Shown in pieces: positions 1 through 64,000 of a stretch of DNA of 64,000 bases; position 1 is the stretch's first letter; the number at the start of each line of letters is the position of its first letter. Source of the stretch: Astropecten irregularis (taxonomy: Eukaryota; Echinodermata; Asteroidea; Paxillosida; Astropectinidae); contig OZ020264.1 of NCBI GenBank assembly GCA_963971285.1, forward strand, positions 13,220,431 to 13,284,430. The letters are read 5' to 3'. The translations under genes were made by a program, and so were the position numbers. The notes under the pieces were generated by a model. It did not search any database and was not told the origin of the DNA. It saw only the letters and a program-made list of their open reading frames with translations.

Positions 1-467
1 AGGAATTGAGCTCATTTAATTTCGATATTTCAGCAATTCCTGAGCATTTTTGGGCAAAGGTACAGTCGTATAAAATAGCGCCCTCATTCGACAGGTGTGT
101 TGTAATCATTTTCTGCTGTTTTCCACCACTCGCGGTATTCGTTTCATATACTAAGTTATAACTTTAATAAGAGAAGATCATACCTGTGTCATGATGAAAG
201 TAGCTGAATAAAGCTGAAGATCTTGTTGTTACCTCCAAGTACCACAGTGCAGAAAGAACTCTTGTCTTTTTCAAAGCATTATAAGGGTTGATGAACCTTC
301 AGGAGAGTTGTGTGCATTCACATAATGACCGATTATTCCTGCAAAATATGATGACATCGTGTACATGTATTCCATTAATGTCCGTATACCAAGACACAAT
401 CCTATTCAATTTTACATAATAATATGGAATATAATGGTGAGTAGCCGTGTCAGTCAGATAACATATA

Positions 468-570
468 AAATACAAAAATACAAGTAGCATATTGACTAAC
501 TAGAGCTTAAAAAGAGCTCATGCTCTTTTTAAACTCTGGTTAGTCAATATAGTGCTACTTGTATTTTATA
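468..570. repeat. Near-perfect inverted repeat (hairpin)
   Basis: Two arms of about 50 bp, centred near 520 on GAGCTCATGCTC, pair almost completely. The outer end reads AAAATACAAGTAGC and its complement GCTACTTGTATTTT. It could be a foldback element or MITE remnant. Confidence 0.75.
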
Positions 571-654
571 TTAAATAATATAGGACATTTTTACATTGAC
601 CAGCTACTACTGTACTGCGCATTACAAATCTATTTTTATCTCTGATCATTTGGT

Positions 655-895
655 CATAACTTACATTCTGAAACCATCTCAACTCCCTGTATGGGGAGTA
701 TACTGCCCCGGCTACTGTAAAGCGCACAAATGCTGATCAAGCACACAAAGCCATCTCTACCCTCACAGGTACTCATTTACACCTGACGGTGAAGAGGAGC
801 AACATGTTACAAAGAGGCTGGACTCGAACCCACAATCTGAAGATTGACCAGAAGACTTTGAGTTCAACAAGCCAGACCACTACGCCTCATCATCC
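655..895 (-). mobile_element. tRNA-derived SINE, family 2
   Basis: The segment matches 33785-34070 over most of its length (shared ACCATCTCAACTCCCTG, GAAGAGGAGCAA and GACTCGAACCCAC-type blocks). GGACTCGAACCCAC is the reverse complement of a Pol III B box, so the element lies in minus orientation. It is degenerate and not a functional tRNA. Confidence 0.6.
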
Positions 896-1760
896 CACAT
901 CGACCCATCCCCCCAACAATTTCTCAACACAGAAATTCCTCAGTTTGATTTTCATAATCATGCTTAGATTTTTCTCAGGTGAAATCTCGTCGGTTCTCCA
1001 TCCGAATCCTCCAGACGTTGGTTCCCTTGCAAGTTGTTTTTCTCTATATACGTTGAGTTTTGAATATTTCAGTTAGTCAGATTAATGGGTAAATTAATTA
1101 ATGGTTCAGTCAGTACCGTACCAGCAATAATCTATAAGATCACGACCAGGAGCCTACGATTCTACGGGCGGGCTAGGGGGGGGGGGGGGGGGGGGGGTCT
1201 TTGTCCCCGCCCCCAAAATGCAATTGAAAAATAAATGCTGGGAAATACTTGGATCTTATTTATACGCCAATTACTTGAAAAACACGCTGTAAGTATGCTA
1301 TAGGTTGCCATGCACTCCCATAAAAAAAAAGAAATTTTATACATGAAGTGTCTTGAATTATTTCTCCATGATTTAACATTCATTCTACCGGTTTTTCAAC
1401 AAAGTTATTTTCCCCAGGTATCATGGGCGAATGTAAAACCATGGGAAAACCACAGTGTGCTTTACTTTAGTAGGCGTCAGTGAAGTTCCGAACTCGAGTA
1501 CAAAAAAAGTATTGGACTTAAAAAATACATCCCGCTTGAAATAGATAGAGGGCGCCCTACTGACTTAGTGCTAGTGACTCTGTGAGGATATACAACAACC
1601 TGCAATGTAAAAAATCACTTGAAATGAAATATGCATTTTTTTATTGCTAATAATGATGCTCATAACCTATAACAGGAATGACACTTAATATTTTGTATTT
1701 TAGAAATTACCAAGTAATTAAGCAAATAAGTACAATGCATCTTTTTTACTTCAATGTACC

Positions 1761-2088
1761 TTAAAGTTAATAATTATCATACTTTGGTTTTTGTCAAAAA
1801 AAAAAAAGTAATGCAGATTTATGTGCAAAACTATCAAGGGAGATACAGTAACAGTCATCTGTGAAATTAGTTCCATACGTATACGGCGATAGTATTTATT
1901 AAGTCTTTTGACCATTATTTTTTTTCGTTAAAAGATCAAAATTACTTTTAGTCAATTGTTTGACTTTTTTCTTGATGAATACAGCAGTTATTAGGTATGT
2001 TTCTACAATCACCATCTTTTTTAAGCTATAGGTAAATCTGTGGAGATTTCTGTTTCTGTATGTTACCGAAGTATAATACTACCTTTAT
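1761..2088. mobile_element. MITE family A copy
   Basis: The ends TTAAAGKTAA..ATCATACTTTGGTTTTTG and ACCGAAGTATAATACTACCTTTA form terminal inverted repeats shared with copies at 17282, 22031, 23244 and 40134. It has no coding capacity. TTAA at the termini hints at piggyBac-type target choice, which is inference. Confidence 0.7.
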
Positions 2089-2544
2089 TGTTAAATTTAC
2101 AATTGCAATACTAAATCTAAAACATCAACATTCCCAGCAAATAAAAACACTTTGGAAAGCAAGCAACATAAAATTTGAAATATCTAACGCAGAACTTGAT
2201 AAAAGACACAATTGTTCGAAATGCAAGTTAAAGTCTACTCGACTGTTTTTGCTTAAAATGAAATACTGGCTCAAACTGGTTTTAATGAAGCATGTACTTT
2301 TCAGTCTTCTTCTTCTTTCTTCTGTTTTCTTTTGTATTTCTTATGTTTAATTTTATTACTTATTTATTTATTGTTTTTAATAGATAATCAAATAATGTGT
2401 AATACTCAAGTTATACTGAGTTAAATGGCCAATGATGATAAATGGTACTTGAATGAAAATCAAATAAGCTAATTAATAGCATGATAATGATATGTACACT
2501 CAAAGAAAAACACAAGAAAAGTGCTGGAGTGAGGGCAAGGACTA

Positions 2545-2726
2545 TATATACTAGGGCTAGGTCTAAGGCTTGGGATACAGGACTAAGGCTAGGTCTAGGG
2601 TTTGGGCTACAGGGCTAGGGCTAGGTCTTGGGTTTGGGCTACAGGACTATAGGGCTAGGTCTAGGGTTGAGGCTACAGGACTAGGGCTAGGTCTAGGTCT
2701 AGGGTTTGAGCTACAGGACTAGGGCT
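2545..2726. repeat. Minisatellite (CTAGGGCTAGGTCTAGGGTT-like)
   Basis: Irregular units of about 35-45 bp are built from CTAGGGCTAGGTCTAGGG and GGCTACAGGA blocks. It is rich in TAGGG but is not a telomere array because the spacing is irregular and TTAGGG is rare. Confidence 0.8.
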
Positions 2727-3009
2727 GTTCAACATACCATGTTATGAATTTATATGAAATGTAAAAAGACAAATGAATCAGCATATTATTGTACTTAATA
2801 TTTGTTAGCATGCGGAGTATTGCGGACACTAGTACAGTCAATATCAGAGCTGTATCTATAGTAAATAAATTCCTCGATGTACACATAATACCTTCACCTT
2901 TTAAAAAGGAAACAAAATTAAGGGTGCCATTATAGCAAAGTTCAATACTGTGGTGCAAGTTTGCTGATACTCAGCTGTTCAATTACTGTCTATGCAACTC
3001 AGCACAGAG

Positions 3010-3269
3010 AGGGCCCTTTTCCAAACCTCGGCTCCAGCTCAGGCTCCGGCTCCAGCTCCATTTCTTGGGTCAATTTTAAAATAACGGGTATCAAAATAGA
3101 GACTTTTGGCTGTGTTCGGAAGTAGATTCTCTGGTTTGAAAGGGAAAACGGAGCTTCAGCTTCAATGAAAACTCACAACCTCTATTTTCAGCACATGGAT
3201 GACGGAGCCGGAGCCGGAGCCGGAGCCGGAGCGGCGGAGCCGGAGCCGAGGTAATTGGAAAAGGGCCCA
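3010..3269. mobile_element. MITE family C copy with expanded GGAGCC tract
   Basis: Related to 39355-39590, 47963-48200 and 58961-59186 (shared AATAACGGGTATCAAAATAGAG and GGAAGTAGAT cores). The outer ends GGGCCCTTTTCCAA and TTGGAAAAGGGCCC are complementary. The right arm carries a GGAGCC hexamer expansion at about 3203-3245. It ends 24 bp from the stop codon of the TRIM gene. Confidence 0.7.
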
Positions 3270-3293
3270 GTGTGAAGTTCACACTGCTGATCT

Positions 3294-4694
3294 CTACGAC
3301 CAATCATGACCTCCACGACCCTGATAGCCTCCACGACCTTGCTGACCTCCACGACCTTGCTGACCTCCACGGCCTTGCTGACCTCCACGGCCTTGCTGAC
3401 CTCCACGGCCTTGCTGACCTCCACGACCTTGCTGACCTCCGCGACCTTGCTGACCTCCGCGAATTTGCTGACCTCCGCGACCTTGCTGACCTCCACAACC
3501 CTGCTGACCTCCACGACCTTGCTGACCTCTACGACCTCCATGACCTCGCTGACCTCCACGACCTTGTTGATTATCTGTGCTTGTACCTTCACCACGATTA
3601 CCAGAGCGCTTACGATCGTAATAACGCTGATACCAACCACCAGCTCTCCGCTCTTGCATTGGCATCTGTTGAGGCATGCTAGGAGGGATAGAAGGAGAGG
3701 GCTGAGTGGATGGATCAGACGTGGGCTCTGGAAGACTCACACCTCCATCACTCTGCTGCCTCTTTGCCTTCTTCCTGTTTTTCTTTTGTGGCGTACTGGA
3801 GCTGTCCAGGTTGATGACAATTGGCCAATTTGGGATGTCTTCAGATGCCCCAACAAAAACAGGGAACTGCACTTGCTCTGGCTTGTCCAGTATCTCATCC
3901 TGTTGATCTCTCAGGGAGGTCATGCTCTTGATGAGGCCCTTGGAGTGATGCAGAGTATCGGTCTTGGTGGCTTCGTTGTTCAGATCATAGAGGACTGCGA
4001 TCTCCTCCTCGAGGTCTACAGAAAAGGTCTCAATCACTTCTGCCTTGGTCCGCAGCATCTCCATGCCAGCCTCTCGACACTTCTCAATCTCTTCGATCAC
4101 CTGATCGCAGCGCTGGTTCAGTCTGACCTCTGTGGACTCCAAGATGTCCATTGACTTTTTGGCCAGCTTGACCACTCTCGTGGTCATCTGAATCTCTTTG
4201 TCATTCAGCTTGCGCCTCCAAGTGAATGCCTCGTCAAGGTTCATGCATTTGTGCTCCGGTCTAGGGTGGTCCACAACGGTGCAATCACGGCAAATCAGAA
4301 CCTCACACGACGAGCAGTAGAATTTCTTCAGCTCCTTGTGCACCTCACAAACTGTCAACTCACCGTCCTCAGCTTCAGGTGCCTCTGTCACCACACCTTC
4401 CCCAGACACCTCATCGGGAGTGACCTTCGATTGGAGCTGAGGCAGGGCCTCCAGGAGGCTCACCAGGGCGAAATTGGTGTTGAGGGCGGCGATGCCCTTG
4501 GCTGGAACGGGGGTCTTCTTGCGACACAGCGGGCAGGCCACCACGGGGTTCTGCGACTGCTCGGAGTCGAAAAGCAACTCCAGACATTTCAGACAGAATG
4601 TGTGACCACAATTCAGCAGTTTAGGGTCAGTCAGCTGGTCTGTGCAGACCGCACATTCTAGCTGGTCAGCTACGTCGATGGATGAAACCGACAT
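3294..4694 (-). CDS. TRIM-family RING/B-box protein with Gly/Arg-rich repeat tail
   Basis: Single-exon protein of 466 residues. An N-terminal RING finger (about residues 14-57: CxxC, CGHTFC, CxxC, CPLC) is followed by a B-box at about 116-150 (CxxH, CxxC, CxxC, HPRPEHKC), then a probable coiled coil to about 260. This is the RBCC order of TRIM proteins, which are usually E3 ubiquitin ligases. There is no NHL, filamin or SPRY domain. The C-terminal third is low-complexity, with a run of about 15 RGGQQG-type hexapeptides (residues about 374-463) ending in HDWS. RGG repeats in other families bind RNA, so a link between RNA binding and ubiquitin ligation is possible but inferred. The start is chosen because the RING begins 13 residues after the ATG at 4692-4694 and no earlier in-frame ATG fits. 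It is transcribed divergently from the RRM gene at 7614. The repeat array is probably length-polymorphic. Confidence 0.88.
   Translation of the reverse strand: MSVSSIDVADQLECAVCTDQLTDPKLLNCGHTFCLKCLELLFDSEQSQNPVVACPLCRKKTPVPAKGIAALNTNFALVSLLEALPQLQSKVTPDEVSGEGVVTEAPEAEDGELTVCEVHKELKKFYCSSCEVLICRDCTVVDHPRPEHKCMNLDEAFTWRRKLNDKEIQMTTRVVKLAKKSMDILESTEVRLNQRCDQVIEEIEKCREAGMEMLRTKAEVIETFSVDLEEEIAVLYDLNNEATKTDTLHHSKGLIKSMTSLRDQQDEILDKPEQVQFPVFVGASEDIPNWPIVINLDSSSTPQKKNRKKAKRQQSDGGVSLPEPTSDPSTQPSPSIPPSMPQQMPMQERRAGGWYQRYYDRKRSGNRGEGTSTDNQQGRGGQRGHGGRRGQQGRGGQQGCGGQQGRGGQQIRGGQQGRGGQQGRGGQQGRGGQQGRGGQQGRGGQQGRGGQQGRGGYQGRGGHDWS
3306..3560 (-). repeat. 18-bp coding minisatellite inside the TRIM gene
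   Basis: Tandem 18-bp units of the type CCTTGCTGACCTCCACGA encode GGQQGR on the minus strand. About 14 units are present with few differences, mostly A/G changes at Arg codons. It also creates long spurious open frames in the other reading frames. Confidence 0.9.
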
Positions 4695-5093
4695 TGTGAA
4701 CGTAGTTCAACACTATAATTACTAGTACAAGTAGGGGCCTACTCAAGAAATGCGCGCAGAATACATACCATGTATAATGTCATGAATGTACAGTATGTTG
4801 TGTGAACACGTACATGTACATTATCGCGTTGACGCTCCCACAAATCTGACGTCATCATTGGGGCCGGGACGAAGGTCAAGTTTAGTGTCACACTCGCTAT
4901 GCTTGGTTCCAGACGTTCTATTCGGATCGATCGTAAGGATTATTTTTTTTTTTGTGAAATGACGCCAGCTCCAAAATAATAAATCATGATCAGCTAGTAT
5001 GACATGTTGACTTAGTCCGGCGGTCGGATAATGATCAGGACTGTAGTCTCACTTGCACAATATCTAGTCTTAATTGTTGTGAACTTGGGATAA

Positions 5094-5380
5094 ATTTTGA
5101 AATTTTTCCGCCTGAACTTATGATGGTGTATTTATCCAGAAATTAGTAAAACAACGACCGACATTTGTTTTGATCTTTTAAAAGATCAAAAATAAAAGAG
5201 AAAAGACTTCGGAAATACTATGGCCGTTTTTCACTGTTTTCTCAAAAACGGATGCATGGGCACCTTGCCGTATGGCACTGAAATGTTCACAGATTACTTT
5301 TACTGTATCTTCCTTTAAATTTTTGCCCATTAATCTGTATTTCTTTGACAAAAACCAAAGTATGATCAAATTACCTTTAA
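5094..5380. mobile_element. MITE family A copy, 5' truncated
   Basis: Right end CAAAGTATGATCAAATTACCTTTAA and internal GATCTTTTAAAAGATC palindrome match other family A copies. The left terminal repeat is missing. Confidence 0.65.
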
Positions 5381-5827
5381 TCATTTTTTCATTCAGAAAA
5401 AAACCCTCGATCTAGACTAAGGGGCCTATAATTATACCGATCGAGACAGTACGACTTATTATTTCTTCCACTAATATCAAAAGTCGACATTTGGCGAGAT
5501 AAATCAAGCGGATACCTAGATACACTGTAATTATGTCGAATGTCACTGAAGTGTCGTAATTATGTCGTATGTGCTGAAGTGTCTGGGTCAGGCGCAGTTC
5601 TAGAGTCAAAATTTTGGGGGGCTAGAAGAGCCATTATTTTATTTTTTTTTTGGGGGGGGGCTAGAAGACCCAATATTTTGGGTTCTTCTAACAATCGCTT
5701 CAACTATGTCTTATTAGGGGTCGAAAAACATGCACATTATAGCCAACACAACGCGTTTTTCATGTAATTGGCGCTTAATAACTGAAAAAAAATCCAGTAT
5801 TTTCACGAATTTTTTTTTTTCACTTGC

Positions 5828-5859
<32 letters not shown>

Positions 5860-6095
5860 GCTAGACAAAATTTTTTGGGGACTACAGCCCCCTATAGCCC
5901 CCCCCCCTTGAACCTCGCCTGGTCTGGGTGATATACGTCATCATGTGATGTTCCGCACTGGGAATAAAATTAACTAGTATACACTGCCGTGCATGGCCGC
6001 CGCGTGATTACTGAGATGGTGGAATATACTTCATTTATTAGTGTTGATGAAGAATTAATTAAAATGATCCTGTCACTCCCTTGATTGATTAATGC

Positions 6096-6470
6096 TTAAA
6101 GGGATGGTACAGAACTGGTGTTTGCGACAAAACCGTTGCTGACAGTGAAAGCACATTATGTAATCCATCATATACCTTAACTGACAAACCTGTAGAAGTT
6201 TGAGGTCAATCAGCCATCTGGGTCACGAGAAAATAGTGAAAACTCGTGTACGGAGAACTGTACACATTTCAACGAATGAATAAAACGCTTCGAAGCGATT
6301 TATTCCAATCGGAAAATAGTTTCATTTATTTCTCAACGAATATGGCATTTCAGACAAAAACATTTCATGGGATGTTTTTTCCTATCATCACCATTATACT
6401 GTGTAAGTTTTATGTGAATCTGTGATTATGAAGTGTATTTTGTCTTACCAATTCTGTACCCTCCCTTTAA
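6096..6470. mobile_element. MITE, TTAAAGGG variant of family A
   Basis: Terminal inverted repeats: left TTAAAGGGATGGTACAGAAC, right the complement of TTAAAGGGAGGGTACAGAAT. About 375 bp, no open frame. Internal ATCATCACCAT blocks resemble family A, so it is a related subfamily. Confidence 0.7.
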
Positions 6471-7360
6471 TAGAACGAATACAACATTTTTCAGAATTAA
6501 ATGACTTCATTTTAATTAGAGACCACAATCTGGCCTAGCCTCACACATGCAGCTATTCAGACGTTCAATAGAGGAGAACATTAACATTGAGAGAGAAATG
6601 AAAATGAATTTTAAAAAAATGGAATAAAAATAATGATGAGGTTTTTTTTCAGAACTGAGGCTGGAATCAACTTAGTGCAAAGCATGCAAAAGCATTCAAT
6701 AAATTATGTCAATCATTTCAAAATGTGTAAGCACAACGGTTGTTTATTTTGTAGTTCCATCGACATTGAAATTTGAAACCAATAAATATACATCATTATT
6801 ATTTTGAAGTAGACTTCACAGAAAAGTGAATCGGGCTTGACTGAAATCGAGACTACCCACCCTCTGACTCTCCACGTACCGACGACTGGTGGCGCTATTT
6901 AGTCAACATGTACTGGTACCCTGACAAACTATGCTTCAATCAGCGCAAAATTATATGGTTACCAGTGTAAGCTCTTCTCCATGCACGCACGATGCGGATA
7001 ACACGTGTGTAATACTTTAACTAGCTAACTTCACGAAGATCGCCGAGATATTAGTGAGAAGGTAATGTATTTTACTCTCGATTGCACTTGATTATTACAT
7101 GAACGTTTGAGGAATGAATGCAGTATCCTTCATGATATTAAATACACGACTGTTGTGTTGGTGATACGAACTGTTAGATTCACACAACTTCACACAGCAC
7201 AGGCTGAGCGAGGCTCCCCACACATGATCACACAGCACATAATTCTAACACGGTATAAGGGGGGCCTATCCTACGTAGGACTGCAATGGCAATGCATAAG
7301 TCCAGCGATTGATAGTAAATTAGGCCTACGATGAGTTTGGTGAAATCGACCTTAGGGTCC

Positions 7361-7412
7361 GATTTCACTAACGCTTTGCGATCATCGCTAAAGCCCAAAT
7401 CCATGCACTAAA
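7361..7412. mobile_element. MITE family D fragment
   Basis: GATTTCACTAACGCTTTGCGATCATCGCTAAAGCCCAAATCC-type half element matching one arm of 34209-34352 and 11406-11538. Only one arm remains. Confidence 0.5.
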
Positions 7413-7613
7413 TTCGTCGGATTTGTGTTTGTTTTATGGTGCACATCACTGTGCGTAGACTTAACACTCAGAACCTTAATAAACTGTAATAAATTCTAAT
7501 ACTTTGTATATTTATCTCCTTTTATTTTTGACCTGCAGTTGGATATACTCTAAGATATACGTGTTAGTGAGTGTACTCTAGGTTTCTGCCGTGGTATTGA
7601 ACATTCTCTCAGC

Positions 7614-10600
7614 ATGTTGACAAGAGGGAGGAAGTCTAAAGGCAAGCCAGAAGATGATTTGGCCAAGAATTTGTTCTCCGGCAGCCAATCGGAGACTGGG
7701 AGTGGGGATGACGGCAGTCCAGTGAAAACTGCTCCACAGAAAACGCCCAAGAAAACGCCCAAGAAAACACCCAAGAAAACACCCAAGAAAACCCTGAAGG
7801 AAGCACCCAAGGAAGTACCCAAGGAAGCACCAGCATCTTCTAAAAAGGAATCTTTCGTGAAGGACTCTGAGCAGAACGGCACAGAGGAGAAGCAAGACCC
7901 ACCGGCCATAACTCCCAGACAGGTTGAGAAGTCCGCCAAGCCAAAGTCCAAGAAGAAACTTGCTAAGGAAGAGCGGAGAGCACCCGATTCAGGTCAAGCC
8001 GACCCCGAGATGATGGCCAGTGACGATGGTGTCATCACTTTTAACCTTGAGGCTAAAAGCGCCAAGAAAGCATCAAAGACCCCACGGACTGATCCACGTT
8101 CCAAGATGCCTGGGAAGTCTGGTAAGAAGCAGAGCCAAGCTGCCAGCCCTCACGAGAGGAAAGAGAAATCAGAAGAAGTTAAGACTCCCCTGACAAAGAA
8201 GCTGGATTCCGGGGCGAAGGATCCTAAGAAGACTGAGAGTGTGCCGGGTAGTGAGGATGCTGCTGTGGAAACGGCAGCTGTGAAGACGCCCAGTGAGACG
8301 CAACCTAGGGAGAAATCTGGAAAGAAAGGGAAAGCCAGGAAGAGAAAGTCGCCGCATCAGGAAAATAACGTCCCAGCGAAGAAGTCGTTCAAATCAGGTA
8401 AATGGATGCCTGGCCAAGTCTTTGCCAACTGTGCACTGGTTACCATCCAGAGCAATAGTTATTTATTAACACGGGTTACCAGCAAAACACGGGTTACCAG
8501 CAAAACACTGGTTATCAGCAAAACACTGGTTACCAGCAAAACACTGGTTATCAGCTAAAACACTGGTAATCAGCCAAAACACTGGTTACCAGCCAAATAC
8601 TGGTTATCAACTAAAACAATGGTTACCAGCGAAATATTGGTTACCAGCCAATGATGAACATGTACTGCCTGCAACTGGTCCCCTGTCAGGAATACATGTA
8701 TACTGAGCACAGCATTTCCCATTAAAACTAATGACAATATTTAACATTTGCTTCTCATTCCAGACAAGGATATATTTTTCTACTGTGGCAACCTGCCACC
8801 TGGCGTGACCCAGGAAACGCTGCGATTCTACTTTGAAGAAGAAGGCATCAACCCCAAGGTGACTCTTCACAAGCTGAGGAAACAGGACGACAGACCAAAA
8901 CAAAGACTGTCATCCAAAGAGAAGAAATACAAGAAGAACGTGATGAAGGCCGCTAAATCAATGTAATCACTATTTCCATTGTTACGTTTTGTTAATATGT
9001 TTACAAAAGATTCTCAACTGACGTGCCCCTCGTTCCCCACCATCATGACCATGGGTTTCACTGCTGGACCCCTATGGGGCCCTTCAGCTGGTCCTTGGAG
9101 TGACGCCACGGTTGTATGCTCGCTACACATGTTTGTTGTTTGAGCATGAGCAATTACAAATATGAAAATTGGAACTTGGACTTAATTCCCTGAGAACCCC
9201 AGATTCATAGGTTTCATTTCGGCAGCCCAGTGTCTGACTAGAATCGACAGCAGTGCTTAGCTCTGCTACTTCAAATCCTTGCCTGACAAGAACCTTCAGA
9301 GAAACATTTGATACCGCTGCCAGGAAGCAATTTATTGAAGGGATATGGCATGATGTACAGTGTAGTGAAGGTCACAGAACATCAATGACATTGTTGATCC
9401 AACATGCTAACAGGTTGTCACACCTGTTATGACAGTTTGAGTTCAATCAACCAGCAAGCGCTCTTGAGTCAAGGAAAATTTTGACAATATGAATCAAATA
9501 TGTTTGCTTTACATACGAACTGCAAGTGAGCAAAACAGTTGATAGATTTCCCTAATAAACATGTAACTATTTGAAATAAGCTGAAAAACTGCAATATATG
9601 TATATGTACCGGTAAATCTTTGAACATTTCTCTGTTTTAAATCTCCCTTTTTGCAGCTATGCAAGGGTCATCGTCAAAACAGAGGAGGAAGCTTTGAAAA
9701 TGTCTGCACTCAACGGTGTCAGTATGCCATCTCCATCCAATTTAGACGTCGAGACGGAACTCAAGATTGTCAGGAGACTGCCAAGACCTGAAGAGTGTAA
9801 GTTTGAGCGCCACAGAACACTCTCCTGTTGTATGTAGCAGGCCAAAAATTGAGCAAGCAGTTATACCCTACAGTACTTTACAAAACTCCCTGCTGCATGA
9901 GGTAACCCTCCTAGTGGCAGGGCAGTTATTGAGCAAGCAGTTATACCCTACAGTACCTTACAGACTCCCTGCTGCATGAGGTAACCCTCCTAGTGGCAGG
10001 GCAGTTATTGAGCAAGCTGTCTGACCCTACAATACCTTACAGACTCCCTGCTGCATAAGGTAACCCTCCTAGTGACAGGGCAGTTATTGAGCAAGCAGTC
10101 TGACCATACAATACCTTACAGACTCCCTGCTGCATAAGGGAAACAAATTTCAATGTTTTGCTTTTTTCAATACAGCTGCTTACAAGGTGTACATCGGTGG
10201 TCTGAATCAGAAGATTAATGATGAGGAGCTGAAGCTGTATTTAGAGAGCCGTGACATCAAACCCAAAATGGTTGTCGTCATTCGCTCACAGCCATCACAA
10301 AAGTCCAAAAGGTATGATGTTTGCTTTGACCATCTAGGATAATAAAGGAGTCTTGAATCAAGACTAGATGACAAAGGAGTCTTGAATCAAGGCTTGATGA
10401 TAAAGGAGTCTTGAATCAAGGCTAGATGACAAAGGAGTCTTGAATCAAGGCTAGATGGTAAAGGAGGCTTGAAAAAAGACAAACAAGAATAAGTCAACCG
10501 AACAAAGATAATTGACTATAAGGGACACCACCAACATAGGGCTGGATAGCTCAGTTGGTAAGAGCGCCAGTAAGGTATTCCAAAGGTTGCTGGTACGAAT

Positions 10601-11354
10601 CCCTCTGCAGTCAATTTTTCTTTGTTCACTTTTCAAAGACTGAAGAACGTCAAGTCGAAGTTCTCTTTTAAAAAAGGACAGAAAATGTGCTAAAGCGAAT
10701 TCCTGTTGCATGTTCAAACATGGTCAGTGCTGTTTGAAAGAAAATTTAAAAATAGGGACTACAAAATAATCAAGATCCAATGCAGACTACATGTACATGA
10801 TAACCGGTCTTGATTCAAGACTGGATAGTTAGTATAGAAAAAAAGAAGTTATTCACGTGATGTCATTGGCTCTCAAGTACAATTATTGCACACGCGAAAC
10901 AATTGGCTTCAGTGCACACGCAACGTACAGTGTCCTACGGGTAACCATGGACAACATAGAAAAGCTTGACGGCCAATCACATGATTTTATGACGTCGGTG
11001 AATAACCTTTATTCTGGAATCGGTACTAAATGAAAATTTAAGTCTTGAATCAAGACTAGACAGTACCCAGTCTTGAATCTAGTCAAAGTTGTACAAGCTG
11101 AATATTTCTGGTTATTATGCTATTCATGCTGTATATCACTTACAAACCAGTCTCGCATTTCTAAGTTTCTAATACTTAGTAATTTCCATGCATCTTAGAT
11201 TCTGAATGCGTATTTTGTTTTATCTAGGTATGGTTTTGCGTGGTTTGAATCTGTTTCTGACGCTGACAAAGCAGTAGACCTCCCTGATCCAGAGCTGCGT
11301 CACCGCCCTCTGAAAATCCAGCACAGCTTCAAGAAGAAGTTCAAGAATGCGTAG
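7614..11354 (+). CDS. Lys-rich protein with two RRM domains (nucleolar type likely)
   Basis: Five exons: 7614-8397, 8764-8962, 9657-9796, 10176-10311 and 11228-11354. All introns are GT-AG and phases agree, giving 461 residues. Exon 1 encodes a charged low-complexity region with a TPKK-type repeat (about residues 43-70), as in nucleolin-like and other nucleolar proteins. RRM1 spans about 264-355, with RNP2-like YCGNLP and an RNP1-like SIYARVIV split by intron 2. RRM2 spans about 377-450, with VYIGGL and RYGFAWF split by intron 4. The C-terminus is basic (KKKFKNA). RRMs bind single-stranded RNA, so a role in nuclear or nucleolar RNA processing is likely. The exact orthologue is not recognised; RBM34/Nop12-like or nucleolin-like are possibilities. 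Reading straight through exon 1 into intron 1 gives a longer open frame of minisatellite, which is not coding. The ATG is the first in frame and follows a short leader. Confidence 0.85.
8465..8660. repeat. Minisatellite in intron 1 of the RRM gene
   Basis: About ten tandem units of 18-20 bp of the type AACACTGGTTACCAGCAA, alternating TTACC and TTATC. It prolongs the reading frame of exon 1 artificially. Confidence 0.85.
9846..10140. repeat. Tandem repeat of about 85 bp in intron 3 of the RRM gene
   Basis: Three to four units, each with GAGCAAGCAGTTATACCCTA, ACAGACTCCCTGCTGCAT and AGGTAACCCTCCTAGTG blocks. The array ends 35 bp before exon 4. Confidence 0.85.
10330..10462. repeat. Minisatellite of about 30 bp in intron 4
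   Basis: Four units of AAAGGAGTCTTGAATCAAGG followed by CTAGATGA. The motif TCTTGAATCAAGACTAGA recurs singly near 11042-11066, suggesting the array grew from a local sequence. Confidence 0.85.
10485..10650 (+). mobile_element. tRNA-derived SINE, family 1
   Basis: The tRNA-like head has an A-box/D-arm (TAGCTCAGTTGGTAAGAGC) and a B box (GGTACGAATCC), followed by a tail ending TTCTTTGTTCACTTTTCAA that is shared with 13871 and 23737. The acceptor stem cannot close, so it is not a working tRNA gene. Confidence 0.75.
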
Positions 11355-11405
11355 ACGTTCCCATGATGTCTTGGTAACGTGGTATCGCGAACCAAGAGGA
11401 GGCTA

Positions 11406-11538
11406 GGGGCTGATGTCACTAATGCTTTGCGATCAACGTTAAACCCAAATCCACCGCTACGCAAAGTAGCGATCGATTTTCCGTTTAGTGATGGATTTGG
11501 GCTTTAGCGATAATGCAAAGCTATAGTGAAATCACCCC
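11406..11538. mobile_element. MITE family D (foldback, GATTTCACT ends)
   Basis: The left arm has CAAACCCAAATCC-type sequence and the right arm GGATTTGGGCTTTAGCG, forming a long hairpin with ends GGGGCTGATGTCACT and AGTGAAATCACCCC. Related copy at 34209. Confidence 0.7.
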
Positions 11539-12825
11539 AGGTGTCATCAGCCTGTCCAGCTATTCAAAGGCAACATTCTGTTGACTTATCCCATTCAAAA
11601 TCTCCTGAATTGTCTCAGGTTTTCAACAGACACGGGATGACAGTACCCTGTGGGTCATATGATGCTGCAAAGTTCTTTTACTGCTCATTTAGTTGGTATT
11701 GATATCTCTTGTTAGGCCTTTTCACACCACAAACAAATCCCCAGATTTAGGGGACGTGCACCCTGCAGTATAGAGTGCGACGGAGCAGAAACTCTTTTGT
11801 TACCAGATTGCCACATAAAAAGGACAGGGACACTGCAGTAATGGCCGATGATATATTGTGCCGTCGGATCGGTCTATAAATAGGACTAATGACTATAAAG
11901 TTTCCTCATCACACATTTACACACTGGGAATATTCAAGCAGCAAGATGGCAACTCTAACCCAGTTTGGGGTGGGGAAGGGGTAACATTAGAAACGCAAAC
12001 TGTCCATGGGCAATTGAGGCAAAGACCTATAGATATCAAAGAATTCCACTGACAGCCATTACGGAAAAAGGGTTATTTCCTCAAACTTATTGGATGCAAG
12101 TCAAAATGAACTTCAATCTCGGGTTTATAGCACTGGGGTATCATATCTGAGAAGTGAGATTTTCAGTATTTGTTGACCTACAATGATACACTTTTAATGC
12201 AGTGGTAGCCATTTTTCTCATAAGGCCCTCCGTCGGTCCCATAGGTTTGTGCACAGGTGATGGCCGTCAGTGGAATTCTTCCCTAATGGAGCCCTGTTCA
12301 GGCAACTGAAGATCAAAGGGAACCTCTCTATTCTCTGAATAAATTGATAAAATCACCATTCTTCATTTTGTTCCTGCTATTTTTAAACGTAATCTTCATT
12401 TCTTATTCTTTTTCTTCTTTGACTTAATATGTTGAGTGTTACCATGATGCTATGCGTAACTCCATTTCCAAATGTTTTTACTACATTATTGATACAATGC
12501 TAACAAGCATTTGCTTTTTAATTCCTTTTTATATAACTTCTCTTCTTTTCATAAAGGTAACTTTTTAGGGTTAAGTTTTGTATTGATAATGAAAGTGGCG
12601 GTGCATATTTTCTCAATATGTATGGAGTAGAAAAAAGCCTTTAAAGTTCATGAGTAATTCTATAGAGAATGTCTATAGAGTATTATGGTAATTTTTTTTT
12701 GGTATTTCCCACACATACCATTGAATTGATTCTAGGATTCTTCTTATGATTGAAATACAAACATTATAATCGGTCAATGAAACTTAAAACTGGTCAGAAG
12801 AAACCTGTATGGTGCTGTTTAGAAT

Positions 12826-13081
12826 CTGGGTTAATTTCATAGAGCTGCTTAAAAAGCACAAAATTTGTTGAAGCAAGAAAACTCTTCCTTGATCAAACAT
12901 GATTACCAACCAGATTTCCATGTAATGTTTATACTGCATGCTTTTGACTTATTTTGCTTTTGACTTTGTATTCGGCCATTGTTTACTGAGCATAACATTC
13001 ACAAGAAGTTTTGGCTGGCATACTGATTTTATTTACCAAGGTTGTTTGGTGCTTAAGCAAATTTTGGTGAAATTGGCCCCT
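12826..13081. mobile_element. MITE family B copy
   Basis: Ends TTAATTTCATAGAGCTGCTT and GCTTAAGCAAATTTTGGTGAAATTGGCCCC match 46028-46275 and 47367-47611. The left end is degraded. No coding capacity. Confidence 0.75.
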
Positions 13082-13870
13082 GGTTGTCACATGAACAGTA
13101 GATTCGACTAAAGAGAGGCCTGATGTTTCCGGCGGTCTCAGCAAATCTGTTTTTCTTGTACCTTACAATTTTGCTTAAGTCCAATTTTAAGACATTCTCA
13201 ACACTTGAACTAAATTGTATGTTTTCAGGTGAGTGAATCAGGTAGTTGAGTGCTCTGCCTATCCCGGTAATTACTCGTGATGAAAATAAATTGAAATTAA
13301 TAAACGAAATCTGATGTTAAAATGATTTTTATTGAAAATACTGTAACATTTTGGGTTATCAACATACGTACATGTATGTATGCTTTAAAAGAAACCTGTT
13401 GTTTGTATGTAGTGTAAATCGGCACTCCTGCAGAATTTGTATTTAGTAGTCATTTTATTGACTATCGTAGCTTTTTTCATACACTATTTCTTGTACATTT
13501 ACAGTGTACATTTAGGAAAATTAGGGAAGAAATCTGCCACTTGATGCGGTTATCGAAGTTTGCCAAACCACACAAACCAGCAATGAAATGGGCATATACA
13601 TTAATTATACATTGTTTAAAAACGAGCATTGAACATTGAACTAGATGTTACTTAATTGAACCATGTTATTATAATAAATCACCCAGATGTGAAGGTACAT
13701 TGCAAAGGTTATAGTTTTTACTTTTAAAATAGCTATGTTTCATCATGGAGGAAGGAAGATATGTGGTTTTATAGACTCAAACATAATTATATAGACCGGA
13801 AGTGTGCAATGAAGGTGCATGAGGAATGGATTGTGGAACACTTTGTTGTAAGCAAACTCTCCTCATAATA

Positions 13871-14012
13871 GTCATTGAAAAGTGAACAAAGAAAAAAATT
13901 GACTGGAGCGGGATTCGAACCGGCGACCTCCTGAATACCGTACAGGCACTCTACCAACTAAGCCATCCAGCCCTACATTGGTGGTGACCCCAATAGTCAA
14001 TTATCTTTGTTC
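13871..14012 (-). mobile_element. tRNA-derived SINE, family 1
   Basis: On the minus strand it has a good B box (complement of GGATTCGAACC, 13911-13921) and a D-arm (complement of CTACCAACTAAGCCA). Flanking TTTGTTCACTTTTCAA-type ends match the copy at 10485. Confidence 0.75.
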
Positions 14013-14576
14013 GTGTGGCAGTCAGAAGCCATGAAACCACGCACACACCGCCATACCCCAAGGATCATTTCATCGATACGTACCCGTGCAGCAATGCTGC
14101 AACCTGAGAACGGTATATGGGGGATCACTCAAAGAGGATACGGCTTTTTTCTTCATAATAATTGTAAACGAAATTAAAGGGCGGTAATTCTCTCGATTTA
14201 TCTCCAGAGAATGAGAAATATGCTAAGCAACTTTAACCAGCGTACACACTTTTCCTTCTGTTGTTGATAAACAAATCTTACTGGTTGTTATGGACGGCCA
14301 AATGTTGCAAAAATATTTATTTTCACAGACGTTGTGAACATGTTTCCAAACTTTGTTAGTAAGTAAACATAATCCGTCAACATAGTTTTACACTTCCAAC
14401 AAATTTATTTCAATTTATGGAATGATGTTTATGAAACGGCAAAAACTTTTAATCGCATGTTATGATCAAGTAAATATTTTTTACAGAATGAAAAAGATCC
14501 CTATGGTGAAATTCCCAGCTACAAATGTATGGTTTAGTGACCAGATTGATGAGGAATTCGAAACAAAACTGTATCA

Positions 14577-14704
14577 TGTAATGTAGAATCCAGACAATTT
14601 ATGAGCTTATGAGCTCATATGAGGAAGGAAGGAAAAACCACGATGATCGTGACTCTAATGTTCCTGTCAGTACAGCCCTTTAAATTGTCTGAATTCTACA
14701 TTAC
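14577..14704. repeat. Inverted repeat, arms of about 22 bp
   Basis: TGTAATGTAGAATCCAGACA at the left pairs with TGTCTGAATTCTACATTACA at the right, with a 90-bp loop. Possible small MITE. Confidence 0.65.
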
Positions 14705-15045
14705 ATTTGTTTGAGCTTAAAACAGAAAGCTAGTTGACTGACCGCCCACAGTATCTTGCCTCCAATATTACCTGACACAAACCCAGCAGAATGTAATACT
14801 GAAAGAAAGGGGACTACAATGATATGACGACCGCCATACAGTTATGTCTATTTATATGGATTATGTGCGCGTGAACTTCATAACAATGGCGCGCCATTTC
14901 ACACTTGGGCTATGAAGGTCAACTTTACGCTCGGCGAACTTTGATCAATTGAAGTAACTTCACACCGTAGGCCCTGTATGTGTGTACCGTCGGTGGAGGG
15001 TAGCCATTTTGGAATTATGCGGCCAGTATATACTGCTTAGTCGTC

Positions 15046-18000
15046 ATGTCAACTTCACGTTTTTACAACTATGTTGGAAACTGCGTAATTTTGTTCTTTT
15101 TTGGATTGTGTCTATGTTTAGGAATCAGTGCCCAGGATCAGGAAGAGGTAAGAATTGAGTTGTGTCCGAAATTCCTCTCAAAAAATGTTTCACAACTTTT
15201 ATTCGTGAACTTATTGCAAGCAAGTACAAAATGCATATAATTACACTGTATGTACATGTACACATAATGACACGGCATAGTATGTCCCCGCTCCTTTCAG
15301 CACGCATCATTTCAGAACTTGGCAGGTGTCGAAATTTGATCGAACAACAGGTGGTTTTCGTGTTCCTTAGTCATTTACAAGTTTTCAAAGTTGGCCAACA
15401 AAATTGTGGGACAGTCCAGACAAAAAAAAATCGAGTGACGATGAAAGAGAATTTGAACATGACTGTTTGATATTTTAATAGTAATTCATTGGATCGAGTT
15501 GGGTATGTCCCCTCCGTCACTTGCAAAACTAGTTTTTTTCATGGATTTTCATGGTCTGTTTGCTGAGGTTTGTGTGGGGTCTACACTCCCTAGTCCCGTC
15601 ACTGATTTTGTAGATATTTTGTAGAAAGTTGTACTTTCCAGGTTACTTTTAAAAAGATGGAAAGCTGTGTTTTATGTTTTAGTAAAAAAAAATGTTATGC
15701 TGGTTTTACGGTGTGCACTACAGCAGTGGCAATTGACTTATTACCCCTTACGCCATTGGAGATTGTTTTAGAGCCTTTATAATTCATCATTACCTTGGTA
15801 ACCTTAATTGGCCATGTAATTGTCTTATTATCTAGCTCAGACCTAGCCATATTGCCCCAATGCCCCCTCTGCAACTGCCGCGGTGCCCTCAGTCATTGCC
15901 TTAGTGCCCCTGGTCATTGCCAAATGGTGTCCCTATTCATTAGGCCTAAAAATATTGGTTGTGTTGCCCTCAGCGACCGACCGTAAAATGCCAAAACTTT
16001 GGGTCGGGATTTTTTTTTCTTTCTTTTTTTTTCTCTGAGTCCTTAAGTATAAAAACTCACCATTTTTGACAGAAAATGTAAGATTTAGCAGTAAAAAAGC
16101 GTGTCTCCTCAAAACGACCCAAGACCGTTGATTTATAAGCCCTGGTGACCATACATCCTGTATTTATTCTCAAACGTTTGAAAGTCGGCCAAAAAAAAAA
16201 GAGAAAGAACAAAAAAAAGAAAAAATCGACCGACCCAAAATTTTAATTTTTTCCACTTGAGGGCAACACAACAATTTTTTTTATAGGCCTTACCTTGGTG
16301 CCCCTGGTAGCTGCCTCTGTGCCCCTGGTCATTGCATCAGTGCCCCTGGTCATTGCCTCAGTGTCCCTGGTCATTGCCTCAGTGTCCCTGGTCATTGCCT
16401 CAGTGTCCCTGGTCATTGCCTCAGTGTCCCTGGTCATTGCCTCAGTGTCCCTGGTCATTGCCTCAGTGCCCCTGGTCATTTGCCTTGGCCTCCCAATTAG
16501 TACTATCCTAGTTTACAGTTTCCCGCGTTTTACCTTATCCTGCATGTACCATTGCAACCCCCATGATCCACGAATACACAGACGTTTACTCAACAATCTT
16601 TGGACATGGTTTATACAGGTACTGAAGTACTGCATTCCGGGCCCGAATGATGGTAGATCTACATTTACGTTAGGTACTTCTGAATATCTGATATGCCGTA
16701 AGGGCCATTTCTTCGATTACACCACTAGTGCTGACGACATCAGGTAAACATACTCCATAAATATGCACTCTAGCAGCATACTGAATTGAATTATTGTTAC
16801 GTAGGGTATACTTCAAAATATAGCACCGTTTAATGGTAGGCTTAAAGGTATAGTATACTTTGGTAGCATACCGAAACAAATCTTCACAGATTTACCTATA
16901 AAGATGGTGATGGTAGAAACAAATGTTCCTGCCTAAAATGTTGTATTTATCCAGAAAAGAGTAAAACCAATGACCAAATTCAATTTTGATCTTTTAAAGA
17001 TAAAAAATAACGGTGAAAAGATCTTAAAAATATTGTGGGCGTTTTTCACTTCTTTCTCAAAAAGTGCGCAATTTTAAGAAAACTAAACCAAGGCTACATT
17101 ATTTGCATGATTTATAAAATTTCAAGTTTTCCAATGGAATAATTATTTGAAATGTTTGTTTCCTAGTAGTCCAGTTAAGTGCAGGATATGCCCAAGGGGA
17201 ACGCACTTCATGACAAATCGAAATTTCTGTTCGCAGTGTGAACTTTGTCGTGTTTGTGCCAAGAATGAGATACAGGTAAATGTTATAGGTAGTATCATAC
17301 TTTGGTAAGAAACCAAACCAGAAATTTCCACAGATTTACATATAACTTTCAGGTTATAAAGATGGTGTTGGTAGAAACATACCGTTAAATTTTTTTCCGC
17401 TCGAAATGGTGTTTTTGTCCAGAAATTAGTCAAACAACGACCGAAAATCTGTTTGATCTTTTAAAAGATCAAAAATAAAAGTGAAAACTCTTAAGAAAAA
17501 CTTTGGCTGTTTTTCACTGTTTTCTCAAAAAGTGGGCACCGTATAGGACTGAATTTTTCTCAGATGACTGTTACTGTATCTGTCTTGATATTTTTGCCCA
17601 TGAATCTGTATTTCTTTGACAAAAACCAAAGTATGATATTACCTTTAAACAATCCACCGGGGTTGTTATCTAAATTCATTCGGGATTAACTGACTGGAAT
17701 TGATGACAGCAATAGAATGGGAATAGAACTGACGGATGAGCATTTGACATAGAATAGACATGATATAGAATGGAAATACATGTATGGAATGGACAATATG
17801 ACATAGGATGGACATAGAATTGTCGGGATGGACACGGAATGGACATAGAATATACATGGTACAGAATGGACATAGAATGGACATAGGACATAGAATGGAA
17901 ATAGAATGGACATAGAATTGACATAGATAGAATACATGGTTATAGAATGGACATAGAATAGACATAGAATTGACAGTATGACATAATGTACATAGAATTG

Positions 18001-21000
18001 TCAGAATGGACACGGAATGGACATAGAATAGACATCCCGAAATAGAATGGACATAGAATGGATATATGACATAGAATGGACATAGAATTGTCTGGATGGA
18101 CAAGGAATGGACATAGAATATACATGGTACAGAATGGACATAGAATGGACATAGGACATAGAATGGACATAGAATGGACATAGGACATAGAATGGACATA
18201 GAATTGACATAGGACATAAAATGGACATAGAATGGACATAGAATTGACATAGATAGAATACATGGTTATAGAATGGACATAGAATAGACATAGAATTGAC
18301 AGTATGACATAATGTACATAGAATTGTCAGAATGGATACGGAATGGACACAGAATAGACATCCCGACATAGAATGGATATATGACATAGAATGGACATAG
18401 AATGGATATTATAGAATTGACATAGGGCATAGTATTCACATATAAATATACATAGAATGGACACGCATGACAGACATAGAATGGACGTAGGACATCATGA
18501 GAATGGACACAGAATAATGCCCATCAGCTTGAAAAGAGATTAGCGTAGGTCAGCATGAAATGAACATTCGTCGACTCGATTCTGCTCTGCGTTGTAGATA
18601 TCAACTTGCAGACCAGCCAGTAACACTGTGTGCAGAGAGATGACGTCATCAAACGTCACAGATGACGACAGTTCCCATGGGTATGCTACGACTGTTACAA
18701 CCACAGGTGGTAAGCCTGCTATCATACTGGCGATATAATGGGAATAGTGGTAGTATTATAGCTGGAAAGACAGTGGAAAGACGCATGGCTAGGGCTTCTT
18801 GGACCACACACACTAATAAAAAATCATCACCATATAATGTCACCCCCTCTTACAATTCAAATTTTCAGAAACTGACATCATGACTGGGATTGAATTTCAT
18901 GAAATATATGTCCAAAAAATAGGCATTTGTTCCCTCCACCCATGAGTCCGTGACCAGCAAAATGTCCAGCAAAGTCGGCCCTCTGCAGATTGCGATGGAA
19001 AGGACGGTTACTCAAAACTGCTCAGAGTTATATAGGAGGGTCTGGCATTTCGATCTTTGTCGAATGCTGAAGGACAAGAAAATGACACATTTAATAAATA
19101 AGCTAGAGGAGCATGGCAGAGCGTCTATCATCAACAGGGCGAGGAAGCAACAGAGAGAAGAGAGGGTTGAACGAGCTAGCACAGTCAGGGAAAAGGAGAT
19201 GAAGAAACATGGGAGGGGTATATATAGGCACGATATTAGAAGCTAACAAAAAGGCGTGGAGATGCGGGAAAGCTGTTGAGGCACGGGTTTGAAAAGAGTT
19301 AATACCGGGAATAGAAAAGAAGATGAAGTTATGGGTAAACAGACTTTTGATATTACTTTGGATGTTTGTTCGCACGGGCGTTTATGTCCACAACATAATT
19401 ATAAACCTGATATGAGTTATCAACATTCTTATGATACATTGATTTATTTTGACTCGTCAGATGTAAGTACCACCGAAGCTGCACCGGCATCCTGCCCGTC
19501 CTGCCCTGTGTGTCCTGAATATCCAACATCAGGACCAGGCACCGGCCTAACCAGCACACCACCCAACACCAAGACATCCCGTAGTACACCTCCGTGCACA
19601 GACGGTAAATTCACACTTAGTTCATTCATAAACTTCTACAATACGCCCACAACGACGCTATTGGTCAAACGGCCGTCCATTTAAGCCCCGCCCCATACTT
19701 TGTTCGACCAATCATAGTCATGGTTTATGCGTGATATGCGTGCACGTGGGGCATGGTCCATTATAGGTCTCCATTGTGGACATAATTTTTATACAGAGTG
19801 AAAATAATGATAATGGCAAAAAACTTTAATCCGGTTCAGATTTGTTTTTCACCAGAATGATTCCGTTCTTGAGCATGAACAAACAACTAGTATTGAAGTA
19901 TTTTAAACAAAGAACAAGGCTGTGCAATCATATTTTTGATAACTTTTTTTCATGACGTATATCTTGGAAATATAGGTTAAGCAATAAAATAGTAACCTGA
20001 ATTTATTATGTTTTATTATGTTTTGCCTCTACTTTCAGAGTACCAAAGTAAGATACAACTTTCAGTGATGTATGCGGTGTGTGCAGTATTGTGCTTTATT
20101 ATCATTATTGGTATGATAATAATAATAACATACCTGTAAGTTGAAGTTTTTGCCAGATATATACTTAATTCAAGACATTTAAAACATCACGCACACTTAT
20201 TTAATTTGATGATTATATTGATTCCAAATCCCCATCTTCTTTGAGTGATCCATCCCCATGTACTGTTTCTCAGGTTGCAGCATTGCTAATACATGTATTA
20301 TGTATGGATTATTATGTATACATGTAATGCATGTATCTTCAATGATCCTTGGGTCATAGCAGTATGTGAGTGATTTCATGACTTATGTAGTCTGCCAAAC
20401 GACTTACAAAGATATAGGAACCCTCCAACATAGATCTGAGTATATAGTTCAGAGTGCCATTACGGTATTCCAGTGGTCGCTGGTTCGAATCCCGCTCCGG
20501 TAAATTTCCTATTGGTTCACGTTTCAACAACTTAAAATTAATCCAGCCAGTTTCCCTTGTGGTTATTTGATGATTTTACCTGCCAGAAGTGATACTGTAG
20601 TTATCTTAATTGGTACCTTAATAATATAATCATTTAGAACAAGGCAGGGCAGCAAGCATGGGACATTTCTCTCGAGATGTGTTTAATATAATGTCTCACT
20701 GATGTAACAATTGTGCCTATGATAGCACTGAAATAATCATCAATGTATATAAAACCATTCTTTGTGATTTGTTTTTGCTCAGCTTCTATAAATGGAGAAA
20801 GAGAAAGGACCGTGCTGGTAAGAATTGATTAACACTTCTCTATCTACATTATTAATATTATTATTTGAATAACATTGATTACATTGAAAACATTATATTT
20901 ATTTGTCACAAGGGTGTTAAACCCAACGAGAAAAGTAAGACTGGGGCACTAAAGTATTTAATTTTCTTCCCCTAGTAAAATTATTATAAACTGTCCTTGT

Positions 21001-22497
21001 TTTAAAATAAAATCTTGTTTTCTTTATCTCTTGACTAAAAAGCTCAACCACCAGCACAGCAGGAGTATTTGGAATTACCACAAGGTAAAATTAGTAGTGG
21101 GACTATTTACATATTGGAATATGTAAATTACAGTTATTAGATGCAGTTCGATTTTTTTTTCTCTTTTTTTTTTTCATATAAACATTCAACGAAAATGTTT
21201 TACTATCATCATTGCTATGTGGATCGGTTTGCGGAAACACCATGTAAGAATCGTTCGTACTTTCGCACTTCTATTTCGTTGGCACTTCTCGTAAGGTCTC
21301 AACGTTTCGACTAGCCTGCTCTAGTCATCATCAGGAGAACAGAGCAGGCTATATTCGAAACGTTGAAACCTTACGAGAAGTGCGAAAGTACGAACGAATA
21401 TTACATGGCGTTTCCACAAACTGATCCACATAGCAAGTGTCACCATCATGCAAAGCCTCAAATCTTTCTTATCATCATCGCATTTCACCAAATCCACACC
21501 ACAGTAGGCCCACCATAAAAGAAAACCCCTTCCCGGTTATTTGACGGTAGCATATAGTCATCAATGGGCCGAATCACGAGACGTATTGGGGATTTTATTG
21601 GTTATGAACATTTGCAAAAGGACCATAATCGAAATCGAATTGCAACATAAAACAAAATGATAGAGAGAAAGGTTCCAATGGAACCACTGTATAACAAAGT
21701 AATCAAGCTTTCAATTAATATTCTGCCAACTTCTTTTTGCCTTAAACGACAAACAATTATAGTTGGGCGTCTGTTCAAATGAAGAAACAATGATATGGTT
21801 GTTTATAACTTTCTCAAATTATTTTACAGTGGAAGCCTCAAACAACAACGGACAGGCCAATGGAAACAATGCAACAAACGGAAACGAAAATGGTGAGACA
21901 ACTTGTATTTTATAAAGTGTGGAATATCTTGGTTTTTCAAAGATGGATACCAAATTCTGCCTCCCATAGCATAACATTCGGAGTTGCTATGGCGACGACG
22001 ACAATGCTGTGTTTTATATACAAACAGATATTAAAGGTAGTATCATACTTAGGTAACATACATGTACCGAAACAGAAATCTTCACAGATGTATCTATAAC
22101 TTATTACAGGGTATAAAGATGGTGATGGTAGAAACATAATATTAAAATGTATTTCTGCCTGAAATACTGTATTTATCCAAAAAAGAGAAAAAACCAGTGA
22201 CCAGTGATCTTTTAAAGATCAAAAATAAAAGCGAAAAAAATTAAAGAATATTATGTGGCCGTTTTTCACTGTTTTCTCAAAAAGTGGGCACCGTATATGG
22301 GACGGAAATTTTCCCAGACGACTGTAACTGCATCTGTCTTGATATTTTTTCCCATGAATCTGTATTTCGTTGTTCGTTGTTATCTGTAAACCGAAGTATG
22401 ATATTACCTTTAAGGATGACGAGTTCTGTTGGTGACGATTATATATTACTATGTCATTCCTCTGTCTTCTTTCTTTTCAGCTGAATCAGAAGTCTAG
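15046..22497 (+). CDS. TNF-receptor-superfamily-like type I membrane receptor
   Basis: Ten exons assembled by eye: 15046-15147, 16619-16743, 17167-17275 (or from 17170), 18598-18709, 19461-19604, 20039-20135, 20783-20817, 21043-21084, 21830-21892 and 22481-22497. Every intron is GT-AG and all nine phases agree, giving about 281 residues. Residues 1-30 form a signal peptide ending GISAQ. Residues 35-124 form a cysteine-rich region with TNFR signatures: CRICPRGTHF, CSQCELCRVC and a terminal RPASNTVC. A Cys/Pro/Thr stalk (about 150-197) precedes a membrane span at about 205-229 with a WRKRK stop-transfer signal. The tail is only about 50 residues, without a death domain. It has AQQE (246-249), fitting the [PSAT]x[QE]E TRAF2-binding consensus, so TRAF signalling is plausible but inferred. 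Introns carry minisatellites, SINEs and MITEs. Small terminal exons are the least certain. Orthology to a named TNFR is not claimed. Confidence 0.75.
16300..16485. repeat. 21-bp minisatellite in intron 1 of the TNFR-like gene
   Basis: About eight units of GTCATTGCCTCAGTGTCCCTG. The seed motif also occurs near 15880-15925. It runs in an open frame towards exon 2 but is probably not coding. Confidence 0.85.
16842..17085. mobile_element. MITE family A copy, 3' truncated
   Basis: Left end TTAAAGGTATAGTATACTTTGG and internal TTACCTATAAAGATGGTGATGG match family A. It ends after CTCAAAAAGTG, about 80 bp before exon 3. Confidence 0.65.
17282..17649. mobile_element. MITE family A copy, near full length
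   Basis: Begins GTTATAGGTAGTATCATACT and ends ACCAAAGTATGATATTACCT, complementary termini. It starts about 7 bp after exon 3, so it sits against the splice donor of intron 3. Confidence 0.75.
17690..18525. repeat. Large 12-bp minisatellite (GAATGGACATAG) in intron 3
   Basis: More than 800 bp of degenerate GAATGGACATAG units with higher-order duplication: blocks near 17930-18020 and 18250-18370 are near-identical. Long frames rich in Ser, Ile, Leu, Cys and Pro on the minus strand are by-products of the repeat. Confidence 0.9.
20413..20575 (+). mobile_element. tRNA-derived SINE, family 1
   Basis: B box GGTTCGAATCC with GGTCGCTGGTTCGAATCC context; tail GTTCACGTTTCAAC followed by CCAGTTTCCCTTGTGGTTAT, shared with 23737-23835. 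The A box is degraded. Lies in intron 6. Confidence 0.7.
21213..21436. mobile_element. Inverted-repeat element (TTGCTATGTGGATCGGTTTG ends)
   Basis: Arms of about 90 bp, with TTACGAGAAGTGCGAAAGTA and its complement in the stem, lie in intron 8. Typical foldback MITE, no coding capacity. Confidence 0.75.
22031..22413. mobile_element. MITE family A copy with TTAA at both ends
   Basis: Starts TTAAAGGTAGTATCATACTT and ends GAAGTATGATATTACCTTTAA. Full-length copy of about 383 bp in intron 9, ending 67 bp before the last exon. Confidence 0.75.
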
Positions 22498-22574
22498 GCT
22501 CACTAGATGATGGAGCTGAATACTGTGACATTATGAGACAGCTAGGAAGTACCACCATTGGTATTAAAAGATGC

Positions 22575-22800
22575 TAAATACAGCGATCGTGAGGTCTGGT
22601 GTGTTGAACTCCAGATCCCTGTGGAGAAATCGACAAGTTGTTGGTTCGAATCCAGCCAAAGGGATCATGGAGTTTCTTATGCTCTTGAGCGAGACACTTT
22701 GTGTTTATTTGTAACGTGGCAGCCAGGAGGTTGTTGAACCCTGTATCCTCAATGTGAAGTATCTGGGGTTGTAAAACTCCCTAATAGAGAAACGAAGCAG
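22575..22800 (+). mobile_element. SINE-like element with tRNA B box (family 2 related)
   Basis: GTTGGTTCGAATCCAGCCAAAG contains a B box; GTGAGGTCTGGTGTGTTGAACTC and TTGAGCGAGACACTTTGTG are reverse-complement relatives of the copies at 655 and 33785. Confidence 0.5.
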
Positions 22801-23243
22801 ATTCGGGAACAGGACTAGGGCCCGATTGTATTGTTACGAGAGGTCATGATAAGCCATTTGGCCTGGAATTAATGAGGCGTGGCTGATGTCCAAAGGCTAC
22901 CCTTAACCAAGGTTCTCCTCCCCAGGGAACTGAGGTGGTTTTAAGTTTGGTTAGCCCTATGAGTAGGGTTTTGAGTAATAATCTCTTCACAGTTACTGTG
23001 ATGATTTGTTATCCTTATTTTTGGTGTTATACTGCGGACGCGGTAGAAATGATTAAGGTTTTTGCTGCCATGATGTGTCGCTGCCACAGCACATCCGGGT
23101 TACACAGACCAATGTACAATGTATAACCATGTTGAAGGTTTATGCCCAGTTCCTACTGTCTGTAAATTGCGAATCGGAGCGAGTTTAGGTAACGTAGTCG
23201 CAATGCTCTTCATGTTGGACGGGCGACACCAGAAATTCACTGC

Positions 23244-23627
23244 TTAAAGGTAATATCGTACTTTGCTTTTTGTCAAAAAATGCAGGTTCATTGGCAAAAA
23301 CATCAATGAAGAAATGAAGATACAGTGACACTCATCTGTGAATTCCAGTCCCATATTGTGCACACCTTTTGATAAAACAGTGAAAACACCCACAGTATTT
23401 TAAAAATCTTTTCAAAGTTATTTTTTTTCTGTCAAAGATCTAAATTGTTTCTTTGGGTTTTTTTTGTAATTGGTTTTACTCTTTTCTTGATAAATACAGC
23501 ATTTCAGGCAGAAACATTTTAACGGTATGTTTCAACCATCACCATCTTTATACCCTGTAAGTTATAGGTGAATCTGAGTGTGAATATCTCCGTTTCGGTA
23601 TGCTACCAAAGTATGATACTATTTATA
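23244..23627. mobile_element. MITE family A copy
   Basis: Begins TTAAAGGTAATATCGTACTT and ends CTACCAAAGTATGATACTAT; the final CTTTAA is degraded. Confidence 0.7.
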
Positions 23628-23736
23628 AACCCTTAAAATATGTGTGAAATATAAATTCAAGCAGCTGTTTTTTTTATAGCAAATAAAATTAATTTCAGTC
23701 AGTTTCTCTTGTGGAAATTTGATGTTTAGATAATTT

Positions 23737-23835
23737 GGTCGCTGGTTCGAATCCCGAATCCAGTCAATTATTCTTTGTTCACTTTTCAATGACTTTAACA
23801 TTCAGTCAGTTTCCCTTGTGGTTATTTGATGACTG
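23737..23835 (+). mobile_element. SINE family 1, 3' fragment
   Basis: Contains GGTCGCTGGTTCGAATCC (B box), TTCTTTGTTCACTTTTCAA and CAGTTTCCCTTGTGGTTAT. The A-box half is missing. Confidence 0.65.
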
Positions 23836-24712
23836 GGTTAGATAATTAATTTAATAAATATCAGATATCGGTATTCATTCACTGTGACTAAATTAGTTTA
23901 TATGAATAATTGTTTTAATTTTATTAATTGCCAGGAAATTCCCCAACTTATCAAAATTGCTTTTTGCAGTGGTTTTTTTTTTTTTTTTTACTTTTGCAGT
24001 AGTAATCAATGTGGTGTAATAAGGGGCTGCTGAGATCATGCTATTATAATTATGGAGAAAACAAATAATTATTTTATACAGATTAAAACTTAAATAATAT
24101 TTTTCAGTTTCAGATTGTTTTGCACTATTTTAAGTTCTGAATTATTACGAATTAATCTTCCAGCTTTATCTTATTATTTTTCTTGAGTGGAATATTCATG
24201 CAATTTATTTAAGCAGAAGTTTTTATCATAATAATAAAACAAAATATTTTGGTAAAAAACCCAGAATAAAAATAGTTCTCGCTTGCAATTTTTATATTTT
24301 TCTCTGTTGTCTTGTTTGGTGTTGTGTTGCTGTGTTTTGTTTTTGATTTGTTTAGTTTAAGATCTTTTTTTTTCTTGTTATTTAATTTTCGTTGACTACT
24401 TGGATATTAGGCTTGGCTTTGGTTTTGCTTTTTCGTCTTTGAGCATTGGGAAGAAGAAGACAACAAACGCAGTAATCTAGAAAGGAATGACAACAAGGAA
24501 AAGACAGAGGGCGCCCTTGCACGTTCCAATTGAATTATTGGAGCTGGAGACGGCTTATTCTTTAAACAAAATCCACAATGGAAAACCACGAGCATTAAAC
24601 TGGTGTGAACGGGCCACATAACTAGGAAAGAGGGAACGAAATACTTAAGGATTGAACTTGGGGTTCATCATAATTATGTCTTTGAACAGATTCACCTAGA
24701 TTGTTGATTGAC

Positions 24713-24934
24713 AGATATTTTTGAAGATTCATTATGTCAAAAAACAGGTGTAAAGATGGAATACTGTACTCACTATTTAGTGACGTTTTACTTATAAGCT
24801 ATCAGTTTCAACAGTGAGCAGTGGTATGAGTCGCCAGTCTGATAAAACTGATTATATCAGTGAAATGTCACTAAATAGTGAGTACAATAGTCCATCTTTA
24901 CACTGGATTTGACGTAATGAATCTCCAAAAATAT
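24713..24934. mobile_element. Inverted-repeat element in segmental duplication copy 1
   Basis: Ends GATATTTTTGAAGATTCATTA and TAATGAATCTCCAAAAATATC are complementary; a long stem contains CTCACTATTTAGTGAC. A second copy is at 36223-36445. Confidence 0.75.
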
Positions 24935-25125
24935 CCATCATAATTATAATTTGAACTGAAGTCGATAAAAGCCGCACAGTTGAATCCCACGCGACTGGCT
25001 GAATGGTACAGATTGTACAGGACTAGGATTGTCATGGTACGGTAGTCCATCTGTAAAAGGCTCTAATCTCGATTCACTTAAAATCATTACTCAAACCCTC
25101 AAGCTAAATCACTCACATACAAACT

Positions 25126-25430
25126 TAAAGGTAGGGCCTATACAGCACAGGATTGGTAACATACCCAAACAGAAATGTTCACAGATTTACCTATAACTTT
25201 CAGGGTGTGGAGATGGCGCTGGTAAAAACACTGGTAAAATTATATCTGCATGAAATGCTGTATGTATTCAGAAATTAGTAAAACAAAGATCGAAAACAGT
25301 TTTGATCTCAGGGTAAGATCAAAACTATTCTTTATGTTTTATAAGAACAATTGAGACGGTTTTTCGCTATTTTCTCGTGACTCAGATGTCCGATTGAGCT
25401 CAAAATTTCACCGGTTTATCATTTCATGTA
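25126..25430. mobile_element. MITE, TTAAAGGTAGGG variant (related to family A)
   Basis: Left end TTAAAGGTAGGGCCTATACA; contains AATGTTCACAGATTTACCTA and ACTTTCAGGGTGTGGAGATG like family A. The right terminus is not recognisable. Twin copy at 36633. Confidence 0.6.
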
Positions 25431-25569
25431 CATGCTGGATCAGACGAAGTGCACATGCTGTTCTGTGACCTTTGACATCAAGTACAAGTTTGATCCACAC
25501 AAAATGGTACAGGTCACGTGCACACTGCTGTACTCACACTAGCACTGTGCCCCCGAAGGTGCTCCGTTA

Positions 25570-25744
25570 TTTATCACCACACGTAATGCATAGAATGTCA
25601 CATCATGTGATCAAGTACAAGTCATGTACATGTTCATGGATTGCACATTACACTGCTGTGTACAAACACTCTGCCGTCATAATTCAATCTCCCCTATGAT
25701 CTTAATCAACTAAATTGCAGTCTTGTTGTAGATTAAGGAACACG
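25570..25744 (+). promoter_or_regulatory. Conserved 5' flank of Ig gene A
   Basis: About 170 bp before the ATG are closely shared with the flanks of the genes at 29485 and 37406, including ATCATGTGATCAAGTACAAG and CAATTCAATCTCCCCTATGA. Conservation across three paralogues suggests promoter or leader function, though recent duplication is also possible. TCTTGTTGTAG just before the ATG resembles a splice acceptor, so a 5' UTR intron is possible. Confidence 0.45.
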
Positions 25745-27040
25745 ATGGATACAAGAACATACATGCATCTATTGGTTGTGTCTTTGTGGTGTTTCTTGAG
25801 TACAGGTGGACTTATGATGGTTGTCAGTGCACAGACAGTGAATGCATGGATCGAAACACCAGAGGCTGATCGTAAGGAGGGCGGGCAGGTTGACATGAGG
25901 TGCGTGGCTTACTATGATGTCTCCGATACTGTTCTGGAATGGAGGTCTAAGAAAACAGGGATGACGCTTAGACGGCATAGAACCACTGTAACAACCAACC
26001 CACGGTTTACGTTCGAGTTTACGGCGAGCACAAGTCAGATGACTCTAGACTTCACCATCACTGATTTACAGAGGAATGACACTGATGAATATACATGCAA
26101 TCTCCGCGAAACCGTTGGCCAAGGTGACACCATTATATCAACTGACAGTGTAATGCTATCAGTGTTGTACTTCCCCAGTGAGTCCTTCCCTATTTGCTCC
26201 CCTAATGGATCCATTACAGTAGACATTGGAACAGAGTTGACCTTGCAATGTTCATCTGAGCCTGGTAACCCGACAGTCACGATGGTGATATCTCAAGGAT
26301 CGTCCACCTCCAGCATGTACACGTGGAGTGCATCAACCTATAACAATATAATTGTGCGGTCATTGACCCTGACAGTGGGTTATACTCTTGACACTGTTTT
26401 CCATTGCAATTTTACATCAGAAACCTATCCTTGGATGTCTGCTTCATGTACCATGGGACCAATCAGGGTAAGAAATGTACAAGAATCGATGACACTACAA
26501 CCTGCTGCTGAGACAGACCAGTCACTAACAATCCCCATGGCAGCCTTCGTGGTTGCTGTCATCCTTCTTGTAGTCTCTGTCATTATCATCATCTTGCTCA
26601 TCTATTACGTCATCAAACTCAGACGTCTTCTAAGAACCACAGAGGAGAAGGCAACCAATGTACCGACAGCTGATCCCTACAAGGAGCTACAACCAACGGA
26701 TGACAGCAACAGACAGTACATGGAACCTACGACCAATGAAACAGGTGATATCCAGCACACGTACAGCCAAGTAATCAGAGAAGATAGAGATGAGAGCAGC
26801 AGGTCAGGGGAAGACTACGAGGAACCGTCCCGTGAAAGCCCCAACATGGACCCAGCTACTATAAAGGAATCTACGTCCGCACATCACACGTACTTCCAAG
26901 CATTCCAAGCAATCAGAGAAGGTAGAGGTGAGAGCAGTAGGTCAGGGGAGGACTACGAGGTACCGGCCCGTGAAAGCCCCAACATGGACCCAGCTACTGA
27001 GGGATCTACGCCCGCACATCACACGTACTTTCAAGCATGA
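25745..27040 (+). CDS. Ig gene A: two-Ig-domain membrane receptor, truncated tail
   Basis: Reads 431 residues from the ATG at 25745, chosen because paralogues share MDTRTYM; upstream in-frame sequence has no ATG. Signal peptide about 1-30 (ending VVSAQ), V-type Ig domain with Cys53, Trp66 and DTDEYTC (Cys118), then a second Ig domain entered through SVLYFPSESFPICSP. The membrane span is about 263-289, followed by KLRR. The tail has DPYKEL, RQYMEP, HTYSQV and EDYEEP/EDYEVP motifs in imperfect tandem units (26758-27360). Reading stops at 27038-27040 where a repeat unit lacks about 68 bp, a change that is not a multiple of three; homologous tail continues in another frame to 27461. Probably a cell-surface signalling receptor with a damaged tail. 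Unlike the gene at 32245 it lacks a complete ITIM or ITSM before the stop. The coding region has no intron. Confidence 0.85.
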   Translation: MDTRTYMHLLVVSLWCFLSTGGLMMVVSAQTVNAWIETPEADRKEGGQVDMRCVAYYDVSDTVLEWRSKKTGMTLRRHRTTVTTNPRFTFEFTASTSQMTLDFTITDLQRNDTDEYTCNLRETVGQGDTIISTDSVMLSVLYFPSESFPICSPNGSITVDIGTELTLQCSSEPGNPTVTMVISQGSSTSSMYTWSASTYNNIIVRSLTLTVGYTLDTVFHCNFTSETYPWMSASCTMGPIRVRNVQESMTLQPAAETDQSLTIPMAAFVVAVILLVVSVIIIILLIYYVIKLRRLLRTTEEKATNVPTADPYKELQPTDDSNRQYMEPTTNETGDIQHTYSQVIREDRDESSRSGEDYEEPSRESPNMDPATIKESTSAHHTYFQAFQAIREGRGESSRSGEDYEVPARESPNMDPATEGSTPAHHTYFQA

Positions 27041-27360
27041 AAGCCCCAACATGGACCCAGCTACTGAGGGATCTACGCCCGCACATCACACGTACTTTCA
27101 AGCATTCCAAGCAATCAGAGAAGATAGAGGTGAGAGCAGTAGGTCAGGGGAGGACTACGGTGAGGTACCGGCCCGTGAAATCCCCAACATTGACCCAGCT
27201 ACTGAGGGATCTACGCCCGCACATCACACGTACAGCCAAACAACCAGAGAAGATAGAGATGAGAGCAGCAGGTCGGGGGAAGACTACGAGGTACCGGCCC
27301 GTGAAAGCCCCAACATGGACCCAGCTACTGAGGGATCTACGCCCGCACATCACACGTACA
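26758..27360 (+). repeat. Coding tandem repeat of the gene A tail (about 125 bp units)
   Basis: Five units begin CACACGTAC(A/T) and contain ATCAGAGAAGATAGAG, GGACTACGAGGTACCGG and CCCCAACATGGACCCAGC. Each intact unit encodes two tyrosines, HTY(S/F)Q and EDYEVP. The third unit (27021-27088) is cut down to about half length and shifts the frame. Confidence 0.9.
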
Positions 27361-27497
27361 GCCAAACAATTGAACTTGAAGACCAGGATGAAAGTCATGT
27401 CTATGACTACGCCAAGCCAGAGGACAAGGACACAGTTTATGAGGTGACTTCAGTTCAATAGAACAGGGACACCAAATATCAGAACATAACGTCTTAA
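27041..27497 (+). pseudogene. Frame-shifted remainder of the gene A tail
   Basis: From about 27039 the tail continues in the +1 frame to a TAG at 27459-27461, with three more tail units, then YDYAKPED and VYEVTSV as in gene B. After that stop the same frame continues to 27497 with TKYQNI, the ITSM that ends gene B. So gene A shows two separate lesions relative to its sisters: the short-unit frameshift and a nonsense codon before the ITSM. Alternative splicing within the repeats could bypass the first; this cannot be excluded from sequence alone. Confidence 0.8.
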
Positions 27498-27554
27498 TAT
27501 AACTGAGTATCCATTACATCATGGAACAATGAGCAGACCGCGTTCGTTTACTAA

Positions 27555-27650
27555 CATACAGCATCAGGTGAACACCCTGAGAGTGACTACGCCCAACCAG
27601 AGGCAAAGGAACTTAAAATACAAAGAGATGTCAGCATCATAGACCACTAA
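27555..27650 (+). pseudogene. Fossil tail segment behind gene A
   Basis: One frame reads SDYAQPEAKE, close to YDYAKPEDK of the live tails; the neighbouring frame then reads LKYKEMSAS and a stop, resembling SKYEEV of gene C. The frame break between the two halves indicates a decayed duplicate of the tail end. Related copies lie behind genes B and C. Confidence 0.6.
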
Positions 27651-27721
27651 ATATGTGATATGAACCACATCATGAACAGGTTATGAAATGCAGCTTGGAT
27701 ATCACATCGGACATTGAATGT

Positions 27722-28318
27722 TTATTGTTATATTACACCTTAGTAGATCCTTGTCATTTGATTGGAGGATTGTATGTCACGTGATATTTGATAAATAGAC
27801 CAATTCATGGCTTACGTCACAACCGTTGAAATTTGTTCCATCCACCGTGCATTTTTGGTGCCATCCGATCTGTACCATTGCACGCCAGCAGCCAATTTCA
27901 CGAAACTTTACGCCATGGCGTAAGTCCAACTTACGCCACAAATGTTGCGTAAGTGGCGCAAGAACTCTAATACGTGATTGGTCAAGCGGCGTTCCATTTA
28001 TTTGTCACTGCGTGCGCGCGTACGCGTTGGTGTGCAACGCGCGTTACTGTAATAAGCGCATAAAGATTTTAAGCTTTTTTTGTCTCTTAAAATGTTATCC
28101 TCCAATCAAAATCAAATGACAAAGATCTACTTAGATGTTATATAAAACAAATAATGAATGTTTCACATTCGTAGAATGGTAAAAATAATTTCATGAGGTG
28201 ACAGATGGACTGTTCCATTCCACTCGGCTTCGCCTCGTGAAATGGAACAGTCCATCTGTCACCTCATGAAATTATTTTTACTATTCCACTCATAAACATT
28301 CATTATTTGTATAATAAT
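27722..28318. mobile_element. Compound inverted-repeat insertion, absent from the gene B flank
   Basis: An outer element (about 27727-28143) has complementary ends TCATTTGATTGGAGGAT and ATCCTCCAATCAAAATCAAATGA. A second near-perfect hairpin (about 28137-28318, CATTCATTATTTGT arms) adjoins it. The paralogous flank at 30890-30915 runs straight through the insertion point, so it entered after duplication. Confidence 0.75.
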
Positions 28319-29309
28319 CATATATATTAATTGTTGCTTATTATAGACAAATACAACTTCACATTGAACAATCAGAATCCAGTTTTGTATACAAGTACCT
28401 TTTTCTGGGGTTTGAAATCATTGTATATACAGTGGAACGCCACTATAACGAACATGATGGGATGTACATTCATGATGTGGTCGTTCGTTATAGTGAACAA
28501 TGTTCAGCATGCCTATACGTAGGACACAAAAACTGGGAGTCAAGTATGATGTTCGGTATAGACAAATGTTCGGTATAGCAGTGTTCATTATAGTAGCTTG
28601 TTGAGTATATGAATGCAGCTGCTTAGTGCCTAAATATCATGTATTGATTTGTAATTAGATTAGTTTATATACATTTATATAAGTCAGGTTGTGTTGGTGC
28701 TGGGGTTATGAACAATTCTCTACGGAGTTTGTTAAGAAGCTATTATGCTGCAAATATCATACGAGTCATATCAACCAGAATGACCATTCAATGCAGTGCT
28801 GTTGTAAGTTGTCTCGATGAAGAATTCTGGAATATCCTTGATCAAACGCCTCAATGATATTCAGACACAGTGTAAATTTACATCATTTTGTAAAATGAAC
28901 ATACTTGCACCACAACTGTACATGTGTGAAATAGTGGAGAGGAATTTTAGTATAACAAAATCTGCTGTAAATGGCTAAAGACAAATCATTTTCAAAGCAA
29001 TGGCTGACCGTTGAGTGGACATTAGATTCAGTTCAAATGCCGATTCGCACATATGTCATCGCTCAAACCCAAACATGTATATTATAGAAACATAAAATTA
29101 TACAGGCCTCCTTGTTTGTGAATCTTGCAATGAGCTTTCCAAACAAAGACATTAATGTAGAAAAAGAAATCAAATGAATAAACTTTGTGAACATTGAACC
29201 CGGAAGGTGCGTCAATATTATTTACAACCAAACTCCCCTACTGTGCGTATATGAATGTAGTTATTGCTGATGTTCATTGATGCGTGTACAACTCATAATG
29301 CATCTAGAG

Positions 29310-29484
29310 TAATACAACATCATGTGATCAAGTACAAGTCTGATCCACACAAATGGTACAAGTCATGTACATGTACATTGATTATACATTACACTGCCTT
29401 ACAAACACTCTGCAGTCACAATTCAATCTCCCCTATGATCTTCATCAACTGAATTGCAGTCTTGTTGTAGATTAAGGAAGCACG
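29310..29484 (+). promoter_or_regulatory. Conserved 5' flank of Ig gene B
   Basis: Matches 25570-25744 and 37220-37405: ATCATGTGATCAAGTACAAG, CACACAAATGGTACAAGTCA and CAATTCAATCTCCCCTATGA in the same order up to the ATG. Confidence 0.45.
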
Positions 29485-30675
29485 ATGGATACAAGAACAT
29501 ACATGTATCTATTGGTGGTGTGTGTGTGGTGTTTCTTGAATACAAGTGGACTTCTGATGGTTGTCAGTGTACAACCAGCAGTGAATGCATGGATCGTAAC
29601 ACAGGAGGCTGATCGTAAGGAGGGTGCGCAGGTTGAGATGAGGTGTGTCGCTACAAACCTGCAGTCAGATCACATCGTGGTCTGGGCGACCGAGGACCCA
29701 GAGATGACTCTGAGATGGAATGAGAGTACTATAACAACCAACCGACGATTTGAGTTCGAGACTACACATCCAGGTACTGGTCAAACTACTCAAGTCTTTA
29801 CCATCACTGATTTGCAGAGGGACGACACTGATGAATATATATGCAATGTCCGTGATCCCATACTTACTGATGGCGGCCTCCGCATTCTAGATTCATCCAG
29901 TGTAATACTATCAGTGTTGTACTTCCCAAGTGAGTCCTTCCCTATTTGCTCCCCTGATGGACCCATTACAGTAGACAGTGGAACAGAGTTGACCTTGCAA
30001 TGTTCATCTGATCCTGGTTACCCGTCAGTCACTATGGTGATATCTCAAACACGATCCACCTCCAATATGTACACGTGGAATGCATCAATCTATGGTGGTG
30101 GTGTAGTATCGCGGTCATTGACCCTGACAGTGGGTTCTACTGATGAGAATACTGCTTTCCATTGCGTTATTACATCAGCGTCTTTTCCTGGGACGACTGC
30201 TTCATGTACCATGGGACCAATCAGGGTAAGAAATGTACCAGAGCCGATGACACTACAACCTGTTACAAGTACAACACAACCTGCTGCTGAGACAGACCAG
30301 CCACCAACAATTCCCATGGCAGCCTTCGTGGTTGCTGTCATCCTCCTTGTTGTCTCTGACATTATCATCATCTTCCTTATCTATTACGTCATCAAACTCA
30401 GACGTCTTCCAAGAACCACTGAGGAGAAGGCAACCAATGTACCGACAGCTGATCCCTACATGGAGCTACAACCAACGGATGACAGCAACACACAGTACAT
30501 GGACCAAGCTACTAAGGGATCTACGTCTGCACATCACACGTACTGCCAAACACTTGAAGACCAGGATGAAAGTCATGAGTATGACTACGCCAAGCCAGAG
30601 GACAAGAACACAGTTTATGAGGTGACTTCAGTTCCACAGAACAAGGACACAAAATATCAGAACATCAAGTCTTAA
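29485..30675 (+). CDS. Ig gene B: two-Ig-domain receptor with ITSM and Asp in membrane span
   Basis: Single exon, 396 residues. Signal peptide 1-30; V-type Ig domain (RCVATNL, DTDEYICN); second Ig domain with SVLYFPSESFPICSP and TASCTMGPIRV; Thr-rich stalk; membrane span about 276-302. The span contains Asp292, where the sister genes A and C have Val, through one base difference (GAC against GTC). The tail carries DPYMEL, TQYMDQ, HTYCQT, YDYAKP, TVYEVT and a C-terminal TKYQNI, which fits the ITSM consensus TxYxx[VI]. ITSMs in vertebrate SLAM and PD-1 receptors recruit SH2 proteins such as SHP-2 or SAP; the same use here is inferred. V-domain group 2, second-Ig group a, tail class alpha. Confidence 0.9.
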   Translation: MDTRTYMYLLVVCVWCFLNTSGLLMVVSVQPAVNAWIVTQEADRKEGAQVEMRCVATNLQSDHIVVWATEDPEMTLRWNESTITTNRRFEFETTHPGTGQTTQVFTITDLQRDDTDEYICNVRDPILTDGGLRILDSSSVILSVLYFPSESFPICSPDGPITVDSGTELTLQCSSDPGYPSVTMVISQTRSTSNMYTWNASIYGGGVVSRSLTLTVGSTDENTAFHCVITSASFPGTTASCTMGPIRVRNVPEPMTLQPVTSTTQPAAETDQPPTIPMAAFVVAVILLVVSDIIIIFLIYYVIKLRRLPRTTEEKATNVPTADPYMELQPTDDSNTQYMDQATKGSTSAHHTYCQTLEDQDESHEYDYAKPEDKNTVYEVTSVPQNKDTKYQNIKS

Positions 30676-32244
30676 CTGAGTATCCATTACATCATGGAAC
30701 AATGAACAGATCACGTTGATGTACTAACATACAGCATCAGGTGAATACCCTGAGAGTGACCACGCCCAACCAGAGGCAAAGGAACTCAAAATACAAAGAG
30801 ATTTCAGAATCATAGACCACTCAATGTGTGATATGAACCACATCATGAACAGGTCATGAGATGCAGCTTGGATATCACATCGGACATTGAATGTACATTG
30901 ATATAATCATAGATTAATTGTTGCTTATTAGACAAATACAACTTCACATTGAACAATCAGAATCCAGTTTTGTATACAATTAGTGCTTTACGTGGGGATT
31001 CTATTTACAGTGGAACGCCACTATAACGAACATGGTGGGATGCACATTCATGATGTGGTCGCTCGTTATAGTGAACTGAACAATGTTTAGCATGCCTAAA
31101 TATTGTACATTATAATGAGCCAAGGATGATGTTTGGTATAGCCAAATGTTCGGTGTAGCGGTGTTTGTTATTGTAGCTAATTGAGAACATGGATGTTGCT
31201 TACTGCTATCATGTAAATATCAATGTATGACATTGTCTGGCAACAGAAGAAATCACGCTCTGCCGCACTCTATACTGCAGGTGGTCCCTTAATCGGACAA
31301 AAAAGCGGGTGGAGACACCGCAGTAATGGCGGATGTGTCCTACCTCCATGGTCGTGCCGTCAGATCTGTCTATATAATAGGCTCAGACATCTGAAGATGG
31401 ATTGGTATAAATACCGCCCTCTCGTGACGTGATCAGCTAAACTCAAGATTCGAAGGGTTCTTTCCTTGAAGTCAGTCAAACACATTAATATGAGACACCT
31501 GCAATTTATTTGATCAGATGTCTTGGGGAAAAAACCCGATATCACGAAATATCGCAACATGTTGTTAATGTAAAATAATTATGATCTTTAATAAAGCAGT
31601 TTGAATTCAAAATGTTGAACCTAAAGACTTTTATTTCGGGCAAAATGCAAAATCGAGAAAAAGGGAACGGTAAATTGGTGAATATGTGACTTATCGTTCA
31701 TTCACATCTAGCTCATTATTACTGTATCATTATCCAGTGGAGAATATCTCTGAGAAATGTTTCAATCAAAGAGACTCAACCGCTCCCTACAAATCGACGA
31801 GTTTTCCAAACCCTATAATTCTGTAAGAACACAACCAATGTATTTGGAAATGTACCTAGGCATTATCACATGTAATTCCTTGTGTTTCCTGGTTATTGGT
31901 AAAGTAACATCAATTTGTACCAAATCTCACGGTTGATATTTCAGGAGGTTTACATAGTTGACCTATGTCTACCTAGACTCAGAACTTCAGAATCACTGAG
32001 GCGTGGCATTAGATGAATGTCAGAATGAACCCGGAAATGAACCAATAATTCTGAATTTAATTATTCACAAAGCATCCACGTCAAGTGCAGTGTACTCTTC
32101 ATCATCCACCAGTAACGACTACATTCAATATTAGCCCGACAAATATCATCCTGTTTGACTGAATGAACCAGTACAGCTCCCTACAGCCTTCACATTCTGT
32201 AAGAGAAAGTTCTTGCTCTAATCATAGATGGTGGATCTAGGTTG
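30676..32244. other. Intergenic region between Ig genes B and C
   Basis: 30690-31190 is the duplicate of gene A 3' flank. A single-copy-looking stretch follows with no recognisable exon. An ATG at 32228 opens a five-codon frame overlapping the start of gene C. Confidence 0.55.
30735..30830 (+). pseudogene. Fossil tail segment behind gene B
   Basis: Reads GEYPESDHAQPEAKE in one frame and NSKYKEISES followed by a stop in the next, matching the remnant behind gene A. The central Tyr of SDYA is changed to His. Confidence 0.6.
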
Positions 32245-33480
32245 ATGTATCTACTCCTGCTGTGTGTTGTAGCTTCTCTTCATACAGGTCCGCTGGTTGC
32301 AGTCAGCGGACAAGTTGTGACTCTGATTAAATGGATGCCATTAGATGATCCTGTAGAGGGTGGTTTGGTTCAGCTACGATGTGATGCCTACAACCTAATG
32401 ACAGGTAATGTCATTGAGTGGTCAAGAGTCATCGCCAATCATGATGTGATTATAGCAAGGAATGGAATGACCATAGTGAACGTGAACGATTATTCAGTCG
32501 CTCTCATACCAAACACCACGCTGCCACATAGGGCTGAAATCCTTAGTATTTACAACATCCATAGGAATTACACCGGGTATTATTTTTGTAGAATCAAGGA
32601 TTCAGATGGAGACAGCGGCATCACACTGGCAACTGATGGTTATGATTTAACAGTTAATTACTTCCCATCTGACGTGTACCCTATCTGCTTCCCTAATGGC
32701 TCAATCACTGTACAAGAAGGAACCAGTCTAAATATGAGTTGCACTACCGAGGCAGGTCAACCACAAGTCTGGGTACAAATCTTAACGAATGGAATGATTT
32801 ATACATGGAGTACATCAACTAACAACGACATGAAAATATCAACATTACATCTGGAAGTAAGTGCAGCTCATAATGGTAACTCCATCACGTGTACAATCAG
32901 TTCGGAATCCACATTCCCTCGAATGGCAAGATTCTGCATCATTGGACCAATCACCGTGGTATCCATGGTTACACCATCATACATGACAACCAAACCGTCA
33001 ATTCCTCCCTACAGTGACACTATAATACCTACATCAGTCTCCTTGCAACCCAGCAACGCAGGGATGACGTCAGCTACTGGTGTTACACAGAAGGATGCTG
33101 TGACATCATCCATCCCCTGGTTAGCAACCTCCGTTTCATTCATCGTCCTCTTCATCATCTCTGTCATTATCATCATCTTGCTCATCTATTACGTCATCAA
33201 ACTCAGACGTCTTCTAAGAACCACAGAGGAGAAGGCAACCAACGTACAGCCAGCTGATCCCTACATGGAGCTACAACCAACGGATGACAGCAACACACAG
33301 TACATGCACCCAGCTACTAAGGGATCTACGTCCGCACATCACACGTACTGCCAAGCACTTGAAGTCCAGGATGAAAGTCATGAGTATGACTACGCCAAGC
33401 CAGAGGACAAGAACTCGAAATATGAGGAGGTTAGAATGGCACAGAAGAAGGACACAGAATATCAGAACATCAAGTCTTAA
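32245..33480 (+). CDS. Ig gene C: divergent ectodomain with class alpha tail, ITIM + ITSM
   Basis: Single exon, 411 residues from ATG 32245. The signal peptide ends VAVSGQ. The V-like domain (LRCDAYN, YTGYYFC) and second Ig domain (YFPSDVYPICFP) are clearly diverged from the other genes and lack the invariant hinge sequence. From about 33150 the DNA abruptly becomes almost identical to genes A and B: membrane span about 293-325, then KLRRLLRTTEEKATNV and the tail. Tail motifs are DPYMEL, TQYMHP, HTYCQA, YDYAKP, SKYEEV (canonical ITIM) and TEYQNI (ITSM). This is the most complete inhibitory-type tail of class alpha. Old ectodomain and young tail in one gene suggests gene conversion or recombination. 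The start follows an overlapping short upstream frame at 32228. Confidence 0.88.
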   Translation: MYLLLLCVVASLHTGPLVAVSGQVVTLIKWMPLDDPVEGGLVQLRCDAYNLMTGNVIEWSRVIANHDVIIARNGMTIVNVNDYSVALIPNTTLPHRAEILSIYNIHRNYTGYYFCRIKDSDGDSGITLATDGYDLTVNYFPSDVYPICFPNGSITVQEGTSLNMSCTTEAGQPQVWVQILTNGMIYTWSTSTNNDMKISTLHLEVSAAHNGNSITCTISSESTFPRMARFCIIGPITVVSMVTPSYMTTKPSIPPYSDTIIPTSVSLQPSNAGMTSATGVTQKDAVTSSIPWLATSVSFIVLFIISVIIIILLIYYVIKLRRLLRTTEEKATNVQPADPYMELQPTDDSNTQYMHPATKGSTSAHHTYCQALEVQDESHEYDYAKPEDKNSKYEEVRMAQKKDTEYQNIKS

Positions 33481-33558
33481 TTGGGAATCCTTTAGGGCCT
33501 CCATCGTGGAACAGTATATCTCCCTGTAATTACCATTGTATTGCTGTTGGATGAGATC

Positions 33559-33564
33559 AATAAA
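33559..33564 (+). terminator. Polyadenylation signal of Ig gene C
   Basis: AATAAA lies 79 bp after the stop codon of gene C, in GATCAATAAATAG. Placement is typical for a short 3' UTR; transcript data are absent. Confidence 0.5.
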
Positions 33565-33608
33565 TAGAAACAGTCCATCAACATCACACAAACATGAACT
33601 CTATACAG

Positions 33609-33711
33609 TAAGTCAGTAACGGATGAACGCCCAGAGAGTGACTACGCCCAACCAGAGGGAAATGAACTCAAAATACAAAACGATTTCAGCGACACAGACA
33701 ATTCATCATAA
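33609..33711 (+). pseudogene. Fossil tail segment behind gene C
   Basis: PESDYAQPEGNE in one frame and NSKYKTISATQ in the next parallel SDYA/NSKYEEVRMAQ of the live gene C tail. It starts 45 bp after the poly(A) signal, so it is outside the short transcript. Confidence 0.6.
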
Positions 33712-33784
33712 TAATAATAATTCTGAATCTATTCCGCGCACACATCTGTCCAAAGACACTCATTGCGCACTTATTATTATCCCT

Positions 33785-34070
33785 TGTCATTGGGCCATAA
33801 TTTACATTCCTGAAACCATCTCAACTCCCTGGGGAGTATACAGCCCCGGCTATTTTAAAGCACACAGAGGCCAATCAAACCACAAAGCCATCTCTACCCT
33901 CACATGTACCCATTTATACCTGGGTGAAGAGGAGCAATATTGTGATAAAGTGTCTTGCCCAAGGACGCAAGCACCATTAATAAATGGCTGGATTCGAACC
34001 CACGATCTGCAGATTGACCACGAGATCTTGAGTTCGACACGCCAGACCTCTTGGTCACAGCACTCCACCA
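33785..34070 (-). mobile_element. tRNA-derived SINE, family 2
   Basis: Same family as 655-895. Contains GGATTCGAACCCACGATC, the complement of a B box, plus a tail with AAAGTGTCTTGCCCAAGGA. The downstream flank repeats part of the gene-family 3' flank (CCAATGTGTGATATTAACC). Confidence 0.65.
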
Positions 34071-34208
34071 ATGTGTGATATTAACCAAACCATGAACATG
34101 TCATGAAATGCTGTGTGAAGATGACACTGGACATGTGTAATAAATGTACATTGATTATCATAGATCAATTGATGTTAGTTAGATGGGTTTAAAGATTATA
34201 AGAGTTCA

Positions 34209-34352
34209 GGGGCCGATTTCACTTAAGTCGTATTCTGCGATCATCGATATCACACTTGATATGAGATGGCTACTTTACGATCGATTCTCCGTTTAGCGAT
34301 GGATTTGGGCTTTAGCGATGATCGCAAAGCGTTTAATAGTGAAATCGGCCCC
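34209..34352. mobile_element. MITE family D, complete hairpin
   Basis: Ends GGGGCCGATTTCACTTAA and TAGTGAAATCGGCCCC are complementary; stem contains TTTGCGATCATCGCTAAAG-type sequence. About 144 bp. Confidence 0.75.
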
Positions 34353-34974
34353 ATGCTTGAAGTTAAGCTTTGTACACACATAGGTTTCGTATGAAACATT
34401 ATGTATGTACACTTAGATAGTTAGGTACCTGATTGCTGCAAAGTGTATAGCGACCAGAATAAATAATGATATTCCAGTGTTGTAGTAAGATGCCTCGTGT
34501 TTGAATCCTGGCAGTAACTTAATCACAGGCAAACATTCAGAAACAATGGCAACTAATTATCATCTGTAAAATAAACGTAAAAACTCTAGACTTGTAGCTC
34601 AAGTGACAATTACCTTAGATAGTTTTGACAAAAATGGCTTTTTGTAAATAACTGCGAAAGATTGTCTGGTTTTCTGGAAGCTATGTAAAATATTTTGGCT
34701 TATTTTGATCATCGGATTCCGAAGTATAATCAGCTGTAAACGATATGATTAAGAAAATAGAAATATTGGTTCGTAGTATTCAAAGTATATAACAGGTGAT
34801 CTTAGACCAGACACATGTAGTGTAAACATAAAATACATTAATTTTGTTTTTTATTTCAGGTCAATATTTTGGCCGATGAGCAGTTTGCCGCAGATTATTA
34901 CTCGTATGAATTTGTTTTAGATACATGTATCTCTTGTTTAATATTAAAGACTTCATAATCATGACTATCTTCAT

Positions 34975-35260
34975 TAAATGTACAGTACAGGATTCAGTGG
35001 CACCAAACCCAAACATAAATGTTCACAGATTTACGTATAACTTTCAGGGTATAGATATGGTGCTGGTAGAAACATACAGTTTAAATACATCAACCTGAAA
35101 TGGTGCACTTATCCAATCATTTGTGAAACAAAGACTGAAAATAGTTTTGATCTCTGGGTAAGATCAAATCAATTCCTAATGTTTTATTAAAAAAAATTAG
35201 TTGGTTTTAGTATTTCCTCGTGACTCATGAATCAACTCAGATAAATTGACATCTCTGAGA
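34975..35260. mobile_element. MITE variant related to family A
   Basis: TAAATGTACAGTACAGGATT start, AATGTTCACAGATTTACGTA and TAACTTTCAGGGTATAGATA blocks as at 25126 and 36633. Degenerate right end. Confidence 0.5.
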
Positions 35261-36222
35261 ATCTGAATAGGATATAAACACGTCAATTTTATAATAAATC
35301 ATCATGCGGTATCCGCTTTAAATGTCAAACTTCAATTACTTTTATTATTTGATCCCAATTTGAAAAATGTATCTTAAAAGATTAACTTTAAATTAAAGTA
35401 GCAAACGATGAGGGCGCCCTTCTAACAACGCAAAATGAACGTCTGGTTGTCAAACAAATGAGTGCACAATATAATACGTAACTCATCGCAATTGCTGTGT
35501 TTTTTTTTAAATACTTTTGCATAAGTAAGTTATGTGATGTAAGGGCTGCTGAGAGATGCTATTATAATAGAGAAAAGAAATTGTAATTTTATAACTGAAA
35601 TAATATTTTTAGTTTCAGCTTGTTTTTGCAATAACTATTATAAGTTCTACAATTACAGTTCTGAATTAATCCGAATTAGCCTTCCAGCTTTATCTTATTC
35701 TTTTTCTTGAGTGGAAATTCATGCGATTTATTTAATCAGAAGTTTTTATTATAAAAATAAAAAAAAATTGTTTGTGTAAAAATCAGAATAAGTTCTCGGT
35801 TGTAAAAGTATTATGTTCATTTTGTTGTCTTGTTTGGTGTTGTGTTGCTGTGTTTTGAATTTTGTTTTAGTTTTTTCTAGTTAGTTTATATTCGTTGACT
35901 GATTGGACATTATAGGCTTGGCTTTGGTTTGGTTTTTCTTTTTCATCGTTGATTTTTGGGGAGGAGGAGAGGCTAAAGCAGTACTCTAGTGAGGAATGAC
36001 GAAAACGGAAAGATAGAGGGCGCCCTTGATCGTTCCAATGAAATTATTGGAGCTGGAGACGGCTTGTTCTTTAAACAAAATCCACAAGGGAAAACCACGA
36101 GCATTAAACTGGTGTGAACGGGCCACATAACTAGGAAAGAGGGAACGAAATACTTAAAGATTGAACTTGGGGTTCATCATAATCATATCTTTGAACAGAT
36201 TCATCTGGATTGTTGATTGTCA

Positions 36223-36445
36223 GATATTTTTGGAGATTCATTATGTCAAAAAACAGGTGTAAAGATGGAATACTGTACTCACTATTTAGTGACGTTTTAC
36301 TTATAAGCTATCAGTTTCAACAGTGAGCAGTGGTATGAATCGCCAGTCTGATGAAACTGATTATATCAGTGAAATGTCACTAAATAGTGCGTACAATATT
36401 CCATCTTTACACTGGATTTGACATAATGAATCTCCAAAAATATCC
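36223..36445. mobile_element. Inverted-repeat element in segmental duplication copy 2
   Basis: Ends GATATTTTTGGAGATTCATTA and TAATGAATCTCCAAAAATATC; twin of 24713-24934. Confidence 0.75.
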
Positions 36446-36632
36446 ATCATAATTATAATTTGAACTGAAATAGATACAAGCCGCACAGTTGAATCCCACG
36501 CGATTAGCTGAATAGTACAGATTGTACAGGACTAGGATGGTCATGGTACGGTAGTCCATCTGTAAAAGGCTCTAATCTCGATTCACTTAATATCATTACT
36601 CAAACCTCAAGCTAAATCACTCACATACAAAC

Positions 36633-36930
36633 TTAAAGGTAGGGCCTACAGCACAGGATTGGTAACAAACCCAAACAGAAATGTTCACAGATTTATACCT
36701 ATAACTTTCAGGGTGTGGAGATGGTGCTGGTAAAAACACTGTTAAAATTATCTGCCTGAAATGCTGTATGTATTCAGAAGTTAGTAAAACAAAGACCGAA
36801 AACAGTTTTGATCTCGGGGTAAGATCAAAATTATTCTTTATGTTTTATAAGAACAATTGGGTCGGTTTTTCGCTATTTTCTTGTGACTCAGATGTCCGAC
36901 TGAGCTCAAATTTCCGCAGCTTTATTATTT
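36633..36930. mobile_element. MITE, TTAAAGGTAGGG variant
   Basis: Twin of 25126-25430 inside the segmental duplication. Confidence 0.6.
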
Positions 36931-37074
36931 CATGTACATGCTGGAGCAGACAAAGTTTACGTGCAGTTCTGTGACCTTCACCAATAAGGTACATGTATTA
37001 TACCTTTAACCCAATGTGCAGCCCAAAAGTAGAGTTATTGTTGATGCTCATCCATGCGTGTACAGCTCACAATG

Positions 37075-37405
37075 CACAAACAATATCACATTATGTGATC
37101 AAGTACAAGTCTGGTCCACACAAATGGTACAAGTCACGTAATAGACACTACTGTACTAACACTAGCACTGTGTGCCCCTGAGAAGGTGCTCCATTATTTA
37201 CCACCAGACGTTATGTATATTGTATAGAGTAATGTCACATCGTGTGATGAAGTACAAGTCCATCTGCTCCATACAAATGGTACAAGTCATGTACATAGAT
37301 TACACATTACACTGCTGTACAAACACTCTATCTGCAGTCACAATTCAATCTCCCCTATGATCTTCATCAACTAATTGCAGTCTTGTTGTAGATTAAGGAA
37401 GCACG
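37075..37405 (+). promoter_or_regulatory. Conserved 5' flank of Ig gene D with repeated TGTGATCAAGTACAAG blocks
   Basis: Two copies of a TGTGATSAAGTACAAGTC block followed by AAATGGTACAAGTCA occur at about 37094-37135 and 37237-37290. Gene A has a similar doublet at 25478-25640 and gene B a single copy. The TCATGTGA core in genes A and B resembles an M-box/E-box; this is only a resemblance. Confidence 0.4.
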
Positions 37406-38545
37406 ATGGATACAAGAACATACATGCATCTATTGGTGGTGTGTGTGTGGTGTTTCTTGAATGCAGGTGGACTTTTGATGGTTGTCAGTGCACAACCAGC
37501 AGTGAATGTATGGATCGTAACACCGGAGGCTGATCGTAAGGAGGGTGCGCAGGTTGAGATGAGGTGTGTCGCTACAAACCTGGAGTCAGATCACATCGTG
37601 GAGTGGGCGATCGAGCACCCAGAGATGCCCGAAAAACAGAAGACTCTGAGATGGAATGTGAGTACTGTAACAACCAATCAACGATTTGAGTATGAGACTA
37701 CACATTCAGGTACTGGGCAAACTACTCAAGTCTTTACCATCACTGATTTACAGAAGGACGACACTGATGAATTCACATGTAATGTCCAGGAACGCATATC
37801 TACTGGAGGAAACATCATTGTAGCCAATTCTAGTGTAATGCTATCAGTGTTGTACTTCCCCAATGAGTCCTTCCCTATTTGCTCCCCTGATGGATCCATT
37901 ACAGTAGACAATGGAACAGAATTGACATTGCAATGTTCATCTGAGGCTGGTAACTCGGCAGTCAAGTTGGAAGTATTCACCAGTTCGACCAGCAACAAGT
38001 GTCTCCCATGGACAGTATCAAACACCAATGATCGATTGTCAAGCTCCTTGAATCTGACGGTGGATGTTACTCACGAAGGAACCGCATTCCAATGCATCAT
38101 CTCATCATCTCTTTTTCCTGGCATGCGACGTTCTTGCAGCATCAGAATCGCCATAAATAACCATGTTGAGGCACCATCAACTGAGCCATCCACGATCCAT
38201 CATCTCCCTACAATCCAGCCAACTACTTGTAACATTGTGCCTTTGATAGCAGCCCTTGTGGTGTCCCTCATCTTACTCATCGCGTCTTCCATCATCAACA
38301 TATTCCTCATTTCCCACAATTTCAAACTCAGACGTCAGATTAAAAGTCCCCAAACAGAGCAAGGACCCGCGCCAGTTACTTCTGAGGCTTACACTGAGCT
38401 CCAACCCAGGGATGATAGAACCAGTGGGTATTTGGAGCCATCGAAGAGGGAGACATCTACTGACCACGTGGTCTTCTCACAAGCTGTGCAGGATGAAGGT
38501 CAGGGGGATGAATATGAGCGAGTTGGAGACATGAAAAATGCATAA
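37406..38545 (+). CDS. Ig gene D: two-Ig-domain receptor with short tail
   Basis: Single exon, 379 residues. Signal peptide 1-30; V-type domain of group 2 (RCVATNLESDHIVEW, DTDEFTCN) with an EMPEKQ insertion shared only with gene F; second Ig domain of group b (FQCIISS, RSCSI). Membrane span about 276-305 followed by FKLRRQ, a relative of class alpha. Tail tyrosines are EAYTEL, SGYLEP and DEYERV; none fits the strict ITIM or ITSM. The upstream 1.8 kb is duplicated from gene A, yet the V domain is nearest to gene F and the second Ig domain belongs to another group, so the gene is mosaic. Probable cell-surface receptor; ligand unknown. Confidence 0.88.
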   Translation: MDTRTYMHLLVVCVWCFLNAGGLLMVVSAQPAVNVWIVTPEADRKEGAQVEMRCVATNLESDHIVEWAIEHPEMPEKQKTLRWNVSTVTTNQRFEYETTHSGTGQTTQVFTITDLQKDDTDEFTCNVQERISTGGNIIVANSSVMLSVLYFPNESFPICSPDGSITVDNGTELTLQCSSEAGNSAVKLEVFTSSTSNKCLPWTVSNTNDRLSSSLNLTVDVTHEGTAFQCIISSSLFPGMRRSCSIRIAINNHVEAPSTEPSTIHHLPTIQPTTCNIVPLIAALVVSLILLIASSIINIFLISHNFKLRRQIKSPQTEQGPAPVTSEAYTELQPRDDRTSGYLEPSKRETSTDHVVFSQAVQDEGQGDEYERVGDMKNA

Positions 38546-39354
38546 AGGGGAGTCAGGGAGCCAGACAACAGACAGGAAGAGAATCAATAAGTCAAAGGTT
38601 AAACAATTAGTCACCGGATGGAAGATGATCAGAGTACTGAGACCGAAACGTTGACTTAAGTCCATTTCCATGCCATACAGACTGACAAACAATCCTGTTC
38701 CGCAACGGCAAACTTTCTTAAACTTCTTATATTCACAATGTGTACATAATTCTTCTCATCGTGTCAACCAACAAGTAACGGCAAAACATTAACCCATATG
38801 ACGTATAGCAATCAGTATATGAAACTTAGTAGACCGCGAGATGTTGTATAATATAATAAGATTATAATCATCATTTCAATTCAAAGCGGCGTGTAAAGTG
38901 GTGGAAATTGTTAATAGCCATCGTATAAGTTGTGTTATATGGAACTATCAAAGGCAACCACCTCTTCAAAATAAATGTCTAACGTCTTTAGAAATGTGGA
39001 TGAAGTTTCCTTATCATCTACAATGAGAAGTGCATGGTGTGTGTGGTCTGACCTTCTATCAAGTATCATAGTTATTACTAGCAGGAATGTACCCACCTAT
39101 TGGAACGAGGGAAGATGATTGGTTATCAGGTTTCCTATTATTGTATAATTAAGCAGGATTATGTAAAACCTCGTGTTTTTTGCAAAATAAAACTTCATCT
39201 TTTGAACTATTATATCTTATATTCTTATTCTTATATTCACAATTATATTCACAATATCTGCATCGATCAATGAAGTATCCTTAATAATGAATACACGTTC
39301 ATTTTATAGGGAATCCTGTAAATTGAAAGACGATATATTCTGAAGTGAGTCTAT

Positions 39355-39590
39355 GGGCGTTTACGAAACGGAGGCTAAGGCTCCGTCTAAGGCTCCGGAT
39401 CCATTTCGTGAATCCATTCTGAAATAACGGGTATCGAAATAGAGGCTTTTGGCTGCCACACGGAAGTAGATTGAGAAGGAAAACAGAGCGTTAGCTTCAA
39501 TGGAAAAACCACAATGTATAATTATTTTCAGCATAATTATGGATGTCAGGGCTGGAGCCTGAGCCTAAGCCTCCGTTTCGTAAACGCCCT
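39355..39590. mobile_element. MITE family C, complete
   Basis: Ends GGGCGTTTACGAAACGGAGG and CCTCCGTTTCGTAAACGCCC are perfect inverted repeats. About 236 bp, noncoding. Confidence 0.85.
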
Positions 39591-40133
39591 ATATTCAATT
39601 GATACTAACGTGTTTTTCATGTGAGCAAATATCTAATTGACTACTTTCAATCAGCTTGTAACATTTGCATTGTAATCAATATTGTTTGCCTTTCAATGAC
39701 TCAACATTGTGACTGAGTTATATTTGTTGTAGTAATATTTTGACTGCGCAGATGTTAGCCCAAAGCTTGGCAATACAAACCAATAAAGTTGAATTCAGCA
39801 AAATCAGCAATCAAGTGGAATACTTAGGATATAGGTGTATAGAAATCGTGTAATATTGCAGTGAAATATGTGTGAACAGAGATTGCTGTTGTGGTGTAAC
39901 ATGCTTTATTGCATGATGACTTGTGTGACCTTAATAATAATACACAGAACTCTTTCCATTGTAACAGTCATTTGTGAGCCAGGATTTTTCATGAAAAGTA
40001 TTTAGGCCTACTGATGCATGACAAGCTCCAAATATATCATATTTAACTCGACAAAGGTAAACTTTTCTGACTTAAAGGTTCCGACTTCTAGAATATTCCA
40101 ACGTGGATTTTGACGTACAGTTTAGATGACAGT

Positions 40134-40261
40134 TTAAAGGTAATATCACATTTTGGTTTTTGTCAAAGAAATGCAGATCAATGGGCAACAATATCAAGGA
40201 AGATACAGAAACAGTCGTCTGTGAAATTCCCAGTCCCATACGGTGCCCACTTTTTGCAAAA

Positions 40262-40327
<66 letters not shown>

Positions 40328-40570
40328 AACAGTGAAAACTCCCTCGGCATTTTAAAATCTGTTCGCATGATTTTTTCTCTTCCAAAGCTCAAAATTATTT
40401 TTGGGTCAACTAGTTTTACCGTCTTTTCTTGATAAATACAGCATCAAGGCGGAAAAACGTTTACCGGTATATGTTTCTACCATCACCAACTTATACCCTG
40501 TAAGTTATTATAGGTAATTATGTGAAGATTTCTGTTTCTGATTCCTACCAAAGTATGATAGTACCTTTAA
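40134..40570. mobile_element. MITE family A copy carrying a CAA microsatellite
   Basis: Starts TTAAAGGTAATATCACATTT and ends AAGTATGATAGTACCTTTAA. Internal sequence as in other copies except for a trinucleotide expansion. Confidence 0.75.
40261..40328. repeat. (CAA)n microsatellite
   Basis: About 22 perfect CAA/AAC triplets inside a MITE. Gives spurious poly-Gln, poly-Asn and poly-Val frames. Confidence 0.95.
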
Positions 40571-41101
40571 TAATTAAACTGAAAATGAAACGAAAGAGCC
40601 CAAACAAACTGCAGGGTCGACGGGTACAATATGTGCGTGTTACCGGCACGAACACCCATTGAAGTCGGTTTTTACTTCCTGCTATGTGAACACCATGGGT
40701 TTGTTATTTTAAGATTCACGGAGTGCTGCCATTTACATGTTATTAGTTCACACGGAAAGAGAAGCGATAATCCGTTTTCAACTCTTAATGACTGATATGG
40801 TAAATGTCTTATTGTTGGACTTAGTTGATGAACAATGTCTCACACTCGTGCATTATAATCACTGCTAAATGAGAGAAACAGGTGGCGTCATACAAGCTAC
40901 ATGTTCTAGGGAATTTCCCTATTTCTCCCTTACCGTTCGAGGTGCAAGGTGAGGGCTTGGGTTATACCATAGAGCTAGCTCTATGGTTATACTTTCAACT
41001 CTTTGTACTTTTACTCAATGCACACAGCATACATTGCTCAGTGTACGTGGTATTGGGATTGTAACACGATCGAACGGTGAAGGAGCTCTGACTGTAAAAC
41101 A

Positions 41102-42559
41102 ATGGATTCAAGGATCCTACTCGTCTGGTTGTACGTGGTGTCTTATGTATCTGGACTCCTGGTGGTTGTCAGTGCACAACCAGCAGTGAATGCATGGATC
41201 CAAACTTCGGAGGCTGATCGTAAGGAGGGCTCGCAGGTTGAGATATGGTGCGTCGCTACAAACCTGGAGTCAAATCACACCGTGGAGTGGAGGACCGAGG
41301 ACACCACTCTCAGATGGGGTGTGAGTACTGTAGCAACCGAAAAACGATTTGAGTTCGAGACTACAGGTGCAGGTACTTGGCAAACTACTCAAGTCTTTAC
41401 CATCACTGATTTGCAGAGGGACGACACTGATGAATATATATGCAATGTCAATGATCCTATAGGTAGCGGAGGACACTACGTTGTAGCCACATCCAGTGTA
41501 ATGCTATCAGTGTTGTACTTCCCCAGTGAGTCCTTCCCTATTAATTGCTCCCCTGATGGACCCATTACAGTAGACAGTGGAACAGAGTTGACCTTGCAAT
41601 GTGTATCTGAGGCTGGTAACCCGCCAGTCACCATGGTGATATATCAAACACCATCCACCTCCAATATGTACACGTGGAATGCATCAATCTTTGGTGGCGG
41701 TGCAGTATGGCGGTCATTGACCCTGACAGTGGGTTCTACTGATGACAATACTGCTTTCCATTGCGTTATTACATCAGCATCTTTTCCTGGGAGGTCTGCT
41801 TCATGTACCATGGGACCAATCAGGGTAAGAAATGTGCCAGAGCCGACGACAGAACTTACTACATCAAAGACAGAAACCACAACATCTCAACCAGCAACTG
41901 AACGTTCAACGAAACCTGCACCGTCACCGTCAGATGTCTCAGTAACTACATCAGTAACTGAAGAGTCAACAGAAGAGTCAACAGAAGAGTCAACAGAAGA
42001 GTCAACAGAAGAGTCAACAGAAGAGTCAACAGAAGAGTCAACAGAATACCCACTCTCCCCGTCTAACATCGCCTTGATAGCAGGTGCATCTGGCGGTGGA
42101 GCAGTTGCACTTGTTCTCATCCTGATTCTCATCTTGATTTGCCGAAGATGCGGAGTCTGCAGCACTAAGAAATCACCTCCCAAACTCACCGCTCAACTGG
42201 GCCAGTCTAACCTCCACACTGACTCCAAGTGTGGATCAGCAGCTCCTGTGAATCAGACACCAGACGATGGAACATACACAGAGCCGCTAGACGTGAATGT
42301 AACGGTCCCTCCAGGTGTATTCCGTTACACTGACAATGCGTCAGCCATAGCCGCAGCCGCAGACTATACACCGATATACGCACAACCACACAAGGAAAGA
42401 AAGCGCCAGAGTGGCACGGACAGACCGACTGACCATGAATCGTATCAGGATGCTCCGGAGCAGACTTACATGCACACCAATCCTATTTATGATTCTGGTA
42501 CACAGTATGACATGGCTGGTCCATTTGACGTTAGTTCACATCCAACAGACGAGAAATGA
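41102..42559 (+). CDS. Ig gene E: two-Ig-domain receptor, class beta membrane span
   Basis: Single exon, 485 residues. Signal peptide ends VVSAQ; V-type domain group 2 (VEIWCVATNL, DTDEYICN) and second Ig domain group a (TMVIYQ, SASCTMGPIRV), close to gene B. The stalk is Thr/Ser-rich and contains about seven TEES repeats from a 12-bp unit. The membrane span at about 322-348 (IALIAGASGGG then LILILILICRR) belongs to class beta, shared with genes I and J, not B. Tail tyrosines: GTYTEP, FRYTDN, DYTPIYAQP, ESYQDA, QTYMHT, PIYDSG and TQYDMA, mostly YxxP-like sites that could bind SH2 adaptors; no strict ITIM. An ectodomain like gene B with a tail like gene I marks it as a mosaic. Confidence 0.88.
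   Translation: MDSRILLVWLYVVSYVSGLLVVVSAQPAVNAWIQTSEADRKEGSQVEIWCVATNLESNHTVEWRTEDTTLRWGVSTVATEKRFEFETTGAGTWQTTQVFTITDLQRDDTDEYICNVNDPIGSGGHYVVATSSVMLSVLYFPSESFPINCSPDGPITVDSGTELTLQCVSEAGNPPVTMVIYQTPSTSNMYTWNASIFGGGAVWRSLTLTVGSTDDNTAFHCVITSASFPGRSASCTMGPIRVRNVPEPTTELTTSKTETTTSQPATERSTKPAPSPSDVSVTTSVTEESTEESTEESTEESTEESTEESTEESTEYPLSPSNIALIAGASGGGAVALVLILILILICRRCGVCSTKKSPPKLTAQLGQSNLHTDSKCGSAAPVNQTPDDGTYTEPLDVNVTVPPGVFRYTDNASAIAAAADYTPIYAQPHKERKRQSGTDRPTDHESYQDAPEQTYMHTNPIYDSGTQYDMAGPFDVSSHPTDEK
41948..42048 (+). repeat. 12-bp coding repeat in the stalk of gene E
   Basis: Units of GAAGAGTCAACA, about eight copies, encode TEES. Nearly perfect, so likely young and length-variable. Confidence 0.9.
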
Positions 42560-43958
42560 CTCCACACATTATGTGATTTTACTTTTAAAGGTACAGTACG
42601 GGATTTGTAACATACGCAAACGCAAATGTGCTAAGCAAATTGCTTTGCTTAGCAGCTCCATGAAATTGGTCCCAGTTGTAATATCGAGGGAGGTGGAGAC
42701 CAACTTTAAGTTCAGAACTGACTATATTTGTAAATGAAACGTTTGAATTTGTTGCCTTGGATATCACGGGGTATCGGCAGGATACTTTGCAACTGAAGGG
42801 GGGGGGGGGGGGGGGGTACAAGAAATTCTAGTCATTCTTGAAGGTACGTAGACACGAATGGGGATCAAGAAACATTCAGTCTTTACATTTGATGATTCAG
42901 TCGATGCCTGATCAATAGCAGTCACATAACAGTGGCGGATCTACGGTGGGGGTGGGGGGGGTTAGGGGGTTTTAAACCCCCCCCCTCCATCCCAATTATT
43001 TGTTTTTGTTTTTTTACAAAAAAAATAATAAAAATAATCAAATGTCAAATTGAAAAAGCTCCCAAGCTCCCTACCAAAGCGAGGGGGGGGGGGGGGGGGG
43101 GGGGTTGACCACACACCTTCCCCCACCCAGCCCTCGCAGTGCCTGGCTACAAAACGTCACTCCGGGTATTAACCCCCCCCCCCCTTACCAAAAAGCTAGA
43201 TCCGCCACTGTATAATGTATATCAGATTTGCCTAATTACCATCTCAGTTCTCCTTAGTCCTATACCGACTGATGATGCAGCAGTGTAAGAATAATACACT
43301 ATGGCACCAATGACTCCACTGGAGATAAGACTACGACATTAACAGATAACGTCATACTAAAGTGCCATCTCGGGGAAATTCCCCCAAGTTCCACCAATAT
43401 CGTCTGAGGTATTATTGTCGACTATGTCACACCTTCATTGTATCTCCTATTCATCCAACTTCAACCGTATTACAATTTGTGCAGTAAACAGACAAACACT
43501 GCGCACAACATTGCATTAGGATTGTACACGACGACTGATTCATGTATGAAGTTCTTGGAAATCATTACTGGAAGTCCCTTATTCTATGATTATAATGAAG
43601 AGTGATTACAAGTATTATACGTTCTGGCAATTGATCGGCAATATTTCTATTTGATTTGATTTGATTTTCAATAGCGCATGACTGTGAGTAATGCTTGGCC
43701 GAGGTTACTGGTACACAACTTTGTATGGAATTGAATTGGTTCAACTGCAACCCGTCTGACGCATTATGTATAAGTATTATTACGAACCACTCATGCATGA
43801 CGAGTAATATGAGGAAGTAGAGTGGATTTAATATAACACCTGAGTATAGAGAGTCAACACATTGTACCTCCCACAAACTGCTACAGGTGTATCATATGTA
43901 TGTGCATTATTTGAGTCATTACAAGTTGGACAGGTAGAGGAGAGCAGACTGTAAAACA
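42560..43958. other. Intergenic region between Ig genes E and F
   Basis: Contains a fragment of MITE family B near 42625-42675, G-homopolymers at 42798-42816 and 43083-43104, and an inverted-repeat element. The last 700 bp show nothing recognisable apart from AGACTGTAAAACAATGG, shared with gene E, at the start codon. Confidence 0.55.
42930..43210. mobile_element. MITE with CAGTGGCGGATCTA termini
   Basis: Perfect terminal inverted repeats CAGTGGCGGATCTA and TAGATCCGCCACTG enclose about 250 bp of G-rich then C-rich low-complexity sequence. Noncoding. Confidence 0.8.
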
Positions 43959-45632
43959 ATGGATTCAAGGATCCCACTCGTCTGGCTGTACGTGGTGTGT
44001 TATGTAGCTGGAATCCTGATGGTTGTCAGTGCACAACCAGAAGTGAATGCATGGATCGTAACACCGGAGGCTGATCGTAAGGAGGGTGGGCAGGTTGAGA
44101 TGAGGTGTGTCGCTACAAACCTGGAGTCAGATCACATCGTGGAGTGGGCGATCGAGCACCCAGAGATGCCCGAAAAACAGACGACTCTTAGGTGGAATGA
44201 GAGTACTATAACAACCAATCAACGATTTGAGTTCGAGACTACAGGTGCAGGTACTGGGCAAACTACTCAAGTCTTTACCATCACTGATTTGCAAAGGGAC
44301 GACACTGATGAATATTATTGCAATGTCCATGAACGCATATCTACTGGAGGAAGCCGCATTGTAGCCAATTCTAGTGTAATGCTATCAGTGTTGTACTTTC
44401 CCAGTGAGTCCTTCCCTATTTGCTCCCCTGATGGATCCATTGCAGTAGACAATGGAACAGAGTTGACCTTGCAATGTTCATCTGAGGCTGGTAATCCGAC
44501 AGTCATGATGGATGTTCGTGAAAACATATCAAGATGCAAAACGTACAATTGGACAATGTCAAAAGTAAATGATATGATAATAACGTCATTGGCAGTAGAT
44601 ATGCTTGATGATTATGTAACATTTGAGTGCGTCATATCTTCCATGTATTATCCTGGTATGAATCGTTCGTGTATCATCGGACCGATCAGTGTGAATGGAG
44701 TGACTGAATCAGTCATGGAGTGCACACCGGAACCACCAACAGCGACATCACCTATGTCTAATAATTCCGAATCGATAGCAGGTGCATCAGCCGGTGGAGC
44801 TGCTGCAGTTGTTCTCATCCCAGTTCTCGTGTTGATGTTCATCTTGATTTACCGAAGACGCAGAGGCCGTAACACCAAGGAGTCATGTTCCAAACCCACC
44901 TCCCAGCTGGACCCATCCCAGCCTCTTGACCCCATTGGACTGGAAGGTCAGGACGACTCTGTCATTCCAGACTCTAGTGCCTACGTGAAAATGAATCTCG
45001 AACCTGACTCCAGGAAGGAATTACCAAGGATGACGGTAGACCCATCTCCTCCCGTATATGCCAAACCAAAGGTTGCAGGTAAACCCAACAACAGCAAGGA
45101 AGAAGCCCTGATACCATACAGGTCAGTTCATGATACCACAGAGCAGAGCTACATCAATCCTGTATTCAGTTCAGACGTTGCATATGACACTCCTCGTTCA
45201 CATGAAACAAACACAACTCCATCCCAAGCCCTCAAACCAGTGGCAATGATTTCACCGACTAAGATCCCCAAGAAACCACCGCCTTACAAACCCAAAGCAA
45301 ATCGTGCCAGCGATCCCCTTACCAACAATCCTAACCAGCTTGGTATGTCCTCATCACGGCCTACATCTACCCCGTCATCGCTACCAACACACCCCGAGGA
45401 TATCACCGTAACCTCGGCCCAGGATGACGGCAATACACAGAGCAGTCAGGCTACTTTACCCATCTATGCTCAAGTCACTAAGCCCAATAATCAAACCAAC
45501 ATGGAAACATCTGGTGATGGTATTGTATATGCTGATCTAGACCTACATTCACTATCATCTGATGATGATAATGTACACGCACATACTGACCCAACGGTGT
45601 ATGCAAGTGTCGGGGGAAATAATTTCGAGTGA
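43959..45632 (+). CDS. Ig gene F: two-Ig-domain receptor with ITIM + ITSM and proline-rich tail
   Basis: Single exon, 557 residues, the longest complete tail. Signal peptide like gene E; V-type domain group 2 with EMPEKQ insertion; second Ig domain group b but diverged (VMMDVRENISRC). Membrane span about 272-300 (SIAGASAGGAAAVV, YRRRRG), a class beta relative. Tail motifs in order: SAYVKM (YxxM, PI3-kinase type), PVYAKP, IPYRSV, QSYINP, VAYDTP, a proline-rich KKPPPYKPK, IYAQV, then IVYADL (canonical ITIM) and, 29 residues on, TVYASV (ITSM). The ITIM-ITSM pair near the C-terminus resembles inhibitory receptors of the PD-1/SLAM/Siglec type by convergence or ancestry. Likely an inhibitory cell-surface receptor; inferred from motifs only. 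Confidence 0.9.
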   Translation: MDSRIPLVWLYVVCYVAGILMVVSAQPEVNAWIVTPEADRKEGGQVEMRCVATNLESDHIVEWAIEHPEMPEKQTTLRWNESTITTNQRFEFETTGAGTGQTTQVFTITDLQRDDTDEYYCNVHERISTGGSRIVANSSVMLSVLYFPSESFPICSPDGSIAVDNGTELTLQCSSEAGNPTVMMDVRENISRCKTYNWTMSKVNDMIITSLAVDMLDDYVTFECVISSMYYPGMNRSCIIGPISVNGVTESVMECTPEPPTATSPMSNNSESIAGASAGGAAAVVLIPVLVLMFILIYRRRRGRNTKESCSKPTSQLDPSQPLDPIGLEGQDDSVIPDSSAYVKMNLEPDSRKELPRMTVDPSPPVYAKPKVAGKPNNSKEEALIPYRSVHDTTEQSYINPVFSSDVAYDTPRSHETNTTPSQALKPVAMISPTKIPKKPPPYKPKANRASDPLTNNPNQLGMSSSRPTSTPSSLPTHPEDITVTSAQDDGNTQSSQATLPIYAQVTKPNNQTNMETSGDGIVYADLDLHSLSSDDDNVHAHTDPTVYASVGGNNFE

Positions 45633-46027
45633 TTCAGATAAAAAGTTGAAAATGTTGAATTGAACTGGTATTATGATAATTACACAATGTGGTATGTTGG
45701 GTAGATGATTGGCGTCAATGGCATTGACTCGAGTCAATTGCCTGGTATCCTACTGACATGTAATTAATACATAGGCACATATCTTGGAACCAGTTACTGT
45801 ATGAGTGACACTATACAGTGCATTACCCATGTCATACGCTGCTATTCCTTATTGCTAAGCTTTTTAGTTGGTGAAGACGTTAGCTGAAAACTATGCCATG
45901 GTGATATGCAGTATAAACAATCAAAACGGCATATAGTTTCGGTAACACTTATTTTTATTTGAGCCAAAAATGGTTCCTTTGGTTTTTGCTTGCTTCTTTA
46001 TGCTGCTTAAAAGTGTGTGTACTAAAC

Positions 46028-46275
46028 CAGGGGCCAATTTCATAGATCTGCTTAAGCACCAAAATTTGCTTAAGCACCAAAAACCTTGGTAAATAAAATC
46101 AGTATGCCAGCCAAAACTCCTTGTGAATGTTATGCTCAGCAAACAATTGGCCGAATATACAAGTCAAAAGCAGTTAACATCACATGATTTTTTTTGGGTG
46201 ATCATGTTTGATCAAGGAAGACTTTTCATGCTTAAGTAAATTGTGTGCTTAAGCAAATTTACGAAATTGGTCCCT
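46028..46275. mobile_element. MITE family B
   Basis: CAGGGGCCAATTTCATAG at the left and AAATTGGTCCCTG at the right form inverted ends; CTTAAGCA repeats near both ends. Confidence 0.8.
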
Positions 46276-47366
46276 GATTATAATATGTGTTATTGAATGT
46301 TAACCAAGACAATGAATTTGTTATCTTATGAATTTTATGCATCATAGTTGAAGGGAATGTGTATCTTCACCGGGAACATAAAATGTTACCATTTCATACA
46401 AAGTCTCATATTGGACAACGCTGATAACTGTTCATACATATAGGCGTAATGCTAAAAGCGGGGGACGTACATAGCGCGTAACTGTTTAAATTTAAAAGTA
46501 TAAAAAGCACACTACCCACTAAAATGTAAGAATGTAAAAATTATCGTATTCGGTGACTTGCAAACAAATTTTATTAGTAAAGAGGCGCAAATTTTTGCTT
46601 GAGCATTCTTACAGGTATATGGAAGGTAATAAGCTATAAATATGATTTTTTTTTCTAATGTCAATTCTGCATTTTAAGGTGTAAAATACAAGCTTGAGAA
46701 ATTAAATATAGGCCTATATCAGCAATTTTTATAAACGGTGTAAAAATCATAAAATGTGAATCTATATTATATTATCTATACTATATTATATCAAATATGT
46801 TTTTACAGTGCTATACAGAGTTGTTTTGGAAAAGCTCACTTGCTTTGTATGTTTTATTGTGACGGAATAAGTCGGAAATTTGCAGTGTTGTGATATATCA
46901 ATTTTATAAGCAATATTATCATTGTTGTAAATATCATTCTAGAGAGAAAAAAAATGTGGAATCTGTGAAGTCACTGGAAATAGTTCTATACATGTATATC
47001 TGATAACTTTTGTAAACGGTGCAAAAAAATGTGAAGTTATATGATATGCAATTCAAGTAACTATGTTTTAAAAGTACTTTACCGATTTATTATGGACAAT
47101 CAGAATATGATTAAAAAAAATTGCTTTGATACGAAATGGCCATTTTATAAACAGCGATGATTATCATATTCATGATTATCATTGATATTTGGAGAAGAAA
47201 ATGTAAAATCTGTGTATATTTGTTTAATACTGACATATTTCTGAAGCTATAGTTTAAAGACACATTGATTGATACTTGATGATTTGAACTTTTATGAACT
47301 GCTAATTACTAATGATGTGAATAGTTGATTTAATTCTTATTGACAAAGATTCATGCTTCAACGATT

Positions 47367-47611
47367 CTGGGGCCATTTTCATAGAGCTGCTTAGCACAAC
47401 AATTTGCTTAGCACAAAAATGTTCTGCTCAATAAAACAAATCACCATTAAAAATTCCATTTGGTATTCATGGTTAGCGAACAACAGCCAAAGAACAATCA
47501 CAAGTGATACACAACACATGGACATTTGATGGTTAACCCTGTTTTTATTAAGACAGAAATGTCATGCTTAGCACATTTTTGTGCCAAGCAGCTCTATGAA
47601 ATTGGCCCCTG
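47367..47611. mobile_element. MITE family B, GCTTAGCAC variant
   Basis: CTGGGGCCATTTTCATAGAG and CTCTATGAAATTGGCCCCTG-type ends; GCTTAGCACA replaces GCTTAAGCA. Confidence 0.8.
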
Positions 47612-47962
47612 ATTTGTTCAACTGGAACATTTTGAGCTTCGTAAGTTTGTAGATGAAGTAATTACATGAGCTAATTGGCGTTAAACAATAACTACCTGCT
47701 TATAACGGAACAGGTGTATTTTATACGGACAAAATATTAAAGCAGATTTATTACTTATGCATTTATAATCACGACACATTGTTTGTTTATTAATAATAAC
47801 CAAGTTTATATTCATTGATGAAATATATGTGGATTTTATTTAAATGTGCTGATTTTTTAGACGTTAATAAAGAGCGGTTGCGCATGCTCAAACTGTTCGG
47901 TTAGTACATATTCATTCGTACTGTACAAGATCAGGAAATGAAAATACATCCATGGTAGCTTT

Positions 47963-48200
47963 GGGCCTTTTCGAAACGGAGGCTTTGGCTCGGGATCAGG
48001 CTCCGGTTCCATTTCGTGAATCCATTCTAAAATATACGGGTATCAAAATGGAGGCATGGCTGCCGTTCGGAAGTAGATTATCTGGTTTGAAAAGGAAAAC
48101 AGAGCTTCAGCTCCAATGAAAACCCACAAAATAATTTCAGTATATGGATGACAGAGCCGAGCCTTAGCCTGAGCCTAAGCCTCCGTTTAGAAAAGTCCCA
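47963..48200. mobile_element. MITE family C
   Basis: GGGCCTTTTCGAAACGGAGG and CCTCCGTTTAGAAAAGTCCC ends; core TACGGGTATCAAAATGGAG. Confidence 0.8.
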
Positions 48201-48897
48201 TAAGCTCGCACTGGATATTTAACATGGTTGATGCAGGAAAATATCAGTGTAGGGGCATATCATTGAGTATTACACGTTGGTTTGTTCAAAGACTTGGAAC
48301 CAGCTTTGTAATGGCGGTGAGGTGGTTTGAACTATATTTCTTTGTTAATCATTTTTTTATTTAGTGACGTGCACATTCGCAGTTGGTCCTCATTATTATG
48401 ATCATGTTGGCATTTGGGGATCATAGCATGGCTTGTCTAGATGGGGCATAGGAGTGTGACAAGGGCCGTAGGGAAAATAGTAGCACGAGGGGTTGTAATA
48501 CTTAGTATCAAACCATGAACTCATTTATTCCAAACACTGCAGTTGCCATACTTACTGTCGATTCACGACTCTAGTGAATCACCTCACCCCCTACCATTCA
48601 TAGATTTATCGTGTTTACAAAGTCCTGTTGCTGGATGTAAATGTGAGCGCACAACACATGCTCCTAGTTTCATGCATGGATGCCCACAGTTATGGCAGTT
48701 ATCGTGATGTCAACTCCACTCCTTCCAATTCACATGATCAAACATCGACTCTGCTATGATTCATGTAATACAGGCACTTGAGGACACTTAATATAATAAT
48801 TATAAAACTAAAAGGACCTAACTTCAAGCATTTTATAAATTTCAGGTCATTCCTTTTTTGGCTGATGAGCAGTTTGCAGCAGTTTATTACTTGTACA

Positions 48898-48976
48898 TGT
48901 ATTGATAATAATCATTATTATATTGGCACTACATGTCTTGTATTGATAATAATCATTATTATATTGGCAATACATA
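48898..48976. repeat. Tandem duplication of about 47 bp
   Basis: Two copies of a unit containing GTATTGATAATAATCATTAT and ATTGGCA(C/A)TACAT. Confidence 0.85.
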
Positions 48977-49284
48977 TCCAACCATCTTCTTGTCTATAGT
49001 TTATAACAAGTCTGATATGGAACTTTTAGAGCACCGTACCCTCCGATAAGACTAGAGGGCAAATGTCAATTGCCTTTGACCATAAATCATATTAAAGTTC
49101 AACCGTTCTGAGCCGTAAAAGCGGCGAACTGTAGTATTTTCCTCCACAGAACATGTTTGCAATGGCATTGAGCCATGCAGAAAAATTACAATCTCGAAGA
49201 TATGTCACGTTACACACTGCACAGTAATCAAGTATTGCATACTTTCTTATGATCTTATTTGAGCTCTACCATTCAAGAGTGGCA

Positions 49285-49759
49285 GCTGTTTCCTTGTTTG
49301 AGGCGGATGTACTACGAGTCGGCAAAATCACTTTAAAAACACAATATAACAATACATGTGTATTTGTAAATTTACTTCAATGACAAAGCCGTTGCTAACT
49401 TCAAGCATAAATACAATAGAACAAATATTAGGGAGTATTCAGATGACACAGCTATGTAGCCTACAACTTGGGAAAGAGAAACCTTGTTGAATTCGAATCT
49501 CACATATGCAAGTCAGTGCAGTCTATTGGGGTAATAGACTTGGTGTATGAGGTTAAAATGTCACGCGGCTGATCTGGCACCCCGGGGCAGTGACGTATGA
49601 ATGTTATTGCTGAAGTTCAATACTGTGCCGAGACGGAAATAAAGCAGATTATATCATAGCACAAGGAAACGATATACAGTACTGAGTGTTATTGAGTGAC
49701 AGAGCTGCTGTAACATTTCAATACTTGGTAGTTGCTTAGTAAACACTCAGATTCCTAAA
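49285..49759 (+). promoter_or_regulatory. Conserved 5' flank of Ig-less gene G
   Basis: Shares with the flank of gene H (52418-53154) the blocks TTTCCTTGTTTGAGGCGGAT, GCTGAAGTTCAATACTGTG, TGTTATTGAGTGACAGAGCT and CAGATTCCTAAAATGGA up to the start codon. Both genes thus come from one duplication including the promoter. Confidence 0.5.
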
Positions 49760-50206
49760 ATGGATCTTGCCGTTACAGCATGCATCATTTTCGGATTTTT
49801 GCTTAATATAAGCCCCCTGATGGTTGTCAGTGCACAAGCTACGACAGACGCAACGACACAAGCTACGACAGACGCAACGACACAAGCTACGACAGACCTC
49901 AAGCCAGACACACCATCTCCCATCACTTCATCAGTCATTGCAAGTGCAGTTGCCGGAGCAGGTCTCATCCTCGTGGGACTGGTGACCATTACTCTCATCA
50001 TCTGTCAACGCATGCAGGGATGCCACCACATCAGGAACCGCCCTCGACCTTCTGAAACACAGGTGTCTCACATTGATCCAATGTCACTGCAGGTGTCTTA
50101 TAGTGAGAGCACTCAGTATACAGGACCCACACCAAAGGACACCATTCAGCAAGAAATGTCTCGGCAAACTCTTGGAAGTATCGATGAGAACACAACCAAA
50201 GTGTAG
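49760..50206 (+). CDS. Gene G: Ig-less membrane protein derived from the Ig family
   Basis: Open frame of 148 residues. Signal peptide (about 1-26, ending LMVVSAQ) is followed directly by a Thr-rich repeat of ATTDATTQ units, then the class gamma membrane span (about 59-83, SAVAGAGLILVGLVTITLIIC) and a tail with SETQVS and TQYTGP as in gene H. Both Ig domains are absent: the signal peptide joins the stalk with the frame kept. The frame stops at 50204-50206 where gene H reads on, and a related C-terminal piece lies at 50344-50601. It may be a pseudogene, or a small membrane protein that competes for or modulates signalling of gene H. The preserved frame and signal sequence argue against random decay; the broken tail argues for it. 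Confidence 0.65.
   Translation: MDLAVTACIIFGFLLNISPLMVVSAQATTDATTQATTDATTQATTDLKPDTPSPITSSVIASAVAGAGLILVGLVTITLIICQRMQGCHHIRNRPRPSETQVSHIDPMSLQVSYSESTQYTGPTPKDTIQQEMSRQTLGSIDENTTKV
49846..49905 (+). repeat. 24-bp coding repeat in gene G
   Basis: Two and a half units of GCTACGACAGACGCAACGAC-type sequence encode ATTDATTQ. Confidence 0.85.
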
Positions 50207-50601
50207 CAAGCTGATCCCTATAGGAACTGCAACTAAACGGATGACAGCTACAGACAGTATGGATTGAGCTTAAACCACAAGCGACACGTGAAATGATCCA
50301 GCATGCGTGCTTCATGTCATAATATCCAAACAATCAATTCAATATGAAAAGAGAGTCACGAGGATCGAGAGCAATAGTCGAACAGCCTTCCCAGCCGTCG
50401 AAAGTGTCGACACATCGAGGTAATTATGTAGGACAAGTGTCGGTCAGCACACGTACTTTAACCAAGCCGCACCAAAAGGAGACAGATACCTTGCAGTATC
50501 CGTACCGGGAAGTAGCAGATGACGACGGAAATTCAGAGCAGAAATACGCGAAACCAGACGAGAAATACACTGACTATGAAATGATCCAAGCCATAAAATA
50601 A
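50207..50601 (+). pseudogene. Broken C-terminal tail of gene G
   Basis: From 50207 to about 50340 stops interrupt sequence matching QPADPY of gene H. From 50344 an open frame of 85 residues matches the gene H tail end (KETDTL, EQKYAKPDEKYTDYEMI). TDYEMI would fit an ITSM. It could be a decayed remnant or an alternative 3' exon. Confidence 0.6.
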
Positions 50602-51039
50602 AGAAAAATCCTACAGCGATAATAATGCATAAAATGAACGGTTAACTTTGATTTGACCGCAGAACTTATCCTCATCATCGAATCTGAATTGAGTGGGGTT
50701 TTGACAAAATACCAACTTGACTTTAAACATTTTTATACAGTGAACTTTAAGTTCAAAGCTCTTCAGAAACTACTACACAGAGCTTTCAATTGGATATTAC
50801 AATTGATACGGAAAATGCATGGAATATTAACCCCTTCACATAATGTCTACATTTTATATACATTTTATGTGTAATTCCGTGAATATCTAGATATTTAGCT
50901 GTTTCGCATGCGGCGGAACAGCTATTGTTTTTGTTATTTTTTTTTTTCTTTCTTTTTTTTTTCTTTTTATTCCACTTTTTTCCCATAGACATAACACAGG
51001 GTTTTTATACAAGTCACTTCTACCCTGATGCCAGTTCCG

Positions 51040-51730
51040 ATCAACTTTATACTTGGCACATAGTTAGACCACCACCCCAGGTGCCATGCCGAAACATTTC
51101 GTCATCATGACGTCATCACGTGCACCATGACGTCATCATAAAGGTGCAAATTTCAAGGCTCTTTATCTCCGGAACTGCAAGTCCGATGCAACTCAAACTT
51201 GGTATGGAAGTATATGGGGACGTGATATAGACAAAAATTGCAGTCACGTGTTGATGACGTCATCGTGCGAATTTATACGAATTATTCAATTTTTGGACCT
51301 TTTCTTTATATCTCATGAACCACAAATCGTATTTTCGAAATTCTTTCGTCAAAATGTTTGTTAGGCTATAGGCACATGCCACAAAATACCAAAAAGTGGT
51401 GACGTCATGATGACGTCATCAAAAAGCCGATTTTCTGATTCACATATAAGGGAATATCCAATGGTGATGAAACTTGGTGGATAGGTAGGGAATGGTACTA
51501 GTATCCTTAATTTGAAGTGGCGTCACGATGACGTCATCGGCTGATTTTTTATTGATTTTTGAATATTAAATTTTGCAATTTTTTCCCAGAAACACATATA
51601 AGCGTATATCCGATCGTAATGAAACTTGGTGGGTAGGTACGAAATGGTATTAGTATCCCTAATGTGAAGTGACGTCACAATGACGTCATCGCCTGATTTT
51701 TTATTGATTTTTTTTAATGATTAATCTTGC
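51040..51730. repeat. Degenerate repeat with eight TGACGTCA palindromes
   Basis: TGACGTCA occurs at 51108, 51128, 51255, 51400, 51411, 51529, 51670 and 51681. Surrounding text repeats AATGAAACTTGGTGG and GGTA(C/G)(G/T)AATGGTA blocks about 180 bp apart, so this is a tandemly structured dispersed repeat. TGACGTCA is the consensus CRE bound by CREB/ATF proteins; function here is untested. Confidence 0.7.
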
Positions 51731-52417
51731 CATTTAGAGTCAAACCATAAGACACAACACGGGCTTTGGAACTTTTTGGACCGCTGATATGGCTATCCAT
51801 AGTAGTGGGCCAATTGTGTACAGGTAAACGTAGCACGACGAGCTAGAAAATCAGTAATTTTGCTGTTTCCACCGTCCATAAGCACAACCATACATACTAT
51901 GTGCGCTGACCTATAGTGGACTCTGCCATTTCTGTGTTTCTCATGCCCGTGTGTATGTATCTGTACTACCGGTATACGTGTATTGATGGACGAGTGACGA
52001 CGCTCCTGGTACATGTAGTTGTTTAGGACAATTAAGACACCGCTGATTATTTATTTCTCTGTACTGGGTCAATTGTGTACATATGTTTGTTTCGTACATT
52101 TTATAAAACATACGCGAAACAGCTCAGTGTTTGTACACAAACACATGTCTAGTTATACCTTATTGTTATTCAAGAAGGACATACCAAAGTTGCAGAATAA
52201 CAAACGCATGTGATATGTTTATCAATTCTCTTGTAAAGGACATTTGATTAGAATGCTTGAGCAATGTGGACTTACTACGAAACAAAAGTTCCAAGATTCG
52301 AACTGTTTCGAATTGTTTCCCTCAGAGCGACATGTACTCATAAAAGAGTGCAATAGATAATACGTGATGTCACGGCAAACCATCCCTGTCATGCGTCTTT
52401 CAAATCTCATGTAAATC

Positions 52418-53154
52418 AGTTTCCTTGTTTGAGGCGGATGTACTTTGAGTTGGCAAAATGACAATAAACGACACATAATGATATTCATCAAATTAAATTA
52501 TTGATACAGTCTTTGCTAACAGGAAAAGTGCAATAAGACCACGGCAGTAATTAGGACAAATTATTCAGATGGTTTAGCCTAATAGTGTGATGCGCTATGT
52601 AAAAAGAACAGCTCCCGTAGGATTTTCGTGCTTAAATTGATTTTTTTTAGGGGGTTATAGGTTCTACAGGGCCAAAACAATCAGAAATTGATGGGGTTTG
52701 ATTTTGTTCTAATATCAGTGGCCCCCTCCTTATTTGGGGCGTATCTTATTTGGACTCGCCCCCAAATAGTATGTCGGCCATTTAAAGCCCGATTTTCATA
52801 ATTGTAAAGTCGTTTTGTGGGTTTGTAAAAATATGAAGCGTGGGATGGCAAATTCCTTTTGAATTGGAATGTTGCAGATAAAAAGCGTAGGCCTACGGTT
52901 GTTTGGATAATCAGGGTTGGGGTATGAAGTTGTAAAGTCACGGGGCCGACCCCTATTAGAATATGAATGCACAGGGTAAATACATTCTGGGTGTTGTTGC
53001 TGAAGTTCAATACTGTGCAGATGAGGAAATAAACCAGGTTTTATTATAAAGCACAAGGAAAGACATATATGCAGCATTAAGGGTGTTATTGAGTGACAGA
53101 GCTGCTGTATTACATTCTAATACTAAGTAGTTGTTTAGTAAGCAGATTCCTAAA
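52418..53154 (+). promoter_or_regulatory. Conserved 5' flank of Ig gene H
   Basis: Paired with 49285-49759. Strongest conservation is in the last 160 bp before the ATG. Confidence 0.5.
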
Positions 53155-54801
53155 ATGGACGGCGTCGTAACATTATGCCTAATGTTCGCATTGTTCATTA
53201 ATATAAGCCTCATGGTGGTTGTTAGTGCACAGCCAACAGTGCATGCATGGATCGTAACACCGGAGGCTGATCGTAAGGAGGGCTCGCAGGTTGAGATGAG
53301 GTGTGTCGCTACAAACCTGGAGGATATTTACCTCATTGACTGGGAGACACACGACCCAGTGATGCATCTGAGATGGGGAGAGACTACTCTATCAACTAAC
53401 AAACGATTTGAGTTCGAGACTACACATCCAGGTACTGGGCAAACTACTCAAGTCTTTAACATCACTGATTTGGAGAAGGACGACACTGATGAATATTCAT
53501 GCAATGTCCGCGAAGCCATATCCACTGGTGGGCATTTCACTGTAGCCACATCCAGTGTAATGCTATCAGTGTTGTACTTCCCCAGTGAGTCCTTCCCTAT
53601 TTGCTCCCCTGATGGATCCATTACAGTAGACATTGGAACAGAGTTGCACTTGCAATGTTCATCTGATCCTGGTTACCCAGCAGTCACTATTGTGATATCT
53701 CAAACATCATCCACCTCTAATTTGTACACGTGGAGGAATACAACCAATGATGATACCGTTTCGCGGTCATTGATCCTGCGAGCGAGTTTAGCCGATAACA
53801 ATACTGATTTCCATTGCGTGACTACATCAGAGACTTTTCCTGGGATGTCGGAGTCTTGTTCCATTGGACCAATCACAGTAAGAAATGCAACAGAGCTGGC
53901 TACAGAACGTGCCACACCAACATCAGTTTCAACTACACAATTTGAGTCATCGGAATCCGTTCCAGACGTCGCAACACAACCCAGGACAGACCCCAAACCA
54001 GGCACGCCTTCTCCTATCACTGCATCAGACATCGCAAGTGCAGTCGCCGGGGTAGGAATCATCCTTGTGGGACTGGTGACCATTACTCTCATCATCTGTC
54101 ACCGCATGCAGAAGAACCGTGTACGCCAATCACCTACTGAAACACAAGTGTCTAACGTTGATCCCTATGCGGCACTACAGGTACCTGGTAATGAGAATAC
54201 TCAGTACATGGGACTCGCACCAAGGGGCACAAGTCAGCAAGAGACATCTCACCAAACTCCTGTAGGCATCAATGAGGACACAAGCAGCGCACAGCCAGCT
54301 GATCCAAGTATGACAATACGGATACCTGATAATGAGAATGCACAGTATGTGGGACTCACACCACAAGACACTAGAGAGCAAGAAACATCTTTATACCAGA
54401 ATCCCCAAGTTATACATGAAAATACAACCTCTGTACAGCCAGCTGATCCCTACATGGAGCAACAACCAACGGATAACAGCAGAGGACAATACTTGGTACC
54501 TATGACTAAAGGAACAGGCGACATCCAGCACACATACTTCATCTCAGAAGATAAGAATGACCGACAGGGATCATCAGTCCAGCAGCAAACCTCCCCACCA
54601 GTCGAAGGTGTCGACACACCCGAGGCTGTAGAAGACACAAGTGTCGATCAGCACGCATTCGTCAACCGAGCCGCGCCAAAAGAGACAGATACCTTGCCGC
54701 ACTTATACCAGGAAGTAGAGGAAGACGACGAAGATTCGGATCATGAATACGAGAAACCAGACGAGGAGAACTCTGACTATGAAATTGTACAGGCGCCATG
54801 A
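53155..54801 (+). CDS. Ig gene H: two-Ig-domain receptor with class gamma tail and C-terminal ITIM
   Basis: Single exon, 548 residues from ATG 53155, matched to the start of gene G. Signal peptide ends VVVSAQ; V-type group 2 (RCVATNLEDIYLIDW, DTDEYSCN); second Ig group a (TIVISQ, ESCSIGPITV). Stalk of about 45 residues; membrane span about 292-318 (class gamma, as in gene G). The tail of about 230 residues has an imperfect repeat of about 60 residues with DPYAAL/TQYMGL, DPSMTI/AQYVGL and DPYMEQ/GQYLVP, then HTYFIS, HLYQEV, HEYEKP and SDYEIV. SDYEIV near the C-terminus fits the ITIM consensus. QPADPY and HTY motifs are shared with class alpha tails, so gamma and alpha tails are related. Likely inhibitory surface receptor, by motif inference. 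Confidence 0.9.
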   Translation: MDGVVTLCLMFALFINISLMVVVSAQPTVHAWIVTPEADRKEGSQVEMRCVATNLEDIYLIDWETHDPVMHLRWGETTLSTNKRFEFETTHPGTGQTTQVFNITDLEKDDTDEYSCNVREAISTGGHFTVATSSVMLSVLYFPSESFPICSPDGSITVDIGTELHLQCSSDPGYPAVTIVISQTSSTSNLYTWRNTTNDDTVSRSLILRASLADNNTDFHCVTTSETFPGMSESCSIGPITVRNATELATERATPTSVSTTQFESSESVPDVATQPRTDPKPGTPSPITASDIASAVAGVGIILVGLVTITLIICHRMQKNRVRQSPTETQVSNVDPYAALQVPGNENTQYMGLAPRGTSQQETSHQTPVGINEDTSSAQPADPSMTIRIPDNENAQYVGLTPQDTREQETSLYQNPQVIHENTTSVQPADPYMEQQPTDNSRGQYLVPMTKGTGDIQHTYFISEDKNDRQGSSVQQQTSPPVEGVDTPEAVEDTSVDQHAFVNRAAPKETDTLPHLYQEVEEDDEDSDHEYEKPDEENSDYEIVQAP

Positions 54802-54836
54802 CATAAAGACATTATGTACAGCGATAACAATGCATA

Positions 54837-54842
54837 AATAAA
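54837..54842 (+). terminator. Polyadenylation signal of Ig gene H
   Basis: AATAAA 36 bp after the stop codon. The equivalent place behind gene G reads CATAAAATGAAC, so the signal is degraded there. Confidence 0.5.
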
Positions 54843-56313
54843 CTGGTTGACTTTGCTTCATGCAGACATTATCCTCATTGTAAATTTCAAGGCAATTACA
54901 ACAATTACATGAGTGAGATTTGACAACATACAAAATTATCATTTAACTTTTCAGAACTAACTTAAAGTTCAAAGATCTTCAGAAACTGCTACACCGATAT
55001 TTCAGTTAGATATTACAATTGATAAGTGAAATTTATATAAGATGGATGCAGTTTTACTAATTTGTACATTTTATTGGGTATTTCTGTGATTATCGCTATA
55101 TCCATGCTAAGAAATTAAAAAAAATAAGGAGTGGTTGCAGAATAACAGACACTAGAATGGGATTTGTTTATGGCAATTCTCCTTTAAAAGACCGTTTGAT
55201 TTTATAGCCAGCATGAGCAGTGCGGCTAACAACCGAAACGAAATTAACTAGACTGGACACATTTGAACAATAAATGGCAGCAGACATTAATTTGTAATCC
55301 CTGCTCATTCCAGCATGGAAATAATAATTATATTTTCACGCTGTTTTCATGCATGGAGCCCTGAATATTACAAAGCACGAGTAGCGTCATGGCCCCTTCC
55401 AACCATCGGCTCATGTTGCCACCGACTTCGTCTTCGTCATGCGCAGTAAATACTAATAATTTATTCGTTCATTATGCGCAAGTTTCAAAGAAAACATTTA
55501 AAAAAAAAAATTCAGATGCGCATTACAGTAAAAACAAAAAAACAAACCCACATACATCACAATTATTACTGGCTCTGATTGTTTTGCATTTAAATTTCTC
55601 ATTAGTTTTGTCAATTAAAGAGTTTGTACTTTAAAACCTGTGACATAGAGGCCTCTTTTGATAATTGTTTAAACGCTCAAAACGAATGTCGAAGCAGGAA
55701 TTGGAATCCAGCAATTTTACGTTCCTAATAGTTCATTTTCATTTTGCGCTATCGATGTTTATTTGGCTTGCACTGCACTTAATTGGTTATCTGCTCTGCA
55801 ATTGCAAGTTGCCTATTTATTGCCTCATATGAGAATTGTCAGTATAATACGGAACTTCTCTGCGATAATGCTAGGCCTAGGCCTATGTCTAAATGAAAAA
55901 TGGTTCTTACCTTGTAAGTCTTGTTTCGGTTACTTGAACGACAAAGTAGTTCGTACATGTTTCATAACGCTATAATCCAGGGGCATACCTGTTTGCAGTG
56001 AAGAATAGAATGAATTTCATTATCAATGTGAATATTGCTTTCAGATAATTACAAAGCTCTTCTCTTACACAGCGACACATGCATATCAACCGTACACATT
56101 GTAGACAAAACGCACTGCAATGAAATCTTATCCGAAGAGAAGTTTCAATTATATAAATTATTTCAATTTGCAGAATATATAGTTAGTCGTATTGAAAACA
56201 TTGAACGAGTTGAAATGTATGAATTGGTGCGTTACTGGATTTGGTGTCTTCACAAGTGAATAGAATAAGCAATCGACAGACAGCTACAAGGAAAGTGTGT
56301 ATTCAATAATTAT

Positions 56314-56500
56314 GGGCGATTCACAATAGTGCGCCACATTCACTTTAATGCGCCACCATAGTTTGCAACGCGTTGGCCAATCACAATGCGCGTAATTGAT
56401 TTTGTCGACAAACTGCATTGCATGTTGAAAGATGCGCAGTTTGTCGACAAATTGGCCAAAGCGTTGCAAACTCATCGTGGCGCACTATTGTGAAACGCCC
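56314..56500. mobile_element. MITE with GGGCGATTCACAATAGTGCG termini
   Basis: Left GGGCGATTCACAATAGTGCG and right CGCACTATTGTGAAACGCCC are complementary; the stem continues with GTTTGCAACGC and its complement. Noncoding. Confidence 0.8.
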
Positions 56501-56764
56501 GTATTGGCTAGCGATATGTAACGCCCTCTTATTCCCATCATGCCCCGCCCATAAGGTAAATGCATAGTTCAGTTAGTAGCCGATAAGAGAGTAAAACTTT
56601 CACATGAAATAAAAATGACTTAGGTATGATTTCGAAAATATTTCTTAACCAATAAATGATACAACTGCACCCATCCCATGCTCTCTATGAAAAGAAGTAT
56701 AGGCTAGGAAGTATAAAGGCTCTATCCGTGTACCAACTCTAAACACTGGTACTCGGCACAAATT

Positions 56765-56845
56765 TATACCAATACCAGTTAGATCGGTGTAGAACACTGG
56801 TATTCTAATCCAGTGGTGCCGGGTTCAATCCCCGCCCGCACACAA
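56765..56845 (+). mobile_element. tRNA-like SINE fragment
   Basis: TCGGTGTAGAACACTGG resembles a degenerate D-arm and GCCGGGTTCAATCCCCG a T-arm with B box. No full cloverleaf closes. Confidence 0.45.
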
Positions 56846-57436
56846 GCTTACCGTCAGTCAAGGTCAACATGAAGGATACTCTACAAGAGATACTCTTACA
56901 AGCTAGCGGTCTTGGGTTATATTCCATAACCGGGCATTTTTCGTTGCTTAATTTTTTTCAGGCGTTAAAAAAAATTGAATCTCAATCCAATTTTACTTCA
57001 TACTTTATTACGGTTGACACATGAACCCTATATTTATCCGTCAAACGTCACACCTAAAAATAAACCCTCGCATGACACACTCACTATATCGTATACACTT
57101 AAATGATTGTGTATAAACAGTTTGGTATTTCTATATGAATTTAATCTATTGAAAGTATGGGGCGCCGATTCTGACCTTATCATTAGAATATCAATATAAC
57201 GGCAAACGCGTGCGGCTCTATATTGTTGAAGTTCATTGGTGTATGTGATTATTCCAACGGGAAATACTGCTAATATTCGGCATTGATATGAACACAGCAG
57301 TACACATCGAATATTTCAATATCACACATTCTGAACTGAGCTGAAATTGAAGTGTAATGGCGTCAGCACTTCCATTTTCAATTCCTTAGTTTGAGTCAGA
57401 TAGTTTTCTAAACTTGATCAGTTTCGGACTGTCAAC

Positions 57437-58915
57437 ATGGATGGAGGTATGTCAAGGATTCTGTTCGTGTTGTGTGTGTGGTGTGCACTCGATGTAGGTG
57501 GACTACTGATGGTTGTCAGTGCACAGACAGTGAATGCATGGATCGTAACACCGGAGACTGATCGTAAGGAGGGAGGGCAGGTTGACATGAGGTGCGAGGC
57601 TTACAATACTGACTCCGATAATGTTCTGGAATGGAGGTCTGAGAAGACAGGGATGACTCTTAGACGGACGGGCTCTACCATTGATGTAATAACCAACCCA
57701 CGGTTTATGTTCGAGATTACGACGGGCACGAGGCAATTGACCCTATACTTCACTATCACAGATTTGCAAAGGAATGACACCGATGAATATACATGTAATC
57801 TCCGTGAACTCATTGGTGAAGGTGACAACATTGTATCAACTGACAGTGTAATGCTATCAGTGTTGTACTTCCCCAGTGAGTCCTTCCCTATTTGCTCCCC
57901 TGATGGATCCATTACAGTAGACAGTGGAACAGAGTTGACCTTGCAATGTTCATCTGAGGCTGGTAACTCGGCAGTCATGATGGAGGTTAATCAAACACAA
58001 GGAATGTCCAGCAATGCATGGACATCATGGAGCATGAATGATACAATCTCACAGTCGTTAAACTTGACGGTGAACATTGCTGATAATGGAGCTACATTCC
58101 AGTGCATTATCTCATCAGAGGCTTACCCTGGTATGACTCGTTCCTGTACCATCGGACCAATCAGTGTCAATAACGGAACACAGCCCACAAATCTTACAAC
58201 TGAATTCACCCCATCATTTTCATCGGATCCTTTGACACAGCAAAGCGAAGCTACTGCAACACCTTCCTCATCCAATACCAGACCTACAGTGGTCGCTACC
58301 ACTCTCGGTAATATGACAAGAGCGGCATCCTCAGTATCCAACATCGCCTTGATAGCAGGTGCATCTGGCGGTGGAGCAGCTGCACTTGTTCTCATCCTGA
58401 TTCTCATCTTGATTTGCCGAAGACGCGGAGTCTGTAACACCAAGAAATCACCTCCCATACCCAATGACCGACTGGACCCATATGACCTAAACATCGACTC
58501 CAATACTGGGCCAGCTTTACCGGTGAATCTGACACAAGACCACGTATACGAAGAGCCAGGAGTAGCTGGTGTGAGAGGTAATACGGAGCCAAGAACCCCA
58601 GCAGACGTGGAGGAATCCAACCCAAATATCTACACGGATGGACCGGCTCCTGCGTCCTCTCACCAGGATCAGACCCCAGCTGCACACGGTGAGAATGACA
58701 GCCGTGATGGGACCACGGAGCCCGCAGCAAGCTCCAGTCCTGTGTACTTTACCCTTAACCCTGAACGCACCGAAGAGGAGAATCCTGCCCCACCCGTGTA
58801 CGCTATACCACATGCTAACAGACAATCAGTTAGTGGACGGGATGACAGAAGAGAGGGGCCTCACGACATCACCGGACAGACCTTCTCTAATCCTACGTAC
58901 AAAGACATCATCTGA
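57437..58915 (+). CDS. Ig gene I: group 1 V domain with class beta tail
   Basis: Single exon, 492 residues. The signal peptide ends LMVVSAQ. The V domain matches gene A (TVNAWI, GGQVDMRC, VLEWRS, TGMTLRR, DTDEYTCNLRE). The second Ig domain is group b (FQCIISSEAYPGM, RSCTIGPISV), unlike gene A. A long Ser/Thr stalk precedes the class beta membrane span (about 302-328), near-identical to genes E and J. Tail tyrosines: DPYDLN, HVYEEP, NIYTDG, PVYFTL, PVYAIP and PTYKDI; YxxP and YxxL types but no strict ITIM. So the gene joins a gene-A-like V domain to a gene-J-like second domain and a gene-E-like tail. Probable surface receptor; ligand unknown. Confidence 0.9.
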   Translation: MDGGMSRILFVLCVWCALDVGGLLMVVSAQTVNAWIVTPETDRKEGGQVDMRCEAYNTDSDNVLEWRSEKTGMTLRRTGSTIDVITNPRFMFEITTGTRQLTLYFTITDLQRNDTDEYTCNLRELIGEGDNIVSTDSVMLSVLYFPSESFPICSPDGSITVDSGTELTLQCSSEAGNSAVMMEVNQTQGMSSNAWTSWSMNDTISQSLNLTVNIADNGATFQCIISSEAYPGMTRSCTIGPISVNNGTQPTNLTTEFTPSFSSDPLTQQSEATATPSSSNTRPTVVATTLGNMTRAASSVSNIALIAGASGGGAAALVLILILILICRRRGVCNTKKSPPIPNDRLDPYDLNIDSNTGPALPVNLTQDHVYEEPGVAGVRGNTEPRTPADVEESNPNIYTDGPAPASSHQDQTPAAHGENDSRDGTTEPAASSSPVYFTLNPERTEEENPAPPVYAIPHANRQSVSGRDDRREGPHDITGQTFSNPTYKDII

Positions 58916-61900
58916 CTCTTGGTATGAGACCAGTTTCTGCCTCATATCCATACAGCAGAGGGGGCTTACGAAACGGAGGCTGAGGCTCATGCTCAGGCTC
59001 CGTCATCCATAATTATGCTGAAAAATAGGTTGTGGTTTCATTGAAGCCGAAGCTCTGTTTTCCTCTTTAAACCAGATAATCTATTTCCGAACCGCAGCCA
59101 AAAGCCTCTATTTTGATACCCGTTATTTTAGAATGGATTCACGAAATTGAGCTGGAGCCTATAAGCCTCCGTTTCGTAAACACCCTACTTGTAAATATCA
59201 TGCACAATGGGTTATAAACTAGTTTAATACTTCGTGTGACCCACAATTATTTTTTACCGTTTTCCATCTTATAGTTTGTGCCAATCAAAACATAGAAGAG
59301 GAACTGTTGAACAAGGCAGGTAAAATTGATCAAGCTCTACAAAACTTCAAACTTGTCTTACTAAGCAATAGGGAAGGGTTCAAACAACAACCGAAATTAC
59401 ATTAAAAGGGTTTGAGCAAAATGGTTGCTTTGGGGACAGTAGTTCACGCTGAAGTGACAACTCAGCCAAATCAAGTTTCTACGTATAACTGTATCATAAT
59501 AACGAATGACTTTGACTTTGATGTGAAAAGAAATCATCATTCATTGAAATTATTACCATTTATTATTATTATTTTAATCAAGATGCCAGGTTTCCATGTG
59601 TCTGTGGATTGGAAATTATTATGATATGTATCTTAATATCGCATTATAAGTATGTTCACCAATCAAAATGTTATACTGATTGTATATCAAGACAGTGTAC
59701 AATGGCGGCTTACATCACGAATAATGATGTCAATGTTTTGATATCAGAGATTAATGATGTTTCACTGAACTAGAGGAACAAGCTGACCGGCTTGTACCAG
59801 AAAAGCCCGGCCTAAAACCACTGATAGAATTTGATTGTATAATTATGGTTTAAACCAGTTATATAGCAATTCATATTGCAATCAAAAACATGCATTTGTG
59901 GTATATCAAGAGTATAATGACTTACAAACATAATGACATCAATTGTTTGATAAACCAAAGATTTACAAAGATTTATGGTGTTTTACCGAGGAGGGAGAAG
60001 CTATATCGGCTTGGAATCGGCTTGAAAAGCACATCTTAAAATCCGCTGATATAACCATAATTCTATGATGGTTTAAACAATTATGCCTAATCGCCGTGTG
60101 AATATTAAGCATTATGATATCATTTACTAAAGTAGAGACAAGTATAACCGGTTTGGCAAGCAGAGTTCTAACAAGCACCATTTCACGCAGAGGGTATTGC
60201 GTTTTTGTACTTAAGATGTAGTGTTCATAAAGATTTCTTACATCAGCTCTATCATATCGGCAATGTTATTCGGATGCTTTGAATGTAACCATTATGATAT
60301 TAATTGCTAATAGCATAAGCGTTAACAGCATCTACTCAATAAATTAAAAAATGAATGACAATGACAGTCAAACAGACTATGGAGAGAGACTGAATTGTGT
60401 GGAGGGGAGATATAATCACATGATGCAAATGGCATAAAAGATGCGCCTACCAAGAAATCATTATATCGAAATAATAATTACCGATAATGGGTACTTAGGG
60501 AGACATTCCCATAGGGACGTGCACACGACTTTATACTTACCGTACCTTTTTCTAAACATCCTCCAAACCAATGAACTTGAAATTGAAATATGTTCATATT
60601 AAGAGCATTCTCTGTCTTCTATCAAAATATGGACAAAAAAAAATATGTCTTTAAGATGTAGAAATATTTTTGGGGAGACAACAAAATGTCTCCCTATTGA
60701 CCAGTATCTCCCAAATGTTAACTTTCAGATGCTAACCTGTCTCCCTATTATGCAATTTAGAAAAATATTTCACATAATTCATTATAAAAGCTTCAATGAA
60801 AGTTATTATTATATTAAAATTCTTGATGTGCCAAATTATCTAACAATTATTGGTAATTATATGTAATGTATATTGGACTATATTCATTTTATACGCGTAT
60901 CATTTTTTAACAAGAATTTATATTTTGCTTTTCGCTTTCAATGTTCTTTGGTTTTCAATTTAAATGTTACAAAGAAACCTGAATGAAAGAATGATTAAAA
61001 TGGAAAGTAATGACTGTCCCATTGTTTAAGTCTTGTGTTGATACAGGTTCCATTTAATGTTGTTATAGGGTTTAAAGTGATTTGACATTGTAACGTCCAA
61101 CACAATCTGAAACTTTTCGTGAAATTAAGATTGTATTTATCTTCACCGACGTGCTGCAGTATTTGGACGAGATAATTTCGATTGGACTTGAATTTATCAA
61201 AACTCCCTCCCTATAATTTTAACAGATGAGATTGATAAAAAAAAGTAGGGAAATGGATGTTTGTATCAGTTTCATCGAGGCGCTCCATTGCCGGTACCAG
61301 CCGGAAAGGGGATTGAACGGATGTGCTAGAAATAACATTTCATGGAAACATTTCTCACGACATGATAATGCCTATTCCAGGCGAAATACTACACACGAAT
61401 CAAAGAATGACACAAATGCACCGGATATATCGTTTTCCTTTCTGTTCTGTGCTAATAACAACATGTGATTTTTATGAATGTCATCAATTCAGTATTTTTC
61501 ACAAACTGTTACATTCATGAGTGAACCGGTTCTAATGTTCTCGGAACATTGTGGGCGGGGCTATTGTGGAAAATCGATGGAGGGGTATGATTGTGTATCA
61601 GACAATTTTTTGTATTAGAAAACTCTCATTTCATATGAGGAAGGGTCCTTAAAGAGCGGAAGACTTTGAATGGACGTCCAGGATTCTGAGAACTATGTCC
61701 CCTCTCATTTTAGAAAAGATGTTTGCACTTCAAACCTTTTAAATGCTTCTGTCACCTTGCAAGGCCTCAAAGTTTGTGTAGCTAAAAAATTGGTCTCATT
61801 TTGATAATTTAAGTTTTTCTTTTTGATAGGAACTGCAATGGTTCAATTTTCAACCAAACATGTTTCCAACAGTAAATCTGAAATAATGAAATACTGGTTT

Positions 61901-62315
61901 GCAATGAGCAACTCCAGATTTTGACGTTTTCATTAATTGGAATGGTGAAACCGAACAAAATTAAGAATCCAAAATGTATTTAGGGAGTTATAGATTTCAG
62001 CTATGCTCTCGGACTTTATCAAAGGGAAACGTCAACAGCCTCAGTAGGGAAGGAGTCAGTCAGGCGTGAAGACAACACAGGTGTATTGGGAAACAGAGTA
62101 AAGTTTGTATGGAGTCTGGTTGGGATGAAGTGCAGAGTTCATAGGTAATGTGCTGAATGAGTCAAGTTCGGCTCTACACGGAAGTATACTGCATGTATAC
62201 TAGTGCACAGTACAGATTAGGCATGAAGATTGCGTCACTCCGAACTTGAAATCTGTCAGAAGTTCAATTTATCGATCAATTTCTGTTCCTAGATTAATTT
62301 GTTAGGCTACACAAC
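58916..62315. other. Intergenic region between Ig genes I and J
   Basis: Contains a family C MITE. 59690-60330 has three degenerate, roughly 200-bp repeats with ATGATATCAATT and ACCGGCTTG blocks. The rest is AT-rich with no recognisable exon. Confidence 0.5.
58961..59186. mobile_element. MITE family C, inverted orientation
   Basis: Ends GGGGGCTTACGAAACGGAGG and CCTCCGTTTCGTAAACACCC; the core reads as the complement of the other copies (CTATTTTGATACCCGTTATT). Confidence 0.8.
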
Positions 62316-64000
62316 ATGGATCGATGGCCAACTGTGAGTGTGTCTCTACTGTGTGTTTGGTGTGTACTCCAAGCTGCTGGACTCATCATGGTTGTCAATG
62401 GACAAAGTGTGACAGCAAGAACCGTAAGACCAGTACGTGCTGATGGTATCAAGGAGGGCGGCCAGGTTGAGATGGCGTGTACATTTGTCTCCGTGGACAG
62501 TTTGGGAACCACAGGTTACACCGTGGAATGGATCTCACTAAACCCACAACAGACACTGAATGTTGGCGATCAGTCTGCAGCTGGAGTTACAAGTAGGTAT
62601 ACGTTTCAAACAGATGATGTAACAGCGTATGTAATAATTCAATACTTCAACATTACTAACCTACATAGAAGTGACAGTAACGATTATGTATGTCAGGCAC
62701 GTTATACAGAAGGAGGAAGCACCATTGCCTCTACGTCCAATGTTATAATGCTATCAGTGCTGTACTTCCCCAGTGAGTCCTTCCCTATTTGCTCCCCTGA
62801 TGGATCCATTACAGTAGACAGTGAAACAGAGTTGACCCTGCAATGTTCATCTGAGGCTGGTAATCCGTCAGTCAATGTGAGTGTGTTTCAATTGCATTCA
62901 AATTATAATGGACCCGACTTTACTGACATATGGACATCATCCAGCATGAATGATACAATCTCACAATCACTAACTCTGACTGTTGATTCTGGTAATGACA
63001 ATGCTGCATTTACTTGTGTCATATCATCCGAGCAATTCCCGAACATGAGAAGGTCTTGTGATATCGGACCAATAAATGTAAGGGCTCCGACAGATGTCAC
63101 AACAAATCCTCCAATGAAACCTGGGACATCGACATCAACACCAACACCGACACCAACACCGACACCAACACCAACTTCACCAGTCTCTCCTTCACTGAAC
63201 ATCGCCTTGATAGCAGGTGCATCTGCCGGTGGAGCAGCTGCACTTGTTCTCATCCTGATTCTCATCTTGATTTGCCGAAGACGACGCTCGAAACGGAAAC
63301 CTCGAATACCAGATACAAACCTGAAACCAGATGCTTTCACAACCAGCCAAATTGATGTCAAGGAACATGAGATTCAAGATTCGCCACCGAGCAACCACCC
63401 ACAAGGGAGCCAGGCAACGCCCGGTGTGGATCCAGCCACCTCTAGCCTTCTCGTAGGACATGATCAAACTCAACAACACCAACCCAGTCTGTCGATGACT
63501 ACAGGCAGCGCCGACCAGCCAACCAGTGGTACCGCGGAGCAGAGTTTCACCAACCCTGCATATGATCCCAAGGACTCCAACGAATCTTTCCCACCCAAAC
63601 CAGTGGCAATGGTTTCACCGGTGCCAAGGAAACCTAAGCCCTACAAGTCTCACAAGGCAGACCGCATCAGAAACGCCCGTGACGAGACTGAACGAGAACA
63701 AAGCAACCATGTGTCATCATTGGCAAGCCCAGCACCAACACATCAAGAGGATGAATCTGTACCTGGTGTGATGGTAGATACAGGGAACGGTGAAGCCTCG
63801 CCTCTTGAAACGCAAACACTACCCGTAGCTACGCAAGGAGGTGTAGCTACAGGAGGCACTGATGTCCAACCTCAACAAACCCCTCAAGCTCCAACACCTC
63901 CCGCCTCTATCCCTCTAGGTGTGGATCCAAATGCAGATGGCACTGTGGCTGCGCCTCAACTAGCCTCACCAGGCCCACCTCCTGCCTCTGTCCCTATAGG
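62316..64000 (+). CDS. Ig gene J (partial): divergent V domain, class beta tail, runs off the window
   Basis: Open frame of 561 codons to the window edge without a stop. The signal peptide ends VVNGQ. The V domain is diverged (MACTFVSVD, DSNDYVCQA) and shares little with the other genes. From about 62740 the invariant hinge begins (MLSVLYFPSESFPICSP), then a second Ig domain of group b (SMNDTISQSL, RRSCDIGPI). The stalk has a TPTP dipeptide repeat from ACACCAACACCG units. Membrane span about 295-321, near-identical to gene I. The tail has NPAYDP and a proline-rich part (VPRKPKPYKS) like gene F, then a long Pro/Thr/Gln-rich stretch. The C-terminal motifs lie beyond the window. Confidence 0.88.
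   Translation, partial: MDRWPTVSVSLLCVWCVLQAAGLIMVVNGQSVTARTVRPVRADGIKEGGQVEMACTFVSVDSLGTTGYTVEWISLNPQQTLNVGDQSAAGVTSRYTFQTDDVTAYVIIQYFNITNLHRSDSNDYVCQARYTEGGSTIASTSNVIMLSVLYFPSESFPICSPDGSITVDSETELTLQCSSEAGNPSVNVSVFQLHSNYNGPDFTDIWTSSSMNDTISQSLTLTVDSGNDNAAFTCVISSEQFPNMRRSCDIGPINVRAPTDVTTNPPMKPGTSTSTPTPTPTPTPTPTSPVSPSLNIALIAGASAGGAAALVLILILILICRRRRSKRKPRIPDTNLKPDAFTTSQIDVKEHEIQDSPPSNHPQGSQATPGVDPATSSLLVGHDQTQQHQPSLSMTTGSADQPTSGTAEQSFTNPAYDPKDSNESFPPKPVAMVSPVPRKPKPYKSHKADRIRNARDETEREQSNHVSSLASPAPTHQEDESVPGVMVDTGNGEASPLETQTLPVATQGGVATGGTDVQPQQTPQAPTPPASIPLGVDPNADGTVAAPQLASPGPPPASVPI
63129..63180 (+). repeat. Short coding repeat in the stalk of gene J
   Basis: ACACCAACACCGACACCAAC-type units encode alternating Thr-Pro. 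Gene-specific, like the stalk repeats of genes E and G. Confidence 0.85.

Follow-up and report, generated by a model that had tools for sequence, protein, structure and literature searches.

How did a sea star come by a head-to-tail array of Ig receptors, each read in one frame, and what might such receptors recognize? The array lies in a 64,000-nucleotide stretch of the Astropecten irregularis genome, referred to here as the window, and comprises ten paralogues over positions 25745-64649, all on the + strand as originally predicted. We lean towards the explanation that these genes are germline-encoded paired receptors whose diversity arose by module exchange within one exon, and whose role is probably immune or allogeneic recognition.

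Organization of the cluster

Genes and their parts are listed by window position.

25745..27040, + strand: g1, signal peptide-D1-D2-stalk-TM-tail A; frame of 431 aa, from which strict ITIM/ITSM are absent
26833..27369, + strand: g1 tail minisatellite, repeated tyrosine modules (GEDYEVP ... HHTYFQ)
29485..30675, + strand: g2, full-length receptor, tail A; structure model m0b69d37e7f46
29572..29922, + strand: g2 D1, V-like Ig domain, aa 30-146 (approximate)
29923..30234, + strand: g2 D2, C2-like Ig domain, aa 147-250 (approximate), four conserved Cys
30316..30405, + strand: g2 membrane span, helix aa 278-307
30406..30672, + strand: g2 cytoplasmic tail A, with DPYMELQ, YDYAKP and TKYQNI
32245..33480, + strand: g3, tail A on an ectodomain that belongs to the divergent clade II
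37406..38545, + strand: g4, full-length receptor, unclassed tail without strict ITIM/ITSM
41102..42559, + strand: g5, full-length receptor; its tail is a B variant with no strict ITIM/ITSM
43959..45632, + strand: g6, full-length receptor whose B tail carries an ITIM (IVYADLDL) and the ITSM-type TVYASV
49763..50206, + strand: g7, signal peptide, stalk, TM and tail start, Ig domains absent
53155..54801, + strand: g8, full-length receptor whose long A tail contains repeated modules
57437..58915, + strand: g9, full-length receptor whose tail, a B variant, has neither VYADL nor a strict ITIM/ITSM
62316..64000 (to 64649), + strand: g10, full-length receptor of 778 aa, tail B with IVYADLNL and TDYASI

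The last gene, g10, runs 649 bp beyond the window, its frame remaining open to C29:13285079 (window position 64649), where C29 is the window's own contig. In g1, the frame is shifted by an exact 67 bp repeat (26971-27105) and stops within the tail minisatellite; the remaining tail modules lie in another frame, to ~27461. The stalk of g5 contains a 12 bp repeat at 41956-42046. g7 is a degenerate copy related to g8, with tail remnants to ~50601 and tail pieces in three frames.

In nine genes a single frame runs from the signal peptide through the V-like D1, the C2-like D2, the stalk and the membrane span to a tyrosine-bearing tail. The one-frame architecture attributed to the whole cluster thus holds for nine of the ten members and fails for the degenerate g7, as it does for the g1 tail with its split frame. 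Pfam Ig models matched 9/10 window proteins, several above curated cut-offs; g7 gave no Pfam Ig match at E up to 0.1. In the alignment W67 is invariant, and C54, C120, C155, C173, C227 and C241 are near-invariant. In the structure model of g2, a pair of beta sandwiches is joined to a single TM helix. With V and C2 domains, a signal peptide and one TM span, these proteins are type I receptors of the Ig superfamily.

The original prediction carried the concern that the cluster might be an assembly artefact. This was judged unlikely because the window contains no N, the right end of the contig consists of TTAGGG telomere repeats, and comparable single proteins occur in other genera. The stretch at the left end of the contig has N at both its ends.

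Open frames across the genome

Genome-wide, 61 of the 66 family loci have an open frame of at least 300 aa. Frames of this length were found for 9/62 I-set control matches outside a titin-like locus at C16:312-875 kb (Fisher p = 1.6e-20 for the comparison without this locus) and for 34/150 including it; note that the units counted in the control are single-domain matches rather than genes, and that 150 of 691 candidates were scored. Because frames were read from the genome and not from RNA, “one exon” denotes here an open frame only, and the 5' UTR may contain introns. C29 (13.7 Mb, right end telomeric) holds 46/66 loci. Many family genes lie near a chromosome end. The working set was assembled from 49 profile matches, of which 2 were duplicates; from the resulting 47, the 7 under 300 aa were dropped and 40 were used. 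Sequences were retrieved for all but 19 of the 66 loci, and g7 is outside the 66.

Tails and tyrosine motifs

Two conserved tails recur: tail A, with DPYMELQ, YxxP and an ITSM-like motif (the fullest examples having DPYMELQ, YxxP, ITSM-like [ST]xYExV and YQNI), and tail B, with a VYADL ITIM. A motif script classed the 40 genes as 18 A, 9 B and 13 unclassed, several B assignments, g5 and g9 among them, being based on one motif match plus tail similarity. Using strict patterns (ITIM, [SILV]xYxx[ILV]; ITSM, TxYxx[VI]), we found ITIM in 15/40 genes and ITSM in 8/40. With paralogues taken as independent, as they also are in the pair counts below, motif counts in the 40 genes exceeded shuffle expectation for ITIM (17 vs 6.2), ITSM (8 vs 1.7), YxxP (54 vs 23.9) and DPYxxL (12 vs 0.1), and for each the observed count was reached by 0/1000 shuffles. 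YxN and YxxM were not above shuffles, the observed counts being reached in 107/1000 and 665/1000, respectively.

ITIM/ITSM tails had been predicted throughout the cluster. The strict patterns are present in g2, g3, g6, g8 and g10 (5/9 full-length genes) and are lacking in g1, g4, g5 and g9. Judged from sequence, ITIM/ITSM-receptor motifs, though conserved and above chance, characterize only part of the family.

Tyrosine columns of tail A are more conserved than other columns (0.88 vs 0.72; 7 vs 62 columns, one-sided p = 0.024) in a sample of 31 tails, made up of 11/18 own tails and 20/21 relatives tried. In tail B, the VYADL-type ITIM (YADL or YAEL) occurs in 5/8 own genes and in 6/6 relatives picked by eye as tail B, and a second site, YA[SRT][VI], in 4/8 and 4/6, respectively; 3/8 own B genes are without VYADL and 4/8 without the second site. 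An ITAM reading of tail A was considered, as five genes match Yxx[LI]x6-12Yxx[LI] against 0.4 expected; it was rejected because the second tyrosine is often followed by xxP or another residue. The charged TM residue by which activating paired receptors are paired with ITAM adaptors is not a feature of the family, in that inspection by eye of the predicted 19-residue TM spans found a charge in 2/40 (D in g2, R in a divergent C16 gene). The two tail kinds, tail minisatellites in relatives, module exchange and the genome-wide spread of the family are observations beyond the original prediction.

Fold, relatives and possible roles

A role in adhesion is also compatible with the fold, since the top matches include Rst, DIP, sDscam and SYG-1 beside antibodies. 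Rst D1-D2 was the top Foldseek match, with DIP, sDscam and SYG-1 within the first ten, and for an intronless three-Ig relative at C10:26175164 the best PDB matches were SYG-2 and KIRREL1; absence of a family from such match lists excludes none. The proteins might then be adhesion or recognition molecules of Kirrel/DIP type, serving development, the nervous system or gametes, with SH2 signalling but no immune role, and intronless echinoderm kirrelL does act in cell fusion (PMC8903837, available in part). We regard this as possible but doubtful: antibody V domains score equally well in VIA-align, and lineage-specific clades, mosaicism and ITIM/ITSM-type tails are unlike a conserved single-copy adhesion gene.

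Searches yielded comparable single proteins in Asterias, Patiria and Acanthaster. Tail A is present in proteins of the first two genera and tail B in all three; ITIM/ITSM-type tail motifs are kept in other sea stars, and the ectodomain clades are specific to lineage. Apart from one weak fish match, the named relatives among the matches listed are sea star proteins. That match, to Fc receptor-like 5 (E 5e-16, 13% of query), was taken as general Ig similarity, and the receptor family would so far seem to be known only from sea stars. No published description of it was found in a literature search. A link to the disputed sea star “Ig kappa” gene was considered, and no paper on that gene was among the matches listed in one such search. 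In articles consulted for expression, two family LOC numbers are absent from the main text of PMC13409769, as is LOC110979148 from that of PMC9759900.

Allorecognition by Patiria pectinifera coelomocytes has been reported (PMC9763293, available in part), and sea star allograft reactivity is cited there from 1976 (its reference 13); the word “receptor” is absent from the available main text. A 2026 review of immune diversification, likewise available in part, describes echinoderm expansions of TLR, NLR and scavenger receptors, best characterized in sea urchins, and “IgSF” has 0 occurrences in its available text. An expanded innate-immune or self/non-self family had been predicted. Support for this reading comes from ectodomain clades confined to lineages, ITIM/ITSM-type tail motifs shared with other sea stars, close ectodomains joined to unlike tails, and purifying selection on the frames; the role itself is still putative. 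More specifically, the family could be the allorecognition system of sea stars, with shuffled D1/D2 cassettes on inhibitory (B) or adaptor (A) tails providing every animal with a germline-encoded set, of its own, of matched inhibitory and activating receptors. We consider this unlikely; if true, echinoderms would have a counterpart of missing-self recognition whose diversity comes from gene conversion within a single exon.

Selection and decay

Values for dN/dS were restricted to pairs with dS < 1 in both domains. Medians were 0.58 for D1, 0.54 for D2 and 0.59 for TM-tail, with dN/dS > 1 in 18/165, 9/163 and 2/65 pairs, respectively, and the reading frames are under purifying selection. Positive selection across domains is not claimed, all medians being below 1. 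Stops or frameshifts interrupt the tails of g1, g4, C29_7243214 and four copies on C20, and the frame is broken in one locus at C29:7.12 Mb and in two on C8. These losses and the degenerate g7 are what would be expected if most members were dead or dying tandem copies, in which recent duplication and homogenising conversion preserve the frames while the tails decay, which is very unlikely given 40 full-length frames in the sequence set, the low dN/dS medians (0.54-0.59) and the retention of Cys frameworks and tail tyrosines in other genera.

Exchange of D1, D2 and tail

The ectodomain tree contained 31 genes (18 A, 8 B and 5 unclassed; nine divergent genes, including one B, were omitted). Its eight B-tail genes are scattered, corresponding to eight tail changes (AU p = 9.2e-6). 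When six A/B pairs were selected by nearest ectodomain, the DNA match ended at nt 712-770, which is the end of D2, in 6/6. Closely similar ectodomains joined to different tail kinds, as in paired receptors, are seen in g2 (A) and 13546163 (B), with a D2 dS of 0.03 and ectodomains 91% identical in DNA and 75% in protein. The B tails of 13546163 and g6 match at E ~1e-72 to 1e-81; these two genes belong to different ectodomain clades, and DNA similarity between them extends to nt 34-553 as well, most of D2 being without a match. Tails of g3 and 13543824 are 93% identical in DNA, and their ectodomain DNA has no match at E <= 1e-5. The g3 tail A DNA is 91-93% identical to the tails of two clade I genes. 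A general exchange of A tails between ectodomain clades I and II is unsupported, because a single clade for clade II is not rejected by tail A data (AU p = 0.55); only g3 stands out by DNA.

Four D1/D2 groupings, named after the trees had been seen, were tested. For g1, the D1 grouping and the D2 grouping are mutually rejected (p = 1.9e-4 and 1e-4). D1 data did not reject the D2 grouping that places five C20 genes with g6 and 13540467 (p = 0.139), which counts against a general claim of D1-D2 exchange. From these comparisons, D1, D2 and tail appear to act as three modules that are reassorted among loci without intron borders and, because modules are exchanged between loci, closely similar ectodomains occur with either tail. 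That old tandem duplications plus convergent tail motifs produced the pattern instead is very unlikely in view of the AU tests (B tails on the ectodomain tree; g1 D1 versus D2) and of the g6/13546163 and g3/13543824 tail matches, even though for several B tails there are few other B tails, or only one, that match at E <= 1e-4, so that a single origin of B tails is not established for g5, g9 and some others.

Proposed mechanism

Under the paired-receptor explanation that we prefer, the B tail, once phosphorylated, would recruit SHP-type phosphatases and damp the cell, and the A tail would recruit Crk/Grb2/SAP-like adaptors. How coelomocytes respond to variable ligands, microbial or allogeneic, would be set by the balance among their receptors with like ectodomains. 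With no introns in the coding part, short gene-conversion tracts could carry over whole modules, repeat-rich tails included. As tandem single-frame receptors built of interchangeable outer and signalling parts, family members are candidates for the receptors with which sea stars distinguish self from foreign. Clustered Ig receptors with ITIM/ITSM-type tails are concrete candidates for typing, expression and knock-down. The family would also provide a clean case of intronless modular receptor evolution, in which domain borders act as exon borders and the frame is unbroken.

Comparison with known systems

Closest in kind are Hydractinia Alr, Botryllus FcoR and vertebrate paired receptors, with kirrelL for the intronless state. 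The Alr genes of Hydractinia are multi-exon, and the tails of their proteins carry tyrosine motifs. As here, they encode clustered, polygenic V-set/I-set Ig proteins, with 41 members in an allorecognition complex (PMC11999971, available in part). The sea star family differs in having its coding part in one frame, in three-module exchange and in that its allorecognition role is putative. No cnidarian relatives were among the matches listed in two word-based protein searches of limited reach.

FcoR proteins of Botryllus are likewise type I Ig receptors (53 loci) whose tails carry ITIM, hemITAM or other YxxI/L/V motifs; unlike the sea star receptors, they have V Ig, sushi and two C2 Ig domains, and some swap motifs by splicing, whereas sea star tails differ between single-frame genes (PMC12065747, available in part). 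A sushi domain had no match in the ten window proteins.

Vertebrate KIR, LILR, SIRP and Siglec receptors join like ectodomains to inhibitory and other tails, in tandem clusters subject to gene conversion. Their genes have several exons, and the activating partners combine a short tail with a charged TM residue; the sea star non-B partner, in contrast, has its own long conserved tail.

The SpTransformer (185/333) proteins of sea urchins are secreted effectors without Ig domains or signalling tails. As described in the partial sources available, their genes form a tightly clustered, repeat-rich, mosaic immune family, as here, but have two exons. The chitin-binding domain that amphioxus VCBP combines with V domains had no match in the ten window proteins.

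Echinoderm kirrelL is an intronless Ig transmembrane gene for which a retrotransposition origin has been proposed (PMC8903837), and here too the coding region is an open frame without interruption. Compared by description, kirrelL is a single skeletogenic gene in the available part of that article, whereas the sea star family comprises 66 loci with ITIM/ITSM-type tails.

Gene anatomy in the window

Ten paralogues (g1 to g10) were located with ORF lists and tblastn on the plus strand within 25745-64649, as the original prediction of a same-strand array had held. To the left of 25745, three query genes found no family matches in the window, and a profile search found none in the 6.9 kb past g10 (stretch L009). 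Other features of the window are:

3294-4694, minus strand: RING and B-box (TRIM-like) protein, one 466 aa frame with a long GGQQGRGG repeat at its end
13900-13972, minus strand: tRNA-Thr (GGT) gene
17666-18250, minus strand: repetitive 194 aa frame with MSILCPFYV-like repeats and no Pfam match, probably a minisatellite
40263-40331: (AAC)23 microsatellite, between g4 and g5

Nine of the ten genes encode a signal peptide, two Ig domains (V-like D1 and C2-like D2), a stalk, a single membrane span and a tail, all within one frame. The predicted single-exon layout stands for nine of ten genes as one open frame, which represents the coding part and is compatible with introns in the 5' UTR. The gene expected to have no Ig domains proved to be g7, whose tail is also split into pieces across three frames. 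In g1, the frame stops within a tail minisatellite, where an exact 67 bp repeat causes a frame shift. ITIM/ITSM tails had been predicted throughout; strict patterns were found in g2, g3, g6, g8 and g10, but not in g1, g4, g5 or g9.

Genome setting and relatives

The window lies at G000:C29:13220431-13284430 (contig C29) in a genome of 476 Mb. Searching this genome with g2 gave 80 places, merged into 66 loci (weakest E near 1e-3), of which 46 are on C29, a contig making up 2.9% of the genome. Because a TTAGGG array (294 copies in the final 1778 bases) closes C29, the cluster ends ∼0.39 Mb from a telomere. Towards the opposite contig end, at 543-651 kb, a further 15 divergent relatives form another cluster, with open frames of 317-639 aa; two of these genes are among the retrieved sequences.

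Among the matches listed in two protein searches (20 of 23 and 16 of 21 proteins named), the named relatives came from Asterias amurensis, A. rubens, Patiria miniata and Acanthaster planci. The sole non-sea-star among them was a fish Fc receptor-like protein, matched weakly in the second search, which scored the best 7996 candidates by shared words. On this basis the genome is placed among the sea stars.

Open frames and selection

At 61 of the 66 family loci the open frame reached 300 aa or more (median 437). I-set matches served as a control, which is a rough yardstick because its units are single domains and it covers 150 scored matches out of 691 candidates. Of these, 34 of 150 reached at least 300 aa; without one titin-like locus, the values were 9 of 62, with a median of 133.5 aa (61/66 vs 9/62, Fisher p = 1.6e-20). 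Seven long control frames (566-946 aa; C1:15232268, 16176615, 16186135, 25702365 and 29644571, C20:1807948 and C40:3544, by contig) suggest more intronless Ig genes outside the g1-g10 family.

Pairwise dN/dS medians of 0.54-0.59 (D1 0.58, D2 0.54, TM-tail 0.59) argue that reading frames are kept; these medians give no proof of positive selection in any of the three parts.

Tail classes and motifs

Tails were compared in 40 full-length genes from the window and 28 retrieved stretches; 19 of the 66 loci are outside this sample. Counts of ITIM, ITSM, YxxP, DPYxxL, ITAM-like and PxxP motifs exceeded every one of 1000 shuffles, figures that flatter because paralogues are not independent; YxN and YxxM counts in the same tails were not above all 1000. 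A motif script assigned 18 tails to class A, 9 to class B and 13 to neither.

In their fullest form, A tails have the order DPYMELQ ... QYMxP ... HTYxQ ... YDYAKP ... [ST]xYExV ... YQNI. Across 31 A tails (11 own and 20 from Asterias, Patiria and one other record), seven tyrosine columns are conserved at 0.88 vs 0.72 in the other 62 (one-sided p = 0.024). B tails carry proline-rich segments and VYADL-type ITIMs close to the C-terminus. Such ITIMs are present in 5 of the 8 own B genes examined and in all 6 relatives chosen by eye as B; a second, YASV/I-type site follows in 4 of these 8 genes and in 4 of these 6 relatives. Both classes are present in Asterias and also in Patiria.

Minisatellites vary the length of the tail in g1 and, judging from repeats in the protein sequences, in P0024 of A. 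rubens and P0032 of A. amurensis. Tail length is also altered by stops or shifts, with homologous tail sequence running on beyond them. Two family genes (stretches L013:8157-9947 and L015:45-1784) are 97-98% alike in ectodomain and tail; their tails are very proline-rich and have no strict ITIM. By eye, the P. miniata gene model P0019 looks like a fusion of two neighbouring family genes, the first of these kinds bearing tail B and the other tail A.

Exchange of modules between loci

Ectodomains (D1+D2) cluster by lineage in a tree of 63 rows supported by SH-aLRT only. One starred clade holds 19 of 31 own genes and another 10 of 31; a third (support 94) holds 15 of 19 A. amurensis proteins, one A. 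rubens protein and some others. Within-species gene conversion could be the source of this pattern. On the ectodomain tree of 31 genes, the tail label requires eight changes for eight B genes, and forcing the B genes into one group was rejected (AU p = 9.2e-6).

DNA was compared in 17 hand-chosen pairs, six of them a B gene with its nearest A ectodomain. In all six, the match stops where D2 ends, at nt 712-770. Gene g10 matches 13543824 (a family gene) at 84% over 742 columns, and g2 matches 13546163 (likewise) at 91% over 727 columns. The genes g3 and 13543824 are 93% identical across 289 bp of TM-tail and have no ectodomain match.

D1 and D2 also conflict. In the D1 tree, g1 falls with g9 and the two 7.1 Mb genes (98/100); in the D2 tree its partners are g2, g5, g8 and 13546163 (97/98). 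Among groupings named once the trees had been seen, those of g1 reject each other (p = 1.9e-4 and 1e-4), g4 and g6 group in D1 but not in D2 (p = 0.018), and a fourth contrast was not significant (p = 0.139). Between 13546163 and C20_14157145 (a family gene on C20), dS is 0.17 in D1 and 0.59 in D2. Taken together, tail changes, DNA cut points, D1/D2 conflict and dS indicate, on sequence grounds, that loci have exchanged modules within a single frame and that the breakpoints lie close to domain boundaries. Exchange of A tails is not a general rule across the two deep clades of ectodomains.

Proposed function and comparison with known systems

Our model builds on the anatomy, motifs, conservation and exchange observed here. 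B tails resemble docking sites for SH2 phosphatases and would be phosphorylated and bind SHP; A tails resemble docking sites for adaptors, which they may bind. Like ectodomains on both tails would make these paired receptors, presumably expressed in coelomocytes and engaging a ligand. We consider microbe sensing and allorecognition equally probable. Allorecognition is a sensible first test because allogeneic cells are reported to evoke a response in sea star coelomocytes (PMC9763293). The main rival to such recognition roles is a role in developmental adhesion.

Hydractinia Alr, Botryllus FcoR and vertebrate paired receptors are relatives in kind, none of them an established sequence relative. 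No prior account of the g1-g10 family was found in search listings of the open-access literature, and a term search of one 2026 review gave none either. An intronless three-Ig gene at C10:26175164 (contig C10) resembles SYG-2 and KIRREL1; a protein search listed no named match linking this gene to kirrelL. The closest precedent found for the intronless state is kirrelL, for which PMC8903837 proposes an origin by retrotransposition.
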